A stretch of 64,000 bases of DNA. It comes from Halichondria panicea (Eukaryota > Porifera > Demospongiae > Suberitida > Halichondriidae). Under the pieces are notes generated by a model that saw only the letters and a program-made list of their open reading frames with translations, was not told the DNA's origin and ran no database searches. The stretch spans positions 2,639,525-2,703,524 of the forward strand of contig NC_087378.1 of NCBI RefSeq assembly GCF_963675165.1, written 5' to 3'. Position 1 is the first letter of the stretch; each line of letters starts with the position of its first letter. The position numbers were made by a program, and so were the translations under genes. Below, piece by piece: positions 1 through 64,000 of the stretch.

Positions 1-1
1 A

Positions 2-211
2 TTTGCTGCCATCATTGGCTCTCGATGGCAGTGTCTTGCTTCTCTCCTCTCCCTCACCTCTGAAGATATTGTGAGCATCAAGAGAGAGTCAAGAGGAGCA
101 GAACCCACCAGACAAGCACTCGTCATGCTGCAGAAGTGGGGAGCTAGCGACACGGCAACTTATGGGCAGCTGCAAGAAAGACTATGTACACTTTCAGTAT
201 TTCATATTTGA
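2..211 (+). CDS. Death-domain protein, C-terminal exon (partial)
   Basis: An open frame enters from the left edge and ends at TGA (209-211), giving 69 residues. It reads like the second half of a death domain: helix residues SRWQCLASLLSLTSEDI, then EPTRQALVMLQKW, then the closing segment TYGQLQERLC. The order W..LA..L.L...DI...K...E...QAL.ML..W matches the Pfam Death fold, which makes homotypic contacts in apoptotic and innate-immune adaptors. The tail after the domain is short (TLSVFHI), so the domain is C-terminal as in many adaptors and receptors. Upstream exons lie outside the window, so partner domains are unknown. The first base of the window may be within an exon or at a splice site. 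Confidence 0.75.
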   Translation, partial: FAAIIGSRWQCLASLLSLTSEDIVSIKRESRGAEPTRQALVMLQKWGASDTATYGQLQERLCTLSVFHI

Positions 212-827
212 TCTATCATCACACCATGCACTACTGCAACAAATAGACATTTTCAGCAACATGCATTATGTTAATTAGTGCACTGAGCCCCACACGTCAT
301 AACAAACCCACAACATGCACTACTTTACGATATATAGTCATACTACAGCCTTTACAATTGTATAAACTGAATATTAATTTTCACAGCAGTTGACACACAT
401 CATGTTCATATCACACTTTTTTTATTATTGCACATTCTCATGTAGTTTATCACGTCAGTTTATGATTTTGTTTTATACTTGTAGCTAGTGACTTTGAGCT
501 GGCCATTGGATTAGCCCCCCCAGCCATGACTCTTCACGTAGATGTTAGAACGCTAATCAGAAAATGTTATTTAGCTATAGGAGCCCCCCTCATGTACCTT
601 ACCTGTTGAATTGATCACTTTGTAATATTAAGTTGTTGTGCCAGTAATTGTGAGTGTATTATACAGATCAAAAATGGATTAAAATCATGAGAGGGGAGAA
701 GGGTACATGCGTGATGAATTATATAACACAAAATTAAAACAAAATCATAACCTGAGTGCGTTAATACGTCATGTGAAACAAAAAAATACACACACAAAAT
801 AATGTCGATTGCAAATGTGAGTGAAGT
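212..827. other. Intergenic, nothing recognised
   Basis: AT-rich sequence between the converging death-domain exon (+) and the phospholipase (-). It should contain both 3' ends, but no coding exon, repeat arm or RNA gene was recognised. Confidence 0.5.
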
Positions 828-2820
828 CTATGCGGTACCAGTTATTTGCAGCAAAAGGGGTAATAACCTGTCTGATTTGTAATCTTCCATGCCGTGCATG
901 TACATTCTTGAGAGTATCATAATGTCAACAAGTTTACGAGAGTCGGTTTCTGTTGGCTCAATTTTTTCGTCCAGAGGAGGACTGAATCGATAAAAGGGAA
1001 TGCCCTGAGCCTCACAGCTGGTCTTGCATCGATCAGCAATTGCCTCAGATTGCCCGAGCTGCATAAAAATACAATTATTTATAGATAATTACTAACAAAG
1101 GTAGAAATGCATTCATACCCTACGGGATAGTTTTTTTAAAGTAATATGAGCACAATGAACAGCTGTCACTTACAGCATCGCTAAGCATTCTGAATAGATT
1201 CTGGACTCCCACAAAGATACTGATCTTTCCTAGTCTGCTGGGAGGGAAAAGTCCTGATCCCACGGACACCATGCAGGATATGGGCATCCGTTGGTTCTTT
1301 ACCTGGTAAAATGACTGAATCTTGGCAAGTCCTCCATCACAAGGGTTATTGGCCATTACACCACCATCAACGTAGTTGTCCAGCTCACTGAAGTAGAGGG
1401 GAGCAGCACTTGAATACCGAGCTACCTTCCAGACTGGCTCTGTTATTAATGAAAAAATGTACGTATTGAGTGGTATCTATAAGAATACACATAATTTATG
1501 TATGATTACTTGCGGTTGAACGTTTTTCACTATTATCATGCTTCAATACTTATTATGGAACCTACGTGTGCTAAACTGATCATCAAAGCAGTTGTTGAAG
1601 TAATGGATGTTCATGGGTGTGTTGGACTTGTCCACAGCTGTGATCAACACTCTGCAAAGGAGAGCAAATACAGTGACAACACAAAACCAATCAATGCACA
1701 AGTATAACCAGTACAATACACTCAAAGAACAAGGAGCATAAACAAATTATGTTGTGGACTAGTGAGTGACCAAGGAGCATAATTATGTTTGGAATAGTGG
1801 AGTGACTTACTTTGGGTGCCTGCGGTCACACATTCTCTGTTCAGTCCCCAACACTTCCTGTAAGAGCTCTTCTAAAACCTTAGTGTTGTAGCCACCAAAC
1901 CCCTTCTTGCTTGAAAACACCTTGTCCTTGAGACGGAAATACATTCTCCTCAGTTGAGGGATAGTCATGTCTGCATAGACTAAACCCAAAGCCATTATAC
2001 CACCAATGCTGTTGCCAATGATCCAATCAAAAAGCTCGACAATTCGTTTCCCGGTCATCTTTTCTATCTCAAAAAGGATCTCCAGTTGAATAAGTCCTCT
2101 CATTCCTCCACCGTCCAGGCTCAGAATTCTGGCTCCTCCCTGAGATGCAAACTCCATTGGAGGAGGGGTTACATCGTGATCAAACGGAGTGGCACACCTC
2201 TCTCCATTGTCAGTTCTGCACCAAGTTGTCATACAGTATAAGTTTAAGTATAAATATAAGGCATATGTTCAACACTCACATAACAGTCATTCAGTTTGTA
2301 AACATAATAATTTATTAATTCCTTACTTGAACATTTGAAGTTCTCGCTGCTGTAGAAGATACACGTAGGCTTCGTCAGGCCTGATTGAAGTAGAGCCAAT
2401 CAAACGACTTCTCATGTGGTCTTCAATCTGATCTGAGAGGACATGCTTTGCTCTCTTGAGCCCGTCATCCACAGGGTTGGAGTCATTGCATGGGATGTCC
2501 ACCTCTTCCTCCGGGCTGATGCCATAGTACAGGGAGCTGGATGAGGGACTCTCTACCATACAGCCTTGCTTACACCCGACTGATACCAGTAAGGGAACAA
2601 CATTGTCTTTCTGTGGTGTGCATGTATGGAAGGGGGTGTGAGTTGAAGGTGTGTGTTTACACGTGTGACGTGTGTATATACAAAATGTATGAACAATTAA
2701 GCACATTGGGCTTACTCTATTTTCAATGGCCATGTCAAGAGGTGTCTGCTTGAAGTCATTCCTGGAATTACAGTGGGCACCAAACACAACAAGCGTCTTG
2801 ATAATAAGTTCATCTGCAAT
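828..2820 (-). CDS. iPLA2 (PLA2G6-type) patatin-like phospholipase, 5' incomplete
   Basis: Six minus-strand exons (2820-2716, 2610-2327, 2215-1811, 1651-1566, 1439-1174, 1058-828) all have GT donors and AG acceptors and sum to 1377 nt, exactly 459 codons with the stop. The first visible exon is an ankyrin repeat (IIKTLVVFGAHCNSRNDFKQ). The patatin domain follows, with the glycine-rich DGGGMRGL loop, the nucleophile elbow GNSIGG, and the catalytic Asp of the dyad in YVDGGVMANNP. The C-terminus resembles vertebrate group VIA enzymes (IPFYRFSPPLDEK). The family hydrolyses the sn-2 acyl chain of phospholipids independently of calcium, with ankyrin repeats N-terminal. Vertebrate members have about seven repeats; only one is visible, and the DNA 5' of it is a foldback element and an eIF3E relic. 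The gene is therefore either truncated or its 5' exons lie beyond about 5 kb. Elbow residues N and I replace the usual T/V and T but keep the G-x-S-x-G core. Confidence 0.85.
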
Positions 2821-2909
2821 CTGTACGTACAACATAATTATATGTAAAGACTGTGGATCATTGTTAATATCCGACTAGAAAAACATTTGCAATGTGAAAA
2901 ATTGCTAGG

Positions 2910-3341
2910 ATTGGCCAGGGGAACCACCAAAAAGCGTGGAAACAAGAAATCTGCTAGACGAGAGCATAACCTCTAATCCGTTACAACGTCATGAAGATGT
3001 ACAATACATTACATAGACTGTGTTCCAGATCCATCTACCAGCTTCCATCCACCACATCATTCCATGCAGGTCACCAGTACGATCCATGCATGTTACTACG
3101 CATGGGTGGACTGTGTGTACCTGTGCTCAACACTGCATGTATTAGGAACATCAATTCATCACAAATCATCATGATTATGCCCGCACATTCCAAAATGGAT
3201 GTATAATAAATACGTGGTATAATTATTGGCCGGGAAAACATGGAAAACTACCAGTACGTGTGATCGAAGTTGTAACGGATTGGAGTTATGCTCTCGTCTG
3301 ATTTCTTGTTTCCACGCTCTTTGGTGGTTCCCCTGGCCAAT
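2910..3341. mobile_element. Foldback/MITE element with about 78-bp terminal inverted repeats
   Basis: The left arm (2910-2987) and right arm (3269-3341) are near-perfect reverse complements, beginning ATTGGCCAGGGGAACC. The 430-bp element has no coding capacity. It lies between the phospholipase ankyrin exon and the eIF3E relic and appears to cut the latter just after the residues CISI. No convincing target duplication was seen. Confidence 0.8.
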
Positions 3342-3390
3342 TGAAGGCAAGAGGCAACATTGAACATCATGCAAAACACTACGATGCTAC

Positions 3391-4862
3391 CTTATGCTGA
3401 TACAATGATAGATCCTACAGAAGGTTTCAAAGATAGAGAGACGAGCATTCTCAATGAAGGCTCCTTTGCATGCAACTAGTATTTTCCAGTACCTACATGT
3501 AAGTATAATAAGGAATCGTAATTAATGTGTGTGAAACATGAATGCAAAGTTACTTTTTCACATTCTGCCAACTTTTGTTGAGCCAGGTCAAAATCAAACT
3601 TGACATAAGAGGCATTCCACAAACTCAGTGATAGGATCTCGATAAGCATAAGATTCCTGTACAGAAAATTAAGGAACGTTAAGTGCACGAAAGAAAGAGA
3701 GTGTACATGGCTTACATGTTTGATGATTCTAACGAGGTCTTTGAGCAGCGTCTGTCTCTTCTTGCTGGTGATGACCAAAGCTGTCAAGTAACGGAAGATG
3801 TGAGGACAACACGTCTGGTAACTGGAGGAGAAAGAAGTTGTGTATAAGGTACAAAAAACAAAGATATTCCTAGGCTCGGGGGTCATAACATAAAATGAGA
3901 CTGCATGTATGATAAGAGCATTCACTCACTCTTGGGTGAATAAGAATAAGTTGATAATCTCCTCTTGTCCCTTGGGATGGTTGAAGTAGACAAACAGACT
4001 CCAGTGAATTAGCCAGGTTCTCTGCTGAAGTCTCGTCAGGTGAGGAACATTTGGCTGTGTAACATAGAATAATGGGCAAATTTCTTGGCAATCAGTAAAA
4101 GGAATTACACACTCTAATTCCAAGTCAGGGGAATAGCTAGGAGTTACAGCCATAGGGGTAGGGGACAAAGCAAACTTAGGGGCCCGGGCCTACTCTCCTG
4201 TCTTAACCCCCCTCCCACAGCACAGGGAGATGGTTCAATACTGACTCACTGTCTCCTCAATTTCCCTCCTCAGTTTAGCGAGCTCTTCCAAAGCACTGTC
4301 CCAGTCTTACACTAGAATGGAACACGACAGCTTTCCCCACTCAGCACTCATTAGATTCTGGTGGTCAGCAGGTGCCTATATACAATAATGAAAAATTATA
4401 CGGTGCCAAACACACGACTCCACAAGACGTCAAGGGCTAAGACACGTTACTCAATCAGACGATTGGTTTACAACTCCAATTGGATTCTTACCAACAGTCT
4501 GTAAAAGTATAGATACTCTGCTGCATCAGCATAGGTTCCACACTCAAACTTGAACTTGGCACAATCGTGAATCACATCCACCATCTTCACCTCAAACTAC
4601 AGAACGACAAGAAAACAATAGGCCTAAGACTACATCTCACCTGTACCTCTATGTACCTGATGATTTTGAATCAAATATTCTAGCAAATTCTGATCCTCCC
4701 TACAATGTGTCGAATACAAGGTATTACAAGTGACTACATGTACTCACTTTCCACTTGAACTTTCGAGTTCCTCTGAGTCGGTAAGGATGTCGAGGATCGG
4801 CCCAAGAGCCTGATCAAATTCATGCAGCTTACTCACAACTAACCCTCTCCTTTCGACTAAAT
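3391..4862 (-). pseudogene. eIF3 subunit E (INT6) pseudogene, truncated at both ends
   Basis: Eight minus-strand exon-like blocks (4862-4748, 4699-4657, 4596-4492, 4375-4250, 4054-3930, 3821-3716, 3656-3554, 3492-3391) retain splice signals and match eIF3E in order: [123 protein letters not shown]. eIF3E is a PCI-domain subunit of the translation initiation factor eIF3. Two lesions are visible: an in-frame TAA at 4309-4307 where animals usually have Gln before the N/D-W pair, and one extra base near 3607 that shifts the frame inside VEC-YVKF. The first coding part and the PCI/C-terminal end are missing. Because introns are kept, this came from DNA duplication, not retroposition. Assembly errors could explain the indel but less easily the stop plus both truncations. 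Confidence 0.8.
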
Positions 4863-6111
4863 CTGAGAGGAAAAGTGCGGTATTGCAGGAAGACGGGAAG
4901 TCTATTTTAAATACTGATAAGTTCAGGGAAGTTAACTGATAACGCACTGGGCACCATGTACCATAAATGTCAAGTACGACCGTCTCTTGGGAAATGGTGA
5001 GAGGTTGTATTTAATTATAAATACTCAGTGGCTTCAAAGATTTATATACAGTGCAGATGGTATACTGTACTATGTATTGCGTATACTTAGGACACGCTGA
5101 ATTTCTGAGTATGAGTTTCTAAGTACGGGTAATTTTCGGGGGACAAAATATTCGTGGTTCAGATACATTTCGTGGGTAATATTTTCGTGGTTGCTGCTTG
5201 CACTGCAGGTAAAGGTAGGCAAGGTTGCTTCATTCGTGGGTAAAATATTCGTGGTCATACCTCCAACCACGAAAACCACGAATAAATTATTTTGCCCCAC
5301 GAAAATTATACGGTATATCCTCAAAAGACTGCTGCCCATGCAGTGACTTAGACTGGCGGCCACAGCACCTCGCGTGCGTAGCGCAAGGGACTGGCAAACT
5401 GTCTGTCAGTCACTCGTCTCAGCTGCAACGAGCATTGCAGCCTATCAGATTGCTCAACGTCATATTAGCCCTGTAATTGTAACCGCACTTACACTTCAGG
5501 GGATTTCAGTGCATTCCATACATAGTAGCTGAATCTCGTAGCAAAATTTAACCACATTTATCTATAACGATATTCATGTTTAGTAGTGTCATACGATCTA
5601 TTACACTTCCGCTGAGACGAGTGATTGATAGGCAGTTTGCCGCCAGTCTAGCAGTGACTACATGTACATGTATACTAGTCTATAATTATACAATCAGATT
5701 CATCACTGTTATCTATGAGAGGCCTGTTACAAGTGGTAGTTTTTTTGTCTATAGCTGTTCCTTATTATGCCTCGGTGCGCATGCGCAAGCGACGTATACG
5801 GTAGTGTGTCTGTGTGTACGTGACTAGCCAAGGTTAGCCGAGGTCAGAGTTTACAAATTTCATTAAAGATGGGCGTGGCGTTATCATTTTTCTGCCAAGA
5901 AGCTGAGCAGTTATGGAGTATTTATGATTCTCTAGTACCTAGAGGTATTGTAGCCTCGATCCCAGGCTGCATGCACTTTTCTCAAGGCCTATGACTTTTC
6001 TCACGGCCTATGAGGAGGCTAGGAGTATTGTAGCCATGTACTTAATCCACTCAATATTGTTGACAGGATTGTCTTCTTTCAAATCAGAGGCACGTACATA
6101 CCCTTGGCTCT
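4863..6111. other. Repeat-rich intergenic stretch
   Basis: Contains the MITE at 5124-5315 and a small element of the TAGCCTCG-CCCAGG type at about 5953-6022. No convincing coding exon was found on either strand, and open frames here overlap the repeats. Confidence 0.5.
5124..5315. mobile_element. MITE, TACCGTATAATTTTCGTGGGG-end family
   Basis: The ends are inverted: left TACGGGTAATTTTCGGGGG and right CCCCACGAAAATTATACGGTA. The interior repeats CGTGGGTAA-ATATTCGTGG. It is related by its termini to the copies near 9539, 17070 and 47398. Confidence 0.65.
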
Positions 6112-6118
6112 ATTGAGG

Positions 6119-6940
6119 CAGAGATACAAAAGAAAGGGGATTGGAAACGATCGCCCACGCCCTATGTAAAAGGACTGACATCCGGTGAAGCACTCCGTGT
6201 AATTATTGCGCTCGCAAATAATTACATGGAAAAGTTTTATATCCCTGGTTTCTAGCTCTCCTATCCACTAGAGATCACTCAGGGCCTGGGAGATACTTGA
6301 GAGAAGTAAGCTTATACCACTGACAAGCTCTAAGTCCGTTGTCTTTACTCTGTTTCCAATTTTTTTGAGTTTAGCTTGAATTACTCTATGTCAACTTTCC
6401 TTCTAGAGTGGACTACATGCAGGTATTGACATTACTACATAAGTAGAATAGGTAAAACATGACTGTAAATGACTGTAGATTGCTAAAAATCAATTTTAAT
6501 ATTTTGAGCAAAAGGGGGGTTCCTTTGCTCCCTTGGATCTCCCCCTGGATCCGCCTCTGCTGTTCATAAACGTTTGCAGTATAGTCCTTCAAACTGCTTT
6601 AGTATACTTTTAGACACGCCACGGGCCTGTCCCTCCTACGACTTCATAGTAAAGGCTATTTCTTCTTGCATAGCATTTATTTGTCTAGTAATAGTGGCTG
6701 CATGGCTTAGTCGACTTTTTAGAGCTAAATTCTCTTTACTTTTTAGAAAAATCAACATTAAAAATGATCAATTTCACTGTTTCTATGTACAGCACATTGT
6801 AGAGCAGTCAAGACTGGTAATGAGCATGCTGACTATAAATATAATCCTTTGTAGTTTTAGCCACGCCCTATAACGCGGAATGCTTCACGCAAAAATTTCG
6901 TAAAAATTTCGTTTCCAATCCCCTTTCTTTTGTATCTCTG
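6119..6940. mobile_element. Non-autonomous hAT-like element with 7-bp target duplication
   Basis: The termini are inverted (left CAGAGATACAAAAGAAAGGG, right CCCTTTCTTTTGTATCTCTG), and the 822-bp element is flanked by ATTGAGG at 6112-6118 and 6941-6947. The CAGAG start is usual for hAT elements, whose duplications are normally 8 bp. No transposase is encoded. Confidence 0.75.
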
Positions 6941-6947
6941 ATTGAGG

Positions 6948-8216
6948 TGAGGGCTTATTCACCTATTTTATAATGTTAACACACTCTTGATTTGTTTTAG
7001 TTATAAATAGTTGATGAGATAATTATGGTAGCGATGTCAGATCGATTTTCATTTTTGCTATTTCTAACTCCTATGTATTACTATCTCTTTTGAACACTCT
7101 AGGCAAACCAGAAAAACTTTACTGCACTGGATTTGGTCAAGCGAATGCAGAGATACAGCGTTTTGAAGAACACTAGTCAGGGAAAAATTCATACAAAAAT
7201 TTACCGCATTTTAATAGCCTCGTTCATAGGGCGTAGCGCGGATAATTTTCGAGGCTCCACTGCAGAATTCAACACACATGTAATGGTAGCCTCGATCCCA
7301 GGCCGAGTTTTCGCTTTTATAACGGTTAGGAGAACAACTGGGCCTGGTACTAGTTGTCTGCGCATGCGTCAAATTTTCATTGTATTTGTGGTCGGCAAAG
7401 ATATTTAATAAATCAATAATCGAAATTTGTACACAGAAAATGCACAGAGTGAGTACACAAAAGATGCACATAGGGAGCTGCTTCACAAGGGCCTGGGGAG
7501 TTGCCAGTTGTGCTGCAGCACGATTACAGTGACCCAGGGCAACTTCAAGATGATTGAATGCCTTCAAATTACGTTTCAACGATTTAGCAGGCTGCTGGAC
7601 TTCTCTGATTCTAGGCCCCAACTTGTAACTCAGTTAAACTTTGCTTGAGAAAACGTAGATTCTCTTGATGCCTCTGAGCTACCCAGCAACACTCGAACGA
7701 TCAGGTCATACTCCAGTCCTGTAAGTAAGGACAATATTAAAGAAACCAAACACGGTTAAACCCTTATCTTAAACTGTCCAGTCTTGTCCGTTAGTATGGC
7801 CAAGAGGAACAATGTTGGGATAGCTGGATAGTAGCCATTGCTCCTGTACAGAGAAGTAGACATTCAAAATACGTGTAGATCTACTGTATACATGTACATA
7901 TTAAATTTCTCGTATTAAACAGGTTATAGTGTCATTGTCGACGAGCTGATGATGGCAGCACCAAGTTCTCTAGCTCACACTCTTCACTTGATCCACCATA
8001 TTAATGATGATACTATAGATCTTTTAAGGTATAGCCAGCGATCCGATTACGGCAGATGTTTTTAATATATCTGATGATAGATCTTGATTAGTGCTCTCTA
8101 GTGGTGGTCTTGGATTTCCAGTGCCTTGCTTGGTTCTCTAGATATGAAGGCCGAAAGTAGCTGGGCGTGGTCTGGCGAGTGGGTAAAGGGTGCTAGGTAT
8201 GAAAGTGGCTTAATGG
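6948..8216. other. Repeat-rich stretch without a supported gene
   Basis: Holds a TAGCCTCGATCCCAGGCC-type repeat near 7290-7375 ending in a TGCGCATGCG motif. Open frames at 7133-7648 run through this repeat in both directions and show no domain, so they are not called as genes. Confidence 0.45.
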
Positions 8217-8365
8217 GGGTCAGAGGTCAGTTTGGAAAAGGGTTGGGCTTGCAAATGAGAATGAGAATCCGGATGACGACATGTCTGGGTCAGAGGTCAG
8301 ATGGGCTGGGCATCCGGATGACGTATGAGTTCAGAGGTCAGCAAGATAAAACGGGTCAGAGGTCA
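8217..8365 (+). promoter_or_regulatory. Cluster of four DR1-like (GGGTCA-n-AGGTCA) sites
   Basis: GGGTCAGAGGTCA occurs at 8217-8229, 8287-8299 and 8353-8365, with AGTTCAGAGGTCA at 8328-8340. These match two AGGTCA-type half sites spaced by one base, the DR1 arrangement bound by HNF4/RXR nuclear receptors. The motif recurs at 41338-41350 within a shared repeat, so it may be only a repeat constituent. Function is inference. Confidence 0.3.
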
Positions 8366-9538
8366 GCTCAGAAAAAAGGGGCTGGGCTCTGTGCTTTATA
8401 TAGAAATACAATTCAAATAAGTACGGCCTGGGGTCAAGGCAGCTAGCTAGCTACTATACTATACAGTATACTATACCTTAGGGCAGTGCTAAATAGACAA
8501 AGACAGCACTCTACACAGTATCACAGGTGAGGAAGTACACGTGCATTGGAGGGTAAAAATACAGAGGTTATATGTATATTATTTAGACTCGCATGCCGTC
8601 ACTGTTGCAGGCGAACAGTAGACTGGTCAAACTCCGTGTTGAGACTCGTGTTGCACAGTCAGCATATCAGAAAATATGAAAAAAATGGCTGCGGTTTTCG
8701 TGACGTCAGTATACTGCATGTGATACGTAGAGTTTTCTAGTGAAACGTCACTATCATTGATCTTGCGGTAACCGCATGCGGTTAGTTGCCACAAATATCG
8801 TGGCAAACGTTACACGAGTCTCTACACGGAGTTTGACCAGTCCCTTTCTCAAGGGCTGGCTGGCGAGTCTATATATTATTGGCTACTCATTCATTTGTGA
8901 TACCCCAAGTCAGGATGGATCTCATCTCTTTATTGAGAAGAACCTCAAGGTAGAGGGTAGATAGGCGTGGCCCGCCTCCAAAAAGGGAGACGGGTTGCAG
9001 CCCTATTTAGCATTCGTTCTGAGCCGTGTGAGAGTTGTCCTGTTGGAATAACAAACCACAAAATGCGTGATGCGTGGGTGATATATTGCTTCAGCCTCAA
9101 TAACAGACCGCCAGTGATGTATTTATACTAGAGGCCAATAATATTTTGTGCGTGGGCGGGTATTTGCATTCTTGTGAGAGCGTGACATTCTTCACGCACT
9201 GGGATAACTCTCAACACGGCAGCTTGCCAGTCCCTAAAGCGCAGTGGAGGGGAGTGGTTTTCCAGTCTATCAGATTACAGACTGCTTACGTAATGCATTT
9301 CAGCACCAATCAGATTTTATAGCCCTTATGTAATGCATTTGTTGGCTTCCCAGCTTCTCCCCTTTATGCAGCAAGCTGGTAACTCACTCAAAATAAGGCC
9401 TTCTACAACACAGAAGTGATTGTGTGCATGTGCTCCGTTTGTAATCCCTCTCTTCTCAGGGTCCATTTTGGGCGGAAGATTTAAGCACACGTAAGCGCGT
9501 CGCAAAATGTTTGACTACGCCCACTTTTGTTGATTATA
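8366..9538. other. Small inverted-repeat elements, no gene
   Basis: Two short elements are visible. About 8619-8843 has arms with GACTGGTCAAACTCCGTGT. About 9020-9226 has arms around GCCGTGT-GAGAGTT. The stretch 8340-8565 shares blocks with 41335-41545. No coding exon was recognised. Confidence 0.5.
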
Positions 9539-9969
9539 TACCGTATAGCAGGTATATTTCGAGGGTATATAATAATTATAAGACCCATAATACAAGATAG
9601 CCAGGAAACCTAAACCATTCAAATTATTATCTTACGACCTTAGCTGTTTATCGTTTTATTACGTACTCCATTAAAAAATGTTCGCGGATTGAGCCTCTAC
9701 CGCGAAGATTTATACCCACGAAAATTTATATCTTTATTGAATAGTAGGCGTGTTCAGTATTATTGACCACACCTATTGACTATAAGAGGTGCCTCACCGT
9801 TATAGGCTAGTCCTGGATTCGAGGCTAACGGTGTGGAGGTACAGCTGCATGTTGATGTGCGCATGCGCCAAAAGGCTGGAACTCAGACCACGAAAATAAA
9901 TCCGCGAAATCCTTTGTAATGGTCCATCCGCGAAAATTTATACCCTCGTAATATACCCGCTATACGGTA
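9539..9969. mobile_element. MITE with TACCGTATAGC...ATATTTCGAGGG ends
   Basis: The left end TACCGTATAGCAGGTATAT and right end ATATACCCGCTATACGGTA are reverse complements apart from one base. The interior carries TTCGCGG-AAATTTATACCC motifs. Same family as 17070-17255. Confidence 0.7.
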
Positions 9970-10420
9970 CTTAGCCCAGAGGAGGTCCAACATGTGTGCA
10001 CAAATCACTACAACTCATTTTGACAAGTATATTATCTGTTACAGTTCTGTAGACTATAATAGTATATGAGTAACAAATTAATATTTACACAAGCACACAT
10101 TCACAGCATTTGTTTTAGGGGGGGGGACGGGTGATGCGTGGAATTGGGGTTTCCCATTTAAATGTCACTGTTTTATTTGGTGGGGGTGAGGGGTAGCGAT
10201 TGTGGTGGTATCGATGGTTTGTGTACGGGGGAGGTGGGAAATAAGCTCTGTCGCTGCTGTACGGAGGAGGTGAAGAGCTATTAGTAGGGGGAAGAGAGGA
10301 TGTTTAGTTCATGCATACTAACATTTTTCTTCATTAAGCAATTCTACAGACAGTTGCAAGTTGGTTGTCCAATTGAAGTGCAGTGTTGTATGGCGCTATA
10401 TTAGTGCCATAATTCAAGGG

Positions 10421-10665
10421 GGGTATACTTTTTTGCATTAGGGGGTATACTTTTTCATTAGGGGGTATACTTTTTTTTATTAGGGGGTATACTTTTTCAT
10501 TAGGGCATACTCTTTTCATTATAGGGGATATACTTTTTCATTAGGGTATACTCTTTTCATTGTAGGGGGTACACTTCTTCATTAGGGTATACTCTTTTTC
10601 ATTAGGGGGTACACTTTTTCATTAGGGTGTACTCTTTTCATTAGGGGGTACAATTTTTTTCATGA
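10421..10665. repeat. 20-bp tandem repeat, left arm of palindrome
   Basis: About 12 units of GTATACTTTTTCATTAGGGG with variable length of the T run. It is the mirror of the array at 11708-11975. Confidence 0.85.
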
Positions 10666-11707
10666 GAGCAGTATAGGAGAACATTATTCAGTATACTTTT
10701 CACTGGAGCCCTTTATTTATGGGCTCCTGATAAATCGATGACCATTTCCAGAAGACGTTTGACTTATTGATCGATCTTTGACCTGAACACAGAAGAAATT
10801 CAGAGGAGGCTGGAACCACTTGACCTTAGTTAGGGTCACTAAATAGGATTTTCTTCAAACTTCTCTTTCAGACTACTTCAATCTAGTTTTAGTGTCTGTA
10901 AGTTATTCTACAGGGGGGGGGTCAATTTTTATTTCGCCAATTTTGTTCAAAAGCAGAGATACGATCAAAAGTCAGCTCTTGTACTAGCCTCGATATCGTG
11001 AGCAAAACAAAATTAACAAAATTAAAGTGTGTTTATAACTGCATGGAACAAAGCATATTTTTCAGCTCTCAATGCAGTGAAGTAGTAGCAGCATCATGAA
11101 ACGTTTGTCCGAAGTCCAGAAAGTTTGCGTACCTCTCCTGCTCTTACTGTACATGATCTATTAAAGTGTATCTGGTGACATCAAGAGCACAGTAACTACA
11201 AACTCTTTACTGGTGCACACACCCCTTTTGCTCATTACACGCCCCTTTTTAGCAGCTCGCCTCATCCAATGGAAGTGCTGGGCGTTGCCTATCCTATGGT
11301 CAAAGCCAGTTGTGCGTTTCCCTCGAGAACAAGCCGCTCACGATATCGAGGCTAGTACAAGAGCTGACTTTTATCCTATCTCTGCTTTTGAACAAAATTG
11401 GCGAAATAAAATTGATCCCCCCCCTGTAGAATAACGTTTTAAAACTTATAGACACTAAAACTAGACTTGAAGTAGTCTGAAAGAGAAGTTTGAAGAAATC
11501 CTATATTTAGTGACCTTAATTAATTAACTGACTAAGGTCAAGTAGTTCCAGCCTCCTCTGAATTTCTTGTGTTCAGGTCAAAGGTCGATCAATAAGTCAA
11601 ATGTCTTCTGGAAATGGTCATCGATTTATCAGGAGCCCAGGGCTCCAGTGAATTTTGAAAAGTATACTGAATAATGTTCTCCTATACAGCTCTCATGAAA
11701 AAAATTT

Positions 11708-11975
11708 ATACCCTAGAAAAAAGTGTACCTCCTAATGAAAAGAGAGTGCACCCTAATGAAAAAGTGTACCCCCTAATGAAAAGTGTACACCCTAATGAAA
11801 AAGTGTACCCCCTACTGAAAAGAGTATACCCTAATGAAAAAGTATACCCCCTAATAAAAAAGTATACCCCCTAATGAAAAAGTATACCCCCTAATAAAAA
11901 AAAGTATACCCCCAAATGAAAAAGTATACCCCCTAATAAAAAAAAGTATACCCACTAATGAAAAAGTATACCCCC
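11708..11975. repeat. 20-bp tandem repeat, right arm of palindrome
   Basis: About 13 units of CCCCTAATGAAAAAGTATAC. The apparent open frame with repeated PNEKVYPL is a by-product of this array and is not a gene. Confidence 0.85.
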
Positions 11976-12098
11976 CTTGAATTTATGGCACTAATATAGC
12001 GCCATAGTGTTGATTGTTGAATTGCACCGTAGTAATTAGCCCAATTAGGATGACCACAGTGTTTTGTTTGAGTCTCTCTGGAGGAATTAGTTACATGT

Positions 12099-12346
12099 AG
12101 CTTGATAGCTAGCTAGGATTAGCCTCCTTTGCGGGTTCTCAATAAGAATTAATTAATTAATAATTAATACAGGCTGTTCATAACAAATGTGTCATGAAAG
12201 TGAAGTCTCTGTTGGCATGCCCACTTCCCTAGTGGGAAGTGCGGCCTGGGATCGAGGCTACAAAACACCTAAACGTAAGATTTGTACAATAAACCGTCAA
12301 TTGAATGTCCTTCATGCTTCAGCGGGCGTTCCATCCAACCCAGTTA
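12099..12346 (+). repeat. 248-bp block duplicated at 26609-26857, carrying a copied splice acceptor and exon start
   Basis: It is virtually identical to 26609-26857. The block includes ATTAATACAG followed by GCTGTTCATAACAAATG, the acceptor and first about 50 nt of the ankyrin exon at 12755, and then switches abruptly to a GCGGCCTGGGATCGAGGC repeat. Confidence 0.85.
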
Positions 12347-12370
12347 GCCTTGTGCTACTACCCCCTTACC

Positions 12371-12381
12371 AAACACACACG

Positions 12382-12414
<33 letters not shown>
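12371..12414 (+). repeat. (CA)n microsatellite
   Basis: A CA/CGCA run followed by CTAACATCTATTTATTTTG, a flank shared with the CA run near 25970. Confidence 0.9.
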
Positions 12415-12417
<3 letters not shown>

Positions 12418-12754
12418 CATCTATTTATTTTGACTTTAATGGCGAATCCAATCCATCTATAGATCTGTATTGTTGCTGCAATGCCACATTGTGCAATCAA
12501 GAAAGAAGATCTCGAATTATTTTCCCCATCCCTAATGAGCATGCTCATTTATATTATAAAATGGTGAGTGTCATACCATGGCCGCAAGGCAATATGCCTT
12601 ATCCTTAAAAAAAATCAAAAATGTACTATTACAAGAATTTTAGAAAGCCAGCGAATATGAAGGTCCTATATAAGGGTGGCCATATAAGGGTGGCCGGGCA
12701 GTGGCAATCTGAAGGATATAATAATAAGAATTAATTAATTAATAATTAATACAG

Positions 12755-13079
12755 GCTGTTCATAACAAATGTGTCATGAAAGTGAAGTCTCTGTTGGCAT
12801 GCAGGGCATGCCCCAACCACCAGCTCTACTGGAGTAAGAAGTGGGGAACAAGGTTGCCTCCATTACACAGAGCTTGTTGTGACGGCCACCTTGAGATTGT
12901 AAAGATGCTTGTTACCCATTTATCCGGCCATGGAGCTTGTAGATCTACCTGTTTCACTGATGACGGTGGTGGGGAGGCTAACAGAGCTCCACTTCACTGG
13001 GCATGCTCGGGAGGTCATATCGAGGTGGTGCAGTACTTGATCAAGGAGGTCAACAGCAGCACTGTCAACTGCAGCACTG
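12755..13079 (+). CDS. Ankyrin-repeat protein exon, copy A
   Basis: The exon lies between acceptor ATTAATACAG and donor CTG|GTAAGC. It starts AVHNKCVMKVKSLLACRACP and carries ankyrin repeats with the PLHRACCDGHLEIVKMLV and PLHWACSGGHIEVVQYLI signatures. Ankyrin repeats are helix-turn-helix protein-binding modules. The length (325 nt) leaves phase 1, which joins in frame to the exon at 13669. The exon is homologous to 16694-17047 but lacks its Cys-rich start. No start codon or upstream exon was found, so the 5' end is missing or unrecognised. Its first 50 nt are copied elsewhere in the window. Confidence 0.75.
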
Positions 13080-13325
13080 GTAAGCAGTCGTTACTATTTG
13101 TGCCTCTCGCCATGTTTTTGCTTTCACTCAAAAGTATTAGAGTGTTACTGAAGAGGTAAATAATTTGCAATGTGCTTTGATTGTTTCACAAGAAAGGGGT
13201 GTCCACAGTCAATCCTAACAGTGGGAGCAAACCCTCCAAAGCAGTAGTCTGTGAGATAAGTATTTAGAATTCAATCACAGTTGTGTCTGGTTCAGTTCTG
13301 TTAGCTGACTCTGGGTAGTCTCGAA

Positions 13326-13365
13326 TACCCGCCTCAACCTAAAAGCTTTTAGGTTGAGGCGGGTA
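13326..13365. repeat. Perfect 40-bp palindrome
   Basis: The half TACCCGCCTCAACCTAAAAG is followed immediately by its exact reverse complement, centred on AAGCTT. It lies in the intron of ankyrin copy A and could extrude as a cruciform. Confidence 0.9.
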
Positions 13366-13668
13366 GACTCTGAGATCCTACTTCACTTCTATGCATGAGA
13401 CTCCAGGCTTCTTTGCTGTGATCCTAGTCCACAGTGTATATAAAACTCTGTTCTCAAATGTTTCAGCATGCCTCCAGTCTTGTTAGCTTCCTGAGTTGCT
13501 TGCCTAGACAGTTTAATAAGTCATACATGATATTCATCACTACATGCACTGCATTATATGGTTTCTTTATAATCATGTCATGTCACCAGCCGAGGGTTTG
13601 CACTTTAGTGCTCTAGTGTTAAATCAGATTTCGTGTAACTGACTATCTATAATTATGTTAAATTACAG

Positions 13669-13884
13669 ATGTGAGGGATGATGAGAGACAGTCCCCACTA
13701 GATATAGCTATGGATCCTGACACTCTGCGAGAGAGGGAAGGCTGTTTGGATGTTGCCCTCTACCTGATATGCCGTGGCTGTGGTAGTGATAAGGACAAAG
13801 ACAACTTACTGCATGCAGCATGTTGGTGGGGCAAGCTGGATATAGTGAAAGAACTGGTTGAGCAACACAAAGTTGACCCCGAAA
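13669..13884 (+). CDS. Ankyrin-repeat protein exon, copy A, second exon
   Basis: The exon has acceptor TTACAG and donor GAAA|GTGAGT. It encodes DVRDDERQSPLDIAMD, GCLDVALYLICRGCGSDKD and LLHAACWWGKLDIVKELVEQ: two ankyrin-type repeats with a cysteine-rich loop. It joins in frame to the exon ending at 13079 across a 589-nt intron. Related exons are at 15966-16262 and 17942-18162. Nothing in frame was found for a further exon before the copy B exon 2 kb downstream. Confidence 0.75.
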
Positions 13885-15965
13885 GTGAGTGTTAATTCTA
13901 TTGTGCCTTTGAATGTTCTCTGTAGTATCATATACTGTTCACTACTTGGTAACGACTGCCTGCGCATGCCCCAATCTTACCCCAGTATCTGGAGGCTACA
14001 AATAACAACGTAAATGTTCTGTAAAACAATGACGTCAAGACAGAAAGAAGTAGATTGAAGGAAGTAGATAGAACGGAAATCGAGTGAGCAACTTGTACGC
14101 ACAAGCTTCTAGCCCGGTGGAGGTGCAAAGCTACATAACAATGATAACATAAAGCTACACACATAATATCATTTAACTATGGTCATACAGATTGTAGTAA
14201 ATGACTGCGATCTAGGAGTGCGTCATATCCTAGGCGAGGATATTACTATCTTTTGGCAGTATATCGGTCTAAGCAGATGTCACGTGCCCTGTCACGCTAG
14301 AGGTTAGGGGTCACGTGACTGCGGTAATGTTTTGGGGGAGTACTGAGAGAGGAGCCCCTGCGATTAGCATTAAGCACGTAAGTGTTGGGGGCCCTTATTC
14401 AGCCCCCCAACCAGTATATCAACATCGTCGGATGGAAAATAGGTCTTAACCTCCGTGAATGGGAGGGTGGGAGGCATAAGATTTGAGCAGCCAATTTGTC
14501 TGTGGCTCGCTGACAAGCGGCTGTACTTTAGCACGTGGAACCATGGATGCGCATGTGCGATAGGCATGCATGTGACTGGAAGCCACACCTACGACTGTGT
14601 GATTCGAGGTAAGACCGCGGTTAGTGTATTACCTCGTTAACTACGTTTATTTAACTCCATTAAACTACATGATGAATATTTTTTGTATTATTATTAAAGA
14701 GTGGGTAATGATCAACCACGATTGTTGTTAAAAACGATCTATGCCAAAAGTTCAAGTCTAGCTGCATCAGCAGAGCCTTGCAGCTCTCTTCTCACTGTTG
14801 CAGCTACCAATAGCTAGCGTTCTAGTGCAGAGCTAACTACTAAGTAGAGTAGCAACACTTGGTGAACAAGTTTTGTTACGCACTCTTCTAAAAAGGCTGC
14901 AATGGCATTCCAAGTAAGGAATATCTCGAGAACGAAGCATTATTTTGCAAATCCACAAATTAGAATCTATGACTATAAAAGCCTATGAAACTCTTACTTG
15001 CACTTCATTGATCCTTGAGCAGCTGTAGCAGTCTATACACACACAGACAGACAGACAGACTCAAAAACACACCGTATACATTGCTTGCGCATGTGCACCG
15101 ATGCATAATAATAGACTGAAGTGCTAGTATACTGTATGCGTACACCAAGGCATCAGCACCCGCGCTGCTTTCATGTTTACTATAGTATTGTCATTGTGGT
15201 CTTGTTACTGATGAGGAAAAGGAATGTAATTGCATTGTGTTGCAATAGTCAGGTCAAAGTCCAGTCCAGTCCAGTGTTCCAGTACACCGATTACAGGCAG
15301 CCGAACACCAACAATAGTACCTCAGAAGATTATGATAGAAGATTCCGTAATGTTGTAAGAATCGAAGACTATAATATTATAGGTAAAAACATGAGTTAAT
15401 AGGCAACATTTTGAGCATAATTGGGCAATTAAGGCCTATAATCATTGACCACCTTTATCTGGGTCCAAGCCAGAGGGGTACGTCAATGTCAATAGTTTAC
15501 AAATTAAAACACCACGTGGCCTTATGCAGACGTTTACATATATAACTGAGCTCACCCTCACCACTACTAGCTTCATCACAACAGAAATCAGTTGAGCCCC
15601 AGACGAACCAGCTAGAGAGAAGAGATTACAAGATATGGAAAATTAGCCTTCTTTAGCTAGGGTATAAATTTTGATGTACTGGTTTGCTGCATGCGCTGGA
15701 TAGGCAAATAAACGATCAAAAACAACAGAAGCAGTATATATAGCTGTTATATCCAAGCTAAGGTCAATAATCCAGGACTACAGATGTTTAATGTTTTCGT
15801 TAAAAAGTGACCCTATTGACCTTGGCCTCTGGGTGCAAGTAGCAACCACAAAAGTAGTGCTCTGAATGTTTTAACCCCTCCCCCTCTCCCTGAATTACTC
15901 GCTATAATTATGGTATTCATAAAGCTCTGGTAACACTATGTCTGATAACATTTGGGGTGTTTTAG
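13885..15965. other. Two kb of repeats between ankyrin copies
   Basis: About 13940-14165 carries a reverse-oriented fragment related to the MITE at 26070 (TGCGCATGCCCC, AAGTAGATTGAAGGAAGTAG). A weak open frame at 15121-15399 starts in a hydrophobic stretch and has no recognised domain. The rest shows nothing convincing. Confidence 0.45.
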
Positions 15966-16262
15966 AACTGCCTGTCAATGAATGGAAAGTGGACAAACGG
16001 GAGTATATGTGGAGCGATGAGGAGGGTTTTGATGAAGAAGATGAGGATGAGGATGAGTTACAGTTACCACTGGACAAAGCTCTAGGCCCTGATTATCATG
16101 AGTGCGATAATGAAGAAGGCCGTGTGGATGTTGCCCTCTACCTGATCAACCGTGGCTGTGGATGGAGTATGCACAAGGAAAAGTTACTGTGTGCAGCAAG
16201 TCGATGTGGCAAGCTGGGTGTGGTGAAGGAACTGATAGAGCAACACAAAGTTGACCCCAAGA
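15966..16262 (+). CDS. Ankyrin-repeat protein exon, copy B, with acidic insert
   Basis: The exon has acceptor TTTTAG and donor AAGA|GTGAGT, with the same phases as the copy A and C homologues. It encodes an acidic run (DEEGFDEEDEDEDE) ahead of LPLDKALGPDYHECD, RVDVALYLINRGCGW and KLGVVKELIEQHKVDP. The acidic tract is absent from the two sister exons and may come from GAT/GAG triplet expansion. An ATG at 15938 is in frame just upstream and could serve as a start if the exon is a first exon. Confidence 0.65.
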
Positions 16263-16400
16263 GTGAGTACATGTGATGACCTAGCTACTGTGCTTTTAAA
16301 TGGCCTGTTTAGTATAGCTTTGTAGAGAAGGCCAACTTTAATATCGTTGAGTATATAACACAGCCTCTTCCAGTGTTATAATGTATATACCTTTGTTCAG

Positions 16401-16606
16401 AGGCAACTGATGTGATGATGGCCAGACTGCTCTTGACGTTGCTTATTGGAGTGATCACACTGAAATTGCTGACTACCTCCAATCTCTACCAAACTACGAT
16501 TATGAGTACATGTTGTGGTCCAATGCTCGCTGCACAGCTGCTGTGACTGGTGATAGTGACTCCGGGAGCGAGGAGAATAGACCACCACCAACAAAGAAAC
16601 AAAAAG
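16401..16606 (+). pseudogene. Ankyrin-gene exon, copy B, with 2-bp insertion
   Basis: After acceptor TTGTTCAG the sequence encodes ALDVAYWSDHTEIADYLQ, an ankyrin repeat, and ends with EENRPPPTKKQK before donor GTGACT. Relative to the duplicate at 35197-35335 it has two extra bases (ACTGATGTGATGATGG against ACTGATGATGATGG), which break the frame near the start. Just upstream, 16320-16345 preserves only the tail of the expected preceding exon (VEKANFNI). The copy is probably not functional. The internal donor seen in copy C (CAAC|GTAAGC) has become CAAACTACG, so the intron is read through. Confidence 0.6.
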
Positions 16607-16693
16607 GTGACTTTCTATTTTTTTATTTAATCGAACCTTTACATAATTACCACATACACTGTTACCCCCCCGCCCCCTCACACACCATCACAG

Positions 16694-17047
16694 TATGTCC
16701 TAACTGTGAGGAGAGCTGTCATATCCACTGTGCTCAAAAGACGCTAGCCAAGGACTTATGGGAGGCTGTTCATACAGATGAAGATGTCATCAAAGTAAGG
16801 TCCCTGTTGGGACACGGTGCCTGCCCCAACCACCCGCTCTACTGGAGTGTGGAGTGGGATGAGCTGCCTCCATTACACTGGGCTTGTCTGATGGGCCTCA
16901 TGGCGATTATGAGGACACTTGTTACCCATGGTGCTCGTACTGATAAAGGTGGTGGGAGGGATAACAGACTGCCATTTCACTATGCTTGCGAGGGAGGTCA
17001 TAAAGAGGTGGTGGCATACCTGATCCATGAGGTCAGGTGTAGCACTG
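16694..17047 (+). CDS. Ankyrin-repeat protein exon with Cys/His-rich start, copy C
   Basis: The exon has acceptor ATCACAG and donor CTG|GTAAGT. The start VCPNCEESCHIHCAQ has a C-x2-C-x3-C-x2-H-C spacing that could bind zinc; it is too short to name. It is followed by DVIKVRSLLGHGACPNHP, PLHWACLMGLMAIMRTLV and PFHYACEGGHKEVVAYLI, which are ankyrin repeats. The 5' phase accepts the last base of 16401-16606, so the two exons were once joined across the 87-nt intron. The stretch VIKVRSLLGHGACPNHP is the source of many short copies elsewhere in the window. Confidence 0.75.
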
Positions 17048-17069
17048 GTAAGTAGTCATTGTTATTGTG

Positions 17070-17255
17070 TATCGTATAGCGGGTATAATTATTTCAAGAG
17101 TATAAAACTTTTGCAAAATGACCGTTAGAAAGGTTTTCGCTTTAATTTTCAGCCTTTCTGCGATATTAAATTCGTGGGTATGTTTGCGGTACATGCTTAA
17201 TCATCTAAAACCGCGAACATTTTATACTCTCGAAATATACACGCTATATACGGTA
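17070..17255. mobile_element. MITE in ankyrin intron, TACCGTATAGCG-end family
   Basis: The left end TATCGTATAGCGGGTATAA is inverted relative to the right end TATACACGCTATATACGGTA. The 186-bp element lies within the intron after the Cys-rich ankyrin exon. Confidence 0.7.
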
Positions 17256-17336
17256 TTTCCTCCACATCAATGACTGCAGTAATATCTGTGTGCATAATTA
17301 TTATGATACTTGAATTTAAACTATGTTCCACAACAT

Positions 17337-17416
17337 ATGTGAGGGATAGGAACAGCTGGACCCTTCTTCACTGTGCCTGTGAGAGAGGAAATAAAGAAGT
17401 CGTACAGTATCTGTTG
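17337..17416 (+). pseudogene. Ankyrin exon with damaged splice acceptor, copy C
   Basis: It encodes DVRDRNSWTLLHCACERGNK and EVVQYLL before donor GTGAGA. Sister exons start after CAG|ATGTGAGG; here the acceptor is CAT|ATGTGAGG, so the AG is lost. The 3' phase also fails to match the next exon. A related fragment with an intact CAG is at 33776-33815. Confidence 0.6.
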
Positions 17417-17941
17417 GTGAGATTTAGTGTGCTCTTATTTTTCTCCGTAGCCTCTCCTATACTGTTTGTTCTTGCATTATAGTTGTCATAACCCATCGGA
17501 ATGCAAGTATTTGATTATGGTGGCAATACAGACTTTATAATTATATGTCCAAGCTCAACCTGTCTGCATGGTTTCTAGAAATTAAGATTATAATTATTGG
17601 CACTACTTAATTACTACTGTGCCAACTGGAGCACTGAAGTGCAAACCTCGGCGTTATAATTTGGCCGCATGTAAACATCTAGACCAACGTGCAGGTTAGA
17701 GCTTCTTAGCTTTTGTTCACTTTTGTTCCACAACGAAGCTTTAACATCAAAATGTGCCAAATTTAAAACTATACTATACCTTGTTGTGTTGAGGCTATCC
17801 ATAGTACAAACACAGTGCTATCGCATCCAGATGAGCAGACTCAGAATACACAGAACGACAGACAGACTGACTGACTGACTATAGTATACCCTGTGTGACT
17901 GTTTGTCGCACTCATAACCATGCTAATTTACTGTCTTGCAG

Positions 17942-18162
17942 ATATGATGGATGATTGGGACAGTCACCACTGAACATAGCTCTGAATTCTGACTATCTGT
18001 ATGGCTGTCTGGATGATGGTTGCATGGATGTTGCCCTCTACCTAATGAGCCGTGGCTGTGGTGGTGATGAGCACAAGGCCAAGTTATTGTGTGCAGCATG
18101 TTGGTGGGGCAAGCTGGGTGTGGTGAAACAACTGGTTGAACAAGACAAGGTTGACCCCAAGA
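17942..18162 (+). pseudogene. Ankyrin exon with 1-nt deletion, copy C
   Basis: The exon has acceptor CTTGCAG and donor AAGA|GTGAGT. It encodes GQSPLNIALNSDYLYGC, CMDVALYLMSRGCGGDEHK and LLCAACWWGKLGVVKQLVEQ. Compared with copy A one base is missing before GGACAG, so the normal entry phase runs into a stop. An 85-nt piece of this exon is duplicated at 39465-39545. Confidence 0.65.
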
Positions 18163-18365
18163 GTGAGTTTGATAATCTATTATGCATGCTTAACACATTT
18201 AGACAGATAAAAGGCTAACTAAGCTATCAGTCCAGTCCTTTTCTTGATATGGCCTTTCCCTGCAAAATAGAGCAGTCTAAACATGAGTCAAAATTTGTGC
18301 AATAATTGAAACACACACTTGCACTGTCAATCCTTATGTATAGTACCATGGTGCGTTATGTGCAG

Positions 18366-18735
18366 ATGTGAGGGATAATATCAACAGGACCCCACTCCAC
18401 AATGCATGCGTTCGGGGACACAAAGATGTGGTGCAGTACTTAGTGGAAAAGGCCAACTGTGATATCAGTGAGTACTAGCTCCCAGTGTTATACTTTTGCT
18501 TTACACCACCATTCTTGTTCAGGTGCAACTGACAAAAATGGCGATACTCCTCGTGACATTGCTACACAGCGGGGTTACACTGAAATTGCTGACTTCCTAA
18601 AGCCTCTGCCACAACAACGTAAGCTCACTACGATCATATGTACAGTGTGGTTCAATACAGCTATACTCTCGCTATATACAGCTGCTGTGACTGAAGAGAG
18701 TGAGGAGAATGGACCACCACCAACAAAACAAAAAG
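18366..18735 (+). CDS. Ankyrin-repeat protein, three in-phase exons, copy C
   Basis: Exons 18366-18467, 18523-18618 and 18682-18735 have standard splice sites and compatible phases. They encode DVRDNINRTPLHNACVRGHK-DVVQYLVEKANCDIS, then ATDKNGDTPRDIATQRGYTE-IADFLKPLPQQ (two canonical ankyrin repeats), then AVTEESEENGPPPTKQK, a hydrophilic linker ending in basic residues. The order ankyrin, linker, then exon 19715 is in frame throughout, so this 3' part of copy C could still be translated even though exons further 5' are damaged. Confidence 0.7.
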
Positions 18736-19714
18736 GTGACTAGCTAGCTGTTATTGATCAAAAACCTTATAATTATTGATTCTCATTTATCCTCATTTAT
18801 CGTTTGTCTTACATGTACCACTTTATTATTTTCACTGTTGGAACACTACAATGCATTAACGATTACATTTTTATGAATGGTTAGAGTCTGAAAGAATCAA
18901 GTTATAGTTAGGCCATGCAAAGTCAATTTGTAGTTTCTCAGGCCCTCGCGCTTGGAAATTAGCAGCTTTATAAATATCACGTGACCTCAAATTAAAGGCA
19001 CTAAAAGAAAAGAAAAGGATAAATTTGTATGGTTTTTTGCATGGTCATGAATAATAATTATGACTAATATTGATTAGTAAAAATTATGCACTTCCGCTTA
19101 TTGTGGAAGTTAGGGGTGTGTTTTCAATTAAAATTCTATGAATAATTATCATTATCATCAAATGCCTCAATCCGCTTGCTAATAAAGGTCTTATTATAAC
19201 CTCCACACATGCAACAACGTATACGTATATATATATATGTTGGCTATAGCTGTCGGTAACTGTTGCATAATTGGGTATACATGTATATAATTTACTATAA
19301 TACAAGTAAATATCATGTTGATTCTTGATCACAAGCAGTATTATTATATTTTATATCCCGTTGCTATGTTGTTGCCAAGTGCAATATGAAGCATATATAT
19401 TGCACTGCTGAAAAGTCATATTGCACTGACCACAATATTGCACTGACCACAAAACGCCCCTCTGGCATAATTAATTAAGCAAACAAGTTGGCACTGAACA
19501 TCTACAACCCGGCTGACCCCACCACTCCTCTGCTGAGCCTGGGACCGTGACAAAATGAGGAGAGCAGGCAAACAGGTCAATAGACTAGGCTAGAAATTGT
19601 ATCGTGTGCAACCTTGTAGACAGATAATATTTGGCTGCATAATTATGGTGCATAAGTTTAGCAAGTGATGGATGATTGTGCTTTATATTACATACAACTG
19701 TTGCTCCCCTACAG
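18736..19714. other. Long intron or spacer, AT-rich
   Basis: Holds short repeats such as three ATTGCACTGACCACA-type units near 19415-19455 and an AT run near 19220. No coding exon was recognised. Confidence 0.4.
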
Positions 19715-19820
19715 GTAACCTAGTGTTTGTGGAGATTAGCCGCAGGTGTTACGGTGGTCCAGGGCTGGTGTGGATGTATTCTGGCTTCAATGATGCTCAG
19801 CCTAAGAGAAACACTCCAGA
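19715..19820 (+). CDS. Probable last part of ankyrin protein, copy C (unknown domain)
   Basis: The exon has acceptor CTACAG and donor CCAGA|GTAAGT. It joins in phase to the exon ending at 18735 and encodes GNLVFVEISRRCYGGP then GLVWMYSGFNDAQPKRNTP. I do not recognise the domain. If spliced in phase to 21718 the frame closes after about 14 residues; the alternative frame there is longer. Fragments similar to the preceding ankyrin exons are common in the window, but this exon was seen once. Confidence 0.5.
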
Positions 19821-20690
19821 GTAAGTTAATGGCTTGGTTGAAATAGTGTAATAATTTATGTTTTGAGGTTTAGTGTACTATAATTATGTTTACAACAATC
19901 TTTGAGGTTTTGTTTGCCTGTTTGGCTATTAGGATCTTTTGAAAGATTGTTTTAGCTGCTAAAAAAACTGAATCTAGCTTCACCCCTAAATACTTTTTTG
20001 TAATAGACCAAAACCCCATCCAAAGGTACTTGCTTGCTACTGCTACATTTTTGTCTATGTACAAATAATACTGATGACATATTGATACTAAATCGGCATG
20101 CTATGTGACAGCTGAGCCCACGTCCCCTAGGCCGGGCCTTGTATTGGCATACATGTAATGATTTATGGGGCCCATACTGCTCCTATATACGTCTTTAACC
20201 CTAACCGTGGCCCGTCCACCCAAAAGAAGGGAGGACGGGTTTCAATTCAAGCCTATGTCTAGATTTGTATAGTGCTGCATTTACGTACAGCTTCTTATCA
20301 TTTAGTCATAACGTTGCACATACACTCTTTCCGCCGTTTCACTCCCTCTTGGAAAATATCATCTGGTTGCTATAGCTAAGCCGCATAGTCAATTACGCAT
20401 AGTATAACACAAAACTAATCATAAAATTTGCGCGCCAGGTCATATTAGTGGGTCAGTGTGCGTTTGTGTGTGTATTCTGAGTGTGCATGCATGTTCACCT
20501 TGCTGCCATATAATAATAGTTCTGCATTTACTTACAGCTTCAAAACAACTTATTAGTTTATACATTTAGTCATAAAAGCTATTTTATCTGTTCTTTGACT
20601 TGCTGGAAAAGTATCCTGGCGCATAGCCCTCTGCTCCCTTGGACGTCCCCTTGTACAGATCGCCCTTTTGACACAGATGCTGCAATTTAC

Positions 20691-20959
20691 CTGGGAAATA
20701 GTTTCGAATACTGAAAGTACAAGTTCTTCGAATGATGACCTCTTGTCATCTACGGCTCTCTCCCACGATCCTAGCTCTTCTGGTTCCATTTGTTTCAGGG
20801 TCTCTCTGGCTTCTGTGCACATCTCATCCACCTTTTCATGCGCATTAGTACATTTTATGTCTATTGGTGTTAGAATGTAGTCCGAATCTTGAGGGTATTC
20901 CACAGTGGAGAGGGGTGTGTCCAGTTGTGAATCCTGAAGGGGGGTGATAATGGTCTGCT
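20691..20959 (-). CDS. Unknown exon, acidic helical segment
   Basis: A minus-strand open block between acceptor TTTACCAG and donor CCCAG|GTAAAT. It includes EKVDEMCTEARETLKQME and SWERAVDDKRSSFEELV, likely amphipathic helices. No family was recognised and no neighbouring exon on the same strand is supported, so it may be an orphan piece. Confidence 0.35.
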
Positions 20960-21392
20960 CTGGTAAATTTAGCATATAATTATACATGTACGAGCATATA
21001 CCGTAAATAGGGACGGATTTCAACCAATTTATAAGCCGCGAAAAACAATATAGCATACGTAGTCAAAATATAATGTGCGAAATTCACGGCAATTTTACGA
21101 AAAAAATTGGGGGCCCGCTATGTATGATACATACATGTATAATTATATGCACTGTACGTGGTTGTGCTGATGATGTAACTATTAATTTTTTCACCTGTCT
21201 CTCTAGCAGACATCTCCTCCAAGTTCCTGTATATACATGGTGGGTTAAATTCCTTAGTATCCGGTTTCTGAGCATTATATGTAGTTGCCGTGTATACAAT
21301 ACATACTTGTTGTTTTCAAATGTGGTTCACCAAATGCAGTTTCCACTCTATATATCACAACTAAGTAACAATTAATACGCTGTTAGAGTGTA

Positions 21393-21593
21393 TACCGTAT
21401 TACTAGAATATTTTGCGGGTGAAAAACCTTTGCGAATGAGCTAAATCAGCAGAAAATTTGACCCTTTGCGATCCAACTATTGCGATTTGGCAAGGATCGT
21501 GTGCATTTACTAGTAAGTTTTGCGATTTTATTGTTGCGAATTGATCAACCCTCGCAAAATTTGCATATGTTTTTACTCGCTAGTAATACAGTA
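21393..21593. mobile_element. MITE with TACCGTATTACTAG ends
   Basis: The left end TACCGTATTACTAGAATAT is inverted relative to the right end CTCGCTAGTAATACAGTA. The 201-bp element has TTTGCGA motifs inside and is distinct from the TACCGTATAGC family. Confidence 0.7.
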
Positions 21594-21717
21594 CATACGA
21601 TTGATACGTTATTACAATGTATGGTTTCTGTTAGTAGGAGAGGGGACAAATCACATATTTATTTCAGAGCCTACTACAAGTTCATTGTATGTACTTGTTT
21701 TTGTTTTTGTTTTTCAG

Positions 21718-21871
21718 TGTGACTGTGACTGGGCTGAGAAGTTTGGAGTACACGTGACGTTCATCGTGTGCAATGACAAAAACCACTATGTTGGAGGCAC
21801 TCAGGGTGGTTGTAAATTCTCGGAGACCAATCCTAACATTCCCACATCGTTCTTGGTCTCAACTAAACCAG
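21718..21871 (+). CDS. Unknown exon with good splice sites
   Basis: The exon has acceptor TTTTCAG and donor CCAG|GTGCGT. One frame is fully open and Cys-rich: CDCDWAEKFGVHVTFIVCND and YVGGTQGGCKFSETNPN. That frame is not the one expected from the exon ending at 19820. No domain was recognised. Confidence 0.4.
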
Positions 21872-22106
21872 GTGCGTTCCTGTTATATATCTGTTAGCTC
21901 ACAATGAAGTGGTGCTAATACTGTAATACGTTGTAGGTGTGACACCCCAGCCTCAAGAGAACCATCAAGCATGAAAGAGTTGCGTTCAGTCGTGCAAAGG
22001 CAACTTAATAATAATAATAATCGCCACGTTCATTTTCACGAGCAATGTAGTTATGTAATTAAAAAACGGCCTTTTGTGACGCAATATGCAATATGGTCCA
22101 ACCCAC

Positions 22107-22400
22107 TGTGTCTGTGGCCAGACGTTCTCTATTCAACATGCTCTCTCATGCCCAAGAGGAGGCTACCCCAGCATAAGGCACAACGAGCTAAGAGATAAAA
22201 CTGCCTCTCTATACTGAAAGAAACCTACCATGGTGTCGCAACGGAGCCAACTCTACAACCAGTGACAAGTGAAACCTTTGAAGGTGCCTCAGCAGAGACG
22301 GAAACGGTTTCAGATAATGAAGAGGATCTCGTCATTCGAGCAATGGTCTATTTTGGTGATTTCCTCAGACAGAAAAAAGTATGAAGGAAAGTTAAAGAGA
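22107..22400 (+). mobile_element. Retroelement C-terminal domain fragment (Cys/His segment and EPTLQP segment)
   Basis: One frame reads CVCGQTFSIQHALSCPRGGY then PSIRHNELRDKTASL. After a one-base shift near 22212 another reads LKETYHGVATEPTLQPVTSE. This CxCG...HALSC..GG...RHNE.RD...EP.LQP order is typical of a domain that follows reverse transcriptase in a group of marine-invertebrate retroelements (family recalled, not searched). Neighbouring segments of the same domain are at 34456-34592 and 31847-32207. Confidence 0.6.
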
Positions 22401-22812
22401 AAAGAAAACGCAATACGAACAAAGCGATCTAGAAGCTGAAGAGTTGAAGCCACTGCCTCTCTTAACTGGATACTAGCCACTGATGCTTGTGTCAATTACT
22501 TATCAATTTTCTAATACAGAACCAAAATTAAAATTATGCGCATGTGCAACCGACTAAGACCCATTGGCAGTAAACCTTATTGGCAGTAAACCTTCGAGGC
22601 CGTTACGAGTCAATAGCAGTATAGTAGCCTTTCATTCACACTGTTGCAAAAAGGTCCTCGACTCAATAAAAACAACAAAGGCAAAAAAGAGGCGGCTACA
22701 GTTGAAGAAACAAAGGACATACGAAGCACAGCAACGAAAACTGTGGTCAAATAAACATAAACACCACACCTACGCGGAGAGGATGAGGATATGGTTGAAA
22801 AGGTCGAGATTG

Positions 22813-23018
22813 TCAAGGGAGCAAAGGAAAAGAGAAAGTGCAAGTGTGGATCCAGTAGCCATTCCTTACCAACTCACAGAAACTACTGTCCAAACAACCC
22901 CAACAATTTAAAACTTGCCGCAAACAGTGGCGCAACACCGATTGGCAATCTCGCTGAGAAAGAGTTTGGAACACCGATTGGCAATCTCGCTGAGAAAGAG
23001 TTTGGTGATTCCAGATAG
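22813..23018 (+). mobile_element. Zinc-knuckle fragment plus short duplication
   Basis: The sequence encodes CKCGSSSHSLPTHRNYCP, a CxCGSxxHxxxxHxxxC zinc-knuckle pattern common in transposon proteins. It is followed by a 36-bp tandem duplication encoding TPIGNLAEKEFG twice. Upstream is a very basic stretch (22640-22830). No complete element was seen. Confidence 0.45.
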
Positions 23019-23235
23019 AATAGAAGTCATGAATAGTGGCTTCTTCAATGCAAAATTTCTCTAACGATCGATGATCAAGTCTGACGTAATAGTTGACGTA
23101 CTCAACTGGCACGGGATAATGATCTGTCTTCTCCCAATGAATTTGGAACCCTCGCTGAGACGAAAAGGAAATTTAGTCAGTGTTGTTATGGTTTTATTGT
23201 CAACATCCTATTTTTAACTATTATTATTTTTACTC

Positions 23236-23469
23236 TTGAACACTGTGCCTCTGGAGGGCCTCGTGGGGAGTGATGACGGGCCGACGTGTGTGTACAAGTG
23301 TGTGTGTCACTCATCATGTGTGGTGGGGAGGGGGAGAAGAAACAAACCATCTCTTATTCTCATTCTGAGTCTCATTCACAAAGGTAATGAGATCGGACGT
23401 GACGTGGTCAACATTTGCTGCTGCTCTAATCCGAACAGGATCCGGAGGAGCTCGACATCGATGCCTTTA
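23236..23469 (+). CDS. p53-family DNA-binding domain exon (partial)
   Basis: The frame reads VPLEGLVGSDDGPTC, then CVCHSSCVVGRGRRNKP, LILILSLIH, GNEIGRDVVNICCCSNPNR and a GTGAGG donor. This follows the C-terminal half of the p53/p63/p73 DNA-binding domain in order: V-P-x-E..VGSD, the MCNSSC-type zinc-ligand pair (two of the four Zn ligands), the GGMNRRP-type loop 3, ILTIITL-type strand, LGR, and VRVCACPGRDR-type helix start. The minor-groove arginine in loop 3 is retained in RGRR; the VRVC arginine is replaced by N. The family acts as DNA-damage-responsive transcription factors. No acceptor lies close upstream and the rest of the domain is not visible, so this may be a torn exon. It is bordered on the left by retroelement debris. 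Confidence 0.6.
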
Positions 23470-23710
23470 GTGAGGACTAACAATGGCATCATTCATATCG
23501 TGGGACTGGTGAATATATCACCAGTAATACTATATCATAGAGACAATAATAATGTACTGCAAAATAACCCTAGGCAATATAGAAGAGCACATAGTTGTTA
23601 AGCACTTCAAAATGTATTTATTTGGCACGTATAATTATGCACAATTAATAAGTATCACGATGTTATTACCGTGTTCATTAAGTTATGTTTGCAATGGGTC
23701 GCTTCAGTAT

Positions 23711-24635
23711 AAGCTAAGAACTGAAAATTGATGTACGTGCAGCCAAAGTGTTCGCCACGATTGTACATGGTCATTAATGGTCCTAACAGTGAATCATCGG
23801 AATTGTAAAATCAATTCCGCCCTATAAGAAGCTTTTGACTGTACTCAATAGATTAAATGAGTATATAATATGAGGCATACACAGGAGTTGCATGCCCTCT
23901 TCTCCTCTTCTCTTTAAACGCCCTTGTCTTGGAAATACTACATGTGAGCTTGCAATTTGACATACGTGTAGCATGTTATTTGGAGGGACAATCAAATGAC
24001 ACGCATGTCAGGGTTGAAACAACCCACTTGTTTTTACAGTGCGCGCGCATGCATGCCAGTTATAACAGGGATTGTGAGCGTTAGCCAATAGCAATAGGTC
24101 ATACACCACAGAAATGCGTGTGCAGATTATGGAAAAAATTAATGGTTTCTATACTCAGTATGTAATATAATTATGTAGGCCATGGCAACGAATAATAAAG
24201 AGACCAGAAAGAAAGAAAAAAAGTGGACATGGAGGGGAAGGCCAACTTCGTCTCTGTTGGGACATGCTGAAATCGTGTAATCGAATACCAAGGGAGCTGC
24301 GTCTCAAAATAGAATACAAAAGGAAGGACCACAAAAGAGGAAGTGGCCACTCAAGGTCTGGAATCAAACAAAAAAGAGCTTCCCAACATGCCAGAAGCTT
24401 TTATACCTTCCACAGGCGAAGATAAAACATGCGTTTACACACGAGTATAAACATGGCAAGCTGACAAAAGAGTAATAAGAAAATAATTACAGTACAGTCC
24501 CTATAGGTCAACGGCCTTGTAAATGTTGAAGTAACAATTAAGATTGCATACGCGGAAGAAAAATCTAGCCAAGAGCTTAACAAATTTGCCATCAAAGTGA
24601 AGTCTCTGTTGGGACATGCCCCAACCACCAGCTCT
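23711..24635. repeat. Segmental duplication copy 1 (partner 38544-39463)
   Basis: About 925 bp near-identical to 38544-39463, differing by a few small indels such as a CTTCTCCT insertion near 23900. The last about 45 nt are an ankyrin-exon fragment (ATCAAAGTGAAGTCTCTGTT). Open frames on the minus strand are present in both copies but show no domain. Confidence 0.9.
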
Positions 24636-25291
24636 TAAGCCTCGGGTAATGCCACATTGTGCAATCAAGAAAGAAGATGAACCTCGAATAAGCCTCGGGT
24701 AATGAGGTTGGGAACGCCATATCAAAGACTCTGCTGGCAAGGCTAAGGGAAGTTTGACAACAAGAAGGAGCTAATCAGACAGAAGCTCAGCTCGTCCGAT
24801 TAGAAAAATACACACAGAGTGCATGCATCTCAATTACTGAGAAATTGTTCCCAGCAATAACTAAGATTATGGGGTCTGCACTAAAATACTTCATGCACAG
24901 ATTATTATTATTATACCCTCCATCCAAAATCTAGCCAAGAGCTTAAAAAATTTGCCATCAAAGTGAAGTCTCTGTTGGGACATGCCCCAACCACCAGCTC
25001 TTAAGCCTCGGGTAATGCCACATTGTGCAATCAAGAAAGAAGATGAACCTCGAATAAGCCTCGGGTAATGAGGTTGGGAACGCCATATCAAAGACTCTGC
25101 TGGCAAGGCTAAGGGAAGTTTGACAACAAGAAGGAGCTAATCAGACAGAAGCTCAGCTCGTCCGATTAGAAAAATACACACAGAGTGCATGCATCTCAAT
25201 TACTGAGAAATTGTTCCCAGCAATAACTAAGATTATGGGGTCTGCACTAAAATACTTCATGCACAGATTATTATTATTATACCCTCCATTC
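24562..25291. repeat. 366-bp tandem duplication containing an ankyrin-exon fragment
   Basis: The unit AATCTAGCCAAGAGCTTAAC...ATTATTATACCCTCCAT occurs at 24562-24927 and again at 24928-25291, nearly unchanged. Each unit opens with the same ankyrin fragment. Confidence 0.9.
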
Positions 25292-25446
25292 GGAAGCGTA
25301 GGGGGGATCGCGTTCTTGCTGTACAGGTCTGTATTCATCCATTTAGAGGAAAACGTACTTGGCCACTACAACCAAGGTTAAACGCCAAATATTGTGAGTT
25401 CTATATGAGTTGTTTGCAAACAGGTATATTTTTATTTTTAATGCAG

Positions 25447-25568
25447 CTCTTGCTCAACAATCTCAAACAAGAGTGCCTCTCAAACCTGAACATGTGATTG
25501 GTCTCCCTTCTGGCATTACCCTGAGGCATCCTTCCAACATGTGTAGGGAGAATTTGCAACTTGTTTAC
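25447..25568 (+). CDS. Unknown single exon
   Basis: The block lies between acceptor AATGCAG and donor TTTAC|GTAAGC. It is open in the frame LAQQSQTRVPLKPEHVIGLP then SGITLRHPSNMCRENLQLVY. No domain and no adjoining exon were recognised, so it may be an orphan fragment. Confidence 0.3.
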
Positions 25569-25964
25569 GTAAGCTGCTTGTTCAATGAATGTATACTGTT
25601 CAATCAATCTACATGCATATAGGAGTCATTGACTGAGACCATTACCATGCCTGTAGGTTACTAGCCTCGATCCCAGTCCGCTCTTCGTATCTACCCATAA
25701 TTATATCGGGTTTAGAACACTATAGTCACCTCAACATACTAATACTTTGTCACGTGGAAGTTCAACACTTTTTGCGTGTCTTTTAATAATTAGCTTTCAT
25801 AGTCTCAATAGCGTTCAATAGCGATTTATGTGAAAATTCGCAATCAAAAAACGTTGTGTTCGAAACCCAATCTATATGTGTACATGCACCCTACAGTATG
25901 TATCAAGCACACATGCAACTAAAAATTAATGTGTCTAAATTGTATGTATGTATAGAACACGTAC

Positions 25965-25992
25965 GCGCGCGCACACACACACACACACACAC
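25965..25992 (+). repeat. (CG/CA)n microsatellite
   Basis: A CGCGCGCACACA run whose right flank matches that of the CA run at 12371-12414. Confidence 0.85.
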
Positions 25993-26069
25993 TAACATCT
26001 ATTTATTTTGACTTTAATGGCGAATCCATCTATAGATCTTGTACATGTAACTACAAGCCACAAAACACC

Positions 26070-26608
26070 TAGCCTCCTTCACCGGCCTTTGAAAGAAGGC
26101 CTGCTATCGACTGCTTGCGCATGCACCAAATTATTGGATTTTTTCCCGTAAATATTCCTATAATACTGGATACATCAGAGAAAATATCCTAAAAGTCATA
26201 TACACAGAGTTATATAGCTAGCTAGCTAGAGACAGAGCTGTGTAGGTTTGTTGTACTGCTATTTTCTTCTGATAGAATCAGTAGCAGTAGTATAGTAGAC
26301 TTTCACCAAAGTTAGTGTTAAATGGGCGTGGCCTGTCCATATATGCTCTTATCAGCCGCCATTCCTTTCAGACGATCGTCATCCACACTGTTGCAGGCTG
26401 TGAGTCTTTTGTTAACATAGCAGGCTAAGGGTAGCTATCAGAGAATGCTATCCGATGGGCTAGAAACCTTCAATCGAACTTTCTATCTACTTCCTTCAAT
26501 CCACTTCCTTTCGTTGTGATGTCATAGTTTTACTGAGCATAAACGATGTTATCCAAAGCCCCCAGATACCGGGGGGATATTAGCGCATGCGCAAGCAGTC
26601 GATACCAG
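26070..26608. mobile_element. MITE of TAGCCTCC / TATCGACTGCTTGCGC type, copy 1
   Basis: Near-identical to 55661-56218. Internal arms TATCGACTGCTTGCGCATGC and GCATGCGCAAGCAGTCGATA are inverted. The right end is cut at GATACCAG and joined to the 248-bp repeat block. Confidence 0.8.
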
Positions 26609-26857
26609 TAGCTTGATAGCTAGCTAGGATTAGCCTCCTTTGCGGGTTCTCAATAAGAATTAATTAATTAATAATTAATACAGGCTGTTCATAACAAATG
26701 TGTCATGAAAGTGAAGTCTCTGTTGGCATGCCCACTTCCCTAGTGGGAAGTGCGGCCTGGGATCGAGGCTACAAAACACCTAAACGTAAGATTTGTACAA
26801 TAAACCGTCAATTGAATGTCCTTCATGCTTCAGCGGGCGTTCCATCCAACCCAGTTA
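26609..26857 (+). repeat. Second copy of 248-bp block with ankyrin acceptor and exon start
   Basis: Same sequence as 12099-12346. Its right edge abuts the LINE ORF1 fragment. Confidence 0.85.
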
Positions 26858-27289
26858 AAAGTGGCAAGAACCAGAACCAGCACAAGACTCCTAAAACTCC
26901 TAAAGTTATTGTAGTTGGTTCTAGAAAAATTTGGGGCACTCGAAGATCTACAACTACCTCAGAGATAATTATGTGATTCGATTAAGTCCATATCAGATGT
27001 TGATGTTGTTGCTTTTTCGGTGAAGAGGAAATACAAGACCATTAAATCGTCCCAAATAAGTAAGTGGTGGTTTGTTGTTCGTGGTGATGAAAGTAAGCTA
27101 AAAAGACTGGAGGATAACTGGTTGCTTATTGATCAGCAAGCTAGGTGGAAGTTAGAGCCACTGTATCGCTTTAGCGATCCACTAGATAAGGCACTTGGAA
27201 CACATGCTCAAGATGACAATGTAGACCCATCGCTGGACCCTCCTGAGGATCAAAACAACTCGCAACCACCTTTTTTAGGTCAGACTTAG
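26858..27289 (+). pseudogene. LINE ORF1 C-terminal part
   Basis: Two overlapping frames (KIWGTRRSTTTSEI, then KRKYKTIKSSQISKWWFVVR and LDKALGTHAQDDNVDPS) end at TAG 27287-27289. The WGTRRSTTTS and KWWFVV(K/R)GDES patterns are characteristic of LINE ORF1 proteins that bind nucleic acid. A frameshift near 26975 separates them. Confidence 0.6.
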
Positions 27290-27321
27290 GCAATCAACAT
27301 AACGTGGAGGGTGCAAACTCT

Positions 27322-28058
27322 CTAGCCTCGTTCCCAGGCCTTACTTTTCTTGCTGTTGTCACTGTTCATCCATAAACATAAGAAAGACATAGTGAGGCAG
27401 CAAAGAAAGAAATGGGCGTACAGTTAAGAAAAGTAAGGCCTGGTTTGGGAAATCGCGTGATCCACAAGGATTTTTATGAACGTGGGCGATATGTAGCCCA
27501 CAATCGTGACGTAAGGTATTCTCCCACGCATTCAGAATATAATTATAAGACTGTACTGTATTGCACTGAGACAACCACCAAGCTGTGCTGCAAGTCAGAT
27601 CAGAGAACCAGCGTGGCCAGCTCTGGTGGCAGTAGCTACCTGCTTAATGATGACTAAGCTATTCTACTATAGCATGTAGAAAGACACAAGAAAAGGTAAT
27701 AATGATAGAATCTAAACATACAATCTAGACTAGATTCTAGTAGATCATCTAGCTAAGCCTAAGGTACAGTATAGCTAGCTATAGTGCTTGCAAACTTCCA
27801 GTTCCAAGTCCATGTCCAGCTTGCTGCGTCGTAGACCTCTGCGTGGGCAGTCCAACATCTCTAGCTCAGTATGCCCACGCTCATTTTCACCCTTCTACCC
27901 TCACGCGACTTCCCGATACTCCTAACTCTACGTCTATTTCTTTCTTTATTCCTCCAATTAATACCGTATTTTATCTCATTGAACGAATAATACAGTATTT
28001 TATCTTATTGAACGATTGTGATGATAAAGAACAGAAAGGAGAGCCTGTGTAGAGGCTA
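27322..28058. mobile_element. 737-bp hAT-like non-autonomous insertion, 8-bp target duplication
   Basis: It begins CTAGCCTCGTTCCCAGGCC and ends GAGGCTA, and is flanked by CAAACTCT at 27314-27321 and 28059-28066. It belongs to the TAGCCTCG family seen throughout the window. An internal inverted pair CCAGGCCTTACTTTTCTT / AAGAAAAGTAAGGCCTGG is at 27334-27437. Confidence 0.8.
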
Positions 28059-28235
28059 CAAACTCTCAGGGTTACAAACAGGACTGCACAGGCCCAAAGT
28101 AGCAATGTAGACCAATCGTTGGAACCTACTGAGGATCAAAACAACTCGCAACCACCTTTTTTAGGTCAGACTTAGGCAATCAACATAACGTGGAGGGTGC
28201 AAACTCTCAGGGTTACAAACAGGACTGCTCTTATG

Positions 28236-28506
28236 ACATGTACTAGTAAGTGTTTCTCTAAGCCTATTACCTAAAATAGATGAATTAAGGGCTATTTGTG
28301 CTACCCACTGCCCAGATGTTGTTTGTCTAGTAGAAACATGGTTGTGTAGTGATATTATAGATAGTGAGTTATACATTCCTAACTACAATGTATTTAGATC
28401 AGGAATGGTGGCGGTGTTGCCATGTTTATTCACAAAAGCATTCATTTTAACATTTTACTTTTAGGGCCGCTTGGTCTAGAATTTGTGCTAGTCACTTTAA
28501 TCAGAG
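28236..28506 (+). pseudogene. LINE endonuclease, N-terminal part
   Basis: SLLPKIDELRAICATHCPD, VVCLVETWL and YIPNYNVFRS match the APE-type endonuclease start; the Glu of ETWL is the usual catalytic acid. After a shift near 28405 the frame continues GGGVAMFIHKSIHFNILLLG. It ends at the insertion site. Confidence 0.75.
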
Positions 28507-29347
28507 CATAGATACACGAAAGAAAGGGATAGGCAACACCCAGCACTTTCGTTGGATGAGGCGAGTTGCTAAAAAGGGGCGTGTAATGAACAAAAAGGGG
28601 TGTGTGCACTCAAAATGTCAGTAAAGAGTTTGTAGTATTATAGCAAACTGTGCTCTTGAGGAGACACCAGATACACTTAGACATAGGCTATTAATCTTTT
28701 AGAGCTGCTATATGCAAAGTGATGAGAAAGTGAGCTCCAAAGGGGGTGTCAGTACACTCTACAAACCATAACAGGTCTGTTCCCAAGTCCTTCAAATGCC
28801 ATCTCTTTGATCACACAATACAGATAAAGATACTTGTGTTCCACTTTCTAATACCTAAACTGTGTCTTAGAGCACTTCAAACTAGATTACCATGTACAGT
28901 AAGAGCAGGAGAGGTACGCAAACTTTCTGGACTTCGGACAAACGTTTCATGGTGCTGCTACTACTTCACTGCATTGAGAGCTGGAAAATATGCTTTGTTC
29001 CATGCAGTTATAAACACACTTTAATTCTGTGTAACGCACATGTTATAAAATTATTTCATATTGGAGATATAGGTACATAAACTGACAAATCGGTCTTTTT
29101 TCACACAAATCAAGCCGAATAAAAGAAAGCTCGCCACTAAGATAGCAACTGTAGCTATCAGTAGTGCTGGGTGTATGTGTGCATGATGCCTGATTGCTTT
29201 GAATTTCTCTTTTAGGCCCCCTACGAGAAAAATAAGCAGATATAGGGATCATTGTGTACTTTCTTGAGCGCAACTCGCCTCCAACCAGAGGGTGTGACGT
29301 CACACACTGCATTTATCTAGCATCATGTGGGGCGTTGCCTATCCCTT
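28507..29347. mobile_element. 841-bp insertion in the LINE endonuclease, 6-bp target duplication
   Basis: TCAGAG occurs at 28501-28506 and 29348-29353. The ends contain AAAGGGATAGGCAAC and its reverse complement. Removing the insert and one duplication restores the LINE frame across TLIRDHLKLCLG. Blocks at 28540-28640 and 28915-29030 recur in reverse orientation in the loop of the 10.4-12.0 kb palindrome, and 28804-28893 recurs at 39542-39632. Confidence 0.8.
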
Positions 29348-29353
29348 TCAGAG

Positions 29354-30323
29354 ATCACCTCAAGTTATGTCTTGGTGTCTTTTATCGTCCACCGTCCTCA
29401 GAAAATTCTATTGATACTTTCTCAGATGCACTGCTCACTATAAATCAGTCTTGTCTATCCGATTTAATTATTATTGGTGACTTCAATGTTAATTTCCATC
29501 CTTCGCATTACATGTATGCACACTTGTGTGTAATTTTTCGGTATCACAAATTGTCAAGTGTCCCACTCGTTTTTCGGGCACAGGCCATTCATCAACTATT
29601 GATTTGGTGCTGGTTTCAAGGCCGAACAATGTGGAAAATTGTACATCCATACCTAAACTAACCAATTCAGATCACTTGGGTTTATTCTTCACCCTGAAAA
29701 AAGAAAAAATACTGTCCCCTCAAAGAAAGAGTTATCAGAAGACAAGTTTGGAGATATTCATTAGCAGACTAATTGGGAAATGGAGTTCTACTCGAATGAC
29801 ATTGATTCCTGTGTGTCAGCTTGGAACTCGTCCTTCCTGCAAATCATGGAAGTTAGTATACCCATTTTCAAGTATCAAGGTTAAAGGAAAAATTCCTTGG
29901 ATCAACAAGGAAATTATCAGAGCGATAACCAAGAGAAATATACTTTTTAAGAGATCTAAATTATCGAATCAAGCTGGTGATGCTAAGAGGTTTAAAAACC
30001 AAAGAAATCTTGTGGTATCTATGATTCGGAAAAGCAAGAAGAACTTCGACAGATTGAATACTAAAGATGATAACTGTTTTGGAAAACAATAAAAACCCTG
30101 AATGGTAACACTTGTTCGATCCCTACACTCAAAGAGAATGGCAGGACATTTGACAAACCAATTGAAAAAGCCACTGCACTTAACATTTTTTTCCATTCTT
30201 GTTTCAATCTCCAGTGTCCTCCACTAGAAATAGATGACTCCGCTGACCAATTTACTTACCTACACCCTTCTGATTGCCCAAAAGATCTGCTGTGTACAGA
30301 ACAGGAAGTATATGAATATCTTG
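29354..30323 (+). pseudogene. LINE endonuclease C-terminus and linker
   Basis: The segment carries LGVFYRPPSSENSIDTFSD, IIIGDFNVNF (GDFN metal-site loop) and, after a shift near 29540, KCPTRFSGTGHSSTIDLVLV, SDHLGLFF (catalytic SDH) and the basic linker IPWINKEIIRAITKRNILFK. A further shift near 30085 continues into LNGNTCSIPTLKENG and EQEVYEYLVN, where the TTAA insertion lies. Confidence 0.75.
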
Positions 30324-30497
30324 TTAACCCTTTAAACGATCGTGGCCCGCAATAAGTGATTGTTTTTGCGGAATTCTAATTCTGCGATATTTAGGAAGTA
30401 GCTCGAACTATGCACATCCGTGCAATTTAGTCTAGAAATTTCCAAGCCACGTTGCTATGTTAAAATTTCATTAGCATCTTTCCGCACGAAGTTTATA

Positions 30498-31018
30498 GCT
30501 ATGGCTAGGTTGTTTACTTTGCTTGAACAGCTTGAGGACAGCGATGGCGATGTCTCCTCTGGTGATGACAGTGCCTATGAAGGAGAGGGGATAGTAGGAT
30601 ACCTCCCAAAGGCTACCAGCTTTATGCCAGACGCTGATGAACTGTCTGGGACTGCATGACATGGACCTAGACGCTAGCGCTATGGACCAGGACGGTGAAA
30701 GACCAGGCACTGTGTGACTCTGGTAAGTAGTATTTAGTATAGCTAGAATATCAGTAGTGTATTAAAGTATAGTACGTATAGCTAAAATAGAATTAGCAGT
30801 AATGAACAGTCTTTATGTGAGCTTGTAAATTTCATAGATCGTTCACCGAGCCACACCTTCTCTCTGATGTCAACAGTATCAGGGGGTGGACCGTCTGGTG
30901 GAAGTGGGTCTGTCCAACGATGACGGAGATGAACTTCCTGATGACAAAAGTGTGTCATCGGATGATGGACTGTCCGGCGACGATGAAAATTTGTTGATGT
31001 CTGACAGTGAAGGTACCA
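30498..31018 (+). pseudogene. Acidic N-terminal remnant of a piggyBac-like protein
   Basis: Two short frames, LFTLLEQLEDSDGDVSSGDD and, after a GTAAGT-like site at 30721, LVEVGLSNDDGDELPDDKS, SSDDGLSGDDENLLMSDSE, are highly acidic. Acidic N-termini are usual for piggyBac transposases and PGBD proteins. The rest of the protein is missing, so assignment rests on position within the TTAA-flanked element. Confidence 0.4.
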
Positions 31019-31308
31019 TACTGCTCTTTGCAGTTCTAAAGAGATACCTGGTATCACACTCACACTAGCTGTGCAGTTATAAAGAGATACCTGGTGACAA
31101 TAGGGCTGATGGTTATACAATGTATACCAGAGGCGATGGTACACCTTATCAAAACAACCAAATGATACCCACGATGTACCTCTTGGGTGGTAATGGAAAG
31201 CATCGTTAGTAGCATCGTTAGTAATATTCAAATTGATATATCTTAGCACTGTTACATTCATATGATGTGAAAATCAAGCTTAGTCAAGCCTTTATACCAT
31301 GATCAATA

Positions 31309-31612
31309 AGGCCACTCCAAATGAGACTGTAGTTTCCCGTCAGAGACTCTAGTAAATTATATGCGGGTGTGAGCAGGATTATTCATTACTATGAATCTCA
31401 TTATAAATGTGGTGCATCATCAATGAATTTAATTAATCACCCACAAAAATGTTACTATACACACATACACCCACAAACAGAACAAGAAAAAAGTAATTTC
31501 AATATTTCATTGGATAATTAGAGAAATAATGGCCATAATGACTATTTAATGCGGTAGCTAAAGCAGGAAGCGCGAGTTGGACGGGAAACTACAGTCTCAT
31601 TTGGAGTGGCCT
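31309..31612. mobile_element. 304-bp MITE with 33-bp inverted ends
   Basis: The left end AGGCCACTCCAAATGAGACT and right end AGTCTCATTTGGAGTGGCCT are exact reverse complements and continue through GTAGTTTCCCGTC. Nested within the piggyBac-like element. Confidence 0.85.
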
Positions 31613-31721
31613 AAAAAACTTTTTTTTGGTTTTATCTCACTGCTGGCCGGGCATTTAAAATGATAAAAACGGGTGGGCGTAAATAGCAACACATGTTGCA
31701 CCATTTTATTCCTTGTTGTAT

Positions 31722-32207
31722 TTTTTTTTTTTTTTTTTTTAATTAAAGTTACTCATGTAGGGTACTAATCTAGGCAAGACAAAATAATAAAGATTACAAC
31801 AAGAAAAACAAAAACAAAAATTATACAAAAAGGAAAAATATACTTGTTAGTCCATTTGGCATAAGTGTGCCTCGGCCGACACCAAATCCATTTGTGGGAT
31901 GGTCTTGATGGCGCGACCACGGGAGGACCGGGAGCCTCGAACACATTGTATAGCAGATCTGAGCAGACTATATGATAGGGAGCATCTTAGCCAGTTTATG
32001 ACCTGGTGGTATGGTTGGTCCCATTTCTCAGCTAGGAGGGAAGCCAATCTTTTGTAGAACACTGTTGCTTCTTTTCCTAGCCCCCCACTTGCGGAGAGCA
32101 CTAAGGGGGTGAAGGACGCATGTTCCACCTCCCTCACTCTTTGCTCATAGGCTCTTTTCTTCTCTAGTTCGTGTTTTCTGAAGCACTGCTCCAGGCTCGT
32201 GTTCCTG
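31722..32207 (-). mobile_element. 5'-truncated retroelement insertion with poly(A) and 13-bp target duplication
   Basis: Read on the minus strand, a coding tail (YEQRVREVEHASFTPLVLSA, LGKEATVFYKRLASLLAEKW, WLRCSLSYSLLRSAIQCVRG) stops at 31849-31847 and is followed by a poly(A) run (T tract 31722-31740). TTCCTTGTTGTAT is duplicated at 31709-31721 and 32208-32220. These are the marks of target-primed reverse transcription with 5' truncation. The tail belongs to the same retroelement domain as the fragments at 22.1 and 34.5 kb. Confidence 0.85.
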
Positions 32208-32336
32208 TTCCTTGTTGTATGGGCATTCTATTGGTATATGGTTGCTAGGCATTTTATTGCTCTGGAAACCCGATAGAGAATAAACAGACATTTCACTTTT
32301 TGCTGTTAATTAAGAATCCAACGGTTAAAGGGTTAA

Positions 32337-32662
32337 CCTAGAAACTGGCAAATCTATGGGCATATCTCCTAAAATGCTAAAAAGTACTGCAGAAAATAGT
32401 GCCTCTCCACTTGCAATGTTGTTTAATTTATCAATCAGCACAGGTAATTACCCTTCAGGTTCCCGTACCCAAGAGTGGTGATCCATCACTTCGAAAAACA
32501 CGTGAAAGCACTTCTGGAGGAGCACATGAAATTACATTCACCAATTTCCCCAAGGCAATGGGGCTTTATGTCGTCACGTTCAACTGTGTCAGCTCTCATT
32601 CAAGTGATTGATGACTGGAGCAGGGCTGTCGACGGGGGATATGAGGTCTGTATTGTATTTTA
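32337..32662 (+). pseudogene. LINE reverse-transcriptase fragments
   Basis: LETGKSMGISPKMLKSTAEN, PLAMLFNLSISTGNYPSG and, after a deletion and shift near 32470, KHVKALLEEHMKLHSPISP, QWGFMSSRSTVSALIQVIDD and GYEVCIVF. These match the start of the fingers region and the GF..gRST..ai segment before the first catalytic Asp. The FADD box is absent because the copy ends at 32662. Confidence 0.75.
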
Positions 32663-34379
32663 ATATTATGGCGAGTGTCATACCACAGCCGCCGGGTAAT
32701 ATGCCTTCTCCTTTTAAAAGAAAAATCATAATATCGATGCACATTCAAGGTTGCTAATGCCCCATTTTATTTCTGCAGGCAGCCATCGTTCCAATCCTCT
32801 AAATGTGAAGTTCATTGCCTGGCAACTGAGGGACATTTTTCTTATTACAAGAATTTTAGAAGGCCAGCGAATATGTAGGTCCTTTGTTTCTTAAAGATGA
32901 AGATGTCATCAAAGTAAGGTCCCTGTTGGGACACAGTGCCTGCCCCAACCACCCCCAATCTGCTTTTCTGATCTATTATAATCGATAATTAGAAGGAGAA
33001 ATGGATGCATTATAAAATGTGTATATATGGCCAGAGAAAAGACAACAAGGATGAATGGAGTATATCTATAGTAAGTGCGCAGTATCTGGCTGGACCAGCT
33101 AGTCACACTATGATTATAATATAGTATCTATACTGAGAGGAGTGTCACTCCTGTATAGAGATAAGAGATGCCAAGAGGCAGCAATATGCTACCGTGAGGT
33201 AACGGCCCCAATCCAGGAATTAATGGAGCAGCTGTGCGCTCAAGTAAGTACAGTGTACAGAGAGAAAAGATTCCAAGATGCGACAATGCTAGACGTAGCT
33301 ATGAAAAATAATGGTTCGTTGTGGATGCTCATTTGAGATTATAGTATGGCAAGTGGCATACCACGGTCTTATGACGACAGTATAGTAATTATAGTATGAC
33401 ATTTTGAAAGGAAAAATTTATTTTACAACACAAGAATTTTAGATGGCCAGCGCCAAAGCTCAAAAGCTCAAAAGGAAAACAGGAGTACCTGTTTTACATG
33501 TGCTCACTCGCCACTTCTGCGGTAGGTGATATTCTCACACTCGACATGTTTATTAAATTGACAGTGATGGTCTGTATGACACTGTGTATTATACACCTGT
33601 GCAGGTCCTTCGTTCTCTGAGAACTATTATGAATACAAGGCAGTGGTTTTGAATGGTCGTCGCCTGGTCCCTCCACCCCATCAAGTGTGAGCATTAGCAG
33701 TTTTCACACTGTTTTTCCCAATGTAGGCATTGTCATTTTTGTGTCGAAGCCCTCATACGATAAAACAGTTTAACAGATGTGAGAGATAGGAATAACTGGA
33801 CTCTTCTTCACTCATACTCTGATGAATGTAACTAATCATAAGTTTAAAATAAAAATGAAGAGACAAATGTTCTTGAAGCAGTCAAACGCAAACAAAAAAA
33901 TCATGCGTGTATATACGTTTGTTGTGGGTTTATGGTTTACACACACATTGAGTGTCAGTGAACACAGATATGCACAGTTGTGCACATTAAAACACACTAA
34001 AAATTACCAGTGAAAAGTAGTGCACTATTTAACACACCATTTTAACAATGTATATAGTGCAACAAGGCATACACTGCAAAAAAGGCTTCTTTAAAACAAA
34101 ATAATAATTATTATCATTATTTTTATAAAAATGGATGAATGGAGTATATCTGGATGCGATACTCATTCATAAAGATGAAGATGTCATCAAAGTAAGGACA
34201 CGGTGCCTGCCCCAACCACCCCCTGATCTAGAAGGAGAAATGGATGTGTCCAGACAATATGTGCTAACTGTGAGAAAAGCTCTGTCAAGTGTCCCGAATG
34301 TCCCGAATGTACATGTGAGCACGTGAATCCCTTCAATAAAAAAAAACAGTACAAGTATTATGCAGAAAAGGGCAACTGA
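32663..34379. other. Mosaic of repeat pieces and short ankyrin-exon copies
   Basis: 32663-32880 resembles 12550-12680 (GAGTGTCATACCA, ATTACAAGAATTTTAGA). 32899-32957 copies the ankyrin exon start (GATGTCATCAAAGTAAGGTC). 33776-33815 copies another ankyrin exon (CAG|ATGTGAGAGATAGGAATAA). 34172-34222 holds a third copy, followed by a Cys-rich frame CANCEKSSVKCPECPECTC. No intact gene. Confidence 0.55.
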
Positions 34380-34455
34380 AGAAAAGAGAGGTCAGTAAGG
34401 ACAACAGGAACATACAAGAAGAAGAAGCAGCCTCTATACATCAACAGCTACCGGA

Positions 34456-34592
34456 CGGGCTCCAGAAGGCAGTGGAGCTATCCAAGACAAAAGGAGCCTC
34501 CACTTGGCTCACGGTTCTCCCACTATCGGAACATGGATTCACACTACACAAGTCGGCCTTCCAAGATGCCCTAGCACTACACTGTAAAAACG
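34456..34592 (+). mobile_element. Retroelement C-terminal domain fragment (STWLT segment)
   Basis: The frame [40 protein letters not shown] is the segment that normally precedes the CxCG...HALSC part. It breaks off at 34592 against unrelated repeat sequence. Confidence 0.6.
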
Positions 34593-35176
34593 GAGGTGGG
34601 AAAGTCCCACCAATGTTCAGTCACACCATGGGTGTAACGTCACACTTGCATCAAATGGTGGGATACTCCCACTCCATGTCTGGTGTAAACACTTCTAGGT
34701 GTGTGATTCCCACCAAAATTAATTAATGATATAGACCATGCATGTACCCAATTACGTAACCGCACAAGGGATAGTATTAAAAGCTACATGACTGTGGTGT
34801 ATTCATATTTCACTCGTTTTATTATGTGACAACAATAATAATATTAAACAGTTAATCAATGATTTGTGGCAGAAAGTATTTTAGTGGTAGATCCAAGTTT
34901 GAAACATGATATAAACCAAGAACGTGATGGTCAACAAAGTATACCTCTTACACTGGTGGTGTGCATTTTAAGTCTATTTATTGTTTGTTTATTCTTGCAG
35001 AGTGTTTCTGAAGATGTTTCCACCAGTACCAAGGATGACAGTGGATTGGCTTATAGCAGCTCAGGTGTTGATGTCGAAGACAATACAGTTAGTATATCAC
35101 TCCATATGGCGTATGTTTTTTACAGAGTGACAGTGGTAACGAGAGAACCATCATCATTGATCATACCGTGTTATAA

Positions 35177-35335
35177 TGTATATACCTTTGTTCAGAGGCA
35201 ACTGATGATGATGGCCAGACTGCTCTTGACGTTGCTTATTGGAGTGATCACACTGAAATTGTTGACTGAAATTACCTCCAATCTCTACCAAACTACGATT
35301 ATGAGTACATGTTGTGGTCCAACCCTAACCCTGCC
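35177..35335 (+). repeat. Duplicate of ankyrin copy-B exon region (16375-16520)
   Basis: Starts in intron sequence (GTTATAATGTATATACCTTT), includes the acceptor TTGTTCAG and encodes ATDDDGQTALDVAYWSDHTE. This copy lacks the 2-bp insertion present at 16.4 kb but has a small insertion near 35268. Confidence 0.85.
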
Positions 35336-35425
35336 AACATGACAACGATAAAAGAAATGACTGGTGCTCCTCGGAAGGCATACAGGTTCGTAAAAGCTGT
35401 CAGCTTAAGTTACTAAATTTTATAG

Positions 35426-36424
35426 TCGTGTGGCTGATGCCGATAGTATCAAGCCATCATTCCTCTCTCCGTATACTGGAAAACTTGTGCACTTCGTCAT
35501 TTGCCCCAGCCACCAGGTTTGTAGTAACGAACGTGTGTACTCACGCGCTCACACAGCTGAAAAATATGATTTCAACTCTCTTTCAATCAAGACCCGCAAA
35601 ACGTGGGGGTACAAGAGCATTCAAAGTCGGTAATGTCACCTTTGGTTGGTCGATCATTGAAGATATGTACTCAAGAGAAGTATCTCGTATCCAAGCTAGC
35701 CAGTGCTCAAGAGTGCCCAAACTCAAAAAGAGCTACATAATTCGAGACTCATGGACCCGACTAAACGTATTACCGTCCAAGGTTATGCAGGTAATTATTA
35801 GTGTACAGGTCATGCACCACTTTGCAATTTTAATATACTTTTAACACCAAGATGAAGTGCTAGCCGAATTAAGAGAATATGCTCGTAGTGATCCTAAACC
35901 GAAAGATGCTCCCAGTGTGGAAATGATTATTGAATATATCTATCTTAGGTACAAAAGTGAGAGTTTTTGAGAAAGATGGAACTACAATATGCAGAATGAC
36001 GGAAGGATTCGAATTCTTCACACAGTGGGCAAAAGAGAGCGAAAAAGATGAAGATAAACGAACATTTTTGGCATGGCAGGTAAATGGCTGTAATTATGGA
36101 TACATGTATACATACAAACACACACACACACAGACCTGGGATTTGATGCGTATCATGTGGTATGGCCTAGTTAATGACTTCACTACCTCTAACCCTGGCT
36201 ACTATATCAACCCCAGAAGAGTAAATGGCAGCGCTACAGAGACAATTTTTGGACAGCTAAAGCAGACCACAAGCAGTAATCTAACCGCAGCTAATTATGA
36301 AACAGCTAAGGCAACTCTCCTTACAAAACAACAGTCAAGTTCCAAAGACGGTGAACAGTATCGATCAGCTAAACTGTATTTGAGACAGTCGAACTTATCA
36401 AAGGAGACCAATTATATACAATAA
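35426..36424 (+). pseudogene. DDE-type (P-element/THAP9-like) transposase, C-terminal exons
   Basis: Exons 35426-35516, 35557-35790, 35852-36079 and 36134-36424 have GT..AG borders. Segments: DADSIKPSFLSPYTGKLVHF; GTRAFKVGNVTFGWSIIEDM and RDSWTRLNVLPSKVMQ; GFEFFTQWAKES and FLAWQ; TWDLMRIMWYGLVNDF and RVNGSATETIFGQLKQTTSS, ending at TAA. The pattern NGSA.E..FGQLK..... resembles the C-terminal end of P-element/THAP9-type transposases (inference from pattern). Within the third exon the frame changes between IIEYIYL and GTKVRVFEKDGT (about 35925-35945), so this copy is probably broken. N-terminal THAP and catalytic parts were not found; the exon before it is a captured ankyrin copy. Confidence 0.55.
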
Positions 36425-37119
36425 TTATTTATTAGTTTCAAAAGGAGGCGATTTGCAATTGCAGATCCGCAATGTCAATTTTTTAAGGGGGGAATAAAGC
36501 CCAAGAAATAAATAACATAAATAATAAATACTGAGGGGAAAAATTGCCTGAGGCCGTCATTTAATGCGCACGACCCCTCACTCAAATACGTAATGCACCC
36601 ATTCTACTTTTATATCAAACGTTGAACTGTAATTGTTAGTGTGTTGGATCACAGGCCAAGCGATCATTTAATCACTGAATTGTCATTCATCAATCATCAC
36701 TTTTTGTAGATTTACAATGACAATGTATGTCTCGAGTTGTATAATTGTATAAAGCTTAATTAAGAGCCGTATGTGAAAATGAACATGCATGGCAATACAT
36801 ATAAAACGTGCACTTATTAAAATACACAACAATGTTCAGTTTGGCTCAAAACAATCAGGCAGCTGTTCCGTATGAGATGCATCGTTGATTGTCCCCTTGC
36901 AATAAGCCCGCTTGAACTATAGCATTCTATCAGGAAAATTAAATTATAAGAGGTGTCGTTTTCTTCAATATCGATATTACGATGTTGTCTAACACATACT
37001 TTGAAGCAATTAATTTGTTGACCATATCCTCCACATAGTAACAGCTACTAAATACACAAATGGAAGAACTCAAAACATTCCGGTAAGAACAAAAGAAAAG
37101 TTAACAAAATGAACTGCTT
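36425..37119. other. AT-rich, nothing recognised
   Basis: No coding exon, repeat arm or RNA gene could be supported on either strand. Confidence 0.4.
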
Positions 37120-37181
37120 TCAGGCTATAGCTGAAGCTGAAGCACCATAATCAGAACAATATTCAACATCATCACAATATA

Positions 37182-37637
37182 TTATATATATATATAAGTT
37201 GTAGATACGAAACTGCTCTTTGTATGGCTGTACCAGTAGCTGGACGATGACAAAAACATGGTACATATGAGATAGCAATGAATATTTCGTGAGAGGGCGA
37301 ACAAGACAAACATAATGATATGAGAGAGAAAGAACGTTATAGAAAAGCATCGACAGTCACGAGTTCCATTTGTCCCGTCCTTGTAGTAACCTTGATAACA
37401 GTAAACAAACATATCAACGTGTTGACGCTGAATTTTAAACTTGTTCAGAACTCGTTGAAACCAACGCATTGGATAGATGACAAGAAATACAAGTGGAAAG
37501 ATAATCACCAAGATCAAAACAAACAAAGCAGTGATAGCGTAGGGAAGGTGTTCTTTACTGAAGTAATCCACAGATGAGAGAACATAGCGGACACTATACT
37601 CTTTAATCCTGAGACAAATCAAGCCTTCCAAACCTGA
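37182..37637 (-). pseudogene. Multipass membrane protein fragment (YKDGTNGTRDCR motif)
   Basis: After acceptor TACTTTCAG (minus strand) the frame encodes a membrane helix (YAITALFVLILVIIFPLVFL), the segment RWFQRVLNKFKIQRQHVD, the motif CYQGYYKDGTNGTRDCR and a second hydrophobic helix (ITFFLSHIIMFVLFAL). The motif and layout are known to me from the membrane C-termini of large receptor-like proteins in sponges and other early animals; function is unknown. Near 37255 the frame shifts to one reading VQLLVQPYKEQFRIYN, the expected continuation, so the copy is damaged or misassembled. Ectodomain exons were not seen. Confidence 0.5.
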
Positions 37638-38543
37638 AAGTAATTTCTTTTACTCCACAATCACACTGGAAGTGAAAACTTACTCCCATTCCACCGTCTA
37701 AAGTAGTTCGTTTTTCTAGTGGTACAAATAGAAGTAATTACTAAACTTTCAGTGTAAACAAAGGTTAATTTATAGCTCACAAGTCATTTCTGCGCATGGG
37801 CATCTGAAGGCCAAACAAGACCAAGCAGCAGACCGCAGAGGTCCTTAGTGATGTGAGCTCAGGCAAGCACTTTCGGTCACTTTCGGCCGTAACAAACCAC
37901 CACACCTTGCACAAAAGTACTGTACGTGTTTGGGTTCGAGACTCTTAAACGAATTGTGTAGTTTTATGTACTGAATCCCCTGAGCAACCACTAATTAGAT
38001 CTAACCCACCACCCCCCGCGTCTGCTCTCACGTTACAGGTGTATTTGAGTACCAGAGAGTCACCATCACAGATCAACAAAGTTATTGGGAAACAACACAC
38101 ATGTCTTATAATACTGTTACAAAAAGCACATAATTGTCGTGGTCAACGAATCAGTCCAAGAAGAGGAGGGGCATAACCTGTTGAAAAATAATTGAAATCA
38201 CCCATTTAGGGAGTTAAAATGATGTACGCAAGCAGCTAACCTAAAGTCTGTCAATTTGTCACACTACATGGTCCGTACTAAACAGACAGTTCGTAGACAT
38301 TCCTCTTCTTCAATGAGTTAGCCAAGGTAGAGAAGCTAGTCGCGCGGAAAAAAATCTAGCCAAGAGCTTAATATGGGCTGTTCGTACATCAAAGTGAAGT
38401 CTGTTGGGACATGCCCCAACCACCAGCTCTATACTATATTAACACATATACTGTAAAAAGAGATGTGCCATTTATAGCATGCGTGTATAGCGTGTTACAC
38501 ATGTGTCAAACTGCTTAAACGGCTGACTGCAGAACTTTTAAAC
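37638..38543. other. Spacer with one ankyrin-fragment cassette
   Basis: 38349-38432 carries AATCTAGCCAAGAGCTTA followed by a shortened ankyrin fragment (CATCAAAGTGAAGTCTGTTG). No gene was found. Confidence 0.5.
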
Positions 38544-39463
38544 AAGCTAAGAACTGAAAATTGATGTACGTGCAGCCAAAGTGTTCGCCACGATTGTACA
38601 TGGTCATTAATGGTCCTAACAGTGAATCATCGGAATTGTAAAATCAATTCCGCCCTATAAGAAGCTTTTGACTGTACTCAATAGATTAAATGAGTATATA
38701 ATATGAGGCATACACAGGAGTTGCATGCCCTCTTCTCTTTATACGCCCTTGTCTTGGAAATACTACATGTGAGCTTTGCAATTTGACATACGTGTAGCAT
38801 GTTATTTGGAGGGACAATCAAATGACACGCATGTCAGGGTTGAAACAACCCACTTGTTTTTACAGTGCGCGCGCATGCATGCCAGTTATAACAGGGATTG
38901 TGAGCGTTAGCCAATAGCAATAGGTCATACACCACAGAAATGCGTGTGCAGATTATGGAAAAAATTAATGGTTTCTATACTCAGTATGTAATATAATTAT
39001 GTAGGCCATGGCAACGAATAATAAAGAGACCAGAAAGAAAGAAAAAAAGTGGACATGGAGGGGAAGGCCAACTTCGTCTCTGTTGGGACATGCTGAAATC
39101 GTGTAATCGAATACCAAGGGAGCTGCGTCTCAAAATAGAATACAAAAGGAAGGACCACAAAAGAGGAAGTGGCCACTCAAGGTCTGGAATCAAACAAAAA
39201 AGAGCTTCCCAACATGCCAGAAGCTTTTATACCTTCCACAGGCGAAGATAAAACATGCGTTTACACACGAGTATAAACATGGCAAGCTGACAAAAGAGTA
39301 ATAAGAAAATAATTACAGTACAGTCCCTATAGGTCAACGGCCTTGTAAATGTTGAAGTAACAATTAAGATTGCATGCACGCGGAAGAAAAATCTAGCCAA
39401 GAGCTTAACAAATTTGCCATCAAAGTGAAGTCTCTGTTGGGACATGCCCCAACCACCAGCTCT
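38544..39463. repeat. Segmental duplication copy 2 (partner 23711-24635)
   Basis: Near-identical to the 23.7-24.6 kb block, with the same terminal ankyrin fragment. Confidence 0.9.
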
Positions 39464-39464
39464 G

Positions 39465-39632
39465 GGAACAGTCACCACTGAACATAGCTCTGAATTCTGA
39501 CTATCTGTATGGCTGTCTGGATGATGGTTGCATGGATGTTGCCCTCTGCTTTGATCACACAATACAGATAAAGATACTTGTGTTCCACTTTCTAATACCT
39601 AAACTGTGTCTTAGAGCACTTCAAACTAGATT
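39465..39632 (+). repeat. Composite patch: ankyrin exon piece joined to transposon piece
   Basis: 39465-39545 copies ankyrin exon 17958-18041 almost exactly. 39542-39632 copies 28804-28893 from the LINE-inserted element. The two sources are joined with only a few bases of overlap. Confidence 0.85.
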
Positions 39633-40086
39633 ACCCTTGTGTTTCTTTGTCACCAGGGATACCGCAAACTAGCTGTGTCATAGTTTTTGTTACATCAGTT
39701 TGTTTTTCTTCACAAGTTAAAGATCCCAACCATCTTAGAAACCATCTTAGAAATAGCTCCGAGTCCTTCGCAGCAACACTTGCACAGGTCTTATACAGTT
39801 TTAGGTATTCATTTACAGAGTAATTCACCAAAGTATACAGTTCATCAGGACAGGACTTTATATGTTCCCATATCTGTAGTCTTTTGGGAAATAGTTCTCC
39901 AAACATCTCCTTCTCCACTCTGAAATAAACGCAGTCCATTATTTTTGTCATGTCAATCTCTGACACCCTGCCTTGCTCAATATCAGTTAATAAAGGTTGG
40001 CCTTTCTTCTTAATATTAGGCTTTCTTTTCTTCTTGGGAATAGAAGGAACATCGGTCCTTCTCTTGAGCTTGTTTGTGCAAGGGTT
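39631..40086 (-). CDS. Unknown basic/helical protein exon with PKKKRK signal
   Basis: Open minus-strand frame of about 150 codons to the stop at 39631-39633. The start is basic (KLKRRTDVPSIPKKKRKPNI), containing a classical PKKKRK nuclear localisation-type motif. The rest is helical with aromatic residues (VYFRVEKEMFGELFPKRLQI, ELYTLVNYSVNEYLKLYKT, LFLRWFLRWLGSL). An in-frame ATG lies at about 39964. No family was recognised. The C-terminal end abuts a copied transposon patch, so the protein may be truncated. No neighbouring exon is supported. Confidence 0.45.
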   Translation of the reverse strand, partial: NPCTNKLKRRTDVPSIPKKKRKPNIKKKGQPLLTDIEQGRVSEIDMTKIMDCVYFRVEKEMFGELFPKRLQIWEHIKSCPDELYTLVNYSVNEYLKLYKTCASVAAKDSELFLRWFLRWLGSLTCEEKQTDVTKTMTQLVCGIPGDKETQG

Positions 40087-41825
40087 TTAGGGTTTGTGGC
40101 TAACTCTATCTCAACGGCTACAGGTATCTCTGAGCCATCTATGTGATCTAGTTAGTGCACGTGCAATAATTTATTGTCTATTTTTAGCTGCTAGAGTCCC
40201 CGCCCATTTGTTTTTGTATAGGATTGAGAATCAACACCTAAGAGGAGGATATGCACCCATATATCCTCCGAGTAGGTGTGGCATATCTGACTTATACCAC
40301 GTGACCGCAGCACTATAAAAGGACCTCCCCCTAGCATCACGATGCAGACTGCAAAAAAGAACAAGACTATGCCGGATTTTGCAGCCGTCAAAGAGCTAGT
40401 TGAGCAACATGTTGACTCCTACAGATGCTCAAGAGCTTCCTTGGTCCAAGCGTTGACCATTCGACGTCCCTTACTGGAGTTGCAAGCTCTTCTTGGATAA
40501 AATGTATCTAAACCGCGCCCATGGACCCATGGAAGCTTAGCCATCTTGTTGGAGAGCACCTTCTGTGTTTCTGCCGTCGCTTTGAGTCTTAGTACCCGTC
40601 AAGCATGGCTCTTTTCTCTTTGCTTACTTTCTTGAACAAATGAAAAAACAACTTGAAAAACTGTGCATGCCTGGGGCTGTATGCTAATATTCTATATATC
40701 CTACAGCTGTTGACCAATGAGATCAATTTGTGGTGACGTAAGTGTGGTATAATGATAGATAGTAGTTGCATGCCCTCTTCTCTTCATACGCCCTTGGCTA
40801 TACACAGCTAGCTAGCTTGCATAATTTAGTAAAACTTAGTTGGGCGGGATCTTTTATAGTCGCAGCCCAATCAGATCACAGCCATTTTCTAATGTGGTCA
40901 GTGTCACATCCGGTTGCGCAACAGAATAGGCGGAACCACTCCCTATGGAGTCCGGATTTGCTATAGTGCCACCAAATGGCATTATAATACTATTGCAACA
41001 TTTACTACCACGTTCAAATAAATCAATGGTGATATTAGTTTTAGTACTTCTATACGGATAAAGGCTGTCATCACAATGATTCACGTGCTATTGGTGGCTA
41101 AACATAGGTGAACAAGACTCAATGAACTATTGGTAATAATAATAATTATAGTTTCATGCATTCATACAAGTGCAACTGTAATACTGTTTAGCAAGCCAAA
41201 TGCTAGTTACTCACTGGATGGCTTCAGATAGGTTTCCTTCAGTGTACTCCATTTTGCTTCTAAAGGCATGCTTGGATCATGTGAGCCAGGACCCCCAAGA
41301 TGTTACTACTGAGGGTCAAAATGACCGCAGCTTTATGGGGTCAGAGGTCAGTTCAGAAAAAAGGGGCTGGGCTCTGTGCTTTTTTTAGAATACAATATTC
41401 AAATAATCTAGCTAGCTCGCTAGCTAGCTCGCTAGCTAGCTCGCTAGCATACAGGCTAGGCAGTAAGAGAGTAGCGAGCTAGCATGCAGGCAGTAAGAGA
41501 GTATCACAGGTGAGGAAGTACACGTGCATTGGAGGGTAAATAAATACAAGTGTATTGGAATTATTATTGTGTCTTCTCTCGATCTCTCCAACACCTGAGA
41601 GGTGCAGCTGATTCATTTGGGCTACCTTCATAACCCGTATATTCTATTGTAGATAGAAGAGGAAGAGGGATTGGAATCAAGGCACATAGCTGCAGAACGG
41701 AAGAACCCATACAGCAGCTTTATCCATCAGGGGAAAAGTGTGTGCTCTAAGTTTTTCCGATTTCTCTTTGCTGCAGGTACGTTTCATAACCTAATGTGCC
41801 ATGTTTTATACCTGTGTACCCTAGA
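40087..41825. other. Repeat-bearing spacer
   Basis: 40350-40415 encodes AAVKELVEQHVDS, a diverged ankyrin-exon piece. 41335-41545 shares blocks with 8340-8565, including one DR1-like GGGTCAGAGGTCA. A GCTAGCTAGCTC run lies at 41410-41450. No gene was found. Confidence 0.5.
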
Positions 41826-43290
41826 GTGTGCAGGCGTATGTATTTCGTGGTGTGTATTGTGTGTGCAGTAAATAAAAAATGCACTTGCGTACACACCAGG
41901 AAATACATACGCCCGCGCATTTAAGGTACACGGTACGTGTAAGTATATAATTTTCTATGTGTGTATTGTGTGTGCAGTAAATAAAAAATGCACTTGCGCA
42001 CACACAATACACACCAAGAAATACATACGCCAGTGCACTCTAGGGTACACAGTACATGTAAGTGTATATTTTTCTATGTGTGTATTGTGTGTGCAGTAAA
42101 TAAAAAATGCACTTGCGCACACACAATACACACCAAGAAATACATACACCCGCGCACTCTAGGGTACACGGTACGTGTAAGTATATATTTTTCTATGTGT
42201 GTATTGTGTGTGCAGTAAATAAAAAATGCACTTGCACACACACAATACACACCAAGAAATACATACACCCGCGCACTCTAGGGTACACGGTAAGTGTATA
42301 TTTTTCTATGTGTGTATTGTGTGTGCAGTAAATAAAAAATGCACTTGCGCACACACAATACACACCAAGAAATACATACGCCCGTGCACTCTAGGGTACA
42401 CGGTACGTGTAAGTGTATATTTTTCTATGTGTGTATTGTGTGTGCAGTAAATAAAAAATGCATTTGCGCACACACAATACACACCAAGAAATACATACGC
42501 CCGTGCACTCTAGGGTACACGGTACGTGTAAGTGTATAATTTTCTATGTGTGTATTGTGTGTGCAGTAAATAAAAAATGCACTTGCGCACACACAATACA
42601 CACCAAGAAATACATACGCCCGTGCACTCTAGGGTACACGGTACGTGTAAGTGTATATTTTTCTATGTGTGTATTGTGTGTGCAGTAAATAAAAAATGCA
42701 CTTGCGCACACACAATACACACCAAGAAATACATACGCCCGTGCACTCTAGGGTACACGGTACGTGTAAGTGTATAATTTTCTATGTGTGTATTGTGTGT
42801 GCAGTAAATAAAAAATGCATTTGCGCACACACAATACACACCAAGAAATACATACGCCCGTGCACTCTAGGGTACACGGTACGTGTAAGTGTATATTTTT
42901 CTATGTGTGTATTGTGTGTGCAGTAAATAAAAAATGCACTTGCGCACACACAATACACACCAAGAAATACATACGCCCGTGCACTCTAGGGTACACGGTA
43001 CGTGTAAGTGTATATTTTTCTATGTGTGTATTGTGTGTGCAGTAAATAAAAAATGCATTTGCGCACACACAATACACACCAAGAAATACATACGCCCGTG
43101 CACTCTAGGGTACACGGTACGTGTAAGTGTATATTTTTCTATGTGTGTATTGTGTGTGCGCAAGTGCATTTTTTATTTACTGCACACACAATACACACAT
43201 AGAAAAATATACACTTACACGTACCGTGTATCCTAGAGTGCGCGGGCGTATGTATTTCTTGGTGTGTATTGTGTGCATTTTTTATTTACT
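41826..43290. repeat. 119-bp tandem array (about 11 units), last unit inverted
   Basis: The unit, from GTGTGTATTGTGTGTGCAGT to TGTAAGTGTATATTTTTCTAT, repeats every 119 bp (one unit 113). Each unit is itself palindromic around AATAAAAAATGCACTTGCGC. At about 43150 the orientation flips. Open frames in it (IHTPVHSRVHG and similar) are by-products. Confidence 0.95.
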
Positions 43291-43298
43291 GCAAACAC

Positions 43299-43302
<4 letters not shown>

Positions 43303-43350
<48 letters not shown>
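43303..43350 (+). repeat. (TG)n microsatellite
   Basis: A long uninterrupted TG run directly between the two tandem arrays. Confidence 0.95.
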
Positions 43351-43352
<2 letters not shown>

Positions 43353-44545
43353 CCCTTCTACATTTTTAATTTGCCCCCCCCCCCCCCTGATCCAAAATCC
43401 TGGATTCAGCCCTGGGTACCCACATGTCAGTTACTCTGAAAAGCTAGTTGACTTTAATTAAGTTTGTAGGAACTGTCTGTGTTAGCCTCGATTCCAGGTC
43501 GCTCTCAATTGAGAAAGACGGCCTGGTATACACTGTCTGCGCATGCGTCAATTGTCCCAAGATTCTTGGGGATCGATAGTAAATTAGTCAGTGTATTGTA
43601 TATTTTACAATGATGTCATTGCACAAATCACAGCAGTTTTAATAAAATAGGAGGAGTCCAGTATCTGGAGCTGTCGTTTGGAGCCTTGATCAGCCCCTCA
43701 AAGTGAGTGTGTATTCGTAGTGTGCAGGGCTGCATTGAGGGGGGGGGGGCGAGGAGGTAATTCGCTCCCCCCCCTAGGATCTGACAGATTCGTTTGTACT
43801 GCTATAATTCTGATGACTTCGCCCCTCCTACATTTTTAATTGCCCCCCCCCCCCCCGATCCAAAATCCTGGATTCAGCCCTGGGTACCCACATGTCAGTT
43901 ACTCTGAAAAGCTAGTTGACTTTAATTAAGTTTGTAGGAACTGTCTGTGTTAGTCTCGATTCCAGGTCGCTCTCAATTGAGAAAGACGGCCTGGTATACA
44001 CTGTCTGCGCATGCGTCAATTGTCCCAAGATTCTTGGGGATCGATAGTAAATTAGTCAGTATATTGTATATTTTACAATGATGTCATTGCACAAATCACA
44101 GCAGTTTTAATAAAATAGGAGGAGTCCAGTATCTGGAGCTGTCGTTTGGAGCCTTGATCAGCCCCTCAAAGTGAGTGTGTATTCGTAGTGTGCAGGGCTG
44201 CATTGAGGGGGGGGGCGAGGGGGTAATTCGCTCCCCCCCCCTAGGATCTGACAGATTCGTTTGTACTGCTATAATTCTGATGACTTCGCCCCTCCTACAT
44301 TTTTAATTTGCCCCCCCCCTGATCCAAAATCCTGGATTCAGCCCTGGGTACCCACATGTCAGTTACTCTGAAAAGCTAGTTGACTTTAATTAAGTTTGTA
44401 GGAACTGTCTGTGTTAGCCTCGATTCCAGGTCGCTCTCAATTGAGAAAGACGGCCTGGTATACACTGTCTGCGCATGCGTCAATTGTCCCAAGATTCTTG
44501 GGGATCGATAGTAAATTAGTCAGTATATTGTATATTTTACAATGA
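43350..44545. repeat. About 470-bp unit in 2.5 tandem copies
   Basis: Units start at about 43350, 43821 and 44288 with GCCCCT-CTACATTTTTAATT plus a C run, and contain the TAGCCTCGATTCCAGGTCG and CTGTCTGCGCATGCGTCAAT motifs. The C run and a G run (about 43738, 44209) vary in length. Confidence 0.9.
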
Positions 44546-44859
44546 AATAAATCAGACAGCGGGAGGGGGGGGGAGGAGATATCACTCCCTGTATGAAATC
44601 CTGATTTGGTGACAATTGTACACAGCATACACACTTTGACGGCCACTGGGGACCCATCACCAGCCATTTTTCCGTACACGTAGACATTGGCTATCAAAGA
44701 TGGTTGATTCATTTTTATGCCCATAAAATAATGGTTGACCATTACCAGATATGTATGACCTTTTCTTCTGTCTCACTTAGTGTTTATTGTGTAGGAGATC
44801 TTTACCGTCAGTTTTGTTTCAGTGTGATTCTCAATGACAAGACTGGCTGCTTGACAAAT

Positions 44860-45230
44860 GAACGACTAACATAGAGGGAGCTGGCCGATCATCTCAGTAA
44901 GATTGGAGAGAGCAAAGGAACTCATCTACGAGATTGGTGAGTATATGCAGTTAGATTTGTGTTGCTACACTGTAACTAGGGAAGATCACGACCAATCATC
45001 CTCTAGCAAATACATGTACCCTGTCAATAGCATTGCATTAATTTACCTCTTCTTTCCCCCTCTAGGTTCGTACGTGTACGTCATCCAAACTGTTTTCAAC
45101 ATATGTACCTCCCACGTCTATTTCTAATGTACGCTCACTACCCCCAACAGAGAGTGGTGGAGGGTTGTCCTGGGGAAGGGACTAGACACACCCTCTCATT
45201 AGTCGGCTCAGACTATCAACGCCTCAACCG
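44860..45230 (+). pseudogene. Unknown exon fragments (RELADHLSKIG; PGEGTRHTLSLVG)
   Basis: 44878-44940 encodes RELADHLSKIG then, after a shift, AKELIYEIG; a sister copy is at 46488-46550. 45151-45230 lies between acceptor CAACAG and donor ACCG|GTGAGT and encodes RVVEGCPGEGTRHTLSLVGS then DYQRLNR. I do not recognise the protein. Stops and shifts in the first piece suggest decay. Confidence 0.4.
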
Positions 45231-45984
45231 GTGAGTACATTAATTAGCATTACATTGCATATAAATTTCGGCAAAATGCAACTGTATATTGCATTATTGT
45301 TACAATGCAGTACATGCAGAATTGTGCATTTTCACAAAATTAACAATTTCCGAGTATCGTTATTTTTTTTTGAGTGCCTGTAATAATGGTTTCCTAGATG
45401 GCCTTTGGGTCGCCACTCGTACTCGTACTGAACAGTTGAGATCAAAGTTACATGTACATCTAGCCTATCAATTGGACACTATTGGGTATACGTACATGTA
45501 TCCACTTTTTCAGTGGTGCTCCCTTTCTTGCACTGGGCGTAAGCACACAAACAGCTTATACACTACACTTATACAAGTATGTATTTCCTACTACATGTAG
45601 GTCAGTAGAGCTACCTTTTAGCTTATTCTGTCTGATCATGTGTATCATTATTATTGTGGGGGGGGGGTATTATTGCATATTATTGCGTATCATGTGCGTT
45701 TTCTTAAACTTTGACCTCGACTGCCAAGTACGAGTACGAAAAACCCTAGGCACAATTTTTAGGTTGGATGTCACTGTTGCATCTACGTATGTGTAGAGGC
45801 GTTTAATGAGCCCGCGTCCAGTTTATTCTCATATACGGGGTCCGTGTACTGGATCAGTGTGTCCTGAATACATTGAGATGCAACCCAGTGCTTAAAACAT
45901 AGAATAGCGCTGGGTTGCATCTCAACTTTGAACGTACAGTGTGAGTCGGCTCCGGGTATCTAAGATTTGAACTAGTATACATGC

Positions 45985-46061
45985 AGGTCGTCCTCAAGCT
46001 CGCTGACAGTGTCCATGAGTCCAAGCAGCTCCATTTCTATTCACAAGTTATGAAAAATAAG
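45985..46061 (+). pseudogene. Unknown exon fragment, duplicated at 61199
   Basis: After ATGCAG it encodes VVLKLADSVHESKQLHFYSQ and ends with an AAG|GTAAGT donor. The block 45810-46060 reappears at 61030-61265 with small indels. Function unknown. Confidence 0.45.
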
Positions 46062-46754
46062 GTAAGTGAGCTAGACCACGCCCATTTTCTCTATACTAGC
46101 TGTAGAACGTAAGCGCCACCATAATTTAGGTGCCAGCTGGGCTGGGTTCTAAAAGCTATTCTATTTCTGAGGGGCGCATTAAGAAGTGGAATTAATTTGT
46201 TCTGGTGCTTGTAATTACATCAATTACGGTACTGCATTTATTGTATACCAGTCTTCGTCATGATGTTTGTGTAATAATATATGTAATGTACGTACTCTCC
46301 TGTCCTACACAGTCTGCGACAGGTCAAAGGCACTCTCCTCCTGTGAAGGTGAGTAAGTTATTATGGGTGTATTCACTTTATTTTTTACCCTAGATTGTAT
46401 ATAGCCATTATGTGTTGTTTACTTTTTTCATACAACCTCCTCGATGTGTTCAGTATCCAGGAAGAACTGTCATTTAGAGCGTCTGGACGACCAACGAGGG
46501 AGCTGGCCGATTATCTCAGTAAGATCGGATCGTAGCGAAGGAACTCATGACCAGCTACAAAATGGGTCAGCTGGTAATAATTATAGATTGTATAATCAGT
46601 CACGTCTCACCTAATGCTAGTGAATCTTTACCGTCTGTTTTGGCTCAGTTGCACTCTACCAAATACTCACTCTAGTAGACAATGTGTTTACTGGTTGTCT
46701 GATTTGTTGATAGGGCATAACTACGCAGTTACATGTTCTGTGTATTGTCTGCAG

Positions 46755-46884
46755 GTGATGAGGATGACTATAAAAACTGGCCCCATAGCATCGACCTGGC
46801 CTTCCGTTCTATAGCTAAGTGGGGAGCAAGCCCAGCATACATCCAGTTTGAAGGCCACTGGGGACCCTATCACCAGCCATTTCC
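46755..46884 (+). CDS. Unknown exon (KNWPHSIDLAFRSIAKWG)
   Basis: The exon has acceptor TGCAG and donor TTCC|GTAAGC. It encodes GDEDDYKNWPHSIDLAFRSI and AKWGASPAYIQFEGHWGPYH. A degraded copy of its end (TTTGACGGCCACTGGGGACC) is at 44635-44670. Family not recognised. Confidence 0.45.
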
Positions 46885-47265
46885 GTAAGCTGTAGACATT
46901 AATTTGGCTATCAAAGATAGTTGCCTACTGACACTTCTTGTGACACACACTTGGTCTAACAGGTTGAGTGATTGGGAGCAGAGCAACGATATCGAAACAG
47001 AAATAGAAAGTGAATGACCTCGCGGTAAGTGTTTCACACGGATTGTGTGACTTTTGCGGATTGCTCAAACTACATTTCCAATTTACTCACATCCACTTCC
47101 CTGCCCCCTCAACAAACAAAGTAGCAGTTTCCTAGTCGTTGTCGTGGTACATGTACATGTACACACTGTGACCTAGCAATCTTAAAGCTTTTTTGACACC
47201 ATGCCAACATAATACAATTATATAGTACTCTGAATTTAGTTACATGTATCTGGTACTCCGAACAG

Positions 47266-47381
47266 GTTTGTGAGATGCTGTATTTTGCCAAGGACCAGAA
47301 CGACTAACACAGTTCACCAAGGTCATCCTGCTCAAGAGGGAGGCGGACATAAAGGCACGCTCTCACTTCACCATTGTGAAG
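47266..47381 (+). pseudogene. Unknown exon with 1-nt deletion
   Basis: The exon has acceptor GAACAG and donor GAAG|GTAAGT. It encodes CEMLYFAKDQ then, one frame over, RLTQFTKVILLKREADIKAR and SHFTIVK. One missing base after GACCAG explains the switch. Confidence 0.45.
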
Positions 47382-47397
47382 GTAAGTGTGTGATGGT

Positions 47398-47571
47398 ACA
47401 TGTAAGTGGTGATTTTCGTGAGTATAAATTTCGTTTCCTTCACTGCTTGCACTGCATTGCATGCGTTACGGTAAGCCACGCCTACGTTTTCATGGGAAAT
47501 AATTTCGTGTAGGTCAGCTTGTCCTCGAAAATAACGAATCTTTTACCCCACGAAAATTACCAGCTATACGG
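47398..47571. mobile_element. MITE, TACCGTATA...TTTTCGTGGGG family
   Basis: The right end CCCCACGAAAATTACCAGCTATACGGTA is inverted relative to the left GTGGTGATTTTCGTGAG. The interior resembles 5124-5315. Confidence 0.6.
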
Positions 47572-47838
47572 TAATTATTATGACACATGGCGTCACTTTT
47601 GATCATATGGCTGTCCTACCTTAAATGTGGGGCATAATGGGTTCTTTCCACAAGCATAATGGACTGAATTTTAGGCAGTGCTCAAAAGCATAATGAGGGA
47701 AAGAATTTGCTGAGGCCAAGGAATGCTACCTACTAAGTATTTGGCGACATGTAGACATAATTATAAATAACAAAGCTTTTAGTATGTACTATGTTATTGT
47801 GGTGTCTGTACTTGACCACATCCACTTCCTCGGTACAG

Positions 47839-47964
47839 GTACGTAACCTCAAGTGGTTAGGGTTCAAAGTTCCCTTTGCCATCGTGAACCAGGCCAACCA
47901 GTTGTACCCTCATGCCGTCTCCCTCATGGAGAGCATTCGAACCTATGAGCTCACATGTCAGAAG
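47839..47964 (+). CDS. Cytoplasmic dynein 1 heavy chain exon (tail region)
   Basis: The exon has acceptor GTACAG and donor AGAAG|GTACGC, is 126 nt and phase 0, and encodes [19 protein letters not shown] then [19 protein letters not shown] and TCQK. This matches the DHC_N1 tail of cytoplasmic dynein 1 heavy chain ([30 protein letters not shown]) nearly residue for residue. It lacks the short insert between the A and N segments. The full protein is over 4600 residues, yet only three fragments lie here, and the next exon is damaged. Confidence 0.75.
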
Positions 47965-48083
47965 GTACGCTACCTTCTGTTGCTAGGTTACTGTCATGTG
48001 TTGTGTTTGTATGTCTCTATACACTACATCAATTTTCCCTACTACCCCCTGCCTTGATTTAGCCCCCATTACCCCCCACATAG

Positions 48084-48333
48084 ATTGACGCCCATCAGGG
48101 TATCTCCAAGCGTGTGATGTACAGGAGCAGATAGCTGGCATGGGACTCGTACAAACTCGAGAACTTTGTTCAAGAATGCATATTCAACTTCCAAGAGAGC
48201 CTTCACTGATCGTATTGATGATTTAGTGTGCTCACTAGAATACAAAAGTGGACTAGAGAAAGTACAGAAGCTAGTGGTGGATGATCTCAACCTCCGCTCT
48301 TACTTGGCCTGGGTGGGCCATCTAGACGGGAAG
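48084..48333 (+). pseudogene. Cytoplasmic dynein heavy chain exon, disrupted
   Basis: The block lies between acceptor ACATAG and donor GGAAG|GTACGT. It follows dynein residues in pieces: LAWDSYKLENFVQE, FNFQE, then DRIDDLVCSLEYKSGLEKVQ and VDDLNLRSYLAWVGHLD. An in-frame TAG precedes LAWDSYK and at least one shift separates the parts. It continues directly from the exon at 47839-47964. Confidence 0.7.
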
Positions 48334-49862
48334 GTACGTGTAGTTGAGTGACTAAGTTCTGTGATTAGTCATAATGAAGGCATGAAGGTACATTGTATTT
48401 ATCCCTATTTAAGGTAGAGCCTCACACATTTATCCCTATTTAGTAGCATTTTTGAGAGCATGTCAATTCCTAAACTAATAATATATTGATGCAATAGCTC
48501 TCAGAATTACCTTTTCAACTAGAGCACTAAAGTGCAAACCCTCGGCTGGTGGCATGATTACAAAGAAACCAGAAGAGTGATATAATGCAGTGCTGTCCAC
48601 TGCATGTAGTGATGTATGACTGAGCTGTCTAGCACAGCAACTCAGCAGCAATAAAACTAAACCTGGAGACATGCTGAAACACAGAGTTTAGTGGTACATG
48701 AGATATGCACTGTGGACTAGGTCCTAGTCTAGGATCACAGCAAAGAAGCCTGGAGTCTCAGAGAAGTGGCTCCTCTTGTGTGAGTAGGATCACAGAGTCA
48801 CAGAGCAACAAAAATTCTAGCTTTCTATTGTAGTGACCCTTTTCCATTGTTCCTGGTACAGGATCACTTCAGCTAGCTGTAAATACTAGGGTACCTCACA
48901 TAAAGGCCGCGTGTATCTAGCTACTACTGCCAATGTTCAAGTTCAAGCTTCTTAGCTTTTGCTCGCTCTTATACAACAACGAGGCTTTAACATCAAAATC
49001 TGCCACTATTAAAACTAATAACTTGTTGTGTGGAGGCTATCCATGCTGTATATGCAGTGCTATAGACTCAAATATTACAAACAGACAAACCAAAGTACTA
49101 CTATACCCGTGGCCGCCCACGCGCGCCTCGGGTAATGAAAGCACCGCAGGTGCTGATGCCTCGGTGGAGGTGCCAAAGCTACATAACATAAAGCTACTAA
49201 TACAGACATATTTCTTATTTTTGTGAGCACCACAAAAGGTTCAACAAGCCTTTGCCTATAAAAGCTAAGGCCTGAAATAAAATAATCACTTGTCATATGG
49301 ACTTGAAGACTCAAATTAATTTTGGAAGGTTCTCTCCTAGGTAGTAGCCTAGAACACAACTGTGTCTAGGCTAATCTGGAGGCCTAATTTGCAAGCAAAA
49401 AATTTCACACATCAACATGATAAGGTACATGTAGGACAGCTCACATGATCAAAAGTGATGGTCTCACGTGTTGTATTATGATGTCACAGAATCTTTTTGC
49501 TCTAAAAGTGGCTCTGCTGGACTTGTAGGACGTGATTATTAAGGTGTGAAAAACGAGTGTAATGTGACGTCACGAATGACCTTCCGAATTGGGGGGAAAC
49601 ACTCCCAGCTGACTCGTATATGCGTTCTTTACAAGAAGCTGTCTTTGAAATGCTTGCGCTACCTAGATAATAATTGTGACTCTACTACATGTGTCGGTGG
49701 TGGTGGGTTAATTTTTGTGTAGAAGCAACATCCGAAAATTACGACTAACTAACACTATGATCAAACCACTCCATACTATATAGACATGTACGAAAGACCT
49801 GGAGGTCGTGTCATGCGCCAATTATATATCGCCAATGTTTTCGACCTTTGACCTCCAGCTAT
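48334..49862. other. Spacer with dispersed repeats
   Basis: 48713-48765 is the reverse complement of 13385-13435. 48940-49040 resembles 17690-17810 (AGCTTCTTAGCTTTTG, CTTGTTGTG-TGAGGCTATCCAT). 49160-49195 resembles 14115-14160. No gene was found. Confidence 0.5.
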
Positions 49863-50440
49863 GCGCCAATGATGAGTCCCGGCACAATAAACATTAGGGA
49901 CGAAAAGGTCTTAGCTAGTATTCGACCTTCTGGGCTATACCAATGATGGATGATCGACATGATCAATCTCTGTTCTGTAAGTGTATGGCTTTTTGTCACA
50001 GCAATATTCCTTTTCTGCAGCTCAAGCACACCTGTCCAGTAAATGTTTCTCCATAGCAACGCCTTCTCATGGATCTGACCAATCAGGTTGCGTAACACCA
50101 GGTGGAGGTAGCAGGAGTGTGGCTGCCCAGTTGCCCAGATTGAGAGCGACAAATGTCGAGAAAGAAGACTTACCAATAAGAGAGAGTACGTCAATGTGTT
50201 ATACATATACGTACGGTACCCCCCTTACTGTAAGTACAAAACTAAACTATCAATGATTTACCTTAGGTTTTGTTTCTCACATACATTTTCACTTTGTTCA
50301 TTTGCCTATTCGTTCTGCAGGTGATGTACAGTTTGGATTCATTGAGAATGACGCTATTTTGATGTGAGGAACCGAACTGGCAGTATTCAAACAGTTACAG
50401 TCAAGAGATGTGAGTCGTCGTGGTGATGTGTATTCTGATC
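49863..50440 (+). pseudogene. Duplicated exon-fragment block (partner 60375-60455 and 62366-62620)
   Basis: 49866-49980 (ATGAGTCCCGGCACAATAAA...) and 50000-50130 (CAGCTCAAGCACACCTGTCC, CACCAGGTGGAGGTAGCA) recur at 62369-62480 and 62500-62600. 50322-50420 (GTACAGTTTGGATTCAT) recurs at 60381-60450. Frames differ between copies because of indels, so no protein is assigned. Confidence 0.6.
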
Positions 50441-50648
50441 TATAAAATAGCAGCTGTTGTATATGCCCCCCCCCCCCGTGCTCCATTAGACTATAACTTT
50501 TACTTTCAGCATTATAACACACACACAAACGGACTACCGTATACTTTGCTTGCACATGCACACCGAGGCATAATTATTCTCGGCCACAGCTAATAAATAA
50601 TTATGTCTGCATGCAGTCACATGGTATTCCTCTGATCTGTTGCCTAGG

Positions 50649-50784
50649 ACCATCAAGAGGCCTCTCTTCCAATCAAACGCTACCAAGGTCACACACAGGA
50701 GGTGTGCAGACTCAGATGCAGACTGCAGACAGTGTGCAGACTGCAGACGGTCAGCTCTTAGCCTCAGGTGGAGATGATAACAAG
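50649..50784 (+). pseudogene. Fizzy/Cdh1 (FZR1/CDC20-type) WD-repeat exon fragment
   Basis: The block runs from acceptor TTGCCTAG to donor ACAAG|GTGAGA. One frame reads LPIKRYQGHTQEVCRLR, another TADGQLLASGGDDNK. Together they match the GH.QEVCGL.W..DG.LLASGGNDN signature of CDC20/Cdh1 activators of the anaphase-promoting complex. The middle is replaced by an expansion of CAGACTGCAGA units that shifts the frame. No other WD repeat is present. Confidence 0.6.
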
Positions 50785-51487
50785 GTGAGACCTATGATGT
50801 TTTCAGAGTATGAAGCTTGCATGTACATGTACGTGTACTTTAGATCGAGTCATCCAATGCAAATGTTCCTACACAAAGATGCATGCCTCTCAATCAGGCA
50901 AATAAGCAAATAAGCAAATAAAACCTCTCTATAGAAAACCCGTTTTCAGGTGCACCTGCACAGCATGTATATCTCCCACTCACTTTTGGTCGCATCGTTT
51001 ATAATAGGGTCACAGGCCAATGTTACGAGCTGTTGTATACGCTGTGCCCTCCTCCCTGTGCTCAATTAGACACTAACGTACTTTTTGTATTAAACAAGCT
51101 GTTGCATATGCTGTACCTCCCCCCCCCCCTGTGTTCTGTATGTTGTATACGCTGTGCCCGTGTTTCGTTAGACTATAACGTACTTTTTGTATGTTGTATA
51201 CGCTGTGCCCCCCCCGTGTTTAATTAGCGTTCCCGGTACCCCTCACAGATAATGTACGTTTAATGTGTACGTGTACTAAACCTGTTTGCACTGTACTTCT
51301 ATTGCACCTACATGTGCATGCATAATTATAGGGATTACATGTACATGTACATGTATGAGCTACATGTATAGGGTTGTGAGACTTTTGTTGCAGCAGTTAT
51401 AGACATGCAACTAGTATAGTCCAGTGAAGATACAGTACAAGTACAGTGTAAGTGGTTGTATTTATCATGCCCCTCCCTCCTTATCAG

Positions 51488-51596
51488 TGAGCTGGATCTG
51501 AATGTGCGTGCCCTAAGTCTGGTTATGTCAGGGCTGGTGCTCCAGTCCAAGATCAATGTTGTTCACGTCTTTAAAGAGAAGAAGCTTTTACTTAAA
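51488..51596 (+). CDS. Unknown exon (ELDLNVRALSLVMSG)
   Basis: The exon has acceptor TTATCAG and donor TTAAA|GTGAGC. It encodes ELDLNVRALSLVMSGLVLQ and SKINVVHVFKEKKLLLK. No family was recognised; the neighbours are dynein and fizzy fragments. Confidence 0.35.
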
Positions 51597-51774
51597 GTGA
51601 GCAACACACACCTCACACCACACCACACATACATGTATTCTATGTGAGGGGTCTTGTACATGTACGTATGTAGCAGGGTTGTCCAGTAGTGCCATCAGGC
51701 GTAGTAAGTGCATCATAAGGGTCCAACTAATATACTATGGGACCAGCATGATCAGCACATTATACCATGTACAT

Positions 51775-51943
51775 GTAGGTACCCTAGCATGTACCAGTAT
51801 GCCCAGAGTAACTATAGTACCATAGTATCTAGGCATGACCCGTGGGTCACCCAAAGGTATACCCCAGCACGTGCCAGTATGCCCAAAGTAACTATAGTAC
51901 CATAGTATCTAGGGATGACCCGTGGGTCACCCAAAGGCAGGGC
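51775..51943 (-). repeat. 80-bp minisatellite, two units, inverted relative to main array
   Basis: Contains CAGTATGCCCA-AGTAACTATAGTACC twice. It is the reverse complement of the unit at 52544-53668, about 600 bp away. Confidence 0.9.
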
Positions 51944-52543
51944 TCGAAATTACACCCGAACAACAGACAAATCCGGTCATTATTTGCACGTGACCTGTCA
52001 TTGCACGTGTTAGTCAGACATTTTGTCAGAGCAGAGCTATGTAGCTAGCCAGAGATATATATATGTACGTAGCTAGCTAGCTAGGGGCTAGCTGTTCTAG
52101 CTCTATAGCACTAGTAAGAGCCCTTTACCAGAGTTCTAGTAGCTCAGAATAAGCTACAAAAAGACTCAAGAAATGTGGACAAATAAATCAGTACATTTAG
52201 CTGAGAACAAGCGGACTGTCTAAAGTTCTGAGTTTACTCTTACTCTCTTGCTAGGTCTCTCACTGTCTTTGGTCTTTCTTTCACTCTGGCTGGGTGGGTC
52301 TCTCTCTCCGGTTAGTCTCTCTCTTTCTCTGGTTGGTGGGTCATTCTCTCTCTTGGCTGGTAGGTCTCTCTACAAAGTTTCAAGATAGCTATCAGGCTTA
52401 AGAAACTTAACTAGGAGTTTATTGATGGCTCAAGAAATCTTCGAGCGTCCAACTTCAAAGATCATGCTACCAGCCTCGATCATGCACAAGAACCAATGAC
52501 TTTGTGTGTGTAGGCCCTGATTGTGAATTACTAACATTTTATA

Positions 52544-53668
52544 TTTGGGTGACCCACGGGTAATCCCTAGATACTATGGTACTATAGTTACTCTGGGCAT
52601 ACTGGTACATGCTGGGGTATACCTTTGGGTGACCCACGGGTAATCCCTAGATACTATGGTACTATAGTTACTCTGGGCATACTGGTACGTGCCGGGGTAT
52701 ACCTTTGGGTGACCCACGGGTAATCCCTAGATACTATGGTACTATAGTTACTCTGGGCATACTGGTACGTGCCGGGGTATACCTTTGGGTGACCCACGGG
52801 TAATCCCTAGATACTATGGTACTGTAGTTACTCTGGGCATACTGGTACGTGCCGGGGTATACCTTTGGGTGACCCACGGGTCATGCCTAGATACTATGGT
52901 ACTATAGTTACTCTGGGCATACTGGTACGTGCCGGGGTATACCTTTGGGTGACCCATGGGTGATCCCTAGATACTATGGTACTATAGTTACTCTGGGCAT
53001 ACTGGTACGTGCTGGGGTATACCTTTGGATGACCCATGGGTGATCCCTAGATACTATGGTACTATAGTTACTCTGGGCATACTGGTACATGCTGGGGTAT
53101 ACTTTTGGGTGACCCACGGGGTCATGCCTAGATACTACGGTACTATAGTTACTCTGGGCGTACTGGTACGTGCTGGGGTATACCTTTAGGTGACCCACGG
53201 GTCATGCCTAGATACTACGGTACTATAGTTACTCTGGGCGTACTGGTACGTGCTGGGGTATACCTTTGGGTGACCCACGGGTCATGCCTAGATACTATGA
53301 TACTATAGTTACTCTGGGCATACTGGTACGTGCTGGGGTATACCTTTGGGTGACCCACGGGTCATGCCTAGATACTACGGTACTATAGTTACTCTGGGCG
53401 TACTGGTACGTGCTGGGGTATACCTTTGGGTGACCCACGGGTCATGCCTAGATACTATGGTACTATAGTTACTCTGGGCATACTGGTACGTGCTGGGGTA
53501 TACCTTTGGGTGACCCACGGGTCATGCCTAGATACTACGGTACTATAGTTACTCTGGGCGTACTGGCACGTGCTGAGGTATACCTTTGGGTGCCCCATGG
53601 GTCATGCCTAGATACTATGGTACTATAGTTACTCTGGGCGTACTGGTACGTGCTGGGGTATACCTTTG
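52544..53668 (+). repeat. 80-bp minisatellite, 14 units
   Basis: The unit begins TTTGGGTGACCCACGGGT and contains ATACTATGGTACTATAGTTA. The period is 80 bp (one unit 81) and units differ at a few sites. Minus-strand open frames here are artefacts. Confidence 0.95.
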
Positions 53669-54581
53669 TACATACTTATGAACACCTATATATCGTGATG
53701 GCATTGTTGGACATGGATGCTGATCACCACACCCTCTATATTGTTTGTTGTTGGTGCCTAGCAATGTACTCTAGCAATGTGCATTGACAGGCAACTCCAT
53801 GTAACGTGGTAGGTACAAAATGTATGCTGGTTTGGATACGTTTTTTTTTATTTCGATGATTTGATCGTGGACGCACCTGGTGGGTTGTGTTTGGGTTGGT
53901 GGCCTTCCCATAAAAAAGGAATTTGTGATGTTTTGGGCAGCTGGGTGTTGAGACATTTCTCTAGGTCATTTCTGCAGTCCTTTGTTTATCAAAGCCAGGT
54001 GAGCATCTTCAAGCTTTACTGAGCTTAGATTATGAATGTCAAGCTGGTGTGGCTTTGTGGCCTAAGGTGGCTAAAAAGAATTCTGTGTACTGGAGTTGTT
54101 GGTAGTGCAGAGGTGGGTGGTACAGTAGGTGGTTTTTCTGATATAGTGGCTGTAGTCTAGTTGTGGGCTAATTTGATTTTCTTCTCTGTAGGTGTTTTCC
54201 TTTTTGGCTTTCTTTTACATGTAAGCTTAGCCATTACTTTGATCCTTTGTACCTCTGATCCTACTGTTGCAGATTCTATATTTGATTTGAGCTAGCATTG
54301 CTTGAGAAATTGTTGGTGTAGTGTTGCTATCTGATGTTGTGGTAAGTCTACCATGCTATGTGTTTTTCCACTTCTGGTATGATGTTGTCTATTTGGTTTT
54401 GGGTCTCTACTAACTTTATGTTGTTGTGAGTAATTACTGGCCGAGTGGGAGAAGGGGAAACCTGTGCAGGTGTGTGTTGTGTGTGTTGTGTGCAGTGTAG
54501 GCGTTCTTTTTATAATTATGTGAGAGCACTCTTTTAGTGATATAATTTATTTGTTTGTTTTGTGTACCCCTTCTCCTCCAG
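53669..54581. other. Spacer, nothing recognised
   Basis: T/G-rich plus strand without supported exons. Confidence 0.4.
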
Positions 54582-54660
54582 GGTGACCTTCGACCTGACA
54601 ATGCTGCCAGCACACTCACAATCTTTGAGGGCAAGTTCACACAAAATTTATTCGACAACG
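54582..54660 (+). pseudogene. Cytoplasmic dynein heavy chain fragment (GDLRPDNAASTLTIFEGKF)
   Basis: After acceptor CTCCAG the frame GDLRPDNAASTLTIFEGKF matches the stem region of cytoplasmic dynein 1 heavy chain (GNLRPEEAL..LTIYEGKF). It fuses downstream into a CAACGAAGCTCTGCC repeat shared with 17.7 and 49.0 kb and has no recognisable donor. Intervening dynein exons are absent. Confidence 0.65.
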
Positions 54661-54719
54661 AAGCTCTGCCAAATTTAAAACTTGGTACAAACACAGTGCT
54701 ATCCCATTGGGGTAAGTAG

Positions 54720-55652
54720 ACTCAGAATAGCATGTATATAGCTGGCTGTAATCACACCCTGCAAGAAAGAGGATATACAGCTTGCCTAAGTTTCTTTGTT
54801 GACTCCCAACCTATAATGTGTGTAGAAATCTATAATGATTAGTGCAGCAAGGTGACCACTAATGAAGTAAAGCGTACTTGTCAAGGGATACATGTCCCAC
54901 CTCCTGTAATTTAATAATCCCCTCAGTTTACTCTACATGGTAGTATGTACAATTATAGTATTATCCTAGGACCCAGCATTAATTGCCACACCCATAAGTA
55001 TTAAACACTGTATACAAGTCTTTTCTACTTTAATGTAAAAGATTATTTCCCCTACTAACACTCTATCAAAAGCGTTAGGTATCTTTTGGGGAGACAACTC
55101 CAGATCCCCTTGCAGGCGCACACGTATTAGCTCACCCTCTAAGCTCTTTCTATTGCATATAAGGGTAGAATTAAAGCTTGATTCTAAATTGACTAAAAAA
55201 CAGCAAGCATGCAATGATAAAGGTAAATATAGTGGGGCTGCAGTCACCAATTTACATGGTAGAACCTCGCTCATGGCATCGAGCAAATTCCCGATTAGCA
55301 TGTTATAAATTTTGTAGATCTTGTACCACAGTGTGTGTGTGTCTGTTCCAGCTGTAACTGCTCAACGGTTGCAATGCGACAAAAACTAACAGCTTCTATA
55401 GGCTTCTAGCCACGTTCTCTTGAATTTTGATTCGTGGATTAGCAAATTTTTTCTTGAGTTATGGCTAGTTTGACTCACATTAAAGGCTGTTGCAGTGTCT
55501 TCAGAATCTTTCGTAGTATTATGAGTTAGCCTTGCACTAAAGCGCAGTCAGAAAAGAGCTGCTAAAGTGGTTTAGACACTAGTTGATAAGATCTACACGG
55601 GAAGTACATGGGAAGTACATGGGAAGTACATGGGAAAAGTGCCTCAGAGCAG
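54720..55652. other. Spacer, nothing recognised
   Basis: No supported exon. A short triple GGGAAGTACAT repeat lies at about 55600-55633. Confidence 0.4.
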
Positions 55653-55660
55653 GTATACTA

Positions 55661-56256
55661 TTAGCCTCCTTCACCGGCCTTCGAAGAGAAAAGAAGGCCT
55701 GCTATCGACTGCTTACGCATGCGCAAAATTATTGGTTATTTTTTCCCGTAAAATGTCCTATAATACTGAATTTATCAGAGGAAATATCCAAAAAGTCATA
55801 CACAGAGCTATATAGCTAGCTAGCTAGAGACAGAGCTGTAGGTTTGTTGTACAGCTATTTTTCTTGCTGATAGAGTCAGTAGCAGTAGCATAGTAGACTT
55901 TCGCTAAAGTTAGTGTTAGATGGGCGTGGATGGGCGTGGCCTGTCCACATACGCTCTTGTCAGCTTTCACTCCGTTCAGACGATTGTCATTCACACTGTT
56001 GCAGGCTGTGAGTCTTTTGTTAACATAGCAGCCTAAGGGTAGCTATCAGAGAATACAATCCGATGGGCTAGAAACCTTCAATCGAACTTTCTAACTACTT
56101 CCTTTGATCCACTTCCGTTCGTTGTGATGTCATTGTTTTACTGAGCATAAACGATGTTATCCAAAGCCCCCCAGATACCGGGGGGATATTAGCGCATGCG
56201 CAAGCAGTCGATACCAGGCCCACATCTCCAATGAGAGCGGCCTGGATTCGAGGCCA
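55661..56256. mobile_element. 596-bp hAT-like MITE, 8-bp target duplication, copy 2
   Basis: It starts TTAGCCTCCTTCACCGGCC and ends GGCCTGGATTCGAGGCCA, and is flanked by GTATACTA at 55653-55660 and 56257-56264. The interior is near-identical to 26070-26608. Confidence 0.85.
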
Positions 56257-56711
56257 GTATACTATGGGACTTAGTATACCTGCAACTTACTTAGTATACC
56301 TAGTATTCTGTTGTCAAGTAATTGTACTGTAGTTAGGCCTCGAGGGCAAGGTTTGCGCATGCGCACTAGTATCTAAATGAGTTAGACACTGTTTTGTCGG
56401 TGTCAATGTGATTTAGAAGCACTCAGCCACTTTAGTACCCTCGCTACGCTCGGGATACTAAATCAGTGCCTTTGGGCTTCTACCCATAGACCCCTCCAAA
56501 ACAGTGTCTAACTATTATTTAGTAACCAGTAAACTTGACTTCTTGCAGCCTTATTACTATGGATCTGCCTTATCCCCACATGTGGGACAATCAAGATCTT
56601 GCTTAGTGGTTACAGTCTTACCCCAAACTCAATTAGCTATTCAAACAGGAGGAGTGCTTTATAAGCTGGGAATGTTGCACAGCATAACAAAACTATTAGC
56701 TGAACATCAAG

Positions 56712-59700
56712 ATGCTCTCAAGCTTGCTACTTCGGTCCAGCTTGGACAAGAAAGAAAAAGTCAATAAAGATCCAATCATTGCTAAGAAAATCGACTTGAG
56801 TATCAGAACTATTGCTCAGGTTGGCTGTGGAAAGGCCAGCTGCTCCTACTCAATTGACAAAGATGAACAATGTCTAGTGTTTTATGTGTCTTCACTCTTA
56901 GCTCACAGAGACAGCACCAGGCAGCATCTCAGCGTTACTAAATGTCAAGTGTTGTCGAAAGAATCGACGGGAAAGCAGAACTGTCAAACACTCACCGTCT
57001 CGAAGCTGACCACCATTGATGGGACCAAGTCGCTACCAACCTTGGCACTCACAAAGGAACTTCATGCATCCACACTCGCATTGCACGCTGGAGCTATTTC
57101 TGCGGAGGATCTACTCCTGCATTTGGGCTCAGTCAAGGCTGGAACAATGCTGGAAATACAATTAGACTTCGTTCTTAAATTCACCCTCCCAAGTTCTCCA
57201 GACTCACTACAGTATGTCTTCACCAATAAACTACCCGCCCATCACCTCTGCTACAACGTTAGTTTAGCTACCACGCTACCCATTGAAGACGTGACACCTT
57301 TACACACCATCTCCAATCCGAACGATTTTCGATGGAACTATATCGCTGGTTCCTCCTGTGTGGTTGAGATCCAGTACGAATGCAAGCCACACTCCGACAA
57401 GGCTACGGGACTCACAGTGCAGCTGGTTGCAGCACCCTCGCCATCAGGTTGCTGTTCTATTTCCTACCCCCAAGACGCTACCAAGACCAGGGGGGGTTGT
57501 AATTTTAACTTGAGATGCGATGGTTTAATGATGATGAACAGTTGTCTAACTCCCGATGCATTCCCAGCCTCGGTGAAAGACAAGCAACTTCATCCATCTG
57601 AGTTCATATTTGTGGTGGACTGTAGTGGCAGTATGAGCGGCAGCAACATCCAATCAGCGTCTGATACTCTCATCACATGTATCAAGAGTCTGCCAGCAGG
57701 GTCCTACTTCAACGTGATCGCATTCGGATCCAATTTCAGACACCTATTTCACACAAGTTCAGAGTACACGAAGTGGTCGGTGGAGAAGGCCATTAAATTT
57801 GCAAACGAGATTCAAGCCACCCTTGGAGGGACTGAGCTGCTGGACCCACTGCGATGGATCTTCAAACAGGGGAAGTGCGGGAGCCTGGCCAGACAGATCT
57901 TCATAGTGACCGACGGAGGAGTGAACAGCACTGCACATGTTCTGCACACTGTCCGAAAGAACAGACATCAAGCTAGGTGAGAGGAGTGTAATGTTAATAC
58001 TATTATTAACCAAAGGCGCGTGGGCGGCCACGGGTTAGTAGGGTTATAGTAGCTGGTTGATTTTTTTGTTAATATTATTTGTTTGGTGTGGTTTTTCTAG
58101 GTGCCACACATTTGGTATAGGGCCTGAAGTTTGTACAGAGCTGGTGACAGGCATTGCAGCTGCCTCTGGTGGTCAGTGTGTACTGCTCAGAGACACGGAG
58201 AGATTACAGACAAAGGTGAGGATATACTAGCCGTCCTGCTTTAGTGGTATTTTGGGTATTATTTATTATCAGTGGGCCACAGAGTGTAGAATACATTGTA
58301 GTGTCATAGTTACCTAAGATTCCAGCCTTTGATGTATGATCTTTGAGGTCTAGCCCAGCGACTAATATATCGATTTACCTTCAGGTAATGGAAGTTCTGA
58401 GAGACAGCCTGGAGCCGTATGTATTGGACTCATCGCTGCAATGGTCACCTCCTGAAGGGTTTTCCCTTCTTGAAACCACACCCACATTGCTGGGAACCGT
58501 CTACAGTGGCTCTACACACACGGCATTTGCGCTGATCAAACAAGAGGGGCCTCTCCGTTCAGCTGGCGTGTTGGAAAGCACCGTGAGCATTGTGGGACGA
58601 TCTGGAGAAGAGAGAGTCACCATGGAAGTTAAACCAGCCCCCCTCCCAAACCTCACGCCCACACAAAGCTACGAGTTAGCCTCGATCCTAGATCGAGTGG
58701 CTACCTGGTCAAAGCTACAGGAGATGGAGATAAAATTAGCTTCTAGTTCGAGAAAAAACAGCCAAAACGACAGCGATAAAACACAAGAACCAGAACCAAA
58801 GAGGATTAAACTGAATGGAAGCTTCCTTAACGGGAAAATGGTTGACTCTGAACTTTGTAATGATTTGCTTGAATTAAGCTGCTCGTCTGGTATTCCATGT
58901 GGTCTAACGTGCTTCAGGGGGTGTGGTCTAGTACAGCAACTCCTCCCACACAAGCCGCCTACAACCACCTCGCACTCTGCACACACCTTCACTGCTAAGA
59001 AGACCTCCTCTTATAGTCAGAAACGTTTGGACCAGTTGCAAAAGATGCAGAGCAGAAACCGCAAGAGACAAGTTGGGCCACTCACCACCTCATCTCAACC
59101 AACCACAATGTGCAGTGTGGCCATTAATACCTTCACCACTCTTGGCACCACTCTCAAGACCATGGCTAGCTCTATCGGCCTGGTTCTCCCTGATCCCATC
59201 GAAGGCCACCGGATAGACGACCACCTACACTACCACAGCCAGAAGAAAACCACACTGCATTGGGACGATGCTAAGGGAAAGCTTGTTTACCCCTCCTTTT
59301 ATCGTACGAGCAAAGAGCCTGTTACTAATGGAACTAAAATCCCCTCTAATGGACACCGGACCACCCCCTCTTCCGAGAGCTTAAGCGATGATGAAGACTT
59401 TATTTCCGACACAGACCCGGATTGGGATGACCTCCAAAGACCCTCGGAGCTCCTCCAACTCATTCAAATGCAGTTGTACAGTGGGGCGTGGCCTATGGTG
59501 AGAGCATTCTCGTATGCTGTCGGAGTACCTCTAGACGAAGTCCGAAAACTAATGGAGAAAGAAACGAAATCAGCCGTGATAGGATCAGAAGAAGAGCGTA
59601 AGAAATCAAATGTATGGACTACAGCTTTGGCCGTTTCATGTCTGGAAGAATATTTCCCTCAATTCAGAGCTGAATGGGAAGTGGTTGGGATGAAAGGACA

Positions 59701-59794
59701 GCAGTGGATCGAGGCTAATCTGTGCGAAGAAACAGATATGAGTGCTCAGGAGGTCTATGAAACATCCCGACACTTACTGGCCAGATGGCACTAA
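56712..59794 (+). CDS. VWA5B-like protein (VIT-like and von Willebrand A domains)
   Basis: Three exons (56712-57976, 58101-58215, 58385-59794) with AG|GTGAGA, AAG|GTGAGG donors and CTAG, TCAG acceptors give about 929 residues without interruption. A VIT-like region fills residues 1-290. The VWA domain starts near residue 295 with FIFVVDCSGSMSG, an intact DxSxS metal-site motif, followed by the conserved GGTELLDPLRWI (Thr of MIDAS) and IFIVTDGGV. Exon 2 encodes CHTFGIGPEVCTELVTGIAA. A low-complexity middle with KRIKLNG and an acidic SDDEDFISDTDPDWDD follows. The C-terminus (LLQLIQMQLYSGAWPMVRAF ... LEEYFPQFRAEWEVV) matches the end of vertebrate VWA5B1/VWA5B2. Family function is poorly known. 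The ATG was chosen because TAG at 56697 precedes it in frame. Confidence 0.85.
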
Positions 59795-59905
59795 CTAAAC
59801 TACACTGACAATTCATATTACAAGCTGCTTTTCCCCTGCATTTATTCATAAATTGTGTTGTATTCATTAATTTACATGCTATTTATTCGAAGACATACTA
59901 TATAC

Positions 59906-59998
59906 AGCTGGATGTAAGGCCACTGCAACTTTGACTGTAATGAGCATGAGGGAATACGGGAAACTAGAGTCAACGTTGCAGTGGCCTTACATCCAGCT
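59906..59998. repeat. 24-bp-arm hairpin 110 bp after the VWA5B-like stop
   Basis: AGCTGGATGTAAGGCCACTG plus CAAC at 59906-59929 is exactly inverted at 59975-59998, with a 45-nt loop. It may lie in the 3' untranslated region or be a miniature element. Confidence 0.8.
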
Positions 59999-62640
59999 TC
60001 GTACATGTATTTATATGCACGCTCAGTGATATCGTACATCCTCACAGGTAGTGGAGTTGGAGAACACTGTGCCTCATAAATTGTCGTCATCGTTACCCAC
60101 GGCAACCAGGAGACTAACGAGACCAGCACACAAGGAAAGAATCAAGTAACTACAAAGTAATTGTGTCTGTCTGTTTGTGTGCATTTTTCGATTGGGCACG
60201 TATAGGATACCACACCTACTCATTTCATAGATCCGTGGAGGGGTCATGTCGACCACCCCCTGACTATAGAGACCAGCTGAGCATTGAGGCCCGTTTACTT
60301 AATCTTCTTACACCACAACGTTCCAATTAGCAGCCGCAGAATCTGTACCACGTTGCCATTTGCCATTTGTTCTCCAGGTGGTGTACAGTTTGGATTCATG
60401 AGAACGACGCTAAATATGGTCTGCACAGAACTGGCAGTATACAGTCAAGATATGTGAGTTATAATGGTGATGCGTATATTCTGAACTAGTGTACAGGCAC
60501 AGCACAGCTACTAACATGTGCATGTAGACTGTACATTTATAAATATAGGGATACTGTTTCTGCATGGAAATTATATGTATACACTCACCGGCCTGATTCA
60601 TCTGAGGAAGCTTTTTCGTAATGTTATAACCGTGTTGCTCGTACTTGTTAGAATGATATGATCTTGTGACCGTTGAGTGTACACAGTACTACTAACATTT
60701 CATGATTATAGCACAGACACTTATACCGCATGCTTGCCCCCCCCCCCTGTGACACACACTAGCAAGATGACCAGTTGCATGAGAATTAGAGCCTGAGGAG
60801 CTTAGGATAATATCAAAGAACATGCAGGAACAAAAAGTGAACGACCTCGTGGTAAGTGCTTCAGATATAGCTAGTGTACATTTTAGAGAGTTCCCGTAGT
60901 TACTCTCCTACACATGCATGTACACCTTCCCTCTATCACATTGTGCCTTTAAGTGCCTAATATACCATGGAGCATGTGTGCATACTTACCTGTATCTATA
61001 TAGGAGAGTCATACAATATTAAAGCCCGGCCCCGCAGTCCAGTTTATTCTCATATACGGGGTCCGTGTACTGGGTCACTGTGTCCTGAATACATTGAGAT
61101 GCAACCTAGTGCTTAAAACATAGCTACCGGTTGCATCTCAACTTTAAACGTACAGTGTGAGTCAGCTCCGGGTATCTAATATTTGAACTAGTATACAGGT
61201 CGTCCTCAAGCTCGCTGACAGTGTCCATGAGTCCAAGCAGCTCCATTTCTATTCACAAGTTATGGTAAGTGAGATGATTATATCTGTCCATGATTGCATG
61301 TTGTGATGTTGTGATGATTGTTGTATAAAATACATACAAATTGTGTCAGCTAGATCTGTCTTGTTCCCTGCCAGGTGTATTAATAGTGATTGTGATTGCG
61401 TACCTGCGTACTTACAGATCAGACAAACACACAAGAGGACTCTCAAGCTGACTCTCAAGCTGAAGAGGTACGTACTTGTAATGTTTGTACCATATTCAGG
61501 CCGCTAAAACATTGCGTAAGGCTAAACAAATACTGAGTGGCGCCCTAAATAGCTACGTGTGCCTACATGTATAGGATGCGCATAACCGTTCCACCTCCTA
61601 GCGTTACACTTGTCCTATAATTATGTGTGGCTGAGTAAGTTACTGTATGCATTCCCTCGTATGATTGGCTCATCGAATTTCGTGTGACCTCTCCCCCTCC
61701 CCACAGCTGTTCCGCAGACTGGAGAAGCACCCTGTCCTGCTCAAAGAGACATCTCATTGTAAGTGTGTGTACGTAGTGGCATTGATGACTGTGTTCTGTG
61801 CCAGGAAGGTCATGCTGACGCAGACAATGTCACTTTCAGCCCCAAAATACGTGCCTGCCAAATTGTAGGAAAATAGGCTATATAACCCTTGGTCTTTTGT
61901 CGAAATAGTCGAAATAGGCAGTTTCTTGCCCCTTGCAGAACTTTTATCCAAGTGGGTGCTTTTTCGAAAGCAGGCCTATATTTGGAGCTAACTTTGAATG
62001 TAGCTACGTCACTTAATGTTTATTGTCTAGTGGGTCTTTACCGTCTCAGTGTGATTGCCAAGAATGTGTTTATTGGTTGACTGATGCTTACCATACAACC
62101 CCTTTGAAACATGATCTTTACACCACTTAATATTTAATTGGTTAAATAAAACCCCCCCTGCCGCTAAACGAATATTTGGGAGTCCGTTTAAATTATTGTG
62201 TGATGATGTACCACATACATTCATAACTACATGTACACTTAGTCCATTTGCCTATTGCCATGACCACTTTCCATTAAATTACACTGGATTCAAGTAATTA
62301 TTTATTAGTTCTAGAAACCGCTAATAGTGTGAGCAAAGTACATTTACTGAGTGCGTGTGCAGTCCACTGATGAGTCCCGGCACAATAAACATTAGGGACG
62401 AAAAGGTCTTGTATTCGACCTTCTGGGCTATACCAATGATGGATGATCGACTTGATCGATCGTCCGTTACTGTAAGTGTATGGCTTTTTGTCGCACTTTT
62501 CTGCAGCTCAAGCACACCTGTCCAGCAACATTTTCTCCATACAACGCCTTCTCATGGATCTGACCAATCAGGTTGCGTAACACCAGGTGGAGGTAGCAAG
62601 AGTATGGCCGCCCAGATTGAGAATGACGGCGTGGCAGGAT
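59999..62640 (+). other. Rearranged duplicate of 44.8-50.4 kb fragments
   Basis: Blocks 60375-60455, 60830-60860, 61030-61265, 62020-62060 and 62366-62640 correspond to 50322-50440, 47000-47030, 45810-46060, 44790-44850 and 49863-50160, so their order is scrambled. An exon-like piece at 61708-61760 (acceptor CCACAG, donor GTAAGT) encodes LFRRLEKHPVLLKETSH. No intact gene. Confidence 0.6.
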
Positions 62641-63008
62641 ATCAATACTGGAGACTGCTGCCAGGTAACTCCACTGCAGATAGTGTGAACTGCATGCTGT
62701 TACTGTTCCACCTCACTTGTATAGCAAGCCAAGAAAACACTTTCCTTAGTATGTATTTCCTACTACATGTAGGTCAGTAGAGCTACTTTTTAGAGTTTAG
62801 TGCTCCCCTGCTCCGATCACCTTTTGTGTACTTGCACTTCATAAGATATCCTGCAATCACCAGATTGTTTTAATTTTGTGGGGCTGACATCCTGTATACC
62901 GTACCCATCATGCAAGCATTGCACAATGGAAAACGTATACATGCATGTATAATTATATGCTCATGAAAAGACAGGATGGCGGGATATATAATTATATTTC
63001 TTATATAG

Positions 63009-63158
63009 GTGCTGTTGCTCGCTCATTTGCTGCTTTTAGACAAGGAACAGGACCCATTTGGCTGGACGAAGTTGGTTGCCAAGGAGATGATGCTTTCTGT
63101 CCCATAGATTCGACCCACGACTGTTCTCATTTTGAGGATGCTGGAGTGGAGTGCATCA
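63009..63158 (+). CDS. SRCR domain exon, C-terminal half
   Basis: The exon has acceptor TATATAG and donor CATCA|GTACGC. It encodes [39 protein letters not shown]. The GxGPIWLDxVxCxG...C......C.H.EDAGVxC pattern is the second half of a scavenger receptor cysteine-rich domain, an extracellular disulfide-bonded module abundant in sponge surface receptors. The first half would lie on an exon upstream that I did not find. The loop before the fourth Cys is a few residues shorter than usual. Confidence 0.75.
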
Positions 63159-63402
63159 GTACGCTGTGTGTTGCATGAACTGTATCGAGCGGCCTAGCAA
63201 ATGTGTATGATGTCAAGAAAATGTCTTTCAGTTGACGTAGTCAATATTGAGTCAATATCAGCTAGTGTTTACGTGATCTAGATGATGTATACTAGGAGGT
63301 ATACAGTTACCACTGAAGTATACACATACACGTACTACATGTATACCGTATGTATGTGTTTGAAAGACATACATGTTCACACCTTCTATTCTCCGCTTTT
63401 AG

Positions 63403-63561
63403 TTGGTGTTCAAGGCAGTGTGAGGTTGGTCGATGGTCCAAGTGATCTGGAAGGTCGTGTGGAGGTGTGCAACAATCAGGAGTGGGGCACAGTCTGTCAG
63501 ACCTTCTGGGAGAGCCCTGAAGCAGGAATTGTGTGCTCACAAATTGGCTACTCAAGATTCG
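63403..63561 (+). CDS. SRCR domain exon, N-terminal half of the next domain
   Basis: The exon has acceptor TTTTAG and donor TTCG|GTGCGT. It encodes GSVRLVDGPSDLEGRVEVCN then NQEWGTVCQTFWESPEAGIV and CSQIGYSRFG. This is the canonical start of an SRCR domain (VRLvdG....GRVEVc...WGTVC...w....A.vvC.qlGys). It follows the exon at 63009 in tandem, as in multi-SRCR receptors. Confidence 0.8.
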
Positions 63562-63700
63562 GTGCGTTAATATCAAGACCCTCCGAGGAACTAGTGTATA
63601 GATAGTGCATGAAATTATGTGAAAAGAGAGCTAATGTAACAGTTATAATTCTTTTTCCAGCTTTGTATAAGTTATTCACATAAAGTAAAAACTTCCACAG

Positions 63701-63811
63701 GAGCCACTGCCAACGGTGCACTGTCTGTTGGTTGGAAGAGGTCCCATCCTTTTTGACCAGGTCCAGCGTGTCGGTAATGAAGACTATTTGTTCGACTGCC
63801 CAAGCTCCTAG
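63701..63811 (+). pseudogene. SRCR domain exon, C-terminal half, disrupted
   Basis: After acceptor CCACAG the expected frame GATANGAL runs for a few codons, then a GTTG duplication (GTTGGTTGG) shifts it. The shifted frame reads VGRGPILFDQVQRVGNEDYL then FDCPSS and TAG at 63809-63811. A conserved Cys (V-x-C-x-G-N-E) is Arg here. The combination suggests a decayed exon, though a sequencing indel could cause part of it. Confidence 0.65.
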
Positions 63812-64000
63812 ATTTACAGTAAGGTAAGCGGCTAACAAACATTAATGTTCAAACTAGAGGTTAATTTTCAACACCTAATCAAAAAGGTCACTTTCAGAGC
63901 AAATGTTATTGACAAAACTGCCACCAAAAGATAACATGGAGTATTAGGCCACACCATGACAAACCACAAACATAAAACAGTGAACAGCCAACCAAATCCC

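Follow-up and report, generated by a model that had tools for sequence, protein, structure and literature searches.

The window analysed here is a stretch of 64,000 nt from Halichondria panicea (C2:2639525-2703524), which was compared to a genome of 131 Mb in 39 contigs. Short related pieces of an ankyrin exon, termed cassettes, recur in this window. By a seed search with 100 shuffles as control, the seed was found with 0 to 3 mismatches at positions 12193, 12775, 16788, 24590, 24956, 26704, 32907 and 39418, compared to a mean of 0.00 in the shuffled window. Two further copies, at 34176 and 38388, were found to be genuine and internally deleted, such that all ten copies listed in an earlier note on this DNA are present. 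The left flank which that note described as common to four copies, AATCTAGCCAAGAGCTTA, was likewise confirmed by four exact occurrences (0.07 expected from shuffles), and TTAATACAG was found to be common to three copies (12193, 12775 and 26704), which are identical over 80 nt. The features are collected in Table 1. Also detected in the window were a long imperfect inverted repeat (10389-12006, 84%) with 20-bp tandem arrays in its arms and two tandem arrays, one with a 119-bp unit in 10.7 copies (41890-43159) and the other with an 80-bp unit in 14.1 copies (52544-53668).

Table 1. Ankyrin cassettes, repair-type inserts and the TIR element, in positions of the window.
Feature	Position	Strand	Details
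80-nt copy (R) of 12723-12802, cassette 12193	12141..12220	+	within 250-nt stretch identical to 26608-26857
Exon 1 of truncated ankyrin gene copy, cassette 12775	12746..13066	+	C5 homology begins at 12746
Paralogous ankyrin family exon, cassette 16788	16727..17055	+	
Cassette X, exon-1 fragment (~nt 76-184 of C5 exon), small deletions	24550..24635	+	
366-bp tandem duplication, source of cassette 24956	24560..25289	+	
TIR element MITE-1, 702 nt	26070..26771	+	perfect 9-bp target duplication CAAAACACC
118-nt filler inside MITE-1, carries cassette 26704	26609..26726	+	
16788-type exon fragment, cassette 32907	32888..32954	+	95.5% identical to 16769-16835
Second 16788-type exon fragment, cassette 34176, internal deletion	34166..34224	+	
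3-kb duplicate block	36435..39463	+	partial copies at C2:4638996-4641093, C1:8216701-8219208, C2:4745390-4747474
Cassette Y (38388), decayed exon-1 5' end, ATG at 38268	38267..38431	+	reads MVRTKQTVRRHSSS, then stop
Second copy of cassette X (39418)	39377..39463	+	
83-nt fragment of another ankyrin exon (like 17957-18039), second template	39465..39547	+	
96-nt fragment like 28797-28891, third template	39540..39635	+	

The seed was found to lie inside an ankyrin-repeat exon (Pfam Ank_2). In a paralog on the minus strand at C5:2.644 Mb, this exon is open from its ATG to a donor-like GTAAGC and reads MARTKQTARKHSSSNYELAKVEKLATLKKKLAKSLIQAVRNKYVTKVKSLLACGACPNHQLYW... The homologue of AATCTAGCCAAGAGCTTA is GCTAGCCAAGAGCTTAATACAGGCTG in the C5 paralog and GCTAGCCAAGGACTTATGGGAGGCTG in the 16788 gene. 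Thus, the left flank that had been considered foreign represents the 5' portion of the exon itself, which the C5 paralog retains intact as ordinary exon sequence AAGCTAGCCAAGAGCTTAATACAG, to which GCTAGCCAAGGACTTATGGGAGGC of the 16788 gene is homologous. The earlier note had further assigned an intronic acceptor to two copies. The sequence in question, TTAATACAG, occurs in three copies and is in-frame coding sequence in the C5 gene, a status that rules it out as an ancestral acceptor. An acceptor-like TTTTGTACAG was found upstream of CTAGCC in two C1 family members (both of the members examined over that stretch). Since the flank is exon sequence and TTAATACAG is coding in the C5 gene, both arguments for a foreign mobile piece fall, while the copies themselves and the four-fold flank stand. 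The cassettes appear from their sequence to derive, as truncated and decayed pieces, from the 5' end of the first exon (or of a homologous exon) in ankyrin-repeat genes. The exon of cassette 12775 is without the 5' part (H3-like tail and linker) and has the AT-rich junction AATAAGAATTAATTAATTAATAA in its place.

The same ankyrin exon belongs to a very large family, with at least 152 matches (best 150 of 1175 candidates scored); many of the matches listed are on C1, and others are on C5, C6 and elsewhere. A scan for exon pieces, covering the window outside 12-19.5 kb, revealed exon starts in seven places and parts of other exons in two, every one of them between 20 and 41.5 kb; the piece at 34166 was found by the window-gene query only. 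Pieces of two other ankyrin exons (35168-35322 and 39465-39547) and of introns are also scattered, and exon starts are therefore not the only parts affected. When presumed single events were merged by our judgement (24550, 24944, 38267 and 39377 as one; 32900 and 34166 as one), exon starts stood at three versus two for other exons, and a preference for exon starts was accordingly set aside. A Pfam search of the frames at 34.3-36.4 kb gave nothing above cut-off.

We examined the copies for colinearity with other loci, the rule being one partner block that reaches at least 60 nt past the seed on both sides. By this approach, eight of the ten copies were found in blocks of 1.2-8 kb that are colinear on both sides with another locus (seven by comparison of fetched loci, and 16788 by the separate colinearity of window 12000-20000). 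Of the remaining two, copy 24956 is a 366-bp tandem duplicate, and copy 39418 has colinearity on one side only, over 2 kb to its left. Colinear partners of window 12000-20000 are C8:3771568-3779591 and, at 99% and split into two pieces with 419 bp between them, C2:4626786-4635247. Window 31463-34374, 34905-36431 and 39633-41336 match C2:4.7315-4.7385 Mb, and window 23.7-29.5 kb together with 37388-39463 matches C2:4.7405-4.7475 Mb. Identities of 98-99% across 2-8 kb at C8, C2 and C1 mark these blocks as segmental duplications. An ankyrin exon piece (like 16373-16523) was found to be partly duplicated in the C2:4.73-Mb copy (local 3520-3818).

A genome-wide search with the 76-nt X cassette, a query that does not reach the 16788-type copies, gave 18 matches, 7 in the window and 11 elsewhere. 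Nine of the latter are in block copies, one is the C5 gene and one is dispersed (C1:4174010). One block-copy locus holds four of the matches, two of them in recombined order, and a further 12193-type copy, beyond the 18, was detected in a block-copy locus. The dispersed copy has no flank in common with the window, and block duplication does not account for it; further short pieces of window 32.9-33.8 kb were found in its vicinity, at C1:4.16-4.22 Mb. Tandem or segmental duplication with colinear flanks, which the earlier note named as the finding that would overturn its proposal, thus largely holds for the copies in the window; the C1:4174010 copy, which lies outside the window, is not covered by it.

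A second type of event was observed at window 36432-39632, which occupies the place of 718 bp in the C2:4.73-Mb copy. In that copy a 272-codon frame runs across the site. By contrast, in the window the same frame ends at the joint. Because the frame is uninterrupted at C2:4.73 Mb and cut here, the window was taken as the derived state. The severed portion lies at window 39634-40086 on the minus strand, and it continues in the C2:4.73-Mb copy. The insert is a chain of the 3-kb block and the second and third templates of Table 1, and at its joints neighbouring parts overlap by 1 nt, by 3 nt or, imperfectly, by a few nt, with about 3 nt of filler also present. Judged by these joints and the order of its parts, the chain has the look of template switching during repair. 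Copies 38388 and 39418 are explained by this patchwork insert: both cassettes, X and Y, adjoin the sequence of window 24636-26857 in the C2:4.74-Mb copy. Within the block, window 36776-37600 contains a fragment with nine matches, at 81-84%, to a tandem gene family located at C5:2.158-2.202 Mb.

The patchwork insert also bears on whether the pieces are merely degenerate remains of old tandem ankyrin gene arrays, formed in the absence of any insertion events. The large size of the exon family is in keeping with such an origin, as are the pieces of 80-290 nt that window 32.9-33.8 kb and C1:4.16-4.22 Mb have in common. However, both the three-template insert and the filler of the TIR element MITE-1 (see below) are insertions when compared to uninterrupted copies, and at these two sites the reading is refuted. 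For 32907 and 34176 it may hold; as an account of the pieces in general we consider it improbable.

One exon start was found within a TIR element, MITE-1. Both ends of this element read TAGCCTC inward, and a 32-nt inner inverted match has 30 identities. Perfect 9-bp target duplications were observed in all eight of the element copies read, a length that presumably points towards a Mutator-like element; the seven further copies are 571-595 nt. The filler consists of about 56 nt like another repeat followed by the ankyrin exon start, its right joint shares two nt (GC), and next to no MITE-1 sequence was lost. With TIRs, a target duplication and an internal fragment from a non-TE locus, the element has the make-up of a Pack-TIR, and its filler represents one real Pack-TIR-like capture of the exon start. 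The stretches 12097-12346 and 26608-26857 are identical over 250 nt that include the right end of the element with the same right flank and target duplication, and for this reason the 12193 copy was considered a duplicate of the MITE-1 site and not a second landing. A donor-like exon (12723-12802) lies 0.58 kb from the 12193 copy.

The location of an exon start in a TIR element whose 9-bp target duplication is perfect invites the explanation that the element, once loaded, transposed as a multicopy Pack-TIR and so spread the copies. However, the filler was found to be absent from all 25 other element copies among the matches listed and from all seven other copies read (six of which are also among the 25), and the filler copies at 12k and 26k agree in their right flank and right target duplication. 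Furthermore, the genome yielded five 42-nt matches of the filler type (the 12k and 26k copies and three in block copies), such that, among the matches found, the filler occurs only in block duplicates, and cassettes X and Y lie outside the MITE-1 element. Spread by such transposition is thus very unlikely. Of the earlier proposal that a repeat captured the exon and later spread it as a mobile cassette, the capture is borne out for the 12193/26704 type; the spread is not supported, in view of the uninterrupted element copies listed and of filler-bearing sites that, as far as found, are block copies.

Equally hard to sustain is the view that a Helitron (or a Helitron-like element) took up the exon start and spread copies by rolling-circle transposition, a reading that we regard as having very little chance of being correct. 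Helitrons are present in this genome (21 matches to PF14214, 19 of them over cut-off), three of the matches being in frames of more than 1,300 aa, two of which have a stop inside the match, and the exon start as single-stranded DNA has a predicted fold that was beaten by only 1 of 200 shuffles. Helitron ends are constant, with 5' TC and 3' CTRR near a hairpin, and insertion occurs between A and T without target duplication. By contrast, the block with X and Y was found to have neither constant nor Helitron-type ends, for which the earlier note had advised a check. In the window its left end is at 36435; the C2:4.64- and C1:8.2-Mb copies extend beyond this point to the left, and the C2:4.75-Mb copy begins at 37388; the right end of the block is at 38537, 38934 or 39463; and the right limit of the cassette is CAGCTCT, not CTRR. 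Position 36435 was also tried as an element end and rejected, as the C2:4.639- and C1:8.217-Mb copies share sequence further left. Comparison of the window to four Helitron loci (4 of the 21 places) revealed five short common stretches, none of them over a cassette; clean element ends were not obtained from these four loci, and hence no end consensus.

Taken together, the scatter is probably the product, in the main, of large-block duplication and of local repair with templated insertion, with one paste inside a TIR element. According to this account, large blocks would have been duplicated between the window and C8:3.77, C2:4.62-4.75 and C1:8.2 Mb, and short pieces of about 60-190 nt would have been pasted nearby by break repair with templated insertion, in which templates are switched at little microhomology; one such paste, inside a TIR element, would have given the one Pack-TIR-like copy. 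Directly observed are the colinearity of the blocks, the filler within MITE-1 and the insertion of three templates in place of 718 bp, by which an open frame is cut. From these we infer which repair pathway was at work, in which direction the short pieces were copied and in what order some of the steps took place, and also a templated-insert origin for the pairs Y/X, 12193/12775 and 32907/34176. Breaks at hairpins such as the exon-start fold are a guess.

Several observations count against this account. Three copies (38430, 24635 and 39463) share the right limit ...CAGCTCT and then continue into different flanks, a common end point that is not predicted by random repair. Cassette Y starts 7 nt upstream of the ATG, which would be a coincidence under repair. 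Y and X (38343-38430 and 39379-39463) are 84.6% alike and form direct repeats around about 950 bp, an arrangement that might resemble element ends; the blocks at C2:4.64 and C1:8.2 Mb contain Y and stop short of X. The C1:4174010 copy, with no flank common to the window, likewise counts against the account. Under duplication and templated repair, the idea of a mobile cassette would dissolve into these two processes, plus a single Pack-TIR-like capture that is legible at base resolution.

A by-product of this analysis may be of more weight than the cassette scatter. The C5 ankyrin gene (C5:2644349-2644782, minus strand) has a first exon that encodes M-ARTKQTARK, an exact histone H3 tail. The nine residues ARTKQTARK directly follow the Met, as in H3, and are themselves followed by H in place of S; the start codon is uncertain, because another in-frame ATG lies 11 codons upstream. 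The genome was searched for the pattern M-[A/V]-R-T-K-Q-T-[A/V]-R, with the backward pattern as control. Eight places were found, compared to 0 for the control, and these were three histone H3 genes, the C5 ankyrin gene and four copies of cassette Y. The H3 gene on C17 was matched for its first part only and probably has an intron after this part. Compared to the three H3 genes, the C5 gene has 6, 8 and 7 nt differences in its first ten codons, and every one of them is silent; of single changes in those codons, 26% would be silent. Silent-only differences could also be explained by an H3 donor gene that was not seen.

Cassette Y (38268) was found to be a decayed version of the C5 exon start, and the C1:4174010 copy has the V and R changes of cassette Y. 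With H3 as outgroup, the tail of the C5 gene would be the original state. As read from the alignment, C5 exon 1 and the window copy differ by six amino-acid changes, two silent changes and a 6-nt indel, and so no constraint is shown for the shared part of the exon. We tentatively suggest that the cassettes could be the debris of an ankyrin gene that acquired an exact H3 tail, the one intact copy, on C5, being a selected, working mimic and duplicates of its first exon decaying in the window and elsewhere. A literature search for an ankyrin H3 mimic gave none on point among the matches listed. If expressed, the C5 gene would provide a natural test of the role of the H3 tail outside the nucleosome.

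EHMT2 (G9a) itself has ankyrin repeats. The predicted C5 protein is similar to cases of histone mimicry, such as the non-histone substrates of EHMT2 described in the consulted part of PMC10611923, in that it has an H3 motif which includes ARK at K9. Unlike the substrates in that part of the source, the C5 protein, as predicted from its gene, would match nine residues right after the Met.

The insert at 36432-39632 is similar to the MMBIR-type templated insertions of PMC8421209, as far as the consulted text of that report describes them, in being a chain of short templates at a deletion site with little microhomology at the joints. It differs from the insertions in that text in that the window insert is a genomic structure only, from which a pathway may be proposed. 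The MITE-1 capture may be compared to single-copy animal Pack-TIRs, of which, according to the section of PMC8277862 used here, 56.9% are within 15 kb of the parental copy and 67.6% have microhomology, with a median of 2 bp. Like the elements of that section, MITE-1 has a non-TE filler with a donor-like copy less than 15 kb away, a joint that shares 2 nt and next to no loss of element sequence. Unlike the single-copy elements as that section presents them, MITE-1 has a filler in which about 56 nt of another repeat precede the exon piece, and copies of its site later arose by block duplication.
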